Positions 1 to 64,000 of a stretch of 64,000 nucleotides of DNA are shown one piece after another; the stretch's first letter is position 1, and each line of letters begins with the position of its first letter. The DNA comes from Norana najaformis (Eukaryota; Annelida; Clitellata; Crassiclitellata; Hormogastridae), in assembly GCA_964023275.1 (NCBI GenBank), contig OZ029914.1:36754424-36818423 (forward strand), written 5' to 3'. The notes beneath the pieces are model-generated. The model was not told where the DNA came from. It did not search any database and saw only the letters and a list, made by a program, of their open reading frames with translations. Made by a program: the position numbers and the translations under genes.

Positions 1-275
1 ACTCCTTCAGCAAAGGTATAAAACTCTAGGCTTTTGCCTAGCCAACGGAAAATAGCGGAGCTGCTCGATGAACAAAACAGATCATCAAGGTATTCATGCT
101 CTGAGTAGCTGAACTATGGACATTGATCTTCCTTAAATTGGTTTTAGCAAAGAAAGAGTGAAATTCTCTGAACAATTCTCTAAAAGCATTCAGAACTGAA
201 AGTCAAATATTTTGTTCGACGAAGAACCAGTTTCCTTCATTAGCATAACGCCACTAAAACTTTGAAATGGCGAAA

Positions 276-616
276 TTAGTTGTCTGTAAACGATCCCCAT
301 ATTAAGCAGTTGCCATTAAACACCGGCGCTTTCGTTGCAATGTCTGTAGACTGCATTTTCGTTGGTTTGCCAAATGTCAGATCGCACTCGTAGATCAAAG
401 GTGTGTTGCCATCAACGGTAATGGTTGATGTTGCAATGTAGACATTTGGGTCATAATTGGTACGTGTAGGTGTATCAGTGTCATAGTGAATACCATCACG
501 AAACCAAGTCATAACTGCAGGGATAGGATTGTAAATGCTTTCGGCATAAATGACACTACATGACAAATCAACTGTTGAGGAACTGCTACGATTGCGCGAA
601 CATATTGGACCTTCCC
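276..616 (-). CDS. Ig-like domain 2 and terminal exon, gene A
   Basis: The exon is 341 bp, entering in phase 1 after TTTCAG and ending at a TAA. It encodes about 113 residues with canonical Ig Cys, Trp and Cys, and a further Cys near the C-terminus (NGNCLIWG). The stop directly after the domain means no membrane anchor. Against gene B I count 14 base differences, 12 of them amino-acid replacements. Confidence 0.82.
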
Positions 617-3600
617 CTGAAACAAAGCAAATGAAGGTAATAGTGGAAGACCGAGTTTGTCGAAATAAGTTGATTAATACTTGAAATTTCCTATAATAAT
701 TATGCTAGTTATAATTGTCTGACCATTTACCCTTTATCATTGATTAATGAGTCGCTTTTCAAGGTTCTTAAAAGGCACTGTACACAGTTTAGTTACATAT
801 ACAGAAACACTTGTTAACACCCATGGCACCATACTGAATGCAGCACAGCTTTATTAATGTTATTCACACTTTTAAGTTTAATAATAAATTCAACTGAAGG
901 GAAACCGATTTCCCTTAGATAGATAGTAAAACACAGGTAGTCGTAATGCCTGCATGTATTATATAAAAGTAATGTAAGTAAATGAATCTGTCATTAAAGA
1001 ACGATTTGAAGGACAAAGATTCCGATGATTATTAGTATCTATCCATTACAACACTGCAAACAAGCTTTTGATCTAGTTTAACTCCACAATATTGTATGAA
1101 CTTAGACGCGTCAAAGAAACAACCCCAACATCAACGTCATGTGGAGGACATATGGTTACCATATGGGAAAATTTGCCATATAGACTCCATATGTCCCACA
1201 CATGGTATATCTATATGGGGTATGGCACCTGGATACCATACGAAATCTGCATAACAAATGAAGGAAAATTTTCGGAAAAGACGTTGGAATATGTGCCTAT
1301 GAGCTGTTGCTGTCCACTAAAGAACACAGCTCCAGCTAATACTTCTCTAAGCGGCCATGATCAGACGCAGAAACATACAGTCGCGCGATGCAAATCTCCA
1401 ACTTTGAGATTATTATATCAATGGGGTCTCGATTGGTCATTTAGCACGTTGCGATGGCAGAAAGGACCAAGCAAAGGTAGCATTGGTCCGAACCATTTGA
1501 TATCCGCCTAGCCTCCGAGTAATGTCGAGCTAGAAGAGGTGATCGGACGGCCAAGGCATACATGACCCCGGGTGGTGAATGCTTGTCTTTCTGGTTTCAA
1601 CTTTGGGCTAAGCACAGCCTGGAGACGAATCCAAGACTGGGACGGTCGGTAAAGAGTCGTTGCAACGGCATCTATGCTATAGAGAGGGGCACCTAATGAT
1701 GATGCTGCTGAATGTACTGTAAATTTACACGTTTTCTGTAACAACAGTATGGCCTCGACCTTGCTCATTTTTTAAATGAATTTATAAGGTGAGATCCTCA
1801 AGCACCGTTGCCAGTTTGAATGGGCGACACGTCATTTAAGGACCATGCTAGCGCGAAATTAAAATCTCAGAAATATAGCCACTATGTATGCGTGCATCAG
1901 AGCAGAAGCAGCCTCATGGAAAGCAAATGGCATAGAGCGCAGATATGGTGCAGACGATGAAGGCTTGTTCTGCATGTTGTTTTCACGTGCTTGGATAAGG
2001 TAATTTCTTGGTCCAAGGTCGCACCAAGGTCACGCACAGAAGTTGAAAAAGGCAGGAAATCTATCTTTAGGAACCGCCAGCGGCTGCCAAGTCAGATCAT
2101 TTAGGTTTTAGAGAGATTGAGCCGGAGGTATTTAGACCACATCCAAGCCTACGTGTCTTAGATGGAGTAGGTGTCCTGATTAGATATGGATCCGACATGG
2201 ATACCATATAGAGCCCAGATGGTTTGCACATATGGAATACTTTTGGGTATCCGGGTTCAAACCAGGTAGGTTTGTGGATCCTAGTCAAATGGCGTCAATA
2301 TATGGACCCCATATGGTTACCGTATTCCTTTGCAGCTGTGGAACGACCGAGAACGCAAATGTATTCAGTGTTGGCGCTTAAAAGCATTTTTCAAATAACT
2401 GGGATATTAAATATTGAACTAACCGAATTGAAGAGTCACAAGGATGACGAAATATTAGACTTTGGAAGTGGAATTACTTACGAACAACAAGAAACTTTAC
2501 GCTGTGGCTGGCGGAACTGTTGACGCATTGTACCGTGTACAATCCAGCCGTTGGTATCGGATGTCCAGGTGCAGCTGTCGTTGTTGCGTTGAGTATTGTT
2601 AAACCGGACGGACCAATTGCGTAGTCTCCAGCCAGAGATGGATCTACTCTGCTGTCATAATTTATGACCTCACGTGCATTTAACTCGTCTATCGTTGAAG
2701 TAACCGTCCAGCGCGTCGCGTTTTCGCCAGCCGGAAACTCTATGGTTGTATTCAGAGTTCCCTCATAAACGGCGATATTCTTCAACTTCGCCTTGCATGC
2801 GCCACTCGCACCTGAAATAAAAAGATATTCTAGTGAAAGATCGCATCAGTTCATTTCCATTGATTCTCTATCAATTCAAGACCGCAACAATGTTGCATTG
2901 GAAACTAACATGACTGATAATCGCCCTTATAGAATCTTCGATCGTATCGTTGGTCGATCAAAGTATCATCGCTCTGCATTGTTCTTTTCTTTAACTGAAA
3001 CCCTCTGCGGGTCTACTTTGAAAGCTGAATGTTTGTGTTCGGAGATCCTGGAATGAATCTTCGTACGGCCTTCATTTATGGGTACGAGTTGAATATATTT
3101 ATTCATGTCTTGAATTTCTGTTGCCAAGCTTGAGTATACGCTTCAGAGCTAAAATGAATTATAAAAATCCGCAAATCTGTTCGGGCTACGTATGTGTAGA
3201 TAGGTAAATACACTAGTACTCTATGTGGGAACTTTTGAAGTTTTTGTAGTAAAGAATTAGTGTTAGAAGGAATTGTTAATTTTGTTTTGTCGTTTTCGTT
3301 TAGTCTTAGAATGCGTGATCTATGTGCAACTTTGGTGCGACTAACTCAATCCCAGAATTGCTATGTTCGTATGAATCCAAATACTTATCTAGCGCATTAA
3401 AAAAACTTAATAAAAGCGCTGCAACATTACTATCTAGCAGTTCCGAAAAGGTGCGGCTTAAGATAGGCAGAGAATATTTCTCAGAGGCAATAGAGTTCGA
3501 ATTTCTAACGAAAGATTGCTTCAGAAGAACGGTCCGGTGTATGAGAAAGCATGGTGTCCCGTAGTAGTTGTGTATAGGAGCGCGGAACTATGAAATCTCC

Positions 3601-6600
3601 AGGAACCGCCTAACGCAGCATTTCTCACCCCGGTTGCCTCACGCCTTGAATAAGAAGCTCCTTGGTGTGTTCTGGGGTAAAGCTGACTATCGAGACCTGC
3701 CTGTGAGGAAAATCATTATCTTCATGTATCTCAACCGGAAGCCAATGCAGCGTATCTCGTAATTAGTTCAAAATATGCTAAAAATTTTCGCAAGTTGGCC
3801 ACAACCGTTGCGGCACAGTTGAGGAGAGACTAAAGCTGGCGAAGTGAAAAATTTGGCAGGCCTGCAAGGATTGCATTACAATAGTCCAGGGGAGTCAGGA
3901 TGAAAGAGTGCACAAATGTCACTGCTGCGTCGTATGATACAGTAGATTACGTCGAATGACTCTGATCTGGTGCAGACTCACTGGCAAAGGAAGGCCTAGA
4001 ACTTTCACAAATCAGTTCAACTCATTATATAGAATTGAGAGAAGTTTTTGCTATAATTAAAAATCATATTTTAATTAAGTGGCAAAATGAATATGATAAA
4101 AACACTAGAGGGAGTTTTTATAAAACCATCCAGCCTCTGGTTTCCACTGACATTAAGTATATGGACTGTCCTAGGAAACAGGAAGTTCAAATTACTAGGC
4201 TACGTTTAGGACATATCCTAACTAACACTTGGCTTAAGAAAATTAAAAAGAGCCTAACAGACTTATGTATACAATGTCAGGTACCTGATACAATTGAACA
4301 TGTATTATTAAACTGTAAAAAACAGAATATTTCATATATACTAAAACAAAAATGCCAGGAAAAGAAACTAGACTTTACTGTAAAAAACATACTGTGTAAC
4401 CGTTATCTTTACCTAGAGGTTTATGAAATCTTGATGAGCATCAACAAAGATAGAGTCATTTAAATAAAATGGATTATACCAATGTAAATATAATCTGTAA
4501 ATATTTTTCGATTGTATGTGTGATATTCTCCCTGACAAAACATTTGTGATGTAAATAAAACTGAATCTGTAATTAATATGTTTTAGCCTGTTTAAAAGTT
4601 TTATCTGAAAATTTTCTACATGTAAATATGTAAAAATATATTGTTCTGTTTTTAAGAGTGAAATAATCTGTTATATGGGCCTAGAACTTGCTCCTTGTAA
4701 TTGTTACACCTACCTAATTTGTATATAGTCTTTGTTGATTTCGTTAAAGAAAAGAGCCTGATGGCCAAAAAAAAGAGCCTGATGGCAAAAAAACCAGATG
4801 GCCACAAAAGAGCCTGATGGCCACAAAAAAGCCTTAAATGGCTTTATAACAACTGAGAAGACCCTTAATGGACACACAAGAGCCGTAATGGACAGTGGAC
4901 AGTCTTCCAACAAGAAGAAAACCAACAAGAAGTCGACAAAGGTGCCATCAACCAGTCAACAAAACCCCCCTTCGCCTGCATTTGGTCTCTCTTCCATGTC
5001 GTGCTGCAATCAGTTTTTAAAAAATACATACATTACCTACGGAAACAAAAATCTTAAAGGAAACGATAAGAAGAAAGAAATGAACTTATGGACAATGTCA
5101 ACAACATTTTCATGTCGAAGACGTCAACGGCCTTAGTTGCCATAAGATGTCGTTAAACCCATGGACAACAACAAAACAATCTGGTGCAGTTCGTAAAAGC
5201 AGGACCTGTAGAGAGAGTTGATATGGGCCACCATTGATAGAACTTCATCCAGGAGCACGCCAAGGTCCCGGACGACATGTTGTTGTCCCCAAACTCGGTA
5301 GAATCCGTTAGGTTTTATGGCCAGAAGCTACTTGTGTTTGTAATAAAGACGGCATCGCATCACTGGTTCTCTAATGCCAGTAGAATCAAAGGAGCGAAGA
5401 CCAACCTCGATAGGCCTGTTGTCAGAAGTACTTAGGGTGGTAATAAACAACAGTTTTAGTTCTATACGACGGCGTCGGATCACTGACTTTTTAAGGCCAG
5501 TAGAATCAACGGAGCGGAGACAGAACCCGTTAGGCTTTAGGGACGTGCGCTATTTTATGGTGGTAATAAACAACTGTTTTAGTTCTATTCGACGGCGTCG
5601 CATCACTGACCCAGTAGAGGCAGTAGAATCCAGGGAGTGGAGACCGAACCCGATTGGCTGCATGACTAGCAGCTACTTCTGTAGCACAATACAGATACAG
5701 AGGAAGGAAGACACATTCAGTTTATGCACAGGTGAAATGAACACGTCTTATTTGCCCTTGTGTTGGGCTTTTCGCTTTCAGAACATTTATTGGGTTGAGA
5801 TCTCCTCAACTTAATCGCCCATGCCAAATTTCAAACGTGTTCAGTTGAGTGGTTTAACTGATGACGAAACACTCTTTTGGCTTGCCACGTTGATAATAGT
5901 AATCGTAATCTAAAAAAAGTCTAGAGACAAAGGCAGGGAACCAGCTCATTCACGAGCGCAACTTCAAGTCATAAAGACTGTCCAAAGATACCACGTGACG
6001 AACAAAGTGTGGTGTTACCAGAAGACCAGACAAAGAAGCTGTTACTTAAGAAAGAGGGAATTACGGCAGTCAACTTTGCAGTGGACAATAGAGACAACGG
6101 TAAAAGAGGCAGTTTTAAAATCGATCATAGATCAAAACGGCGAAAGTCACGAATATGAACGAAGCAGGTGCGAGAGAGGTTGGAGATGTGTTTTGAAAAC
6201 GAGAGCTTTAGGTCAAAGGTATGTGAATCGTATTGCTTAAAGGCGAATTAGAGGTAATCTGATCTGGTAGACATAGAACTATGAATTCGATTTTGGCAGG
6301 GTTGTGGTAAAGAAGATTAGAGGACACCAATTTTGAGATTTTTTGACAACATCAAGCAGTTGAGTAATGGATGAGGGAAGATAACTTGAAGGATATGAAT
6401 AGTTGAGTGTCACCAGCAAAAAGATAGTAGTCGATTGAAGTGGATTCTATGAGATTGCTCAGCGGCGAAGTGTACAAAATGAAGAGAAGTTACCCTGAAA
6501 CAGAACATTGAAAAATGCCACAAGCGAGTGGGAGAGGTTTAAGAACAATGACCTGCAGCTTTTATAGAAAAGGGCGGGAAGAGAAGTAAGATTGGGTAAC

Positions 6601-7025
6601 TGAACACATGAAAATAAATGGCACATATTCTGATTTGATTGGACTCTGACAAAGACGCCGTTTACCATATTAGTTTTACCTCTTGCTGGAATCAGACTAA
6701 AGTTATCATCCAAAGTAACATTATTAGGTTAAAACCAAAACAGTGCAAGTCTCTTGAAAACCACAAGTTAACTTCCAAAAGCGTTTTAATTACTTTAGTA
6801 GGACACCACTCGATTGATAACTATTTTCCACAACCATGTAGGCATGCAGCCTATTTTGCATTTGCCTAAAGCTCGGTCCGCTACGGTTACAAAATAGGAA
6901 AGTTCTCATACTTTAAAAAAGACAGTCTGTACAGGTTACAGTAAAAATTAGATCGAGCCAAAGCTTTAAATCCTACCTGCTGTAGACAAATGAAGACACA
7001 GCCCAACGATTAGTAGCAGCGCCAT
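276..7025 (-). CDS. Secreted two-Ig-domain protein, gene A (3 exons: 6977-7025, 2482-2811, 276-616)
   Basis: Seen: three exons on the minus strand join at canonical GT-AG sites, both introns in phase 1, giving 720 nt (239 residues plus stop). Order: signal peptide (residues 1 to about 17), Ig-like domain 1 (about 18-126), Ig-like domain 2 (about 127-239), then stop with no transmembrane helix, so a secreted product is predicted. Domain 2 has the classic pattern: Cys in DLSC, Trp in MTWFRDG, Cys in IYECDLTF. Domain 1 is atypical. Gene B (52227-58833) has the same structure, and the receptor gene at 17233-45702 uses a homologous first exon and 5' flank. Inferred: extracellular recognition or immune protein; the ligand is unknown. 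No specific family is recognised beyond the Ig superfamily. An intronic LINE (3976-5178) is absent from gene B. Confidence 0.82.
1130..2335. mobile_element. Possible fold-back or MITE-like element rich in CATATGG, intron of Ig gene A
   Basis: Both ends carry clustered CATATGG/CCATATG words. The left reads GGTTACCATATGGG near 1153, and the right end reads, in reverse complement, GGTAACCATATGGGG near 2310-2325. The interior has no recognisable transposase. The same structure lies at 53085-54275 in the duplicate, so it predates the duplication. No clear target-site duplication was found; a chance cluster of repeats is possible. Confidence 0.35.
2482..2811 (-). CDS. Ig-like domain 1 exon, gene A (phase 1-1)
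   Basis: The exon is 330 bp, with acceptor TTTCAG at its upper edge and a GTAAGT donor at its lower edge; both ends are phase 1. It encodes about 110 residues with Ig-like strands (VYEGTLNTTIEFPAG, RWTVTS, GLYTVQCVNSS). The usual first-sheet Cys is missing (strand TTIEF), while an extra Cys lies near the N-terminus (GACKAK). There are several N-glycosylation sequons. It differs from gene B at 9 positions: 5 replacement and 4 silent by hand count. Confidence 0.8.
3976..5178 (+). mobile_element. LINE 3' fragment with RNase H-type C-terminus, inserted in intron of Ig gene A
   Basis: Reading starts at ADSLAKEG (3972 onward) and continues in frame to a stop at 4463: RLRLGHILTN, then C-x2-C (LCIQCQ), then EHVLLNCKK. 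This is the Cys/His tail that follows RNase H in I/Jockey-type non-LTR retrotransposons. The 3' part has a run of about four 18-20 bp units around GAGCCTGATGGCC (4755-4830) and then Lys/Asn-rich sequence. The element is flanked by an 11-bp direct repeat ATCTGGTGCAG (3965-3975 and 5179-5189). The same word occurs once, uninterrupted, at 56965-56975 in the duplicate. It is 5'-truncated and not autonomous. Confidence 0.8.
5285..5690. repeat. Minisatellite of about 120-bp units, copy A
   Basis: Successive TAGAATC landmarks at 5381, 5501 and 5624 show units of 120-123 bp. Each unit holds GTAATAAACAAC, TTTTAGTTCTATACGAC and the palindromic CGACGGCGTCG followed by ATCACTGA. Related blocks lie at 57075-57490, 55145-55430 and 47795-48180. 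Long open frames across it (Arg-rich) are a by-product of the repeat. Confidence 0.75.
6240..6720 (-). mobile_element. Degenerate CR1/L2-like LINE fragment (antisense), copy A
   Basis: Minus-strand conceptual products resemble a weathered CR1/L2 reverse transcriptase (VLFQGN region). The homologous block at 49300-49740 keeps the adjacent ADTQLFISF motif. The copies at 58040-58520 and 49300-49740 are clearly related. Broken and ancient. Confidence 0.5.
6977..7025 (-). CDS. Signal-peptide exon of Ig gene A
   Basis: This is the coding part of the first exon. It encodes MALLLIVGLCLHLSTA and ends in phase 1 at a GTAG donor. Short N-terminus, Leu-rich core and small residues at the end fit a secretory signal peptide. 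The ATG was chosen because the same ATG, core and donor occur at 58785-58833 and, as MELLLIVGLCFQFFAT, at 45654-45702. Confidence 0.85.
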
Positions 7026-7600
7026 AAAGTTGATCAGCGATGAGCGTCGAATCAAAGTATTTAGGAAACCTGTGCAACCGTGAACAGACAAAATGTTCCT
7101 ATTATTTATATACAGTATCGGTAGCCTCCTTCTTTTCCCTGGTCTGCAAAGCGGATCGCTCGCCTGAAAGAGGAATGTTATATTGGCCTATTGGGCAATA
7201 TATCACGTTCAAAGTTGACTTGCTAACGAATGACAGGAAGGTGGTGATACACACATGTAGGCCTAATTTGAGGCATATACACACAATTTTCATGAAGCAT
7301 TTCGTAGCTGACCTACTTTGCTTTGAAAAAGTTTTTCTTTACGTCTGTTGTCAGCAAAAGGATCTGACGCGAGATTATTCCTCAATATGTTCAGTTGGCT
7401 TAAACTTCGGGACTTACACCTACTGTACCTGGCGGGCTGTGAATCAGCCGGAAGAAATTATACGTGGTTTTTGTAATTTTGTATATTAATAAAACATGTA
7501 CAACTTATTTAAAACGATCTTTGCAAAACACCCGCGATTCAACTCGTTCTATGATTGCGCGTGGTCAACCCTTCTATGAGATGCACGAGTTAATTAATCT
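7026..7600 (-). promoter_or_regulatory. Conserved 5' flank/promoter candidate of Ig gene A
   Basis: Sequence just upstream of the start codon is conserved in all three genes with this signal exon (here, 58834-59420 and 45703-46460). That includes a shared AT-rich CCTAAATACTTTGA block 25-45 bp before the ATG, which could serve as a TATA-like element or lie in the 5' UTR. The true transcription start cannot be read from sequence. Confidence 0.4.
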
Positions 7601-8066
7601 TTAGGGACTCCGGATGTGCTTGACCGTCCGTTTAGTGAATTTTTCCCCTCCAATTCCTCTCCTTTTGGCCTTTTTTCTATCCTCTTTCACCTTCAATCAA
7701 ATCTCAAATCATCGAACTCCGGACGCCTTCTATGGCTCCCTGTTTTTGTCTCCTTTTTATGACTCATGTCCTTCCTGCACGTGTACCTTCGTCTCATTGT
7801 ATGACGGACGCGAACAAATTAGCTATGCCCCTTGTCACAACATAGGCCTTAGGCCTATATGTATACGCACATTTAGTGGTCCAAGGTTGATATGCTTTGC
7901 TTCTTATTTAGTTGAGTCGTGCTTAGCGGCAGTGAAGCGTGACGCTATACTGAAAATATGCAATTCGCACAAAATGTATGTAGATTAGTTCAGCGTTTCA
8001 GTCTGTAACTGCATTGGGAGTTAGTCAGCGGAAGTTAGTTGTGGGCATCTAAGAGGGTGAAAGGGC

Positions 8067-8303
8067 ATGGAAGTTGACGAAGTTGGCAAAGGCAACATCC
8101 AATGCAATGCTGGAAAACCTATTTTGGCTATGCTAGTCAAGCTAGTATTCAGCCTGACAAATGATGAATCAAATGGGAGTCCTAAATTGCTAAAATTTGG
8201 TCCGTATATGTCTATTTTAAATGCGGTTGTTGAAAACATTGGTGATAAAGAGACTTTATTTGTATATCATGGTGCCACAGCTGAGTTAAAGACGTTGCAA
8301 TAA
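8067..8303 (+). CDS. Small conserved ORF of unknown function (78 residues), copy A
   Basis: A plus-strand ATG-to-TAA frame encoding MEVDEVGKGN...LFVYHGATAELKTLQ, 78 residues. The duplicate at 59887-60129 keeps the frame (80 residues), with about 97% base identity and no frame-breaking change. I recognise no domain; no signal peptide or membrane segment is visible. It lies immediately upstream of the Mab-21-like remnants on the same strand, so it could be an exon or leader of that gene family, or a chance frame preserved by recent duplication. Confidence 0.35.
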   Translation: MEVDEVGKGNIQCNAGKPILAMLVKLVFSLTNDESNGSPKLLKFGPYMSILNAVVENIGDKETLFVYHGATAELKTLQ

Positions 8304-8519
8304 TCCTTAATTTTGACGCGTAATTTGAAACAAATGTGTTAATTCGAGTAAGAAAGTGAGTCGAGAGAAAGAAGAAATGGCGGAAGAGGCCTGTGAACGG
8401 ATTGAACTCTCTTTCGTCTAAATTAAGGAGCGATATGCTTCACGCAAAGCTTGCCAATTAAAGGCAAGAAATTTTGGGCTGGATCGGGTGCCAGTTTTTC
8501 AATTCCAATGAAGGAAATT

Positions 8520-9380
8520 TCTGTTAGTCACATGAATATGACTGTGATTTGTCCAGTGTAGCGCAGGAATTAGTGTGTCAAATGATTGAATAGCTAATTG
8601 AGAAACGATGTCCAAACTATTTTATACCATCTTGTAACTTATTTTACTTGGAATCCATTGACACGAAACAGAAATCTCTTTGCTTTTAGGTTACAGACAG
8701 GTTTGCACTTTGGATCTTCGTGAGCAAGTACACATAAATAACAGCTTTCGTGTGTGCGTTCATTTGCATGAATTCTGTAAATCCGTTAAAGTCCAAAGAA
8801 GTGATGTACTCTCAAAAACGTTTCTCACGCAGCCCTTTATTCGCTGCAGAAATTCACCGGGACATTTGTTCAGACTCTTGCGGTGGAGAAGCCAGACGTT
8901 CAAAAGTGGAAGAAGCAATTAAGTGTTTTTCACTGGGCAATGCTAACAACAATAAATGTAGCCTGGAATCAAACATCAATCATGATTGATTGAATAAACA
9001 GAAATTGATTCTTGACTATGTTCATACAATAATCGATGCAACGAATTTTCAATTAATAAGACAGTCATATTTTTTAACAGCCGCCTGTAAAGCTAACTTT
9101 TATTGCACAGTTTTGCATGAATATCATTTGGCTAAAAAGATCTGCGTCGATGCGCTTGAAGTACTTGATACGCAGCAACATTGTGTAGGTGCTAAGTGGG
9201 CCGAACGTTCCTTAGACTTCTTTTCCATTGTAACAGTCGACAAATGGATACCGATATTTGATGAGGCCATTATGGCTACGACGGGTTTTCTTGCCCTATA
9301 CACCGCTGTCAAGACAATAACCGCAAAATTTACAGCAACATCAAAGACTCCAATCTATTTTCTATTTTCGGATACTTGAT
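8520..9380 (+). pseudogene. Mab-21/cGAS-like receptor gene remnant, copy 1
   Basis: Host-gene fragment. Around 8570-8660 it matches the Mab-21 core of copy 2 (CPNYFIPSCNL equivalent), with an in-frame TAG replacing a Trp codon near 8591. The C-terminal part is open from about 8990 to 9379, including SYFLTAACKANFYCTVLHEYH and KWIPIFDEAI. Several stops and frame changes separate the parts. It is related to copy 2 at 10901-12243 by a tandem duplication of about 2.5 kb. The family includes cGAS and invertebrate cGAS-like receptors; this copy lacks the N-terminal nucleotidyltransferase half. Confidence 0.65.
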
Positions 9381-9384
9381 TAGG

Positions 9385-10890
9385 CCTAAGAAAAAGCTGA
9401 TTTCTTGACAATCTGTATCAACGTATGCATGCATCACGAAGATTAGGTTTGAGAAATGATAATGAAGATTATAAATTATGAGAGCAGTGGACTCATTAGA
9501 TTGAATTATCACGGTGAATGAGGCAGACTGACAGAAAAGAACGATGAAAGCCTGAAAAAGTTAGGAATGTTGAAAGGTATGAAGAAGAAATCCATTGTAT
9601 TGAAGTTGTAGTGTTAACGCATGCATACATACTTGTAATTTCACTTGTAATGCGATTTTTCTGAATCTGTTTATGGAGATCTTGAAACATAAGTGTCCAG
9701 CTGCCCACTGAAATGAGCTTAAAATGTTTGTTCAGCCGCAACTTGACTAGCAGTTCGGATTTTCTTGGCGATATTTTCCAAAAAGACGGTCCAATGCATG
9801 AGGCCTGCTTTGGGCGTTTCGATGACAGGCAATTGTACTTGTTGTGTAAGTTTGGAATTTAATGACAAACCCAGTGTTCTTGCAAAATAATAAAGCATTA
9901 TTTTAAAAGTAAATATCTTTGTGATCTTGATCGGCCTCCATACTCGTGAATCTCATCCCTTCCTTTACGTTCTCTAGGTCGTCTGGATCTATTTGTTCCT
10001 CGTGTTAAGTCCTCGCTTGGGCAGCAGAGGGCTTTTGCTGTTGTTGACCCATCTCTATGGACTGGACATCCGCTATCATTTCGTGTAAGGGTCACTGTTG
10101 GCGATAGAGTTCAGTCAGCTCGCTGTTCAGCCCTTTAAGGGGTTGTGTCATCGCAATGGCAACTAACATATCTGTACTCCTAATGGGCAGAGAAAACATT
10201 AATGCCACATAATTAATTCGTTTTCTTTCAGCAGGTGTCAGACGGGTAGAGTATCTTTCAAATTTCCGATTTAAAATAGTCAGTGGTGACTGCGGTATAT
10301 ATGGTTAATGTTGGGAAAGTCGAGCGAAATTGGGGGCAACAAATCTGTGAACACTGGCATTTGTTATGACATATGCAAATTATAAGACAAAAGGAGGGAC
10401 TTAGATCATGTTGTTGTTTTTTTTATTTATGTCTTTCCTTTGAATGTAACAGCCCAATTGCACGTGAACAGTAGCAATTTCGGCTCACATATTTGACTGT
10501 TTACGGTCAATGGCCAAATATTTGCCATGGACAGTTTACAGTGTACGGGCAGTTGCATACAGTATTCATATTCCTTTGTTTAGTTACACTATTTTAATCT
10601 TCATTGATAGTTAATGGAGACTAGCCATGCCGTAGCAAACGGTATGTGTTCAATAAAGGTGTTAGGTAAGAAAAGCAACCCAGTTTGAACTCAGAAGGTC
10701 TTTTTTCTAACAAGAAATTCTTCGAAGTTTGCCTGTTCTGGAACATTACATACCTACGTTGAATAAAGTAAATATCCAGTTGAGACCTGAATCGATTCAT
10801 CAGACATCCGTGACCAATTACTGCTTATCATAACTGAATGACCCTCTGAGGCCAAATGGATCCAATGAGGAAAGATTCGTCTTCGCTTAA
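9385..10890. other. Spacer between the two Mab-21-like remnants
   Basis: No gene seen. Most of it (to about 10760) is the 3' flank of Mab-21-like copy 1 and is repeated at 12250-13320: for example the stretches around GAGAGCAGTGGACTCATTAG (near 9480 and 12346) and TTTGACTGTTTACGGTCA (near 10491 and 13091). Confidence 0.6.
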
Positions 10891-10900
10891 CTTTTGACTA

Positions 10901-12243
10901 GCAGAGTCAACCCTTGCCCACACGTGGAATGACCGTCAACAGTTTATTTATCGCACCCTACGTCTGATGAAGTGTGATGCCATAGAGAAAGCCGGTGAAA
11001 ATAACGCGACAGTCCTAAGAACGTATCATTTTAAAACACTCATGTTTTGGGCATGTGAAGACAGACCACTTTGGTTCTGGAATGAAACTCGCGTCGAGAC
11101 ATCCGTAAAGGAATTGGTGTGTCAAATGATTGAATGGCTAATCGAGAAACGATGTCCAAACTACTTTATACCATCTTGTAACTTATTTGACTTTGATTCC
11201 ATTGACCCGGAAACAGCAATCTCTTTGCTTTCAGATTACGCACAGGTTTACACTTTGAATCTTCGTCAACAAGTACAATTAAGCGGCAGCTTGCATTTGC
11301 GCATTCCTAAAAAGTGTCTGCTAATTTCCCAAATGAGTTTCATTTGCATAAATTTGTAAATCCGTTAAAGTCCAGAGAAGTGATGTACACTCCTAAACGT
11401 CTCGTACGCAGTCCTTTATCAGCTGAAGAAATTCAATGGATTCACGAAGCCATATCCTTTCATCGGGACATTTGTTCAGACTTTTGAGGAGGAGAAGCGA
11501 AATGGTCGAAAGTGGAAGAAGCAATGAGATGCATTTCGCGGGCAAAGGAAAACAGTAAGGAAGATGATAACTGTTGTAATTGCCCTTTAACGATTCAGCT
11601 ATGCGACAACTTCTCTGGCTTAATTGAAGCATTTTGTACAAATGGTGAAAACAATGAATATGGCCTGGAATCAAACATGAACTATGGTTGGTTGAATGAA
11701 CTGAAGTTGATTCAAGAATCAAACATCAACCATGTTTCGATGAATAAACAGCAACTGATAATTGACATGATGTTTCATGTAATGAATTTGCAGTTAATTA
11801 GACCGTCATATGTTTTGACAGCCGCCTATGAAGCAAACTTTTATTACACAGTTTTGCATGAATATCATTTGACTAAACAAATTTGCGACGTTGCGTTCAA
11901 AGTACTTAATAAGCAAAAACATAATGACGTGTTTCGTTTAGGTTCTGTTTGGGCTGAACGTTCCATAGACTTCTTTTCCAATGTAGTAGTCGACAAATGG
12001 ATACCGATATTTGATGAGGCCATTGGGACGACGACTGGCTTTCTTGCTCTCTTCAACGCTGTCAAGACAATAATTGAGAAATTGACAGCAACATCGGAGA
12101 CTCCAGTCTATTTTCGTGGGCTTGGATGCTTGATTAGGCCTAAGAAAAGCTGCTTATTCGCCTTAATCCAGTTCACTTCTTACTTTATGTTCGACTACAG
12201 TGTTCCATGTTACTCGATGAACCACAGTCGAGTTTTTGTATAG
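10901..12243 (+). pseudogene. Mab-21/cGAS-like receptor gene remnant, copy 2 (better preserved)
   Basis: Seen: after an AG at 10899-10900 the frame reads AESTLAHTWNDRQQFIYRTL, then TYHFKTLMFWACEDRPLWFW and CPNYFIPSCNLFDFDS. This is the Mab-21 C-terminal helical half (HLKT..W.CE, W, NYFIP..NLF). The frame stops at 11359; the homologous continuation runs in another frame (REVMYTPKRLVRSPLSAEEI), meets a TGA near 11486, then stays open to 12243 (LTAAYEANFYYTVLHEYH, KWIPIFDEAIGTT). So there is at least one frameshift and one stop, and the nucleotidyltransferase half is absent upstream. Known: Mab-21 proteins include cGAS-like innate sensors. Inferred: decayed tandem copy of an expanded family. Confidence 0.72.
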
Positions 12244-12249
12244 ATTCCA

Positions 12250-13330
12250 ATGATTTCTTGACAATCTGTATAAACGTGAGTTACAGGATGCATGCACCAG
12301 GACGATCAGGTCTTTTCAGAAATGATAATGAAGATTATAAATTTTGAGAGCAGTGGACTCATTAGATTGAATTATCACAGTTTATCAGGCAGACTGACAG
12401 AAAGGAATGATGAAAGTGTGAAGAAGTTATGAAAATTGAAAAGTGTGAAGAAGAAACTCGTTGTGTGAAAGTCGTAGTGTCAACGTATGCATGCATATGT
12501 GTAGCTTCGTTGGTAAATCGCCTTGTCTGAATTTCTTTATGGAGATCTTGAAACATTAAAGTCTAGCTGTCCATTGGAATGAGCTTAAAATGTTTGTTCA
12601 GCTGCATTCGAAATAGCAGTTCGGATTTTCTAAGCGATATTTTCCAGAAGGACGGTCCAATGCACGAGGCATGCAATGGGCGGTCCGATGATAGGTAATT
12701 GTACTTGTTATGCAAGCTTTGAATTTAGTGACAAACCAAGGGTTCTTGCATACTAATGAAACAATATTTTAAAGTAACATTGACCTGCATGAAAGATCCA
12801 CCGATCAGTTATAAACAACGGTGTTACACTATAAGCATATTACCAATCGGAAAGCATAGCTTAAATATTCTTAGAAAATGCAGTTAGCGAATTTAAAAAA
12901 ATTTCCAAGAGCAGTGTAGTATCATCATAATGGCCACCGGCGAGTACCCCATTGGCTCAGCAGAGTAGAGTATTTTTCAAATTTCCGATTTGAAATAGTA
13001 AATTGTGAGTGTCGAGCGAAGTTTCCAACAAATCTATGGAGAAGGCACATAGAGTCAGCCCAATTGCACGAGTAGCAATTTCGGTCCTCACATTTGACTG
13101 TTTACGGTCAGTGGCCATAATTTGCTACACACTGATAGTGTGCGAGATGAGGTATTTTTATGACGTCGCTTGCCTTATGAGTATAGGCCCTGTGCTCATG
13201 TTGGAAACGATATAAGTCATCACTGTATTCCTTTGTTTACGACTGGTCGGTAAGCTTTCTTCTAACAAGAAATTCTTCAAAGGTTGCCTCTTCTGGAACA
13301 TTACTTTTGCCACAAATTATCAACAGAACT
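12250..13330. repeat. 3' flank of Mab-21-like copy 2, tandem duplicate of 9385-10760
   Basis: No gene seen. Collinear similarity to the flank of copy 1 includes GAGTATTTTTCAAATTTCCGA near 12967 (10237 in copy 1) and the block AAGAAATTCTTC near 13268 (10711 in copy 1). This defines a tandem duplication of about 2.5 kb (roughly 8520-10760 and 11100-13320). Confidence 0.65.
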
Positions 13331-13870
13331 TTATGGTGCTTTTGCCTTTCTCACGATGTCATCTAGATGGCATAGCTCCTGAACATGGTTCTTGATATAG
13401 CATTGCAAAATACTTGTAAAGTGGCGCGTTAGACTATTGCTCAGCCTCCTGGACAATAGTGAGAAGGACAGAAATATGTGCAAGATTTCGGCTCCACTGG
13501 TGCCCTTAGCCAACTAAGATATAGCGAATGCACTGATGGTACAATGTCAGTGAGAGGATCAGGCGGTAGCCATGGTAAACATGAGTGCCTACTGGTAGGC
13601 TTAAGGGACTGTTCTTATTCTATTACTATTACATTTTCCGCAGCTAGACATGATCACTATAGATTTGTTATTATTTTTATACTATTTTTATTATAATTGT
13701 TGTTGTCCTTGTTGCTATTGTTGTTGTTGAACTTAGAAATGTCTATTTCGCAGATTTCTAATGCAAAAGGCTTAACCAATAACACTCGAAACCAAGCCGC
13801 GATCAGGTCAATATCAGTCCACTAAAATATCGGGGCAGCCTATGGTGAGTAAGCAATATGGAAAAGGTGA
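13330..13870. other. Non-coding spacer
   Basis: No gene is supported. It holds a short AT-rich run with TATTATTATTTTTAT and TTGTTGTTG tracts (13660-13730). Open frames here are short and lack recognisable domains. Confidence 0.4.
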
Positions 13871-14580
13871 GTCATAAATTGAAAACAAAATGACACAAGC
13901 GACTGAGAGAAATGAACAGTTTAAGGAAGAGAGATTCAAAATCTATAGAATCAGTAATTGAGAAGGTTCTTGTACCAAGAACAGTTATTGTCTTAGGAAT
14001 GAACAGAGAAAGGCATTAAGGTGACGTGGTTGGATAAGGATTAGTCTGTAGAATGAGGAACGATTTTACTGTAAGTATTGTGGTTGATCAAAGTACAATG
14101 TTTCATAAACAGGGTGTCATCAGTATGTTGAGGACATTCAGCTATAAGTCTATGGCACATGCGTTGGAGGATATCTCCTTAGTGGAGAAAATTCTTGAGA
14201 CATTGAAGGTACTTGGTACCTGGATGTCGTCTAATCGCCTCCAGCTGAACCCCGGAAAATCCAGTTCAAATGACTTGGTATCCGTGAGCAGATTTCCAAA
14301 ATCGACTTGCATTTTCTCCAGCATTGCTTTCGGAATGACTTTTTCTCTTTCCCCACTGCTGTGCGTGATCTGGGCTCGGCCTTGGACCAGAAATTGACCG
14401 TCTCAGAGCATGCGAAGAATGTATATCGTACGTGCTTTTACTATCTGTGCCCGATTTGTAACACAGGCTGCGCGCTTACAATTCAGGCAGCCACGTCCCT
14501 ATTGCACGCATTTTATGCCCCAGGTTCGACTATGGCAATGCCATTTATGCAGATGCAACTGTTCTTTGTCTGAATCAGAT
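13870..14580 (+). mobile_element. CR1/L2-like LINE fragment
   Basis: Around 14200-14270 the plus strand reads LGTWMSSNRLQLNPGKS, the reverse-transcriptase WM..N.L.LNP.KT segment. A second frame from 14355 reads VRDLGSALDQKLTVSEHAKN and LLHAFYAPG, typical of the RT C-terminal part. The adjacent 13870-14120 resembles 43070-43310. A related tail lies at 60425-60545. Degenerate, with frame changes. Confidence 0.65.
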
Positions 14581-14599
14581 ATAATATGTTGTATATTCT

Positions 14600-16195
14600 G
14601 CAGCTCGGTTGAACTGCGGTTTTGCTGTCCACGTAATTTTTTATATATTGTACCTTTTATTGATGAAATGAATTTTTAAACAGGCGTTCTGATATGCCGG
14701 TTTCATTGAAAATAGACAATGCAGAAATATCGAAACCAGTTTTTACATGGAGAAATATAACAAATTCTTTCCTAAGGTAGAAAGAGGCAGAGAAGCAGAC
14801 AGTTGGGCTCAAAAGACAGATCACTTAACCCGCTGATTCTCATTCAGCTTTCAAATGCATAAAATAAACGCCTGTCAGATAACAATTCTTATTGAATCAG
14901 TTAAAATAGAACATAGTAACAGAATAACGTTGGGCCTTTCATTCTTGTATTAATTTTTATCATACACTACTCTTCGGCCTTTTTTGAAAATTGGAACAAG
15001 ATAAAATTGTCCACATCTTTCTTTAGACGCTATAAGCATCATACGCCCGTCAGCTTCAATTTTGTAATAAGATATAACGTAGACTCACCAATTATTAGTT
15101 TCTAAGCTAAATATTTAGCCCTCTGATGTCGCATTACATGTATGTCTGTGCTGCATAACTGGATACGTTGCATATCTTTGGATCCAGATGATGTGGTAAA
15201 GTTACGTTACTTGCAATAAAACTAAATAATTAACCCGGCCGTTTTTGTAAAAAAATATATATATCAGATACACTGTAATAATTAGGAGTGAAAGTGTAAC
15301 AAGTGGTGAGAGAGAAACAGTTATTAAAATAGGCATAACAAACAGGAATGTATAAAGACCATGAAATAAAAATGCACATAAAGGCAATAAATCGATAAAT
15401 TAGGTTGATGGATAATTATAGGGCATCATTAATTTTGGCGAAATTAAGTTCGGACTTGCTTACTTGGATGATTTTAGTGTCCTACTTCTGCGCCTTTCTT
15501 CCAAAATAGGAAAATCTAGAAGCGGTAGTATATAAAACTGAATATACTTTCAGGGATAAAACATAGAATTTCCTACATTCATCATTTAACACAAATTGCC
15601 TAGGCTGTTACGATCGTAGAGTCAATGCTTGTTGACGATGCCCAGGATATCCTTCTGCAATGCACTTCTTGTTAGTATATAATTCGATGTTCATGACCTG
15701 GACGTTGATTGAAATACCTTCGAGGTTGACGTTGCGTCTAAAGCGATAGAATAAACCAAATTGTAAACATACTTAATCTAATTTAAAACCTGTACATGTA
15801 ATTCCTTAATAATCATTACTGTGCTTTTAGTGACCCATAAGAGATTTTATGCAAATGAGAACTTTCATGAGAAAAGAGTACCGAAGTCTTCAAAAATAAA
15901 TAATGTGTTTGGGTGAGGCAAAAATCGCTCAATAATTAGGTGAAAACCGCAACTGTCTATCTTAAAGAGTAAAAAATTTAGAATATTTTAAAGATATAGG
16001 AGTCTTCGCGCTACTTCTGAGAAATCGTGAGTTAAAATATGTAATAGTTACTTAGTTATCTTGTCATTTGATATAACTCCTTTTCAGTATCTCAGAAAGC
16101 GCTGCCGAAGCTAGTCTAACTGATGTTAAATGTTATTAAGAATAGAAAGTAAGTCATCAATCAAAACAATGCAAAGATAACTAGAAGAGTCACCT
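14600..16195. other. Intergenic DNA 3' of the receptor gene, with a short conserved peptide-like segment
   Basis: No complete gene. On the minus strand near 15620-15720 a segment reads ...TNKKCIAEGYPGHRQQ, resembling TNKQCIAEGHPWHRQ at 61070-61150 (minus) and KQCIAEGHTGHR at 60249-60285 (plus). An extra block of about 540 bp (15065-15605) is missing from the paralogous region. Confidence 0.4.
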
Positions 16196-16196
16196 G

Positions 16197-16365
16197 TGGA
16201 GGGTTCACGCGCATACGTGGACCCGAACCAACAGATTTTTATCAGAACGGACAGTAAGTAAGTAAATAAGTACATTCTTTATTAACAATATCTAATCGCA
16301 CATCGGTTTACAGGTGACACAAAGTTCAGAGTTTGTTGAACAAATTAAGTCATAACTATGCCTCG
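16197..16365. mobile_element. Short interspersed insertion with (AGTA)n, copy A only
   Basis: About 170 bp including AGTAAGTAAGTAAATAAGTA (16252-16271) interrupts sequence that is continuous in the paralogous block (near 61420). Probable SINE or LINE 3' tail; family not recognised. Confidence 0.4.
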
Positions 16366-16999
16366 ACCTGATTTGTTTTCCTCTCGGGTCTTGAAGTTTA
16401 TGAGAATAGTAAATTCTATACGTTTCTAAGGTTATCATCCGTTAAATCTTCGTAAGAACTATTTCAGAAGTTTATTTACATGACTGGGTCACTAGTCGTT
16501 GCACAAGACTTCAAATTAAGGGACCAAGGAGCTATGTTAAATTAAGTTTTTGTTGCTGGGCATCGTACTGAAAATTAAATACAAAATGGTTAGACATTGA
16601 AACTTTGCACAAGACCTTACAGTTTGATAGCTAACACAAGAAGGAATATAAATAAGCGAAGATCTGATTTTGGTCAATTTTATGCCTACTCGCCTTCTGA
16701 ACGCATTTCTCGAGAATCTACCGATTTGGTAACCTTTTCTCATGAGTTATTGCAGATGGTCAGGGAAAGTAACAGATACAAATGGTGTCTGATAAATTGC
16801 ACATTTTTCACTTTCATAAAATTTACAGCTATGGTGTTTTAATTGCTATAGACGACAAATTTCATGTCGAAAACTAATTATTGGCTTCCACTACAGCTAT
16901 GGCGGCAAATTGAAAAAGGATTCCTGAATCCGCTTGATTAAGTAACCAGAAGCATTAATGACAGCACTGTTTTTAGTTGTAACTTTCAATATATCGATT

Positions 17000-17187
17000 C
17001 TGTTAGATCTTCCGAACAGTTGTTGCCCTGTATTCTGAACTATTTAACTACAGCAATTTTATTAAGTTGTCATTCAGACATTATTTTACATTGCTTCTAG
17101 CCTTTATTATATTTCTGTACATGCATTGTTATCGTAAAGTGCGCGTTTGTCTCGCGCTAATGAAAGATTACTTACTTACTTACTTGT
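17000..17187. mobile_element. Short interspersed element with CGCGCTA...(TTAC)n tail, copy A only
   Basis: Ends in TAAAGTGCGCGTTTGTCTCG, then CGCTAATGAAAGA and TTACTTACTTACTTAC (17170-17186). This form is typical of SINE or LINE 3' ends with a tetranucleotide tail. It is absent from the paralogous region near 62910. It carries the closest AATAAA on the minus strand downstream of the receptor stop codon (near 17103-17108). Confidence 0.45.
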
Positions 17188-17232
17188 GATTTCGAAACGA
17201 ACAATAATTGACTCTCAGGAAACAGGGTCAAT

Positions 17233-17892
17233 TCAAGAATGCAAATTCACAACCTCAAACAAAATAGTTCTGATAAGCTCAGAAGTGGAGCCTACCTCTG
17301 CACGAGAATGGTTGTAGTAAAAATCGTCTTGAAGTTCATTATTCGTACGCCGTTCTTCATAGCTTTCATCGTTCCAGTTGTCGCTTCTTCTTCCTCTTAC
17401 ATAGCTAATTTCATTTTCAGTTGGATGACGATACTGGCCTCGACCATTTGTTTCAGAGGAGTCGTCATGGTTATCGGAATCTTTATAAAACCTCGAGTGG
17501 TCACTGCCTTCGATAGTTCTTGCATAGCGTCCTTCGTTCGGCTGTCTACTGTAACTGTTTCCCTGTGACGGGTTAATATAGTCGCGGTAGCCATTTCGCC
17601 CTATTTGATCATTACTGCTTTCATCCGTCGTCAAGCCTAGCCTATCGGTTTCTGGCCGCCTGGACCTCAACATCATTTCTCTTCCGCCGCTTACACTATC
17701 AAGTTCAGCATCTTGGGAAGGTGTTTGTTTAGAAATTTTTACTCTTTTGATGATGACGGAAGCCAGAATAATGACGATGAAGAAAACCAGCGAGGAAGCG
17801 ACAGTCGCAACGATTATGGTGATGAGTTTTGTGACACTGTTGTCGGAATATTTCAGACAGGAACATTTGTAATTCCAGTCACCGACGTTCAC
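17233..17892 (-). CDS. Last exon of receptor gene: end of IPT3, transmembrane helix, cytoplasmic tail
   Basis: Starts in phase 0 after a TACAG acceptor with VNVGDWNYKCSCLKYSD, the closing strand of the third IPT domain. Residues about 23-48 form one hydrophobic helix (LITIIVATVASSLVFFIVII...) ended by KRVK, then about 170 tail residues rich in Asp, Asn, Arg, Ser and Tyr (EISYVRGRR, FYYNHSR), with no recognised domain or canonical ITIM/ITAM. The paralogous exon at 62958-63392 keeps helix and C-terminus but lacks about 75 central tail residues. Confidence 0.85.
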   Translation of the reverse strand: MNVGDWNYKCSCLKYSDNSVTKLITIIVATVASSLVFFIVIILASVIIKRVKISKQTPSQDAELDSVSGGREMMLRSRRPETDRLGLTTDESSNDQIGRNGYRDYINPSQGNSYSRQPNEGRYARTIEGSDHSRFYKDSDNHDDSSETNGRGQYRHPTENEISYVRGRRSDNWNDESYEERRTNNELQDDFYYNHSRAEVGSTSELIRTILFEVVNLHS

Positions 17893-20463
17893 CTGTACAT
17901 TTATTATAAGAAGTGTGTAAATATATGTTGAAAACAAACGGATAAATAAATAAACACAAGTAGGCCTATAGATTACAATTATATGGGTATTGGGAATGCC
18001 ACTTCTACCTTTTCGTTATCAGTTACGAAAGATGCTTAATTTGCTGTAAAAGCTGCTCAACAAAAACATCCACTGCAGTTCGAATCAAATCGATTCAGTT
18101 ATAATTGCAAACTCTTATTTATTTAGAATCAAAAGAATTAATTTGTCGGAATAATTCAGTGAACTCAAACTAGAATCGTGTCAGTTTTGGCCAGGTTAGT
18201 CTTCAGTAAACAATTGTAAGTTATTGATTTCATTGCCTCATAACGATAAAAAGTTTTATTAATAGTGCAATATAAATTGCGGCGTCTTGCATAATTCAAG
18301 GTATTTCATACTCAATTTAACAGTGAGAATAAGCACCATAAAATAGCATTGTTTATAAATTTTATAAGTGCATTTGCACGGTAAGTATATAAATTTGAAA
18401 AACTCCGGATGTTTGACTAACCATAGACAATAAGGTTTAGTTTATTGTATTCGGCTATGATAAGACATGGTAAGTTCCGTTTACTGATCGGCCGGCTGTT
18501 GAGTCAAATGCATTGCGTACCTATTTTGCTTACCATTACTGTATCACAGAAATAGTATCAAAATCACATACAAGTATAGCGATATTTTGATCACAGTAGC
18601 TGATGTCATATGGTGTCTGTACTGGTTTGGTCTTAGGCGGTGTGCATGTCAGTTGGTTATCGGTAAGATCCGTAACGTTGCAGAAGTCATTGCCGAGATG
18701 AATTATATACGAATCTGCATTACAGCAACCACTCATGTTTTCTCCCTGTTTAGAGTTTAAAAAATAACATGTAAGCATAATTAAACAGATATCCCAGAAT
18801 GGGAAAGGTTTTACACAACAACTGACATAGACATCAGTGAACAACTTTGTACCAATTATAAAAATAAAATGGCTTATTTCATATAGTCTAATGAATTATG
18901 AAAATTTTATCAGTCTGATATATTTTAGCATACAATCAGTACTCGGGATTAACCTGTCGACTTTAGAATGGAAGACTGTATATTCCGCTGTAGTCTGCAA
19001 TTAACCAGTTATGGTGAAAACACTGACCTTGATCTGTAGGAATTCGTCAGAAGTCGGATCAAATACACTTTCATCCGGACATGTAAGGCTTGGAGGGAAG
19101 TAAATTTCGAACTGTGTCTTTGTTGGATAATTTCGAAATATATCTTCGCTGTATTCTAAGTAGCCATCGAAGATAACTCCTACGTAAACAATAACTGTGT
19201 CATTGCCGTTTTTCCCATCATAAGTTTGGTTGGTATATAGCTTGTCCTTACGTTGACGATTTCGTTCTGATTTATCCATATTGGACTCATTGTCATTCAA
19301 TCGATCGCCTGTGTAAGGTGAATATTTCTTGCCGTATAAGAAAGCTAAGAAATCGTCCGGAATGTAGATCGGAGGCGATAAACAAATCATCTTAGTACCT
19401 CCTGCTGTTGGAAATTCACACGGCTGAAACAGTTTATAACCAACTTCATATTTCATTTTATCACGCGATGCTAATCATGAAATTCCAAAATCGTTTAAAC
19501 TAGAAATATTACCTATTATAAAACTGTACAGCATGTTTTAAAATGTAATGTAAGTCGTTAAATATAAGGTTAGTTTTAAGATCTGCATATTTTTCCCTGA
19601 AGTAATGGATAATTCATGCTTTATGTATTATTCTGCTATTCTAAGTTTAGTACGGATCTGGAATTTTAGACTGTCTGCATAACATAAAAGTAACTAAGTA
19701 GAGTAGCATTATTAACGAGCAGTGTTGTTTCATGTATTCGCCAGGCGTAATTAACTCATTAGCCAAGTAAAATCTGTTGAAATCGATTGCTACTATTAAT
19801 TAGGAAAGATTCAATCCAGATGATAGATGCTACGTTTGGACATGAACAAACCTAATTAACTGTGACTGCGTTATATTAGTTAATTTCTTGAAAGAACAAT
19901 CTTCAACATGTACAAATTTTTAAACACAAATCAAAGTTCTTAATGATTGATTCAGCTAATGTCTTGACATCAAAGGCATGCCACACTTTTCACAAACTAC
20001 GATAACCGTAACCTATCTTACCCAGCTATTTTGATATCTATCTATTCGACAGCTATCAAAACACTATTGATTATGAATCATATGTTTCGACAAGTTGTGT
20101 CTTAGCATTTCACGTCATTGAAAAAGTCAGTCGATTGGTGATTACCGAAAATGATTCGTTTTTAGTGGATGAACCATCAATTCTCTTTACGACAACTAGA
20201 GTTCGCATGACAGGTCTGATAACAGATGTTAGGTTGTTGCCAGAGATCTCCAACCTTATGCCACCACTAAAATAGCCAGATATTTATTATTTACAATGCT
20301 CAGAAATGCCAGCAGACTGTCATTATATGTAATTATGAAATCGGGTAAGAACACGTTCACGACTCTGACCTTCTGGGTACTGACTTTATTACGTCTTGGT
20401 TTTGGTGCGCCATTAGGTGACGCCTGGTGCAATAGCCCCAGCGCCATACAAGTGTCTAATTAT

Positions 20464-20511
<48 letters not shown>

Positions 20512-23500
20512 GTAATAAAGAATTAGTTTGATAAATTTCTGTATATTCCTTTTAGGGCAGACGCATCTTGATAAGATTTAATGTTCAGGCCAGCATTCCT
20601 TTACAACTTGATACAGATCTACAAATGCAGTGTTCCTAATTTAGTGCATTTAACTTCATTTGGTAATTGTAATTTGTAATTGTTATTAGAAATTTATCTG
20701 GCGCCGCTTCAAGACAGTACAACCTGTGGCGCTCTCTGGCCCAATTGCAGTTAAAGGCCAAGAAGAACAGAAAGTTCATCAGTTAGCAAGTATTGTTCAG
20801 AAAACTAGAAAAGCGCCCAGTGTTTATCTCCCGCACAAATGCAAAACCCAAACAATCGATTTACGTTCAGAATTCACAGATGACACCATGTTTGGAGTTT
20901 CTGGACCATATTGGATCGAGGATGATGAGCAAGAGCCGAATCGGGCCATCGCCAGTTGCACAGGTTTTCCTCACTGTTCTGCAGTTTCTGCACAGTTGAC
21001 AGTGTTCAGTCTTCTCTTGAGCCAGCACATTGGCAAAGGACAGATAACCGACTGGCTGCAGATGTTTCCGGGGTTGATAGTTGAGACAAGAAAGATTTTT
21101 TCTTCCCTTTCTTTACCAAATCCAAGACTGTCCAGGTTGACGACGACATGCAGGTCTGTATGCTCCACTCCAAATGGGCGCCTGTCACCATTCAGTGGTC
21201 GGCAAGTACACGAATGACAGCGAGGTACCGATGAATTAGAACAAAGAACACCGTCCACAGCGCACAAAGAACATTGTGGAATGGAGTAAAATAACGAAAC
21301 TTAGACTCAGTCGCAAAAAACAAGAATTATCGAGCAAAGTCTACGCAAGTCGCAGAAAGTTCCAAATTATAGAGTTAGGCTAAACATGACCAATATGGCC
21401 GCAGGCAGACATGTGCATAATCCACCGCTAATTATACTGTCAGATTTTCACTTTTTGAAAGTACTGTACTCAGCCACACAAAAATAAAATGCAATTGATA
21501 AGATAATTGTATTAATTATGTACAAGATAAAGTTTCGAAAAATCTGTCTAAATTCTTTAAAATGTTAAGCCTTTAGTTAAACAAACAACATGAAGCATCA
21601 TTCTTCTTTATGTCGCATACTTCAACATTATTTTTGCCCTCTTCCTGCTGTTATCTTACCTTAATGTGAGAATTTTTGGATTGACATCATATATCCTTGG
21701 ATTCGGTGCATAAGTAAACGAATTGTTTGTGCTAACATTGAATGAGCCAGGAATTATTTCAACGGTGATGAGCATCGACTTGCCAATAGCTAACACGTCA
21801 GCAGAAGGAGTTAATACTGAAGCGTTAAGTCCTGATCTGAAGATCAATTTAATTAACAAATTAGTACCTAGCAATACTTTTGTTAGAATTATTTTATTTG
21901 TAAGGCAATCTATAAAATTATTGAATTGCAGGGGTCATTACTTGGCCTTTGCTGTTCTTCCTTATGCACAAAATTATGGCCTATTCTTAACTATCGACTT
22001 TCCATCAGAACTGCCCGAAGCATGCGTATTCAGCTGGGAACTTCAATATTAATGCAAAGATATTTATATCCAACAGACACGAAACATTAGGCGTTGCAAG
22101 CAAAGACCTTGGCTTTTGTTGTTCCTTGTTAAATTCAAATATATGTTTGTCTGTATATCTTCTCAATTAGCTAACAGCGTTTTAATAAAAATTTACCCAT
22201 AAGTATTTTAACATAATTATAGTATTTTTGTGGACAATGAACACACAGGAGATTCATATTGTGGTTTATAATATGGAGCTTATGTGCTTAAACCTGGTAA
22301 TAGTTTGTCCCATCAAATATGATCCAAAGTAGACTGCAGAAATGGTACTGTTTAGATCTGACCATAGGCCGATAATTGTAACATGCGTCCCTCCGGCTAT
22401 CGGACCAAAGGTTGGCTCCACGAAGAAGTTAAATGCTGCTTCTATTGAATAAATAAAGGTATTTTTACATTCAATGGCCAAAGACAAATAAGACGAAGAA
22501 TAACAAGTAGCAAACGTTTTTCCAGAAAGACAAAGAATTCTATTTAGTTAGTAAACTACAGAGCTCTGTTTCAAGCTGTCTACGCAAAATTACTCCTAGA
22601 CAAGCATCTACGAAGTCTGCAGAAGACTAAAATGCCATGATTAGGGGCATGAACTTTATTCGATCTTAAATTAACATGACACCTATCCTTTTTGTTGATG
22701 CAGGAGGCGTGATGTTTGCTGCAACAGTTTGAGTGGATGTCTAGAAACATGTGTATCGATGAACGCGATTAAAATTTATTAACAATCTACCTATTTTAAA
22801 AATTCTATGTACATTTCACTACAGTTCTATTTACGAAACGTTTGAAACAGTTCATCGCCGTTCCTTTATAACGATACTTGAACAATCTGTGTATCCAAAC
22901 GCACTGAATTGATAGGCCTCAAATTTGACTCTTAAGATGACAAAGTTGTCTGAGTCTACTCAGCAGCACTCCTAACCCAGTCTCAAGATATCTAGGACTC
23001 ATTTTAAAAACGCATTACGATATGTATGGGTTTTATTGAAGTTTAAATAAACATGTCACCTTTCTTGGTTGTTGTAGGCTTGAATCTTGTTGTCACAAAC
23101 ACATTGGCTGTCGTGACAGCTGTAGCAAACACATGCAAATGGTTAATTTACTTATTTTTAAAAACTGCAGTCAAAGTTTGAAGTTTTACTACGAACTGAA
23201 CTATAGTTTTCTTAGACAACATTTATACAGTGCAACGCCTTAGCTGATTCACTTTGTAAAATAGGACCTGTGTGAATCCGAAAGCCCTAAAATGATTGTC
23301 TTGCATTTGACTCCTAAGAGAATGAGGATCCTTTTCAATTATTCAGAAGCACTCCTAGCTAAGTATCAAATGAATTTATGCATCATTTTAAAGCATATAT
23401 AATTTGGGGCATAAGGCTAATTGATGTTTTAAATTAGTCATCTTTAGCAATCACACGTAAATTATTATTTTAATCATTTGCCTAAAATCTTGTTATTGTT

Positions 23501-26500
23501 TTAACGTCTACAGCAAATTTAACTACAGTTTCGTTATAAGATTTTTGGACCATAGCATCGCATTTGATGATATTACTTTTGAAATCATTAGACCAAATGT
23601 GAAGCCGAAAGTCTAAGTCAATCGACTTCAAATTTGGCTCTTAAGCTGATTCTGAAGAATTGTAATTGATCCAGAAACATTCCTAGTGGTGTTAAGAGAT
23701 ACAGAAATTTTTCTTTGAAAATCGAACAACAGGCGTGAGTTTTATTTCTTTTTAAATCGACATGTCATTTTTCGTGGTTGCTGTACGATTGTTGTCATAG
23801 ATTCAAAGGTTGTTATGACGGCTGTCGCAATCAGAGGTAAATCATTAATTTAACCCTATTTTAATTCTAGCCACTCTTCGTGGTTGCTGTACGCTTGGAG
23901 GTTGTTGTCATAGATTCAAGGGTTGTTATGACGGCTGTCGCAATCAGAGGTAAATAATTAATTTAACCCTATTTTAATTTTAGCCACTTTTAAAGTTTTA
24001 CGACAAATTTAACTGCAATTTTCTTATTAACTTTTTTATAACACTGCATCGCCGCCATTGATGGTAATACTTTTGTACCACTGTGTCTTACGTGAATCCG
24101 AAAGCGCTAAGCCAAATGACTTTTAAATTCAACTCTTATGAGCACAAGAATCTTTTTTATACATTGAGAAATACTCGTACCTAAGTATGAAATAACCCTA
24201 TACGTTATTTTAAAACACATATGGTTAAAGGCACGGGTTTTTATGTTTAACCTAACAAGTCATCTTTCGTAATTGTTGCGCGTTTGGAGCTTGTTATCCT
24301 AAACTGAGTAGTTGTCGTGATGGCTGTCGCAAAACTAAATACAAATTATTAATTTACAAATTTTCTAATATCTTGCTATGGTTGGAGTTCTACAGAAAAT
24401 TTTATTCCAGCTTTCATGTAATTTTTTTATAACAATACATCAAAGTTTCTTTATAACGCTTTAAACTTCTGTAAATTCGAACGTACTGAGCAGATTCAAT
24501 TGAAAACCATCTTTAAGAGCACAAGAATCTTAATAATCTAATCGTAGACCCTCTTACCCAAGAATCACATTCCGAGGTTGCTGGAGGCTCGGAGATTGTT
24601 TTAAAAGATTCAGATTTTGTCGAGACGAACGTCGCAAAATCAAACGTAAATTACCAATTTCACTGTTTTTAAAAAATCTTGGGTTAGTTTAAGGTTTTTC
24701 GATAAAATTTAATCATATTTTAAATTAAACTTTTTCAACAGTACTCAGAAGACCTCTCAGCCTAGAAACAAAGAACTCCTCTATGTTTACAGGCATGAGT
24801 TTGTCCAGCTTTTAAATAAAAAAGACACTTTTCGTGGTTGTTGGAGGCTTGTAGCTTCTTTCCAAAGACTGATGGGTTGTTGAGACGGTAGATCAAAATC
24901 AAAAACCAACCAGTAATTTTATAAATTCTGTATATCTTGCTATTGCTAAACAATTTATGGCAAGTTAAACTGCAGGTTTCTCACACAAATTCTGAAGCAG
25001 TGGGTCAGCTTCGTTAATATAGACTTTTTAGCATTACAGATTAAATAAAACGCCAGCACGTTGAATCAACTGATTTAAAATTTGACTGCTAAGATAACAG
25101 GTTTGTTTTGTACCTAATCGGAGCACCCACAGTCGAACATTTAAAAATTTGGGAGGATTTCATTTAAAAAATGACTAAAACCATGTTTTATTTATATTTC
25201 AAATCGACAGATTACCGTTCGCGGCTGATGTATCCGTGTAGCTTGTTCTGCGGGATTCAGTGGATGACGTGAAGGCTATCGCAAAATCAACTGAAAATCA
25301 CCGTTTCGATATTTCTAAAAATTTTCTGATGCTCAAAGTTATACGGCAAGTTAAAATCAAGTTTTATATTGAGGCTTTCGAAACGGAGCCACGGCATTCC
25401 CTCATCGCACTTTTTAACCCACTGTAACTTTCTGCTTGAAAATCGAAAGATTAGTGGATCTCGCGAAGTACGTCGAGAGATCAAGTGTAAATCACCAATG
25501 TAAAAATATCTGAAATCATCATATTTTTTAAAGTTTTATGGGAAATATAACAATTGTGGAAAATTCATCTACAGGTTTCTCACGAACTTTTAGAAGCTGT
25601 GCGTCGGTTTCGTTTATATTACTTTTTGTTATAATAGACCCTGCAAACTCGGATATGTTAACTTTATTGACTTAAAATTTTAAATTCTAAGATTGTAAAC
25701 CTGTTTGGCATCTACTCAGCAATACTCATAGCCGAGTCTAAAGAGCTCTGGGAGCTCATCTTGCAGAAATAAGACCAAAGGCATGTTATATTTATTTTCC
25801 TCAAATCGACAACTCACCTGGTGTGGTTGCTTCAGGTTCCAAGATTGTGGAGATCGTAAATGCTGTCGAAAAATCAAGTGTAAATCAGAAATTTAAATAT
25901 TGTCAAAAGCCTGCTATTTCTAATAAGGCAAATTAAAAAAGCTCAAGCTTCTCATGAGACTTTTGAAGAAGTACCATGGATTATTTTTATCGCATCCTTA
26001 AACGCAATGTGACACTCTGTTTTAAACTGATTCCTCAGGATTAAGATGGATGTTCCTCATAGACCTATGATCTCTCTCAGATATTTATCAAAAAATCCTG
26101 ATATCATTTGCAAAACGCCGCGTTGAGTTCATTCCCAAAAGGCGCCTCATAAATATAAAATTACAACTGCAATTACGTTTATTAAAAGCATGAACTTTAT
26201 ACAATTTCAGAAGATTAAAGCCACCTTTCGTTGTCGTTGTAGACTTTGAGCTTGTGTTCAAAGACTGAGAGGTAGTCAGCACGGCTGTTGCGAAAATAAA
26301 AGGCACATTGTTAATACAATTATTTCTCTCAAATCTTGCTATTGCTAAAGGATTTATCGAATTTTAGCTATAGGTTTCTCATGAACCTCTTGACGCTCTT
26401 CGCCGGTTTCGCTTATACTACCTCCTTTAAACACTAGAGACTCTACAAATGCGAACATTCTAATCCGATTCAGTAAAAAGTTTGATTTTTAATGTTAAAG

Positions 26501-29500
26501 AGTTGTTAGGCATCTATTCACAAGTACTCTTTTGTTAGGCATCTATTCACAAGTACTCTTAGCCAAGTCTTAAGCGGTCTGTCACGGTTCATTTCCTCAG
26601 TTTATAACGACGTCTTATAGCATCAAAGGCCATTGATGTCGCCCTTCTTCTTTATCCAGCCTTTTGACCAGAAGTACCACCAAACAAGGCAGCGCCGGAG
26701 CAAAGCGGTCCGGGGGCTTTCACTGTAAAGATTTAAATAAAATGCATGTTTCATTTTTTTCTAAAATCGATAAATCACCTTTTGTGGTTGTTTTAGGCTC
26801 GGTGGCGGTTGTGCCAGATTCAGTGGATGTCGTGAAAGCTGTTGGAAATTCAAAGCATAACACCAACTACAGCATTTCCTAAGTTCTTGCTATTCTTAAA
26901 GTTTGAAGGCAAATTTAACACCAGTTGTAACATTCTCCTTGGAAATTGACTCCTCATCTAACAGGTATCTTTTTCCAGATACTCATAATCACTCTCAGAC
27001 AAATACCAAAAAAATACCGACCTCATTTTCAGACACGTTTATTTAAAGGCATGAGCGTTGTACAGTTTTAAAAGCACCAAGTCACCTTTCATAGTCGTTG
27101 GAGACTTGGAGCTTGTGGTCAAAGTCCAAGAAGTTGTCAGGAACGCTGTCGCAAAAGTAAGAGGCAAATTCTTAATACAATTATTTCTTCCAAATCTTGT
27201 TATTGATAAAGGATTTTTGGCAAATTTAACTCTAGGTTTCTTCTGAATCTTTCGACGGTGTCCGTCGGCTTAGCTAATAATACTTCCTTTCAACACTAGA
27301 GATTCTACAAATGCGAACATGTTAATCCGATTCAGTTGAAATTTTGATATTTAAGATTAAAGAGTTGTTTTGTCATCTATTCACCTGTACTCATAGACAA
27401 GTCTCGCGCATTTTGGGAGCATATACTGTGAATATTAAAAGAGGATTCATGTTTCGTCTTTTCTTTAAAATCTACGAATCACCTTTTGTGGTTGTTTTAG
27501 GTTCGGTGGTTGTTGTGTCAGATTCAGTGGATGTCGTGGAGCCTGTTGGAAAATCAAATGCATAACACCAATTAAAACAATTCCTAAGTTCTTGCAATTT
27601 TAAAGTTTGAAGGCAAATTTAATTCCAGTTGTAACATTCTTCTTGGAAATTGACTCATCGGTTAACAGAGATCTTTTTTCAGATACTCAAAATCACTCTC
27701 GGACAAATACCAAAGAATTAATTACATCATTTTCAGACACGTTAATTTAAAGGCATCAGCGTTGTACAGTTTTAAAAGCATCAAGTCACCTTTCGTAGTC
27801 GTTGGAGACTTGGAGCTTGTGGTCAAAGTCCGAGAGGTTGTCAGGACCGCTGTCGCAAAAGTAAGAGGCAAATTCTTAATACAATTATTTCTTCCAAATT
27901 TTTTTATTGATAAAGGATTTTTGGCAAATTTAACTCCAGGTTTCTTCTGAATCTTTCGACGGTGTCCGTCGGCTTAGCTAATAATACTTCCTTTCAACAC
28001 TAGAGATTCTACAAATGCGAACATGTTAATCCGATTCAGTTGAAATTTTGATATTTAAGATTAAAGAGTTGTTTGTCATCTATTCATCTGTACTCATAGA
28101 CAAGTCTCGCGCATTTTGGGAGCATATACTGTAAATATTAAAAGAGGATGCATGTTTCGTCTTTTCTTTAAAATCTACGAATCACCTTTTGTGGTTGTTT
28201 TAGGTTCGGTGGTTGTTGTGTCAGATTCAGTGGATGTCGTGAAAGCTGTTGGAAAATCAAATGCATAACACCAATTAAAACAATTCCTAAGTTCTTGCAA
28301 TTTTAAAGTTTGAAGGCAAATTTAACTCCAGTTGTAACAATCTCCTTGGAAATTGACTTCTCATCTAGCAGGTATCTTTTTCTAGATACTCAAAATCACT
28401 CTCGGACAAATACCAAAGAATTAATTACATCATTTTCAGACACGTTAATTTAAAGGCATGAGCGTTGTACAGTTTTAAAAGCATCAAGTCACCTTTCGTA
28501 GTCGTTGGAGACTTGGAGCTTGTGGTCAAAGTCCGAGAGGTTGTCAGGACCGCTGTCGCAAAAATAAGAGGCAAATTCTTAATACAATTATTTCTTCCAA
28601 ATCATTTTGTTGATAAAGAATTTCTGGCAAATTTAACTCTAGGCTTCTCCTGAATCTTTCTTAGCTAATATTACTTCCTTTCAACATTAGAGATTCTACA
28701 AATGCGAACAAGTTAATCCGATTCAGTTGAAATTTTGATATTTAAGATTAAAGAGTTGTTTTGTCATCTATTCACCTGTACTCATAGACAAGTCTCGCGC
28801 ATTTTGGGAGCATATACTGTGAATATTAAAAGAGGATTCATGTTTCGTCTTTTCTTTAAAATCTACGAATCACCTTTTGTGGTTGTTTTAGGTTCGGTGG
28901 TTGTTGTGTCAGATTCAGTGGATGTCGCGGAGCCTGTTGGAAAATCAAATGCATAACACCAATTAAAACAATTCCTAAGTTCTTGCAATTTTAAAGTTTG
29001 AAGGCAAATTTAATTCCAGTTGTAACATTCTTCTTGGAAATTGACTCATCGGTTAACAGAGATCTTTTTTCAGATACTCAAAATCACTCTCGGACAAATA
29101 CCAAAGAATTAATTACATCATTTTCAGACACGTTAATTTAAAGGCATGAGCGTTGTACAGTTTTAAAAGCATCAAGTCACCTTTCGTAGTCGTTGGAGAC
29201 TTGGAGCTTGTGGTCAAAGTCCGAGAGGTTGTCAGGACCGCTGTCGCAAAAATAAGAGGCAAATTCTTAATACAATTATTTCTTCCAAATCTTGTTATTG
29301 ATAAAGGATTTTTGGCAAATTTAACTCCAGGTTTCTTCTGAATCTTTCGACGGTGTCTGTCGGCTTAGCTAATATTACTTCCTTTCAACATTAGAGATTC
29401 TACAAATGCGAACATGTTAATCCGATTCAGTTGAAATTTTGATATTTAAGATTAAAGAGTTGTTTGTTATCTATTCACCTGTACTCATAGACAAGTCTCG

Positions 29501-32500
29501 CGCATTTTGGGAGCATATACTGTAAATATTAAAAGAGGATGCATGTTTCGTCTTTTCTTTAAAATCTACGAATCACCTTTTGTGGTTGTTTTAGGTTCGG
29601 TGGTTGTTGTGTCAGATTCAGTGGATGTCGTGAAACCTGTTGGAAAATCAAATGCATAACACCATTTAAAACAATTCCTAAGTTCTTGCAATTTTAAAGT
29701 TTGAAGGCAAATTTAATTCCAGTTGTAACATTCTTCTTGGAAATTGACTCATCGGTTAACAGAGATCTTTTTTCAGATACTCATAATCACTCTCGGACAA
29801 ATACTAAATAAATACTGACTTCATTTTCAGACACGTTAATTTAAAGGCATGAGCGTTATATAGTTTAAAAAACCAGAAAGTAACCTTTGGTAGTCGTTGG
29901 CGACTTAGAGCTTGTGGTCGAGAACCGAGACGCTGTCAGGGCGGCTGTCTCAAAAATTAAAGGCAAGTTCTTAATACAATTATTTCTCTCAAATCTTGTT
30001 ATTGATAAAGAATTTCTGGCAAATTTAGCTTTAGATTTCTCATGAGCCTTTTGACGCTGTTCGTCGGTTTCGCTGATATTACTTCCTTTCAAAATTAGAG
30101 ATTCTACAAATGCGATCATGTTAATTCGATTCAGTTAAAATTTTGATATATGAGATTGAAGGGATGTTTGGCATCTATTCACGTGTCCTCGAAAGCAAGT
30201 CTCATGTGGTTTGGAAGCGTTTACTGTAAACATTAAAAGAGAATGCATGTCTTATTTTGTTGTTTTAAATCTACGAATCACTTTTTGTGGTTGTTTTAGG
30301 CTCGGTGGTTGTTGTGTCAGATTCAGTGGATGTCGTGGAGCCTGTTGGAAAATCAAATGCATAACGCCACTTGCAACGTTGCCTGAGTTCTTTCTATTTT
30401 TAATTTTGAAGGCAAATTTTACTCCAGTTTCTTCACGAGGCTTTTGAAACTGTGCCACGGCTTGAGTTTGTCGCAGCTCCCAATCTATGGGATCATTCTG
30501 TTTGGATGTTGACTCTTCGTTTAACAAGGATGTTCTACATGGACTTATGATCTCTCTCAGACAAATATGAAAAATCCTGACATCATTTGCAAAAACGCCG
30601 CGTTGAGTTTATTCCAAGATAGCGTTTCACAAATCTATAATTACAATTAGAATTACGCTTATTAAAAGCATGAACTTTATACAATTTCAGAAGAATTTTG
30701 ACACCTCTCGTTGTCTTTGTAGACTTTGAGCTTGTGGTAAAAGACTGAGAGGCTGTCGCGCAAATAAAAGGCAAACTGTTAATACAATTATTTCTCTCAA
30801 ATCTTGTTATTGCTGAAGGATTCTGGAATTTAACTATAAGTTTCTCATGAACCTCTTGTCGTTCTTCGTCGGTTTCGCTGATATTACCTCCATTTAACAT
30901 TAGAGATTCTACAATTGCGAACATTCCAATCCGATTCAGTAAAAAATTTTGATTTTTAAGATTAAGGAATTGTTTGGCATCTATTCGCGGGTACTCTTAT
31001 CTAAGTCTTAAGCGGTCTGGGGGCTTTCGATGTTAAGATTTAAACAAAATGCATGTTTAATTTTTTCATCTGAAATCTACAAATCGCCTTTTGTGATTGT
31101 TTTAGGCTCGTTGGGTGTTATGCCAGATTCAGTGGATGTCGTGGAGGCTGTTGGAAAATCAATTGCCTAACACCAATTACAATATTTCCTAAGTTCTTAG
31201 TATTTTTAAAGTTTTAAGGCAAATTTAACTCCAGTTTCCTCACGAGGCTTTTGAAGCAGTGCCACGGCTTGACTTTATCGCACCTCATAACCTATGGTAA
31301 ATTCTCCTTGAATATTGACACCTTAGTTAATAAGGATGTTCCTCAGCTACTCATGATCACTATCAGACAATTACCAAAGAAATCCGGACATCATATTCAG
31401 ACACGTTTATTTAAAGACATGAGCATTTTACAGTTTCGGAAGCATCAAGTTACCTTTCGTAGTCGTTGGAGACTTGGAGCTTGTTGTGAAAGACTGAGAG
31501 GTTGTCAGGGCGGCTGTCGCAAAAACAAAATGCAAATTAATATAAATATTTCTCTGAAACCATACTAATGCTTAAGGATTTCTGGCAAATTTAACTATAG
31601 ATTTCTCGTGAACCTTTTGACTCTTTTTGTCGGTTTCGCTTCTTTTTAACATTAGAGACTCTACAAATGCGAACATGTTAATCCGATTCAGTTAAAATTT
31701 TGATTCCTAAGACTATAAGTTTGTGTGGCATCTATTCACGGGTATTTATTGTAAAGAGTAGATGTAATACGAGGTTTTGAGAACAGTCTGCACTCGATGA
31801 CTCCGCAGCTCATGCCGCTCAGAGCGGCGCTGTTCTGCCGCGTGTGGCGCATACACATCGCAAGCGCAGCCCAAGCCGTTTTCCATTTAGACAGTTGCGG
31901 AGCCTGTGTATATCAAACGCATATCATACCTCCAGAATGATCGAAGAAAATGAATTCGCATGGCGCTTGGTTGGAGAGACGGCAACATGAGGCAAACGAT
32001 GTGTGTACGTGCACTGTGGGCAGCACAGGACCCGTCGTAGACATGACTCCGTCCTACCCGAAACATGCCGCAACTGTGGTATAGGCACGCTGTTCATGAC
32101 TCTGTAATGCCTGCCGTTAGCGGCACACAAGCGCACAAAAGCTGCATAACATTGAGAGACGCACTAGAAGGCGCTATAAGAAGATGCTTCATGAGCTGAA
32201 CAACCAAATAGAGAAACGGCTGATGTGGTGAATATCGATAGCATCACTGTGAACGTGTACATTGATGAGCTCTTGGCCATGATCAAGCAGCCGGCTCTCT
32301 GGTTCGTTGTGCAGAACATCTTGGATAAGCCCATTGCGGGAACGGTTAAACAGCGCCTACTGAAGCCGCTGCTACCAAGGCCCGTCGCGCCGGTGCGCTA
32401 GCGCAAGCTATAAAAAAGCATTGCACTTCTGCAGAAGGTTGATCCTGCTATCTCAGAATGGTAGAGGCGGGCTCCCGCTGTTTGTCTGGCACAAAGACTC

Positions 32501-35500
32501 GCCAATCGGCTTCTGAAAGACTACTGCGCGGTAGTGGCGCCTGCCACAGGCTGGAGGGAGATGCGCGGGCATTCTTGGGCGCTTTGTTCCCTAGTATGGA
32601 ATCACAGTTCCACGAGGAGTTGATCAGACTACTAGGTCTTAAGCATACGCACGTACTAACGCCGAGCTGGAAAAGTTGCTGCTAACAACTGATCACGTAT
32701 ATGATGAGAACGCGGCTCCCACACCACCATCTCAACGGCCTACTTCCGGAATGTCACCGAGGCAGTTCTCAACGCGTAGGAAATCCGGGGGGGGGTGTAA
32801 AGGCGGCCAACGCCCAGATGATCAGGCGCCTCGAGGAATACATCAACGAGGAGTTAGGGGTGGAGACTCCGGCAGGTCGTGGCGCTGGACCTCAGCATTG
32901 TTAGGTACCAGCCATTTCGGGCTACTTCTGTACACAGAAGTGCATTCCCCGCGCTCATTTGTAAACGTGCAGAACATAGGCAACCGCTGCCTCGAGTGAG
33001 TCGTATGTTCGACAATGAATCCAGCAGAAGAGAACCCCCGTCGCCCAGCCAAGTATCGAGCCCACCTCGGCAAGCTGGACTTCACAGAAATCGCCTTCCC
33101 AGTGAAGGTGACGGATACCAGCCGTTTCCTAACGTCAGACCCCAACCAAAGCCGTAGGAGTGTTTGGGTGGAAAGGCGAGCTGTATTCGATCTGCGTCTC
33201 TACCGAGACTGGAGTCCACAACGCCAATCTTCTATTATTGGCCGACTGGGAAAACCAGCACTATGGCTGGATCATGGATCTGGCCCGCATTCTGTGCAAA
33301 AACAGCGGCTACAAGCGCAAAAGGCACCCATGACGCCGCTGCCTGCGCAACTTCTCCATCGAGACCCTCCCGGCTATCATTACCTAGGACTGCCAGGGCA
33401 TTGGTAAGAAGCTGCAGAGGTCAGAGATGCCCCAAGAGGGTAAGAACATCCTCAAATCCTTAAACCATCACAAGCAAGTGCGCGTTCCATACATCATTTG
33501 CGCCGACTTTGAGGCGCTGAACGCACCAGTGGAAGGTGCGGCCATGGACCCCAACTTCATTTACAGCGTAGCCACGCGGAAGTTATATAGAATCTGAAGA
33601 AATTCTTCTAAACAAAGATTCACAAAAAAGTAAAGCACCAGAAGAAATCACACTGCCAAATGCGAGCCAGATATTGATGGATTGCAATAATTTGTTCAAT
33701 AATTTGAAATAAATTTATCAACTCCCGAATGGACAAAAATGAATGTTTTATCATGTCACAGCCAGATGGCAGCATTGCTATGGAACTTAATAAATATATG
33801 CAGGACATTAAGCAGCAGGGAACAGTTTCAGAACTCACTTGAATTCTGGCACAGTAGAAACACCATTTACCCTAAACTCTCTGCATTAGCTGAAGATCTG
33901 GTTTCAGAACCAGCATCACAGGCATATGTTGAGCGAATATTTTCGGTAGCTGGGATTTTGTCAACGGGTCGTAGATATAGGATGAGACAATCATCAGAAA
34001 TATGACTGGAAGTAGAAGGAGAAATAAAATCCCTTCAACGGAAGTGAATAAGAACTAGAAGTATAATTAATCAAAGAAGTAAAATATCACAGCTCATAGT
34101 GACCCAGTCAGCTTCGACAATATGATGTACACACTTGCCTTCGGCTGTCTTTGTTCTTAAAGCTGATAATCAAAGCCCGCGGAATCCGTCGGGGAGACTT
34201 AAAGTTACTGCAGGAACGAAAAGGTTGATAGATACTGGGCTGCACCTAGATGCAACACCTCAACTCTCTTCAATCTCCATCCTCACTATGCATCTGTGTA
34301 CACTTCCAGGAGCCTCAGCATCTGACTCCTGCCTCTGGATGTCGCTCTCGTTGATGACGAGGGCCGCACCTGTGCGAAAGTATGCTGTTTACGTGAGTGC
34401 GTCAGGATCGCTGTTCTAGTCCAACACTTGTCTCAATGTTGGTGCCAGCCTCTTGAATTTGGCCCTAAGCACCAAAGTGAGCTTCTGTCCACCACCGCGT
34501 ATCAAAGCTTCTTCCAGCAGATCTCGAGATACTAGTATCATAGCACTTATGAATACCAACGCATCTTGCTCTAATCTGCGACTAACGCCACGTTTTCGAC
34601 ATACGAATGGCACTAATACACATGCATGAATAGTAGATCTGCAATCGTCCTTCCTTTGAATCATTCCCGTAAGAATTGCTTCATCGCACGGAAAAATTTG
34701 CAGTGTCTTCTACAAGTGCAATCATTGGCAATTTCCATTTCACATAAAGAAGCATCACCAAACTGCTGTTTGCTGGTTATGAATCTACAGAAAGGTTGGT
34801 CAGTGGACCACGCATGATTGAAAGAGCCTAGGTGGAAGGCAAGTGTGTACATCATCTTGTCGAAGTTGACTGTACTTGACACTACTGCATGAAAGTTTTA
34901 GCATCGACGAAACGCGAGCGGGATTAAAGATGTCAGCCTGGCTATTTACTAGACCTACCTCATTTTCAAAATAGACCCATTTAAATGGCGACTTTACAAC
35001 TGCCTCTATCCTTATCCGGCGTCGCGTCAATATGCGAGATAGATGGTCAAACTTTCTTTCTATGATCTCTGATTCATATTTTCTATTGTTACCGAGATTC
35101 CTAATATGCCTGTGACCTAAAGGAGGCATTATCACATTTTTATCATTGAATGATCGCTATGAAATAGAAACTGTTGGTTCGGTTCCAAAATTATCATATT
35201 TCAAGACCTTAGTTGAAAGTTTAATAATCAACTGCTGCAGCACATCACTAAGGAAAGTCGCAAAATTAGATGTACGTATGGTGAAGTCAAAACGTAGTTC
35301 GGTATTAGGAAAACAAAAATATTTAGTACAACACGACAGCAGTTGTTGTACGGTTGTGATATTCACTCACCACAACTAATCGAGACATCTTCACTGTGAC
35401 TGCAATCGTTCACGCCCCACTCATCATGGGGGCACTGTTGTATACCAACTTCGTTTCCATTGCAATTCACGCTGTCCAGCCATATTTGACCTGTTCCACT

Positions 35501-38500
35501 TCCGTACCTATTTCCAATTGCTGCACCGACGTAACTGATTTCAAATACAAGCAGTAACAAGGCATCAAGCACAAAAACGAAATGGCAGCAGGGGTCGTAA
35601 TACATAAGAAACTACAAGAATATATCAACATTTTACATTGCAATATCTTTTAAAACCACTGACGATTTTATTTAGCCACTGAGTTTTAAAGAGAACTTCC
35701 ACGCATTCGTCATGCAGGGCCACTTGCTATATTGAGTTCATGCTTGAAATACTCAGACCTTCCCTCAACTGAGAGCACTCCACCACTTTTCATAAGCACA
35801 ATTTTAAATAGTTGAAGGGCTTGTGTGTTACGTGTTATTTGTGACACTTTATTAGACCTTATTTTGTGTAACTAATTTCTGAAACGGCAATGACATATTC
35901 TAATATAATATAATTACACGGGCAGGCTAACATACCCGAATCCGAGACTGGCACATGCTACTCTTGCGCTGGCATTCGTAAACAAGTCGTCACACACTGT
36001 TCCCCAGACTCCTGAATAGTAGATCTCCAATCGTCCTTGCATTGAATCATTCCCGTAAGAATTGTTTAATCGCACGGCATAATTTGCATTGTCTTCTACG
36101 AGTGCAATCAATTGCAATTTCGATTTCACATAAAGAAGCATCACCAAATTACTGTTAGCTGTCTATGCATGTAGAAAATGTTGGTTAGTGAACCACGCGT
36201 GATTGAAAGAGTCTAGGTGGAAGACAATGCGTGTACAACATCTTGTCGAAGTTAACTGCATTTGACACTACTGCATGGAAGTTTTAGCATCGACGAAACG
36301 CGAGCGGGATTTCCTTATCCGACGTCGCATATATATGCGAGATAGATCGTCAAAATATTCCTAATATGCCTGCGACCTAAAGGAAGCATTATCCCGTTTT
36401 TATCATTGAATGATCGCTAGAAGTAGAAACTGCTGGTTCGCGTTCGCTTAAAAATTATCATATTTCAAGACCTTATGTCTATTAGCTGGAAGTTAAAAAA
36501 TCAATTGTTGTAGCACATCACCAAAGAAAGGCGCAAAATGAGATGTACGTATGGTGAAGCGAAAACTTAGTTCGGTATTAGTAAAACAAAATATTTAGTA
36601 CAACACGATAGCGGCTGTTGTACGGTTGTGATATTCACTCACCACAACTAATTGAGACATCTTCACTGTGACTGCAATCGTGCACGCCCCACTCATTATG
36701 GGGGCACTGTTGTATACCAACTTCGGTTCCATTGCAATTCACGCTGTCCAGCCATATTTGACCTGTTCCACTTCCGTACCTATTTCCAATTGCTGCACCG
36801 ACGTAACTGATTTTAAATACAAGCAGTAACAAGGCATCAAGCACAAAAACGAAATGGCAGCAGGAGTCGTAATACATAAGAAACTACAAGAATATATCAA
36901 CATATTACATTGCAATATTTTTTAAAACCACTGACGAATTTATTTAGCCACTGAATTTTAAAGAGAACTTATACGCATTCGTCATGCACTTGCTATATTG
37001 AGTTCATGCTTGAAATGACTGATTCAGACCTTCCCTCAACTGAGAGCACTCCACTACTTTTCATAAGCACAATTTTCAATAGTTGAAGGCCTTGTGTGTT
37101 ACGTGTCATTCGTTACACGTTATTTAGACCATTTTTGTGTAACTAATGTCTGAAACGGCAATGACATATTCTAATATAATATAATTACACGAGCAGGCTA
37201 ACATACCCAAATCCGAGACTGGCACATGCTACTCTTGCACTGGCATTTGTAAACAAGTCATCACACACTGTTCCCCAGACTCCTGAATAGTAAATTTCCA
37301 ATCGTCCTTCCTTTGAATTATTCCCATAAGAATTGTTTAACCGCACGGAAAAATTTGCAGTGTCTTCTACAAGTGCAATCATTTGCAATTTCCATTTCAC
37401 ATAAAGAAGCATCACCAAAATGCTGTTGGCTGGCTATGAATGTATGGAAAGTATGATCAGTGGACCACGCGTGATTGAAAGAGTATACGTGGAAGACAAT
37501 GTGTGTACGTCATCTTGTCGAAGTTGACTGCACTTGACACTACTGCAAGGAAGTTTTAGCATCGACGAAACTCGAGCGGGTTTAAAGATGTCAGCCTGCC
37601 TATTTACTAAACCTACTGCATTTTTAAAATAGACCTATTTAAATGGCGACTTTACAACTCCCTCTTATCCTTATCTGGCGTCGCGTCAATATGCGAAATA
37701 GATGGTCAAACTTTCTTTCTATAATCTCTGATTCATATTTTCTATTGTTACCGAGATTCCTAATATGCCTGTGACCTAAAGGAGGCATTATCCCGTTTTT
37801 ATTATTGAAATATCGCTACGAAATAGAAACTGCCGGTTTGGTTCCAAAATAATATATTTCAAGACCTTATTTCTATTGGAACATATATTAACTGAAAGTT
37901 TATAAATCAATTGTTGTAGACATCACCAAGGAAAGTCGCAAAATTAGATGTACATATGGTTAAGTGAAAACTTAGTTCGGTATTAGGAAAACAAAATATT
38001 ACAACACGATAGCGGCTGTTGTACGGTTGTGATATTCACTCACCACAACTAATCGAGACATCTTCACTGTGACTGCAATCGTGCACGCCCCACTTATTAT
38101 GGGGGCACTGTTGTATACCAACTTCGGTTCCAGTGCAATTCACGCTGTCCAGCCATATTTGACCTGTTCCACTTCCGTACCTATTTCCAATTGCTGCACC
38201 GACGTAACTGATTTCAAATACAAGCACCAACAAGGCATCAAGCACAAAAACGAAATGGCAACAGGAGTCGTAATACATAAGAAACTACAGGAATATATCA
38301 ACATTTTACATTGCAATATTTTTTAAAACCACTGACGAATTTATTTAGCCACTGAATTTTAAAGAGAACTTATACGCATTCGTCATGCACTTGCTATATT
38401 GAGTTCATGCTTGAAATGACTGATTCAGACCTTCCCTCAACTGAGAGCACTCCACTACTTTTCATAAGCACAATTTTCAATAGTTGAAGGCCTTGTGTGT

Positions 38501-41500
38501 TACGTGTCATTCGTTACACGTTATTTAGACCTTATTTTGTGTAACTAATGTCTGAAACGCCAATGACATATTCTAATATAGTATAATTACACGAGCAGGC
38601 TAACATACCCAAATCCGAGACTGGCACATGCTACTCTTGCACCGGCATTTGTAAATAAGTCGTCACACACTGTTCCCCAGACCCCTGAATAGTAGATCTC
38701 CAATCGTCCTTCCTTTGAATTATTCCCATAAGAATTGTTTAACCGCACGGAAAAATTTGCAGTGTCTTCTACAAGTGCAATCATTTGCAATTTCCATTTC
38801 ACATAAAGAAGCATCACCAAAATGCTGTTGGCTGGCTATGAATGTATGGAAAGTATGATCAGTGGACCACGCGTGATTGAAAGAGTATACGTGGAAGACA
38901 ATGTGTGTACGTCATCTTGTCGAAGTTGACTGCACTTGACACTACTGCAAGGAAGTTTTAGCATCGACGAAACTCGAGCGGGTTTAAAGATGTCAGCCTG
39001 CCTATTTACTAAACCTACTGCATTTTTAAAATAGACCTATTTAAATGGCGACTTTACAACTCCCTCTTATCCTTATCTGGCGTCGCGTCAATATGCGAAA
39101 TAGATGGTCAAACTTTCTTTCTATAATCTCTGATTCATATTTTCTATTGTTACCGAGATTCCTAATATGCCTGTGACCTAAAGGAGGCATTATCCCGTTT
39201 TTATTATTGAATTATCGCTACGAAATAGAAACTGCCGGTTTGGTTCCAAAATAATATATTTCAAGACCTTATTTCTATTGGAACATATATTAACTGAAAG
39301 TTTATAAATCAATTGTTGTAGACATCACCAAGGAAAGTCGCAAAATTAGATGTACATATGGTTAAGTGAAAACTTAGTTCGGTATTAGGAAAACAAAATA
39401 TTACAACACGATAGCGGCTGTTGTACGGTTGTGATATTCACTCACCACAACTAATCGAGACATCTTCACTGTGACTGCAATCGTGCACGCCCCACTCATT
39501 ATGGGGGCACTGTTGTATACCAACTTCGGTTCCAGTGCAATTCACGCTGTCCAGCCATATTTGACCTGTTCCACTTCCGTACCTATTTCCAATTGCTGCA
39601 CCGACGTAACTGATTTTAAATACAAGCACCAACAAGGCATCAAGCACAAAAACGAAATGGCAACAGGAGTCGTAATACATAAGAAACTACAAGAATATAT
39701 CAACATTTTACATTGCAATATCTTTTAAAACCACTGACGATTTTATTTAGCCACTGAATTTTAAAGAGAACTTCCCCGCATTCGTCATGCAGGGCCACTT
39801 GCTATATTGAGTTCATGCTTGAAATGAGTGATTCAGACCTTCCCTCAACTGAGAGCACTCCACCACTTTTCATAAGCACAATTTTAAATAGTTGAAGGCC
39901 TTGTGTGTTACGTGTTATTCGTGAACCGTTATTAGACCATTTTTTGTGTAACTAATGTCTGAAACGGCAATGACATATTCTAATATAATATAATTACACG
40001 GGCAGGCTAACATACCCAAATCCGAGACTGGCACATGCTACTCTTGCACTGGCATTTGTAAATAAGTCATCACACACTGTTCCCCAGACTCCTGAGTAGT
40101 AAATCTCCAATCGTCCTTCCTTTGAATTATTCCCGTAAGAATTGTTTAACCGCACGGAAAAATTTGCAGTGTCTTCTACAAGTGCAATCATTTGCAATTT
40201 CCATTTCACATAAAGAAGCATCACCAAAATGCTGTTGGCTGGCTATCAATCAACAGAAAGGTTAGTCACTGAACCACGTGCGATTGAAAGAGTATAGGTG
40301 GAAGACAATGTGTGTACATCATCTTGTAGAAGTTGACTGCACTTGACACTACTGCAAGGAAGTTTTAGCATCGAGCGGGATTAAAGATGTCAGCCTGCCT
40401 ATTTACTAGACCTACTCCATTCTTAAAATAGACCTATTTAAATGGCGACTTTACAACTGCCTCTTATCCTTATCTGGCGTCGCGTCAATATGTGAAATAG
40501 ATGATCAAACTTTCTTTCTATGATCTCTGATTCATATTTTCTATTGTTACCGAGATTCAAAATATGCCTGTGACCTAAAGGAGGCATTATCACATTTTTA
40601 TCATTGAATGATCGCTACGAAATAGAAACTGTTGGTTCGGTTCCAAAATTATCATATTTCAAGACCTTAGTTGAAAGTTTAATAATCAACTGTTGTAGCA
40701 CATCACTAAGGAAAGTCGCAAAATTAGATGTACGTATGGTGAAGTCAAAACGTAGTTCGGTATTAGGAAAACAAAATATTTAGTACAACACGATAACAGC
40801 TGTTATACGGTTGTGATATTCACTCACCACAACTAATTGAGACATCTTCACTGTGACTGCAATCGTGCACGCCCCACTCATTATGGGGGCACTGTTGTAT
40901 ACCAACTTCGGTTCCATTGCAATTCACGCTGTCCAGCCATATTTGACCTGTTCCATTTCCGTACCTATTTCCAATTGCTGCACCGACGTAACTGATTTTA
41001 AATACAAGCAGTAACAAGGCATCAAGCACAAACACGAAATGGCAACAGGAGTCGTAATACATAAGAAACTACAAGAATATATCAACATTTTACATTGCAA
41101 TATCTTTTAAAACCACTGACGATTTTATTTAGCCACTGAATTTTAAAGAGAACTTATTCGCATTCGTCATGCAGGGCCACTTGCTATATTGAGTTCATGC
41201 TTGAAATGAGTGATTCAGACCTTCCCTCAACTGAGAGCACTCCACCACTTTTCATAAGCACAATTTTAAATAGTTGAAGGCCTTGTGTGTTACGTGTTAT
41301 TCGTGAACCGTTATTAGACCTTATTTTGTGTAACTAATGTCTGAAACGGCAATGACATATTCTAATATAATATAATTACACGAGCAGGCTAACATACCCA
41401 AATCCGAGACTGGCACATGCTACTCTTGCACTGGCATTTGTAAATAAGTCGTCACACACTGTTCCCCAGACCCCTGAGTAGTAGATCTCCAATCGTCCTT

Positions 41501-44500
41501 CCTTTGAATTATTCCCATAAGAATTGTTTAACCGCACGGAAAAATTTGCATTGTCTTCTACAAGTGCAATCAATTGCAATTTCCATTTCACATAAAGAAG
41601 CATCACCAAAATGCTGTTGGCTGGCTATGAATGTATGGAAAGTTTGATCAGTGGACCACGCGTGGAGAAAGAGTCTAGGTGGAAGACAATGTGTGTACAT
41701 CATCTTGTCGAAGTTGACTGCATGGAAGTTAGGATCGACCAAATGCGAGCGGGATTAAAGATGTCAGCCTGTCTATTTACTAGACGTACTCCATTTCCAA
41801 AATAGATTTATTTAATTGGCGGCTTTAGAGACTTCTTATCCTTATCCTGCGTCGGGTATCTGCGCGATAGATCGACAAGCTGTCTTTCTATGATCTCTGA
41901 TTCATACTTTCTACTGTTACCGAGATTCTTGATATGCCTGTGACATAAAGAAGGCATTATTACATTTTTATCATTGAATGATCGCTACGTATTAGAAAGT
42001 GCTGGTTCTGTTCCAAAATCATTTCGGCGAACAGGGACACTATTAAAAACGTCACGGAGGTGCTTGGCCGTGTGTCGAAATCTGGAACTACAACAGCGGC
42101 TGCGGCTTTGCTGATTGTCGACGTCGTAAAAGCGAAACATGCTGCTACAGCAAGAAAGGCGTTCCCTGCGGTTCTCCGCTCTAGGGAAAATGCTCAGCGA
42201 TTAAATCATTGATTTCCTAAAGGAGCTGGCGGCCACAGTGGAGGTGGCAAGTTGAGTCCGGGCGGACAAGAGTTTCGAAGTATTCAATATTTGAACTGCC
42301 CTTTGACGTTTACGCAGTCTGCCGATGGTGGTTTTGTATTTTAAATGATGGTTGAAGTAATGCGTGTATCAGATCTATACCCGACTTTTTCGATTCAAAT
42401 AAATGTTCAACTCAGCATGACTAGAGGAACATTGTAACTCGACAAAATGATTGTAATTACAAAGCAAAGTTGATATTTATATTCATATACATTTGACTCA
42501 AACCATCTAAAGACATCATGCGTTGTAGTATCTAAGGAGAGAACCTAAATAGTCAAAACAATGATATCCAGGTTTATTCTAAGGAAGCAATCTACAACTA
42601 TGGCTGTCATTATCTAAAGGTCTCTTAGATACGAACGCCATCACTGCCAGGGATAGTAACAATCCTGTTCATAAATTACTGCACTGGCACAATATCCCCA
42701 AAAGCATTCCTTTAAAGTACATTTTCTCTAATCTATAACTCCCTGCAGTATTCACAAGCTACTTATCTTCGCAGACTCTTCATTAACTAACCACCCCGTT
42801 CTACCCAATCATCCTCTTATCTGATTCTTCCTCGTCTTCCAGGAACTAATCATTTTAATTTCTCTAACCGATCCATTCATCACATCCACCCATTCCCCCA
42901 TTCACCGTCTATGATAAACAATTTAATTTATACGGTTATGTCGCGCTGGTGTCTTATGCCCACAAGGTTTTCAACCGATGGTGCAACAAAGCTAAGCCCT
43001 AATCAGTTCATTATCCAGATCTTGTCCACTAAGACAAAAAGAAGCATCCTACGTTAGAAGAGCAATTTGAAGAGGCAATTATGTAGAGGACGAAATGAAG
43101 CGAGCGAGTGAGCTGAATTAACAGATACAGTTGAAGAGTTCCAATTTCTAGATCCAGCAGGCGAGGAAGCCCATTCACCAAGAACAGTTCTAGAACTAAA
43201 TATCAACAGAGAAAGGCAGTCAGATGATCTGGTTGATTAACGACAAATTTGAGAATGAGGACTGATTTCAAGTATTGTGGTGGTCAGAGTTCAATGTTTT
43301 ATAAACTGCACAGTTCAATTTCAAATGATCCTTTACTGAACAGGAGGCCGGTACAGATATTTAAAAAGGGAGATTATTTTCACCTGTTAGAACTATAACC
43401 AAAGTCGGATGACTATAGGGCATCTCACCTTCGAAGTTGACTGGTTGAAGAGGAAGAGCCTAGTAATCTCTATATCGGTTAATCTGGCCGTGGAGGGGGC
43501 CTATAGATCGGATTCGACTGGCGAGGTCGACCTTAATTCTCGAGCGGGGTGCCGAAGCCCCCTTCTGCTCATTCTGTCCTAACAAGCATCTTAAAGGCAG
43601 GACATCAAAGCACTCTTTCAGCAGAGATTTAGAAATGATATCGATGAAACACGCTTCATTAGGTGAAGAAAATATGAGTCTGGGAAACTCTGCAAGATTT
43701 ATGGGCTTCAAGCTGTCTAGCATAGGAGGTGAAGCAGTCAATACTCAACTCCTGGATGACTGAAGGCAAGAAAATACATTTTTACTCTTCATGTCCGTCT
43801 GGAGTTGACAGGAATTTTGCTAGGCTCTATTCTATTGTTTTTGATATACGTATCTGACCCTAGCATTCCATTCAGTCATTTCATTTATATTATTTGTTGA
43901 GTACGAACTCTTTTTGTGTCATATATCTATGATTGTTTAGATTTTTTTCTCTTTCAGAAGAGAACTCATACCAGTTGCTGATTTTTCCAAGCAGATAGAT
44001 TATTTTTAAATTGAGGCAATAGTCACAGAATTTGATAGCAATTAACTTTATAAAATTTGCTGCCGAAGCTTGAATTTACCTCCCATACCCATAGCATGAA
44101 TGCTACAGATGATGGTAAGGTCGGACTTCCAAAAACAGGTTAATAAATTGATAAATAACCCTTACTGCATCTCACAACACATATGCATTACACGGTGTAT
44201 AGCAATTACATAGGTGGTTAAAACAGGTTACATCACGAGAATATATAATAAATAGAGATGTGAAAACACTACGATTCAGAAAACCAATTTTGCACTAATT
44301 TAACTCATTTCGATTGAGATGAATATATTGCAACGTTATACATTTGGTTGTACGTCCACTGTTATGGTTGATTGGGTACCTGTTGTCGAAGGCATTCTAG
44401 GTGTAGTTGGTGGCGGGGCAGCTGTAAATGGTTCAGTCGTAGTTGAAGTGGTATTTGTACCTGTTGTCGAAGGCGTTGTAGGTGTAGTTGGTGGCGGGGC

Positions 44501-45702
44501 AGCTGTAAGTGGTCCAGTCGTAGTTGTAATGGTACTTGTAGCTCCATTGCAAACTACACAAGGGTACAAACAGGATCAAATACGATTGTGAAGAATGTAG
44601 AATATTTCCAGTCATATAAAACTTGTTGGCCTATCAACTCTAGTCTTATACTATAAAAATATAGCACTATCATCACGCGATCTGTAGCCAGCATTAATAA
44701 CCAACTGATGATAAATGGGAAAATTCTAAAGCGCAACTAATAAAACTAACAATTTATACTGACGAGTATGATATCCAAAATTTTAATTTCAAATCCTATA
44801 TGCCACTTACCGTACTGAACATAGTATTTCAACCAGGACACAGAGAATGGGACAGAGCAGCTGTTACCGTGTGTTATGTTTGGGTTTATGGAAATGGGAA
44901 GGCGGTGGGTTAGATGGATCAGGATATAATTTCTTCACAAGGTGGAGATTTTTTGAACGAAGAGCCTGTGAAGTAATAGATAGAAGAACTTGAGACAGGT
45001 GGTGGCAGGTGAATGACGGATGGGATATACAAACGGAGAATTTGCGAAATTCGGGAGAGAGATCGTTTGAGAGACAAGGCGCAGTGTGGCATATGGAAGT
45101 TTCAGATAAGTAGAGTTGAGTAGTTACTAGAGGATGGGCAAGAGTGATGTAAAAGGATGAACGAGTAGAGCTGAGTAACTGAATGGTAAAAAGTGCGAAG
45201 GTAAGTAGGTTGAGAATCCTGCAGAGAGTTAAAGAAAGGACTTTGAAATAAATGTGTTTGTGGATTTTCAGCTAGTACAGTGGTTTAAAGATAGGAGCGA
45301 TATCATGAATTTTGGATGATATGAAGAAGCTTTATATGAGTGGATTCAAAACAAGGAAAATATATTACAGTGGTCAAGCCTGTAATGGACGATAGAGGTA
45401 GGAGATGGTATACAGTTTTAGAATCGGGCATAGATCAAATAAGGCGAAGGGTACGAATGAAAATGAATAAAACAGGCGCGCGATCGGCAGGAGATGTGAT
45501 TTGAACACCAGAGCTGTGGGTACCGTGCAGTCTATTTTGCACTTCGAGACCACTACAAGTATATAGCAGGAAAGTCTTAAAACTCTATATAAAGGCTATA
45601 TTCTTACAGTTTGCATACAAGTAGGTCGAATCCAAACATGCGTAAACTCTTACCTGTTGCAAAAAATTGAAAACACAGCCCAACAATTAGTAGCAGCTCC
45701 AT
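17233..45702 (-). CDS. SRCR-mucin-IPT transmembrane receptor (about 32 exons, about 1,539 residues)
   Basis: Seen, in transcription order: signal exon 45654-45702; Pro/Thr-rich exon 44380-44541; five SRCR domains of two exons each (41557 down to 35371); 19 intact Thr/Ser-rich mini-exons (31513 down to 23060); five exons spelling three plexin-type IPT domains (22441 down to 18572); last exon with one transmembrane helix and tail (17892-17233). Every junction has a usable splice site and matching phase (1-1 for all repeated modules, then 2, 2, 0, 0, 0), giving 4,620 nt with no internal stop. Known: SRCR domains bind polyanions, microbes and proteins; IPT repeats with this spacing occur in plexins and MET/RON. 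The tail shows no RasGAP or kinase domain. Inferred: type I surface receptor. Oddities: very repetitive, and transposons sit in the intron between stalk and SRCR array. Missed or alternative exons are possible. Confidence 0.75.
18572..18745 (-). CDS. IPT exon e (phase 0-0)
   Basis: 174 bp after a CTAAACAG acceptor, closed by a GTATGT donor. It encodes GENMSGCCNADSYIIHLG, then NDFCNVTDLTDNQLTCTPPK. The pattern ...G..C.VT.LT..QLTC.PP is diagnostic of plexin/MET-type IPT domains. It continues the IKGENM motif split across the preceding junction. Confidence 0.8.
19028..19423 (-). CDS. IPT exon d (phase 0-0)
   Basis: 396 bp, acceptor GTTTCAG, donor GTCAGT. It encodes PCEFPTAGGTKMICLSPPIY (end of the IPT2 core), a polar loop rich in Asp, Asn, Lys and Arg, then VYVGVIFDGYLEY, FEIYFPP and FLQIK. 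Order and spacing match plexin IPT domains (v.vGF..D....F.Y.P.P......L.IKG.N). The polar insert (about residues 35-75 of the exon) is longer than usual. Confidence 0.8.
20146..20266 (-). CDS. IPT exon c (phase 2-0), short
   Basis: 121 bp between TTTTAG and a GTAATC donor. With the AG of the previous exon it reads SGGIRLEISGNNLTSVIRP, the classic IPT start (SGG..I.I.G.NL.S). It was found because the phases of exons b (2 out) and d (0 in) required a linking exon; this one fits exactly. Confidence 0.78.
20464..20508. repeat. (TAA)n microsatellite
   Basis: About 15 TAA units in the intron between IPT exons b and c region, next to a GC-richer 60-bp piece (20390-20455) that could be the end of a small interspersed element. 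Confidence 0.85.
20726..21217 (+). other. Unrecognised open frame inside a receptor-gene intron
   Basis: 163 codons from GCGCTCTCTG-type start context on the plus strand, opposite to the host gene, between IPT exons b and c. No domain recognised on either strand. The antisense frame (20971-21267) is also open, which is common in transposon remnants. I do not assign a function; probably decayed mobile DNA. Confidence 0.2.
21660..21836 (-). CDS. IPT exon b (phase 2-2)
   Basis: 177 bp after CTTCAG with a GTAAGA donor. It encodes SGLNASVLTPSADVLAIG, then SFNVSTNNSFTYAPNPRI and YDVNPKILTL. This closes IPT1 (F.Y..NP) and opens IPT2. Sequons suggest glycosylation. Confidence 0.8.
22294..22441 (-). 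CDS. IPT exon a (phase 1-2), first IPT
   Basis: 148 bp after ATTCAATAG. It encodes EAAFNFFVEPTFGPIAGGTH and VTIIGLWSDLNSTISAVYFG, a clear IPT beginning (P..GP..GGT.V.I.G). Its phase 1 start fits directly onto the mini-exon stalk. The donor (GTTTAA) is weak. Confidence 0.78.
23060..31513 (-). CDS. Array of Thr/Ser-rich mini-exons encoding a mucin-like stalk
   Basis: Nineteen intact units, all phase 1-1, in transcription order: 31454-31513, 31088-31147, 30705-30752, 30282-30341, 29885-29944, 29577-29636, 29181-29240, 28874-28933, 28493-28552, 28186-28245, 27790-27849, 27483-27542, 27086-27145, 26779-26838, 26225-26284, 25818-25862, 25216-25275, 23875-23934, 23060-23119. Seventeen are exactly 60 bp; the others are 48 and 45. 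Two types alternate: A (FTTSTESGTTATEPKTTTK) and B (VLTTSRTLTTSSKSPTTTK), each preceded by ACAG and followed by GTGA/GTAA-type donors. Total about 371 residues, very Thr/Ser-rich, expected to be O-glycosylated. Decayed units lie near 22690, 23766, 24254, 24570 and 24830. The unit at 31088 has a GC donor. Confidence 0.8.
23766..23985. repeat. Local tandem duplication of about 110 bp around one mini-exon
   Basis: Two adjacent near-identical copies of TTCGTGGTTGCTGTACG... through TTAACCCTATTTTAATT. The copy at 23875-23934 keeps a possible donor (A then GTGGCT); the one at about 23768-23822 has lost the donor and a few bases. Confidence 0.75.
26779..29944. repeat. Tandem repeat of about 700 bp, each unit holding one A and one B mini-exon
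   Basis: B exons at 27086, 27790, 28493, 29181 and 29885 are spaced 704, 703, 688 and 704 bp; A exons keep the same rhythm. Introns between them are nearly identical across units, for example 27300-27560, 28000-28260 and 28690-28950. This indicates recent unequal exchange or gene conversion. Outside this block the spacing is looser, at 300-600 bp. Confidence 0.9.
31750..33580 (+). mobile_element. Polinton/Maverick-like fossil (protein-primed DNA polymerase B region)
   Basis: The 33010-33560 stretch resembles the N-terminal part of family B DNA polymerases of Polintons: a segment with NLLLLADWENQHYGW and, near 33482-33530, VRVPYIICADFEALN. The region is richer in GC than its surroundings. It is a decayed fragment with many breaks, old, lying in the intron between the mini-exon stalk and the SRCR array. 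The parts upstream of 33000 are not recognised. Confidence 0.6.
33600..34070 (+). mobile_element. hAT transposase C-terminal (dimerisation domain) fragment
   Basis: From about 33835 the plus strand reads LEFWHSRNTIYPKLSALAED, then ASQAYVERIFSVAGILSTG and RRYRM. This is the hAT dimerisation motif (L.FW....YP.L..LA...L..PAS....ER.FS.AG.....R). No N-terminal catalytic part is seen. Plain DNA transposon remnant adjacent to the Polinton-like fossil. Confidence 0.75.
34100..34620 (-). other. Unclassified remnant with a faint histone-fold resemblance
   Basis: Minus-strand frame 34416-34664 contains RGVSRRLEQDALVFISAMIL followed by SRDLLEEAL and QKLTLVLR, spaced somewhat like a histone fold (helix, long central helix, K.T). 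The frame runs into the truncated SRCR exon. It may be mobile-element debris; the resemblance is weak. Confidence 0.2.
34625..34718 (-). pseudogene. Truncated sixth SRCR first-half exon
   Basis: Matches the first 90 or so bases of the SRCR exon-1 units (acceptor side, EDTANFSVR then NSYGNDSKEGRLQIYYS) but has a TGA where the intact units have a Leu codon, and the homology breaks after IYYS. The second half exon is missing. It is the 3'-most unit of the SRCR array. Confidence 0.75.
35371..36095 (-). CDS. SRCR domain 5 (exons 35936-36095 and 35371-35534)
   Basis: Two exons, phase 1-2 and 2-1, totalling 324 nt (108 residues). Landmarks: VRLNNSYGNDSMQGRLEIYY, SGVWGTVCDDLF, VACASLGFG | YVGAAIGNRYGSGTGQIWLD, CPHDEWGVNDCSHSEDVSISC. 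All standard SRCR positions are present. It is the most divergent of the five. Confidence 0.88.
36643..37366 (-). CDS. SRCR domain 4 (exons 37207-37366 and 36643-36806)
   Basis: Same two-exon layout and phases as its neighbours. EGRLEIYYSGVWGTVCDD in the first exon; GTGQIWLDSVNC and WGVHDCSHSEDVSISC in the second. The introns flanking it are nearly identical to those of domain 3. Confidence 0.88.
38044..38768 (-). CDS. SRCR domain 3 (exons 38609-38768 and 38044-38207)
   Basis: Intact SRCR domain, differing from domains 2 and 4 by only one or a few residues (for example TNAGARVAC for TNASARVAC). Its repeat unit of 1.40 kb is almost identical to the neighbouring ones including introns, so this copy is recent. 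Confidence 0.88.
39446..40175 (-). CDS. SRCR domain 2 (exons 40016-40175 and 39446-39609)
   Basis: Intact SRCR domain in the same 1-2-1 phase layout. The antisense strand of its second exon is also open over 85 codons, identical to that at domain 3; this is a shadow, not a gene. Confidence 0.88.
40828..41557 (-). CDS. SRCR domain 1 (exons 41398-41557 and 40828-40991)
   Basis: First SRCR domain of the receptor. The acceptor is TTGTAG, the internal donor GTATGT, the final donor GTGAGT. Phases 1, 2 and 1 make the whole two-exon cassette symmetric, so it can be added or skipped without frame change. Residues include EDNANFSVRLNNSYGNNSKE and GNGTGQIWLD. Confidence 0.88.
41750..43455. other. Intronic stretch 5' of the SRCR array, mostly unclassified
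   Basis: No exon recognised. Near 42070-42180 a plus-strand segment is Cys-rich (GCGFADCRRRKSETCCYSKK) before a stop, possibly mobile-element debris. A pyrimidine-rich piece lies at 42780-42910, and 43070-43310 matches the repeat at 13870-14120. Confidence 0.4.
43460..43741 (-). mobile_element. CR1/L2-like LINE fragment
   Basis: The minus strand reads CFIDIISKSLLKECFDVLPL, matching the start of the RT domain in the LINE at 50290 (CALDAILIALLKECFDVLGP). Short and degenerate. Confidence 0.5.
44380..44541 (-). CDS. Pro/Thr-rich exon of receptor gene (phase 1-1)
   Basis: 162 bp, giving 54 residues once the split codon is counted: two copies of a roughly 27-residue motif around GPLTAAPPPTTPTTPSTTG and EPFTAAPPPTTPRMPSTTG. 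Bounded by an AG and a GTACCC donor with phase 1 on both sides, matching the signal exon before and SRCR exon after. Mucin-like, expected O-glycosylation. Exact ends are less certain than for the SRCR exons, because alternative AG/GT pairs exist inside the repeat. Confidence 0.6.
44860..45500. repeat. Interspersed repeat shared with 48545-49270
   Basis: Purine-rich sequence resembling 48545-49270 (for example GGAGATGTGATTTGAACACC near 45490 and GGAGACGTGATTTGAAAACG near 49213). Probably antisense 3' LINE sequence. No gene. Confidence 0.5.
45654..45702 (-). CDS. Signal-peptide exon of receptor gene
   Basis: Encodes MELLLIVGLCFQFFAT and ends in phase 1 at GTAAGA. Homologous to the first exons of the two-Ig genes (6977-7025 and 58785-58833), as is the upstream flank. 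Assignment to the SRCR receptor rests on order, strand, distance and phase; transcript data would settle it. Confidence 0.7.
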
Positions 45703-46460
45703 GAAGTTGCTCAGCGTATGAAAGTCGAGTCAAAGTATTTAGGACACCTGTGCAATCGTAAACAGTAATCCAGACAAACTGTTCAAAATTGTACACAATG
45801 TCGGTAGCACTCCTCTTTTGCGTGTTGTGCACAGGGCGTTGTTGACCTAACACATGAATACTATACATTAGGCAATATCTCGTTCATAGTTGTTTTGATC
45901 ACGGACAATACGCCAGTCATGACACACACACACATATAAACAGGGGCATAGACACACACGAATGTTATGAGGCGTTATTATAAACAGGTCTATTGTACTT
46001 GGAAGAAATGGTCTTCTCGTCTGTCGGCCATAAAAGGACCTGACTACCGACGGGAATCATCTTCCAACATCTTGAGGGGAAGCGGTGCTTTGGGAACTTA
46101 TGAGAATCTATGGGAACTTACGCTTATTGTAGTTGGTGGGTAGTGATTCGCCAGAAAACAATTAGAATTGTTTTTGTAACTTCATATATTTGGCCAACGT
46201 ATTTAAAACGAACTTTACAAAACAACTTCGAGTCCGCGATTCGCTTCGTTTAATGATCAACCGCCGATCATAAAATATCGCTTTTGTGTTGTCGACCTTT
46301 GTGCGCATTGGTCTATGACGTTTTTCTCCTGAATCGTCTGCCACTAAGGTTGTAGGCAATGCCTTGTTAGAATTGCTTCTTAATATATATGTGCCTGCTA
46401 TTAATACGAATGATCTAATGACAAAGTTCACTGAAGGTTTTGACCCCAAAATTCTAATGC
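45703..46460 (-). promoter_or_regulatory. Conserved 5' flank of receptor gene, homologous to Ig-gene promoters
   Basis: Shares blocks with 7026-7570 and 58834-59370: CCTAAATACTTTGA just before the ATG region, the CTTTGCAAAA/CGCGATTC region near 46215-46250, and others. More diverged than A and B are from each other. Contains ACACACACACACA near 45920. Confidence 0.4.
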
Positions 46461-46489
46461 TGATGCCGCGTTCTTCAGAAGACTAGCAA

Positions 46490-46860
46490 ATAGGGGCTTG
46501 GCTTGTAGGTGCTTGGCTTGTAGTGGCAATAGTCACTTCTCTCAATGCCTAAGTCGTCAGGTATCAAAATATACCACTGCCCTGGACTATCCTTAATCAT
46601 GTGGTGAATCATCTTCTTCAGTTACTGATTCCACCGTTCAACAAGGCCAGAAGCTTCAGGATGTCCAGGTGAAATAATCTCCGATTACTTCCCATCAACT
46701 CCAGATTTAGGTCCTTGAGTTTATGAACAGCTTGCTGTACAGACTGGTTGCCAACCGCCAGCCCCAAATTCTTATGATAACTAGCCCAGGGGTCTCCAAA
46801 GACGAGTTGGCTCTGTTGCAGCGAAAGAATGTCTACTCGAACGAGTACATCGACAGCCAG
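46490..46860 (-). mobile_element. Ty3/gypsy-type integrase fossil
   Basis: The minus strand near 46590-46680 gives SPGHPEASGLVERWNQ and KKMIHHMIKDSPGQW, the C-terminal part of a retroviral-type integrase core typical of Ty3/gypsy elements. Only a small, decayed piece; no LTRs are recognised nearby. Confidence 0.55.
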
Positions 46861-46879
46861 ATCAGATTCGACGAAATTC

Positions 46880-47150
46880 GCATGATACCAATTTGACCCT
46901 TTTTCATTTCTTCGTCAGGACACGCTTGGATTCCTGTAACGCTGCTTTTGCAGGCCTGCACACTTTTCGTCATGTCCACTCTCCTCAACTGCCAGCTCGT
47001 ATCATGACCAACTTGCCAGTATGGTCATATAATTCGAAGTTTATGCAAGAGACGCCGTATTACCCCCCTTTCAAGAAGAGAATTAAATTCAAGGTTATCC
47101 TCATGGGGAGGGCTTCAATAGTCTGGTCGACCTTGAGTATATAAAATGGC
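46880..47150 (+). mobile_element. CR1/L2-like LINE 3' fragment
   Basis: Reads HFFVRTRLDSCNAAFAGLH and FKKRIKFKV, corresponding to the post-RT region SRLDYCN..L.GLP and RI.FK of CR1/L2 elements. Degenerate. Confidence 0.55.
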
Positions 47151-47206
47151 TTCTTCTTGTTTTTGTCACGAATCTACAAACATTCAACTCTGCGGTTTTT
47201 GAAAGC

Positions 47207-47354
47207 GTATCAGTGCCATAGTAGATACCATCACGAAACCATGTCATAACTGCAGGGATAGGATTTTAAATGCTATCAGCATAATTGACACTGCAATACA
47301 AATCAACGGTGGTTGAGGGACTGTCTGGATTGCGCGAACACTTTGGACCTTCCC
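47207..47354 (-). pseudogene. Third copy of the Ig domain 2 exon, truncated
   Basis: Keeps the acceptor side (TTTCAG then GPKCSRN), DLYCSVNYADSI and PAVMTWFRDG, but has an in-frame TAA near 47267 and stops abruptly at about 47207 against LINE-derived sequence. Sequence upstream (47355-47520) also matches the Ig-gene intron. A remnant of an older copy of the two-Ig gene. Confidence 0.8.
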
Positions 47355-47794
47355 CTGAAAAATAACATAAAAAGTAATAGTTGAAAATCTCAGTTTATCT
47401 AAGTAGGTGGTTTAATGTTTGAAATTTTCTATAGTAATTATGCAAATTTAATTATATGACTATTTATACTTTATCATTGATTAACAAATCGCTTTTCAAG
47501 ATCCACAAAAGGCACTATAGTTAAGATACATATAAAGAAACACTTACTAACACCAATCTTGCTTCGGACTTCATTTATGGGTACGAGTTGAATATATTTA
47601 TTGAGGTCTTGAATATCTCTTGTCAGCCTGAGTGTACGGTTGAGAGCTAATGCGAATTGTAAAAAAGCCGCAAATCTGTTCAGGCTACGTATATAGATAT
47701 AGGTACACACACTAGTATCCTATATTTGAACTTTTGAACTTTTGTAGCAAAGAATTAGTGTTAGGCGGTATTGTTAATTTTAGTTTGGTTTTCG

Positions 47795-48180
47795 TTTATG
47801 GCCAGAAGCTATTTGTGCTTGTAATAAACAAGAATTTTGCTTCCTTAAAACGGCATCGCATCACTGGTTCTCTAATGCGAGTAGATTCAACAGAGCGAAG
47901 ACCGACCTGGATAGGCCTGTTGTCAGAAGTACTTAGGGTGGTAATAAACAACGGTTTTAGTTCTACAGTATATGACGCCGTCACTGACTTATTAAAGCCA
48001 TTAGAATCGATGTAACGAAGACAGACACCGTTAGGCATTAAGGACAGAAGCTATTTTATGGCGTAAAATAAGCAACTCTTAGTTCTATACAAAAGCTTTG
48101 CATCACTGACCCAGTAGAGGCAGTAGAATCCAGGGAGTGGAGACCGAACCCGATTGGCTGCATGACTAGCAGCTATTTTT
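47795..48180. repeat. Minisatellite of about 120-bp units, third locus
   Basis: Same GTAATAAACAAC and GGCATCGCATCACTGG/GACCCAGTAGAGGCAGTAGAATCC modules as at 5285-5690, in the same order relative to 3060-3300-like sequence (47570-47790), so this is part of the third degenerate copy of the duplicated block. Confidence 0.7.
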
Positions 48181-48544
48181 GTAGCACAATACAGATACAG
48201 TGGAAGGAAGACACGACCAGGTTATGCACAGATGAGATGAACACGTATTATTTGCTCTTGTGTTGGGCTTTTCGCTTTCTGAACATTTATTGTGTTGAGA
48301 TCTCCTCAACGTAATCACCCATGCCACATTTCAAACCTTGTTCAGTTGAGTGGTTTCGGTTTAAGTGTTGGTGAAACACTCTTCTGGCTTGCCACGTTGG
48401 TAATCGTAATCTCAAAAATTCTAGAGCCAAAGACAGGGAACCAGCTTATGCACGAGCACTCCGTCAAGTCATAGAGACTGCACAAAGATATCACGTGAAG
48501 AACAAAGTCCGGTTACCAGAAGACCAGAAAGAGAAGGGAACAAA

Positions 48545-49290
48545 GAAGCTGTTACTGTGAGTTGTGTTTAGGTTGAGAGGAATGGAAATGCGGCGGATTA
48601 AATGAATTAGGGTAAGACGTTTGAAAAGACGGTACTCTAGTTTTTATTGGAAAACATGTGGAATAATAGATGGAGGGGTTTAAACAGATAAAGGTTGGTA
48701 AACGAAAGATGGAATAAAGAAACGGAGTACTTGTTAAATTCAGAATAAAGATTGGTCGAGAGTCGACGTGCAGTGTGGTATATGGACGGATTAGAGAACT
48801 TAAGATAACTGCATGTAGTTACAGAGGGATAGGTAAGTGTTGTAAGACAATGAACGGGTAGAGCTAGATGATAGTTTTATAAAGAGTTTGCGAGAATAAG
48901 TAGGTTGGGAATATTGCAGAGAATTATAGATCGAGAAAGACATTTGAAATGAGTGCGATTGGGAGTTTTTAGCCAGTGGAGTGGTATAAGGAAAGAGAAA
49001 GATGGTGATGCTTGGTGTCCGGCTGGGAAAGTGAACTTTGGACGGTTAGGACGCTGAATTTAAGTGGGCTCAAGGTTAAGAAAAAAGGAACTACAGTAGT
49101 CAACCTTGGAGTGAACAATAGAGGCAACGATGAAATAGGCAGTTTTAAAATCGCTCATAGATCGAAAACGGCGAAGGTCACGAATGTGAACGAAGCAGGT
49201 GCGTGAGAGGTTGGAGACGTGATTTGAAAACGATGGGTTTGAGATGAGTCTATTCTTGAAGTGGCGCTTTATAAATGTCAGATTACAATT
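48545..49290. repeat. Interspersed repeat ending in a LINE-like (ATTACA)n tail
   Basis: Related to 44860-45500. Ends with GTGGCGCTTTATAAATGTC and AGATTACAATTACAATTACA (49262-49300), the usual form of CR1/L2-type 3' ends. A similar tail (GCGCTTTAGAAAACTCGGGA) lies near 60355. Confidence 0.5.
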
Positions 49291-49299
49291 ACAATTACA

Positions 49300-49740
49300 A
49301 TATTGCTTAAAGGCGAATTAGAGATAATCTGATATTGTAGATATAGAACAATGAATTCAGTTTTGGCAGGGTTGTGGCAAAGAAGATTAGAGGACACAAT
49401 ATTGAGATTTGTTTGACAACATCAAGCAGCTGATTGATGGGTGAGGAAAGGTAACTTGCAGAGAAGGATATAAATAGTTGAGTGTCAGCAGCACAAAGTT
49501 GGTAGTCGATTGAAGAGGATTCTGTGAGATAACTCAGCAGCGAAGTGTACAAAATAAAGAAGTTACCCTGAAACAGAACATTGAAAAACCCCAAAAAGAG
49601 CGTGGGAAAGGTTACAAAGAATGACCTGCAGCTTTTATAGAAAAGGTTCGGAAGAGAAATAAGATTGGGTAACTGAACAATTGAAAATAAACGGCATGTA
49701 TTATGATTTGATTGGACTCTGGCCAAACGTTGTTTACCAC
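49300..49740 (-). mobile_element. CR1/L2-like LINE fragment (RT)
   Basis: The minus strand reads SSSIDYQLCAADTQLFISFS, the RT active-site neighbourhood (normally YADDTQLF; here AADTQLF), followed by a broken N-K-L-LN segment. Homologous to 6240-6720 and 58040-58520. Confidence 0.65.
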
Positions 49741-50289
49741 AATAGTTTTACTATTTGCTGGAATTAGACTAAAGTTATCTTCCAAAGTAACATTAATAGG
49801 TTAAAGCCAAAACAGGTAAAGTCTCTTGAAAATCACAAGTTAACTTCCAAAAGAGTTTTAGTTACTTTAATAGAACATCACTGGATTGATAATTATTACG
49901 CATCTATTTTCAACAACCATGTAGGCATGCAGCTTATTTTGCATTTGCCTAAAGCCCGGTCCACTACAGATACACAGTAGGAAAATTCTGATAATTTAAA
50001 AGAGACTCAGCCTGTAAAAAAACCCGTGAAAGAGCCATACCCGCCTAGTCAAAAAGCAGGTCCCATGCAGCTATGACTATGAGCTGAGGCGCTGCGACGA
50101 CGAAACAAAGATGCCAGCCCTGTAGAGTGGAGAAAATACGGTGGAAGATGTAACTAACTGGCCGAAATACTGGACCACCTCAGGTGTCCAGCCAAAACCT
50201 GGATGGATGGTAAGTCTTCTTAAAGGCCACCGAGCACCACGTCTGTAACGAGAAGCGCGGTGAGGATACAGTCCGCGACCATTGCCACA

Positions 50290-51760
50290 TTTCATGGTAA
50301 ACAATGTGCCTTGGACGCTATTCTTATCGCCCTACTAAAGGAATGCTTTGATGTCTTGGGCCCAGTCACCGCATCTATTGCCAACTTCTGTCTTGTTGAA
50401 GAGTGCTTTGCCATAAGTTTCGCTCATGTCATGGCGTACCCCTTCTTAAAAAGCCACCTCTCCCTCCTGATGATCTATCGATCTATTACACCATCTCCAC
50501 TTTCAATTTTATTTACAAAATCCTGGCAAAAGTAGTTGCTAATCTCCTGAGCTGTCACCTGTCGTTCCACAACCTGTACCTTCCTATCGAATCTGCCTAC
50601 CGCATATATCATTGCACTGAAACTGCACCACTTACCATCACAATCACACAAACATCACCGTGGATAAAGGAAAATTAATTTCTCTCATTCTCCTTGACCT
50701 ATCTCGTGCGTTTGTTACTATTGATTATAATACTCTGCTTCACGCCTTGAGCACTGGTTTGGTCCATCTGGAGCTCTCAGATGGTTTGCATCTTGCCGAT
50801 ACCCTTGTACTTAGCCAATTCCTCTTTGGGCACACTGTTTAGAATTGCGGTATTCCACAAAGTTCTGCAGTGAGCCCGCTCATGTTTTAAATTAAATGTC
50901 ATTCCACTCGGTTCACTACTTGCTAATAGTTCTTTTGACTACCATTTGTATGCTGATGAAACCCAGCTATTTCTTTCGTTTGCTAGTTTCACGTGTGATC
51001 CTGCTCTCCGGCAAAGTTTTCTGTTTTGGCAATGTTCAATCTTGAATGGCTAGTAATAAACTTCCCTTGAATCCTTCTAAAACCGAATTTTTCCTCAGAT
51101 ATTCAAGCCCACAACTCAACAAATTCGATTGCTTTATCTGTGTTCAGTTGTTCGGCTTACTTTTAAACCATAATGATTACACAAGCAGTTTGGGCGTGGT
51201 GTTCGATTCCATTATGTCATTTTTCAAGCATGCTGAAGCATTTTTGCAGAATAGCTCAAATTTTTATACGGGATGTTCATAGAATGAAATCAGTTTTACC
51301 AAAAGTTGTCTCAATCCATTAACTACTAATGAACTGGTTTACAACAAACTTGATTACTGTGACTCGCTTCTTACTCATATTGTTAAAGGAGATCTCAACA
51401 TATTACATTTCATATGAAACTCTCGCCAAAGCCATAATAAAAACCCCTAAATATCAACATATTAAGCTAATATTACATTCACTGCATTGGCTACACATTG
51501 AACAAAGAATATATTCCAAAGTCTATCTTATAGTTCAGAGTTCGCCATTTAAATCAACTGACCTATATACTTTCCATGTTCATCCCTCATACAAATACAT
51601 TAGAGCACACCGTGACTCTAGCTGTGCCCCGTACCCAAACAGTGCTGGGCTCAGGCCTTCAGGTCAGTTGAGTCAAAAGAATTCACTGCCAAGTTCAGTA
51701 CGTTCTACAGTTCTTTGATGCAATTAAGGTCTAAACTAGAAATTCATCTCTTCCAACTTG
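50290..51760 (+). mobile_element. CR1/L2-like LINE, degenerate but long
   Basis: In order on the plus strand: CALDAILIALLKECFDVLGP, FIYKILAKVVANLL, ESAYRIYHCTETAPLTITIT, LISLILLDLSRAFVTIDYNT, LYADETQLFLSF (active-site YADD changed to YADE, near 50950), MASNKLPLNPSKTEF, LGVVFDSIMSF, LHWLHIEQRIYSKVYLI and PSSVRS. This is the full RT order of CR1/L2 elements. Frameshifts and stops separate the parts, so it is inactive. The endonuclease half is missing. Confidence 0.85.
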
Positions 51761-52226
51761 CTTACACACCTTAGCCTGGCTTCTGGCTTATTTGACCAAT
51801 CGAAATTCGACCTAGCTTCTCTAATGGATTATGATTTTGATTGCGATTTTACTTTAAACGACCATCGTTTGATTCCTTGAGTACTATGATAGCGTGTGTA
51901 ATAGAAGTGTTTAGAATGGATCAAATTAAGACAAGTCCAGACTCCTTCAGCAAAGGTATAAAACTCTAGGCTTTTTGGAAAAATTTGCCTAGCCAACGGA
52001 AAATAGCGGAGCTGCTCGATGAACAAAACAGATCATCGAGGTATTCATGCTCTGAGTGGCTGGACTATGGACATTGATCTTCCTTAAATCGGCTTTAGCA
52101 AAGAAAGAGTGAAATTCTCTGAACAATTCTCTAACAGCATTCAGAACTGAAAGTCAAATATTTTGTTCGATGAAGAACCAGTTTCCTTCATTAGCATAAC
52201 GCCACTAAAACTTTGAATTGACGAAA

Positions 52227-52567
52227 TTAGTTGTCTTTAAACGATCCCCATATTAAGCAGTTGCCATTAAACTCCGGCGCTTTCGTTGCAATGTCTATAG
52301 ACTGCATTTTCGTTGGTTTGCCAAATGTCAGATCGCACTCGTAGATCAGAGGTAGGTTGCCATCAACGGTAATGGTTGATGTTGCAATGTAGACATCTGG
52401 GTCATAATTGGTCCGTGTAGGTGTATCAGTGACATAGTAAATACCATCACGAAACCAAGTCATAACTGCAGGGATAGGATCGTAAATGCTTTCGGCATAA
52501 ATGACATTACATGACAAATCAACTGTTGAGGAACTGCTACGATTGCGCGAACATGTTGGACCTTTCC
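52227..52567 (-). CDS. Ig-like domain 2 and terminal exon, gene B
   Basis: 341 bp after TTTCAG, phase 1 entry, TAA end. Includes GPTCSRNRSSSSTVDLSC, MTWFRDG, LIYECDLTFGK and NGNCLIWG. Replacements against gene A cluster in the loops and strands around VTDTP, YDPDVY and the C-terminus. Confidence 0.82.
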
Positions 52568-55500
52568 CTGAAACAAAGCAAATGAAGGTAATATTGGAAG
52601 ACTGAGTTTGTCGAAGTAAGTTGATTAATACTTGAAATTTCCTATAATAATTATGCTAGTTATAATTATCTGACCATTTACCCTTTATCATTGATTAATG
52701 AGTCGCTTTTCAAGGTTCTTAAAAGGCACTGTACACAGTTTAGTTACATATACAGACACAAATATATTAACACCAATGTCACCGTAATGAATGCACCACA
52801 GCTTTACTAATGTTATTCACACTTTTAAGTTGAAAAATAAATTCAACTGAAGGAAAACCGATTTTCCTCAGATAGATAGTAAATCACAGGTAATCATAAT
52901 GCCTGCGTGTATTATATAACAGTAATGTAAGTAAATGAATCTGTCATTAAAGAACGAATTGAAGGACAAAGATTCCGACGATTAATAGTATCTATCCATT
53001 ACAACACTGCAAACAAGCTTTTGATCTAGTTTAACTCCACAATAGTGTATGAACTTAGACGCGTCAAAGTAACAACCCCAACATCAACGTCATATGGAGG
53101 ACATATGGTTACCACATGGGAAAATTTGCCATATGGACTCCATATGTCCTACACATGGTACATCGATATGGGGTATGCCACCTAGATACCATACGAAATC
53201 TGTATAACAAATGAATGAAAGTTTTCAGAAGAGACGTTGGAATATGCGCCTATGAGATGTTGCTGTCCACTAAAGAACACAGCTCCAGCTAATACTTTCT
53301 AAGCGGCCATGGTCAAACTCAGAAACATACAGGCGCGCGATGCAAATCTCCAACTTTGAGATGATTATATCACTGGGACTCGATTGGTCACTTAGCAATT
53401 TGCGATGGCAGATAAGACCAAGCAAGGGGCGCATCGGTCCGAACCATTTGATATCCGACTAGCCTCCGAGTAATGTCGAGCTAGAAGAGGTGGTCGGACG
53501 GCCAAGGCACATATGACCCCGGGTGGTGTATGCTTGTCTTTGCCGTTTCAACTTTGGGCAAAGCACAGCCTGGAGACGAACCCAAGACCGCGACGGTCGG
53601 TAAAGAGTCATTGCAACGGCATCTATGCTATAGAGAGGGGCACTTAATGATGATGATGCTGAATGTACTGTAAATTTACACGTTTTCTGTAACAACAGTA
53701 TGGCCTCGACCCTGCTCATTTTTTAATGAATTTATAACGTGAGATCCTTAAGCACCGTTGCCAGTTTGAATGGGCGACACGTCATTTAAGGACCATGCTA
53801 GCCCGAGATTAAAATCTCAGAAATATAGCCACTATGTATGCGTGCATCAGAGCAGAAGCAGCCTCATGGAGAGCAAATGGCATAGAGCGCGGATATGGTG
53901 CAGACGATGAAGCCATGTTCTGCACGTTGTTTTCACGTGCTTGGATAAGGTAATTTCTTGGTCCAAGGTCGCACCCAGGTCACGCACAGAAGTTGAAAAA
54001 GGCAGGAAATCTATCTTTAGGAACTGCCAGCGGCTGCCAAGTCAGATCATTTAGGTTTTAGAGAGACTGAGCCGGAGGCATTTCGACCACATCTAAGCTT
54101 ACGTGCCTTAGGTGGTGTCGGTGTCCTGATTAGATATGGATCCCACATGGGTACCATATAGAGCCCAGATGGTTTGCACATATGGAATACTTATGGGTAT
54201 CCGGGTGCAAACCAGGTAGGTTTGTGGATCCTAACCATCTGGCGTCACTATATGAACCCCATATGGTTACCGTATTCTTTGCTGCTGTGGAACGACCGAG
54301 AACGCAAATGTGTTCAGTGTTGGCGCTTAAAAGCATTTTTCAAATAACTTGGATAATAAATATTGAACTAACCGAAATTAAGAGTCACAAGGATGACGAA
54401 ATATTAGACTTTGGAAGTGGAATTACTTACGAACAACAAGAAACTTTACGCTGTGGCTGGCGGAACTGTTGACGCATTGTACCGTGTACAATCCAACCGT
54501 TGGTATCGGATGTCCAGGTGCAGCTGTCGTTGTTGCGTTGAGTATTGTTAAACCGGACGGACCAATTGCGTAGTCTCCAGCCAGAGAAGGATCTACTCTG
54601 CCGTCATAATTTATGAGCTCACGTGCATTTAACTCATCTATCGTTGACGTAACCGTCCAGCGAGTCTCGTTTGCGCCAGCCGGAAACTCTATGGTTGTAT
54701 TCAGAGTTCCCTCATAAACGGCGATATTCTTCAACTTCGCCTTGCATGCGCCACTCGCACCTGAAATAAAAAGATATTCTAGTGAAAGATCGCATCAGTT
54801 CATTTCCATTGATTCTCTATCAATTCAAGACCGCAACAATGATGCATTGGAAACTCTAACATGTCTGATAATCGCCCTTATCGTTGGTCGATCAAAGTAT
54901 CATCGCCCTGCATTGTTCTTTTCTTTAACTGAAACCCTTTGTCGGTCTACTTTGAAAGCCGAACTATTTTTAAACGACAACAGATGTATTTGAATTTGGA
55001 AATTTCAATAATTCGAGATTATACATTATGTATTGATGCCCATAAATATTCCTTCTCTTGTCTATTGTTGATGTCTGGAATGAACTCTCTCCATCTGTGG
55101 CTTAAGTCCCATAATTCGGTACATTCAAAACCGGAATTAATTATTTGACTTTAGGGAGAGAAGCTATTTTACGGTTGTAATAAACAACTGTTCTAGTTCC
55201 ATACGAAGGCGTCGGATCACTGACTCATTAAAGCCAGTAGAATCCATGAAGCGAAGACAGAAAACGTTAGGCTTTATGGCCAGAAGTAATTTATGGTGGT
55301 AATTAACAACAGTTTTAGTTACTAGATGATGGCGTCGCATAACTGATTCGTTGAGCCCAGTAGAATCCAGGAAGTGGAGACCAAACCCGATTGGCTGCAT
55401 GACTAGAAGGTATTTTTGTAAGACAATACCGACAGATGTCTTGACAATTCTTTCATACTGTAGATGTTTGCAGTTAACCACCGACAGTTTATTGGTCATG

Positions 55501-58500
55501 ATTTTAATAATTATTTACTTTTGCATTTCTCTTATAACTTGTAGACCAATCACTTTAAAAATCTGCATTTAGCTTTATAGCTTTTCTTTGGTTCTTAGTT
55601 TTTTGATGGCGCTAGTATTCTTATTGTTTTATTATATTCACTTAATTCATACTTTTCACTTGCAGTTTCTTCTTCTTGTTTGTTCCATCGCGTGGATCAT
55701 TGTTCATCATCCACGTCTTGTGGAATGTATTATTTGTATGTACTGTTTTTACTCTATTACATGTTATTCTAATAAAAAAGTCAAACATTTACGACATCTT
55801 GCATTAACCGGAGCGCTTTCATGCGAAGAAGATATGGCATCTTAGCAACAAAGCTTTTTCACGGTATCGCTCTGCCACAAAAGCATGTAGTAGTGCAGGA
55901 TAATGCGCTAAGTGAGTAGCGTATTCAGAAGTAAGAGGCATGAACAAAAAGGAGTTCTGCATGTGCGAAGGATAGGGATGGACACACTTGGAGGGAAATT
56001 TCGCAGAAGTTAAGCATTGTCGTACGACGCTGTATGTTTGTGGTCGGAAATTCTGGAATGAATCTTCCTACGGCCTTCATTTATGGGTACGAGTTGAATA
56101 TATTTATTCAGGTCTTGAGTTTCTGTTGCCAAGCTTGAGTATACGGTTGAGAGCTAAAACGAATTGTAAAAAGCCGCAAATCTGTTCAGGCTACGTATGT
56201 GTGGATAGGTACATACACTAGTACGCTATGAGGGAACTTTTGAACTTTTTGTAGTAAAGAATTAGTGTTAGGCGGAACTGTTAATTTTATTTTGTCGTTT
56301 TCGTCTTAGTCTTGGAATGCGTGATCTATGTGCAACTTTGGTACGACTAACTCAATCCAGAATTGCTATGTTCGTATGAATCCAAATACTTATCTAGTAC
56401 ATTTAAAAAGAACAAAGGCGCTGCAACATGACTATCTAGCAGTTCCGGAAAGGTGCGGCTTAAGATAGGCTGAGAATATTTCTCAGAGGCAATAGAGTTC
56501 GAATTTCTAACGAAAGATTGCTTCAGAAGAACGGTCCGATGTACGAGAAAGCATGGTGTCCCGTAGTAGTTGCGTATAGGAGCGCGGAACTATGAAATCT
56601 CCAGGAACCGCCTAACGCAGCATTTCTCACCCCGGTTGCCTCACGGCTTGAATAAGAAGCTCCTTGGTGTGTTCTGGGGTAAAGCTGACTATCGAGACCT
56701 GCCTTTGAGGAAAATCATTATCTTCATGTATCTCAACCGGAAGCCAATGCAGCGTATCTGTAATTAGTTCGAAATATGCTAAAAATTTCTCAAGTTGGCC
56801 ACAACCGTTGCGGCACAGTTGAGGAAAGACTAAAGCTGGCGAAGTGAAAAATATGGCAGGCCTGCAAGGATTGCATTACAATAGTCCAGACGAGTCAGGA
56901 TGAAAGAGTGCACAAAGGTCACTGCGGCGTCATATGATACTGTAGATTACATTGAATGGCTCTGATCTGGTGCAGTTCGTAAAAGCAGGACCTGTAGAGA
57001 GAGTTATATGGGCCACCATGGATAGATCTTCGTCCAGAAGCACGCCAAGGTCCCGGACGACATTTTGTGGTCCATAAACTTGGTAGAATCCGTTAGGTTT
57101 TATGGCCAGAAGTTATTTGTGCTTGTAATAAACAACGGTTTTAGTTCCTTCAGATGGCATCGCATCACTGGTTCTCTAATGCCAGTAGAACCAACGGAGC
57201 GAAGACCAACCTGGTTAGGCCTGCTGTCAGAAGTACTTAGGGTGGTAATAAACAACAGTTTTAGTTCTATACGACGGCGTCGGATCACTGGCTTATTAAG
57301 GCCAGTAGAATCAACGGAGCGGAGACAGAACCCGTTAGGCTTTAGGGACGTGCGCTATTTTATGGTGGTAATAAACAACTGTTTTAGTTCTATACGACGG
57401 CGTCGCATCACTGACCCAGTAGAGGCAGTAGAATCCAGGGAGTGGAGACCGAACCCGATTGGCTGCATGACTAGAAGCTACTTTTGTAGCACAATACAGA
57501 TACAGAGGAAGTAAGACACAACCAGGTTATGCACAGGTGAAATGAACACGTCTTATTTGCACTTGTGTTGAGATTTTCGCTTTCAGAACATTTATTGGGT
57601 TAAGATCTCCTCAACTTAATCGCCCATGCCAAATTTCAACCGTTGTTCAGTTGAGTGGTTTAACTGATGACGAAACAGCTTGCCACATTGATAATCGTAA
57701 TCGTAATCTAAAATAATTTCTAGAGACAAAGGCAGGGAACCAGCTCATTCACGAGCGCAACGTCAAGTCATAGAGACTGTCCAAAGATACCACGTGACGA
57801 ACAAAGTGTGGTGTTACCAGAAGACCAGACAAAGAAGCTGTTACTTAAGAAAAAGGGAATTACAGCAGTCAACTTTGCAGTGGACAATAGAGGCAACGAT
57901 AAAAGAGGCAGTTTTAAAATCGATCATAGATCGAAAAGGGCGAAGGTCACGAATATTGAACGAAGCAGGTGCGTTAGAGGTTGGAGATGTGTTCTGAAAA
58001 CGAGAGCTTTAGGTCAAAGGTATGTGAATCCTTTTGCTTAAAGGCGAATTAGAGGTAATCTGATATTGTAGACATAGAACAATGAATTCAATTTTGGCAG
58101 GGTTGTGGTAAAGAAGATTAGAGGACACCAATATTGAGATTTTTTGACAACATCAAGCAGTTGAGTAATGGATGAGGAAAGGTAACTTGAAGGATGTGAA
58201 TAGTTGAGTGTCACCAGTAAAAAGATAGTAGTCGATTGAAGAGGATTCTATGAGATTGCTCAGCGGCGAAGTGTACAAAATGAAGAGAAGTTACCCTGAA
58301 ACAGAACATTGAAAAACGCCACAAGCGAGTGGGAGAGGTTTAAGAACAATGACCTGCAGCTTTTATAGAAAAGGGCGGGAAGAGAAGTAAGATTGGGGAA
58401 CTGAACACATGAAAATAAATGGCATATATTCTGATTTGATTGGACTCTGACAAAGACGTCGTTTGTTATATTAGTTTTACTACTTGCTGGAATCAGACTA

Positions 58501-58833
58501 AAGTTATCATCCAAAGTAACATTATTAGGTTAAAACCAAAACAGTGCAAGTCTCTTGAAAACCACAAGTTAACTTCCAAAAGCGTTTTAATTACTTTAGT
58601 AGGACACCACTGGATTGATAATTATTACGCAACTATTTTCCACAACCATGTAGGCATGCAGCCTATTTTGCATTTGCCTAAAGCTCGGTCCGCTGCGGTT
58701 ACAAAATAGGAAAGTTCTTTAAAAAAGACTCAGTCTGTTCAGGTTACAGTAAAAATTAGATCGAGCCCAAACTTTAAATCCTACCTGTTGTAGACAAATG
58801 AAGACACAGCCCAACGATTAGTAGCAGCGCCAT
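52227..58833 (-). CDS. Secreted two-Ig-domain protein, gene B (3 exons: 58785-58833, 54431-54760, 52227-52567)
   Basis: Intact paralogue of gene A with identical exon sizes (49, 330 and 341 bp), phases and splice sites; 239 residues. Signal peptide MALLLIVGLCLHLSTT, Ig-like domain 1 with an N-terminal Cys and an unusual first strand, Ig-like domain 2 with canonical Cys, Trp and Cys, then TAA. No membrane segment. It lies between the receptor gene on its 3' side (first exon 45702) and the 3' end of another receptor gene on its 5' side (62958). Domain 1 is more conserved between A and B than domain 2. Inferred to be a secreted recognition protein; specific ligand unknown. Confidence 0.82.
53085..54275. 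mobile_element. CATATGG-rich fold-back-like element, copy B
   Basis: Counterpart of 1130-2335 with the same terminal clusters of CATATGG words and the same interior. No transposase. Present in both copies, so older than the duplication. Confidence 0.35.
54431..54760 (-). CDS. Ig-like domain 1 exon, gene B (phase 1-1)
   Basis: 330 bp between TTTCAG and GTAAGT. Differs from gene A by five replacements (Glu/Ala, Ala/Glu, Val/Leu, Ser/Gly, Ala/Val) and four silent changes. Symmetric exon, so it could be skipped or repeated without changing frame. Confidence 0.8.
54960..56045. other. Segment present only in copy B of the duplication
   Basis: Absent from copy A, where the flanks meet near 3035. 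Holds a minisatellite block (55145-55430) and AT-rich sequence with no recognised gene; plus-strand frames around 55590-55845 are hydrophobic but featureless. Confidence 0.5.
55145..55430. repeat. Minisatellite of about 120-bp units, extra locus in copy B
   Basis: Three degenerate units with GTAATAAACAACTG, CGAAGGCGTCGGATCACTGA and GTAGAATCCAGGAAGTGGAG. Confidence 0.65.
57075..57490. repeat. Minisatellite of about 120-bp units, copy B
   Basis: Four units with TAGAATC/TAGAACC landmarks near 57083, 57185, 57307 and 57429. Directly comparable to 5285-5690 in copy A, with a slightly different first unit. Confidence 0.75.
58040..58520 (-). mobile_element. Degenerate CR1/L2-like LINE fragment (antisense), copy B
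   Basis: Near-identical counterpart of 6240-6720, also related to 49300-49740. Confidence 0.5.
58785..58833 (-). CDS. Signal-peptide exon of Ig gene B
   Basis: Encodes MALLLIVGLCLHLSTT and ends in phase 1 at a GTAG donor, one residue different from gene A. Confidence 0.85.
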
Positions 58834-59420
58834 AAAGTTGATTAGCGATGAGCGTCGAATCAAAGTATTTAAGAAACCTGTGCAACCGTGAACAGCAGTC
58901 CAGACAAAATGTTCGTATTATTTATATACAGTATCGGTAGCCACCTTCTTTTGCCTGATCTGCAAAGCGGATCGCTCGCCTGAAAGAGGAATGTTATATT
59001 GGCCTATTGGGCAATATATCACGTTCAAAGTTAACTTGCTAACGGATGACAGGAAGGTCGTGATACACAAATGTAGGCCTAATTTGAAGCATATACACAC
59101 ATAATTTTCATGAAGCATTTCGTAGCTGACCTACTTTGCTTTGAATAAGTTTTTCTTTACGTCTGTTGTTAGCAAAAGGATCTGACGCGAGATTATTCCC
59201 CAATATGTTCAGTTGGCTTAAACTTCGGGACTTACACCTACTGTACCTGGCGGGCTGTGAATCAGCCGGAAGAAATTATACGTGGTTTTTTGTAATTTTG
59301 TATATTAATAAAATATGTACAACTTATTTAAAACGATCTTTGCAAAACACCCGCGATTCAACTCGTTCTATGATTGCGCGTGGTCAACCCTTCTGTGAGA
59401 TGCACGAGTTAATTAATCTT
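58834..59420 (-). promoter_or_regulatory. Conserved 5' flank/promoter candidate of Ig gene B
   Basis: Counterpart of 7026-7600 and 45703-46460. The AT-rich block TTAAATACTTTGA lies about 30-40 bp upstream of the start codon. Confidence 0.4.
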
Positions 59421-59886
59421 TCGGCACTCCGGATGTGCTTGACCGTCCGTTTAGTGAATTTTTTCCCTCCAATTCCTCTCCTTTTGGCCTTTTTTCTATC
59501 CTCTTTCACCTTTAATCAACTCTCAAATCATCGAACCCTGGACGCCTTCTATGGCTCCCTGTTTTTGTCTCCTTTTTATGACTCATGTCCTTCTTGTACG
59601 TGTACCTTCGTCTCATTGTATGACGGACGCGAACAAATTAGCTACGCCCCTTGTCACAACATAGGCCTTAGGCCTATATGTATACGCATATTTAGTGTTC
59701 CGAGATTGATGTACTTTGCTTCTTATTTAGTTGAGTCGCGCTTAGCGGCAGTGAAGCGTGACGCTATACTGAAAAATATGCAATTCGCACAAAATGTATG
59801 TAGATTAGTTCAGCTTTTCAGTCTGTAACTGCATTGGGAGTTAGTCAGCGGAAGTTAGTTGTGGGCATCTAAGAGGGTGAAAGGGC

Positions 59887-60129
59887 ATGGAAAGGCTACT
59901 GGACGAAGTTGGCAAAGCCAACATCCAATGCAATGCTGGAAAACCTATTCTGGCTATGCTAGTCAAGCTAGTATTGAGCCTGACAAATGATGAATCAAAT
60001 GGGAGTCCTAAATTGCTAAAATTTGGTCCGTATATGTCTATTTTAAATGCGGTTGTTGAAAACATTGGTGATAAAGAGACTTTATTTGTATATCATGGTG
60101 CCACAGCTGAGTTAAAGTCGTTGCCATAA
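59887..60129 (+). CDS. Small conserved ORF of unknown function (80 residues), copy B
   Basis: Counterpart of 8067-8303 with a changed N-terminus (MERLLDEVGKAN) and the same middle and end (LFVYHGATAELKSLP). The frame survives several substitutions and a small indel near the start that keeps the reading frame. No domain recognised. Confidence 0.35.
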   Translation: MERLLDEVGKANIQCNAGKPILAMLVKLVLSLTNDESNGSPKLLKFGPYMSILNAVVENIGDKETLFVYHGATAELKSLP

Positions 60130-60549
60130 TCCTTAATTTTTGACGCGTAATTTGAAACAAATGTGTTAATTCGAGTAGGAAAGTGAGTCGAGAGAAAGAA
60201 GAAATGTCGGAAGAAGCCTATGGATACCGAATGACGTACTAACAAGCAGTGCATTGCAGAAGGACATACTGGGCATCGCTATCGATTTTGTTTTGACTGA
60301 GCGCTTGTGAATAAGCTGACCGACGTATGATGATCCATGAGCCATGACGTGGCTTTCGTTGGGCGCTTTAGAAAACTCGGGATTATAATTACGATTACGA
60401 AAGTGCTTTTTCCATCTGTGCCCGATTGATATTACATGTTGCGTGCTCACAAGTCAGTCCGCCACGTACCTGATGCACGCATCATGTGCCCCAGGGTTGA
60501 CTATGGCAATGCCATTTATGCAAGCGTAAATCATCTTCGTCTGCATCAG

Positions 60550-61680
60550 TTACAATATGTTTGATATTCCGCAGCTCGGTTGAGCGGCGGTTTTGCTGTG
60601 CACATAAGTTTTTGATGTATTGTACCTTTTATTGATGAAATGAATTTTCAAACAGGCGAACTGAAACGCCAGTTTTTTTTCACAGGCTACACATAGTCTA
60701 TGATAAAATAGTCTAGGCAGAATTATCGAGACCAGTTTATACATGGAGAAATATTACAAGTTCTTTCCTAGGGTAGAAAGAGGCAGAGGGGCAGACAGTT
60801 GGACTCAAAAGACAGAACACTTAACAGCTTATGCTTATCCAGCTTTCAAATGCATAAAATAAACGCCTGTCAGATAACATCTTCATATTGGATCAGTTAA
60901 AATAGAACATAATAAGAGAATAACGTTGGGCCTTTCATTCTTGTATTAATGTTTATCATACACTGCTCTTCGGCCTTTTTTTAAAGTGCAACAAGATAAA
61001 ATTGTCCACAACTTTTTTAGACGGTTTACGCATCATACGTCCGTCAGCCATAACGTTCGCAGAGTCAAAGCTTGTTTGACGATGCCAAGGATGTCCTTCT
61101 GCAATGCACTGCTTGTTAGTACATCTATCGGTATCCATAGCCTCGATCTTCATTGAAAAATCTTTAAGGCTGACGTTGCATCTAAAGTGATAGAATAAAC
61201 CAAATTGCAAACAGTCTCATTCTAATTTGACACCTGTAGACCTACATGTAATTTCTAAATAATCAAGACTGTGCTTTCAGAGGTCCATAAGGGATTTGGT
61301 GCAAATAAGAAAGACGCGCGAGAAAAGGGTACCAAATTCTTTAAAAAATAAATAATGACATTAAGAAAAGAAATTATGTTAGTAAGCGAAACTATGCAAA
61401 GATAGCTAGAAGAGTCACCAATTTGTCTCAAAACTAAGACTCTACCTGAATTCTTTTCCTCTGGGGTCGTGAAGTTTATGAAAAAAGTAAACTGGAGCGT
61501 ATGTATATGTTTCTGAGGATGCCATGAGTTAAATCTTCATAAAAACTATTTTAGTAGTTTATTTATATGACTGGGTCGATGCACACGACTTCAAATTAGG
61601 CGACCAAGGAGATTTGATAAAATTTAGTTATCGTTGCGGGTATCGTAGTAAATATTAAATGTAAAATGGTCACATATTGA
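60550..61680. other. Intergenic DNA 3' of the right-hand receptor gene
   Basis: No complete gene. The minus-strand frame 60956-61210 includes TNKQCIAEGHPWHRQTSF, related to 15620-15720 and to a plus-strand copy at 60249-60285; it has no recognised domain. Confidence 0.35.
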
Positions 61681-61686
61681 AATTTA

Positions 61687-62514
61687 CGGTGACCCGACAA
61701 AATAGCCCCGACAAAATAGCCCCGACAAAATAGCCCCGACAAAATAGCCCCGGCACAAAATAGCCCAAGACAAAATAGCCCCGACAAAATAGCCCCGCTG
61801 TTACTCGTGTGGCGCGGCGCTAATACGCGAAACACGCGGGCAACATCAAGGGTAAAGTGATATGAGTCCTTTTCATCGGTTCATCGGTTCGCACCCTGTA
61901 TAGTAGACCAGTGAAGAAACAACTAAAACACACATATACAAAAGGGGCGCTAATACGCGAAACACGCGGGCAACATCAAGGGTTAGGGTTAAGCATGGCA
62001 TCGGGCATTCCAGCAGACTATAGATTGCCATCATCCATCGGTGTACAAACTGGTCGACCAATTGCGAAAAGAACAAGATAGTGTAGAGATCGATCTCGCA
62101 CGTTATCGTACAGGAGTCCGACAACCTGAAGCTTCGAAGTCGAAGTACGTGCAGCTAAACCGAAGACTGCAAACTCTCATTCCCACTTATGGCGCAGTTG
62201 ACATTCTCGAATACCTTCGCGGAATTGCTCACAATCTTAGTATTTAGATTAATGTATACTATACCCAAATTTTACTGACTGTTCATTATACTTAAATCTA
62301 GAGATTACAAAAGACTACCTTTAAAGTTTTCTGTGCTGTAGGTATTAACGTTTTCGTTGTAATGACAACATGAATAATATTAAAAGTTTCACTTGTTTTG
62401 TCTACGGGGCTATTTTGACGGGGCTGTTTTGTCTATGGGGCTATTATGTCGGGGCTATTATGTCGGGGCTATTATGTCGGGGCTATTTTGTCGGGGCGAT
62501 TTTGTCGGTGCGCC
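61687..62514 (+). mobile_element. Non-autonomous MULE (Mutator-like) DNA transposon with tandem-repeat termini
   Basis: 828 bp flanked by the 8-bp direct repeat GAAATTTA (61679-61686 and 62515-62522). The termini are inverted (CGGTGACCCGACAAAATAGC left; GGCGCACCGACAAAATCGCC when the right end is complemented) and each is built of 6-8 tandem copies of a 14-bp unit (GACAAAATAGCCCC). Inside, 62033-62247 encodes HHPSVYKLVDQLRKEQDSVE, KYVQLNRRLQTLIP and DILEYLRGIAHNLSI, the conserved C-terminus of animal MULE transposases. The catalytic part is missing. A 37-bp sequence GGCGCTAATACGCGAAACAC... is repeated at 61817 and 61946. The paralogous site near 16595 is empty. Confidence 0.82.
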
Positions 62515-62957
62515 GAAATTTACATATGAACATAAAGTTTAGTCACAGCAAGGAATATGAATAGCAAAGAACAGATTTTGACCAATTTTATACCTACTCG
62601 GCTTCGGAGCGCAATTCTCGGAAATCTACTTTACCGACTTTGATATCCATTTCCCATGAATGGTCAAAAATGATCAGGGAAATAAAGATCCACAAATTGT
62701 GTCCGATAATATGCGCATTTATCACTTTCAAACAATGCACAGCTGTACTATTTTAATGATTACTAGAGATGACAAATTCCATGTTCAATGATTGAAAAAA
62801 TTGAAAACTAATCATAGGCGACCACTACAGCTATGGCTACAAACTGTAAATGGATTCCTGAATTCCCTAGAAAAACTAACTAGCAGCATTACCGACAACA
62901 CTGTTTTTGTGATTTTTAAAGGAGAAATTAATTGATTTCCAGCGAACGAAGAACACT

Positions 62958-63392
62958 TCAAATATAAGAACTCATCATCTTAAGCAAAATAGTTATGTTC
63001 AACTCAAGAGTGAGGCCTACCTTTGCACCAGAACGACCGTTGTAAAAATGGTCATCATATTCATTATTCGTGCTTCTTGCGTTATAGCTGCCCTCATTCC
63101 AGTTGTCGCTTCTTACTCCTCTTATATAGCTATTGGTATTTTCAGTTGGATTACAATAGTGGCCTCGATCATATGTTTCATGGTTGTCGTCATTATTATC
63201 AACTTGAGGATTTTGGTGAGGTGGCTTTTTCGAATTCCGCATTCTTTTGATGATGACGGAAGCCAGAATAATGACGATGAAAAAAACCAGCGAGGAACCC
63301 ACAGTCGCAACGATTATGGTGATGAGTTTTGTGACACTGTTGTCGGTATACTTCAGACAGGAACACGTGTAACTCCAGTAACCTACGTTCAC
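62958..63392 (-). CDS. Last exon of a second SRCR/IPT-type receptor gene (rest beyond the window)
   Basis: 144 residues after a TACAG acceptor, phase 0: VNVGYWSYTCSCLKYTD (end of an IPT domain), one hydrophobic helix almost identical to that at 17233-17892, KRMRN, then a shorter tail ending at TGA/TAA-type stop. Against the left-hand paralogue the tail lacks about 75 residues between NSKKPP and DNNDDN; the C-terminal part (YIRGVRSDNWNEGSY) is conserved. Upstream exons should lie to the right of 64000, so the ectodomain is unknown. Confidence 0.8.
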   Translation of the reverse strand: MNVGYWSYTCSCLKYTDNSVTKLITIIVATVGSSLVFFIVIILASVIIKRMRNSKKPPHQNPQVDNNDDNHETYDRGHYCNPTENTNSYIRGVRSDNWNEGSYNARSTNNEYDDHFYNGRSGAKVGLTLELNITILLKMMSSYI

Positions 63393-63559
63393 CTGTACAT
63401 TTTATTATAAAAAAAATGTGTAAATATATATCGAAAAAAACGGATAAATAAATGCACACATGTATATATGTTAATATACATATATGAACACCAAAATCCA
63501 GTTACGAAAGATGTCTTTTTTGCTATGGGAAATGTTCTGTTGTTCTGTTCTCTCTGTTC

Positions 63560-64000
63560 TCAGCCTTCCTCGTTCCGAGATTCGGCCGCATCATGCACAA
63601 TGTTCCTCCAGTGTCCTCTGTCCTCCACCAGCCTGAGCATCTCCTCCATTGTTAGCCCAGTCCATGCCCTGATGTTGCCCAACCAGTTTATTCTCGGTCT
63701 TCCTCTTTTCCGTCCTCCCGGTATTGTGCCCTGTATTATCTCCTTCTCGATGCATGTTCCCTCCTTCCTCATGATGTGGCCAAAATAGATCAATTTCCTT
63801 TTCCTTACTGTCTTCAAAAGATTCCTCTCTACTCCAGCCGCTTCCAGTACCCATTCATTTGACCGCTTTTCCATCCACGATATTTGCATGATCATTCTTA
63901 GACATTTCATCTCGAATGCTTCTATCCTCCTCTCTTCCTCCTTCCTCAAAGTCCAACTCTCACATCCGTATAGTGCCACCGGCCATACTAATGTCATCAA
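63560..64000 (-). mobile_element. Non-LTR retrotransposon 3' end (RT C-terminal region), continuing past the window
   Basis: Open from the window edge to a stop at 63560: ALYGCESWTLRKEEERRIEA, CLRMIMQISWMEKRSNEWVL, RKRKLIYFGHIMRKEG, GRRKRGRPRINWLGNIRAWTG-type sequence and a closing DRGHWRNIVHDAAE. This is the widespread region after the LINE reverse transcriptase. No stop or frameshift in the visible 146 codons, so this copy is fairly young. It is in the intron upstream of the exon 62958-63392, opposite no other gene, and absent near 18030 in the paralogous region. Confidence 0.85.

Follow-up and report, generated by a model that had tools for sequence, protein, structure and literature searches.

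A predicted receptor combining SRCR, mucin and IPT modules

The window analysed here, 64,000 nucleotides of contig C2 in the Norana najaformis genome assembly (608 Mb, 17 contigs), carries on its minus strand a predicted gene, gene A, which is probably one of at least three neighbouring mucin-IPT-TM receptors. A block with five SRCR domains sits in one of its introns and would be spliced in as ectodomain. Within the literature and proteins searched, we found no earlier description of this domain order, and gene A most likely belongs to a family of surface-recognition proteins that is being reshaped fast.

The gene A model runs from 45702 to 17233 over 33 exons, with consistent phases under predicted splicing and without an internal stop. 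It encodes 1,463 amino acids plus a stop (4,392 nt), the first stop being the last codon, which ends at 17233 (Table 1). The initial annotation had proposed an exon chain closing without an internal stop, and this part stood; its estimate of size, about 32 exons and 4,620 nt, had to be revised, the difference lying in the mini-exons. From the N-terminus, the predicted protein comprises a signal peptide, a short mucin exon, five SRCR domains, a mini-exon mucin stalk, IPT domains, one TM and a tail; its hydrophobicity profile has one N-terminal peak and one TM peak. An HMM search of this protein for SRCR and IPT/TIG domains had also been suggested, and Pfam returned SRCR at E 1.1e-133 in five stretches and TIG at E 8.5e-9 in two stretches at E ≤ 0.1. 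Other Pfam matches stayed below the cut-off (for example DUF7633, 26.9 bits vs 27, inside the SRCR part), and Rfam gave 0 matches across the window at gathering scores. Judged from the sequence, the predicted exon chain is more than chance: the lengths and AG-GT sites of its IPT exons are shared by paralogs, and its SRCR splice contexts are alike.

Table 1. Predicted features of gene A and neighbouring genes (window coordinates)
Feature	Position	Strand	Detail	Basis
Gene A exon 1	45654..45702	-	start codon and signal-like peptide MELLLIVGLCFQFFAT; phase 1 donor GTAAGA	six homologous leader exons, conserved upstream DNA
Gene A exon 2	44380..44553	-	short P/T/S mucin exon, 174 nt	homologous to paralog C 15.4-kb open frame
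Block without match in paralogs B/C	31739..42655	-	five SRCR pairs, broken sixth half-exon, hAT fragment	alignment, 10,917 bp
SRCR 1	40828..41557	-	exons 41557-41398 and 40991-40828	
SRCR 2	39446..40175	-	exons 40175-40016 and 39609-39446	
SRCR 3	38044..38768	-	exons 38768-38609 and 38207-38044	
SRCR 4	36643..37366	-	exons 37366-37207 and 36806-36643	
SRCR 5	35371..36095	-	exons 36095-35936 and 35534-35371	
Broken sixth SRCR half-exon	34627..34710	-	in-frame stop; omitted from gene A model	
Mini-exon mucin stalk	25818..31513	-	15 symmetric phase 1-1 exons, tandem units of ~0.7 kb	
IPT exons e1-e5	18572..22441	-	22441-22294, 21836-21660, 20266-20146, 19423-19028, 18745-18572	TIG domains
Gene A last exon	17233..17892	-	membrane-proximal segment, single TM, 171-aa tail with ten tyrosines, stop	
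Paralog B TM/tail exon	62961..63401	-	receptor gene B; IPT exons just above window	
Ig-like gene	276..7025	-	three exons (7025-6977, 2811-2482, 616-276); secreted two-domain protein, 239 aa	homologous leader
Ig-like gene, second copy	52227..58833	-	58833-58785, 54760-54431, 52567-52227; 239 aa	

The SRCR exons lie where the initial annotation had put them, on the minus strand. Each domain is encoded by two exons, of 160 and 164 nt, with near-identical splice contexts among the five pairs. With six cysteines per domain (30 in all five), the model has the SRCR domains with conserved cysteines that define the SRCR superfamily. The annotated mini-exon stalk and single TM were likewise recovered: the stalk comprises 291 amino acids, 64% of them T/S/P, without Cys, and there is a single TM peak. 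Its mini-exons measure 60 nt in 13 cases, 48 in one and 45 in one. Four more candidates, at 31147 (GC donor), 25275, 23119 and 22718, were excluded by judgement, so that the number of mini-exons is uncertain by about four.

When the C-terminal 558 amino acids were scanned alone, TIG reached E 3.6e-12, with three stretches at E ≤ 1, and phmmer matched the IPT part to Plexin-A1 (7e-5) and MET (7.3e-5) in the PDB. Of the three plexin-type IPT domains annotated originally, the plexin/MET type is therefore borne out and the count in part, with two firm predictions and one weak. A tail free of RasGAP and kinase domains had been described, in agreement with our scan of these 558 residues, which found neither at E ≤ 1; no Pfam signalling domain was found in the tail, and no Sema or PSI domain at E ≤ 0.1 in the Pfam scan of the 1,463-aa model.

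Among the candidates scored, the predicted IPT-TM part is without a close homolog. The 558-aa IPT-TM-tail part had none at E ≤ 0.001 among 8,000 protein candidates, and when the full-length model and residues 905-1400 served as queries against proteins of about 800-2,560 aa, 7,987 scored candidates gave eight matches at E ≤ 1, all of which list TIG and are generic TIG matches. The best had E 8.2e-9 and 32% identity over 23% of the query, and the only organism named for any of them is Caulobacter flavus. The database searched includes animals; both searches scored only proteins sharing exact words, and distant or mispredicted relatives could escape. Elsewhere in the assembly, on contig C3 (467-478 kb), two adenosine-deaminase-growth-factor-like proteins, recognized by eye, have a C-terminal IPT/TIG domain (L032 and L035), and a further TIG match lies near them at C3:488239.

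Neighbouring paralogs lack the SRCR block

Two paralogs, B and C, follow the mucin-IPT-TM plan of gene A, and SRCR domains were not found in them. The tail of B lies in the window and its remainder above, C lies below the window, and each has IPT exons and a TM. IPT exons e1 to e5 measure 148/177/121/396/174 nt in A and C and 148/177/121/426/174 nt in B, where e4 is 30 nt longer, and their AG/GT splice sites fall at the same places in all three genes. The mucin exon is shortened in A (which has SRCR in addition), roughly half a kilobase in B by alignment, and giant in C, where a 15.4-kb open frame of 5,143 codons (about C2:36730264-36745693) consists of 54-bp repeats, equal to 18 residues, and stops interrupt both other frames. 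Introns of A and C are 98.5-98.9% identical near the tail and 84.6% identical between IPT e1 and e2; from these sequences, the tail end of the receptors looks homogenised between copies and the membrane-distal end free to change. Positive selection on IPT e1-e3 was considered and is unsupported (pN/pS 0.86-0.95, no P below 0.34); the near-neutral values could mean weak constraint.

Aligned to B and/or C, gene A is covered almost throughout, the stalk via many-to-many repeat matches, with the block of Table 1 as the one long uncovered stretch; the only other uncovered run of at least 200 bp is 43307-43597. Dispersed repeats account for the matches at 42656-43306, so that collinearity is taken to resume at 43598 (B) or 43766 (C), where the collinear matches end. 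The block occupies the phase-1 intron that separates mucin exon 2 from the mini-exons of the stalk. Because B and C share the plan without SRCR, and A aligns with them except at 31739-42655, the base plan of these receptors would most simply be mucin-IPT-TM, with the SRCR domains of gene A as an insertion. Gain in A takes one event as against two losses, in B and in C, and on this parsimony argument over three genes we infer that the block was gained in A. The initial proposal that SRCR domains replace the Sema part of a plexin-like receptor is not supported, given the base plan to which the paralogs point and with no Sema or PSI found, whereas its broader idea of a recognition-type receptor assembled by module (exon) shuffling is supported at sequence level. 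Since paralogs with and without the SRCR block lie side by side here, and a related array of SRCR units is 0.2 Mb distant, the locus lends itself to the study of how a surface receptor may gain domains.

The SRCR exons are constrained and have relatives on the same contig

Alternatively, the block might be a passenger in the intron that is spliced out, leaving gene A to make a mucin-IPT receptor only. We regard this as unlikely, although several features fit it: the block has no match in B or C; skipping it would keep the frame, as the exons on either side are in phase 1; and it also holds, contrary to an SRCR-headed receptor, the broken half-exon and a hAT transposase dimerisation fragment (33703-34002 on the plus strand, PF05699, 1.7e-10). 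Against a passenger, all ten SRCR exons have kept open frames, compatible phases and splice sites. Moreover, differences among the five copies, which are 94-98% identical, lean synonymous, with 62 synonymous changes over 692.7 sites vs 56 nonsynonymous over 2547.3 sites in the 10 pairs (pN/pS 0.25), although part of this signal may predate the insertion. Comparison of gene A with L041, an SRCR locus on the same contig, gave a dN/dS of 0.16-0.27. By these measures the SRCR codons of gene A appear constrained; both this constraint and the duplication of the five copies may be older than the arrival of the block. We therefore favour the spliced-in ectodomain, and the joined SRCR-stalk-IPT form is presumably transcribed; the DNA would equally allow a transcript in which the SRCR exons are skipped, or one that ends after them.

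L041 is a 2.9-kb piece, at C2:36.566 Mb, of a related SRCR array that spans C2:36.56-36.58 Mb with a 1.38-kb period, ~0.2 Mb from gene A. It shares the 1.38-kb SRCR unit including introns, at ~74% DNA identity, and its SRCR protein halves are 89-94% identical to those of gene A. Since the DNA identity falls well below the 94-98% among the gene A copies, L041 would be a relative of the gene A unit and not its direct donor. Across the eight loci compared, identity over the first SRCR half was 39-53% on other contigs (5/5 loci) and 56-75% on C2 (2/3 loci). Contig C2 also harbours a very large SRCR cluster (36.35-36.69 Mb and 37.8-38.03 Mb on the minus strand, 38.15-39.0 Mb on the plus strand) with runs of 1.38-kb, 1.59-kb and 2.35-kb units, an extent that is a lower bound based on 150 of 508 candidates scored. 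Within the 304 kb covered by the HMM scan, strong SRCR profile matches were confined to gene A and one split SRCR at 36690/36683 kb, whose two half-exons lie 64-71 kb below the window. No IPT exon match was found beyond it within the 49 kb examined, so that in the regions examined SRCR joined to IPT is seen in gene A only.

Receptors alternate with secreted Ig-like genes behind homologous leaders

On the minus strand, a stretch of 264 kb (C2:36674424-36938423, window included) contains six leader exons whose upstream DNA is conserved, and two kinds of gene alternate behind them, secreted Ig-like genes and mucin-IPT receptors. Two complete Ig-like genes and the second receptor tail (62961-63401) lie in the window, all absent from the initial annotation, and above the window three pairs of Ig-like exons follow a third leader of the Ig-like kind. 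The label "Ig-like" is a pattern call: the proteins have no Pfam match, the model of domain 2 (pLDDT 52.9) finds B7-1 as its best PDB match (TMq 0.58, E 6.6e-3; none at E ≤ 0.001), and that of domain 1 has a pLDDT of 38.4. Between the two copies, domain 2 has a dN/dS of 1.77 on only 14 changes, from which we draw no claim of selection. Degraded partial second Ig-like exons with stops are found ahead of the receptor A leader (47194-47373, minus strand) and ahead of the receptor C leader (C2:36750435-36750631).

The window also contains a Mab-21/cGAS-like family gene on the strand opposite to the receptors, recognized by a Mab-21_C domain (PF20266, E 9.3e-15) at 10898-11356 (+), the frame staying open as far as 12240; the region 8565-9912 is partly duplicated. 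The segment 10891-13011 recurs below paralog C (C2:36710925-36713125) at 91.7% identity, which suggests that the Mab-21/cGAS-like stretch is part of a duplicated unit.

Leader, Ig-like, SRCR and IPT exons could form one transcription unit with alternative leaders and ends, yielding a secreted Ig-like form and a membrane SRCR-IPT form, an arrangement that is compatible with a spliced-in SRCR ectodomain and that we deem improbable. The leader exon and its upstream DNA are indeed common to Ig-like and receptor genes alternating on one strand, and the part of the Botryllus fuhc literature drawn on here describes linked genes for a secreted and a membrane protein, some of whose transcripts are joint (PMC3691228); however, the third exon of each complete Ig-like gene closes the frame with a stop, and a separate leader heads each receptor. 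Least probable of all is that the SRCR and IPT exons are two separate genes: genes with SRCR domains alone are common, and the contig has a large SRCR cluster, but no signal-peptide exon was found at 43.9-41.56 kb under criteria by which the same scan recovered the gene A leader, SRCR exon 1 has to be preceded by a phase-1 exon and the closest leader found ahead of it is that of gene A, a homologous leader precedes gene B, where SRCR was not found, and the block's flanks also occur in the paralogs that lack it. Together with the open 33-exon chain, the signal-exon scan and the shared flanks support the single gene model of the initial annotation.

Proposed working of the receptor

The usual ligands of SRCR domains are polyanions or proteins. 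In the predicted receptor with a spliced-in ectodomain, the SRCR head would bind a ligand, possibly a microbial or self surface, and the stalk, whose O-glycosylation is proposed from its composition, would extend this head away from the membrane, with the IPT domains making up the membrane-proximal base. As no catalytic domain was found in the tail, we propose that its tyrosines could recruit cytoplasmic adaptors.

The receptor may also be linked to the neighbouring Ig-like proteins. Taken further, the array might be a self/non-self recognition complex, in which pairs of a secreted Ig-like protein and a mucin-IPT receptor are repeated under duplicated leader cassettes, heads are swapped by insertion or expansion (SRCR in A, a mucin of ~5,000 residues in C), and the TM and tail are homogenised; we put this forward as a speculative and rather doubtful extension. 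Should the cluster turn out to be polymorphic and to be expressed where individuals or surfaces make contact, it would qualify as a candidate recognition locus with a new composition, a secreted Ig-like gene beside a mucin-IPT receptor.

Comparison with known systems

Like plexins and MET/RON, gene A has IPT domains before one TM helix, and its IPT part weakly matches those of Plexin-A1 and MET in sequence. Relative to the plexin domain order (PMC6374515) and to MET/RON, gene A has a mucin stalk and SRCR domains instead of Sema, PSI, RasGAP and kinase domains. As all four were searched for and not found, we rejected its classification as a plexin or MET.

Tandem six-cysteine SRCR domains and clustered genes are shared with SRCR receptors such as DMBT1, M130-like proteins and the invertebrate expansions. 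Among the 120 matches listed of 4,512 for the SRCR part were DMBT1-like proteins from molluscs and echinoderms as well as one from the sponge Ephydatia, not described as DMBT1-like, with unnamed metagenome proteins at the top; none of these 120, all within proteins of about 300-945 aa, has TIG (PF01833) in its precomputed Pfam list. The main text of a 29-species SRCR survey, in the version consulted, mentions IPT, TIG and mucin 0 times (PMC10855680). In the text portions covered by our literature search, no paper pairs SRCR with a TIG domain or IPT, and in two of the papers where the terms co-occur, IPT refers to other proteins.

Two recognition systems offer parallels, which we do not put forward as homology. 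TgrB1/TgrC1 of Dictyostelium belong to a transmembrane TIG/IPT multigene family acting in self recognition, a likeness to the gene A family; these amoebozoan proteins are described, in the part of the source used, without mention of SRCR domains or a mucin stalk, both of which gene A has (PMC12324515). In a recognition locus of Botryllus, a secreted gene (fuhc-sec) lies next to a membrane gene (fuhc-tm), much as secreted and membrane genes neighbour each other here, but the Botryllus membrane gene carries Ig domains, whereas here it is a mucin/IPT/SRCR gene (PMC3691228). Finally, gene A combines the P/T/S-rich repeat region and one TM that define transmembrane mucins, and its family resembles them in the single TM and in having a long exon of P/T/S repeats (5,143 open codons in paralog C). 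Vertebrate mucins have SEA/EGF-type membrane-proximal domains; in the gene A family, IPT domains take their place.
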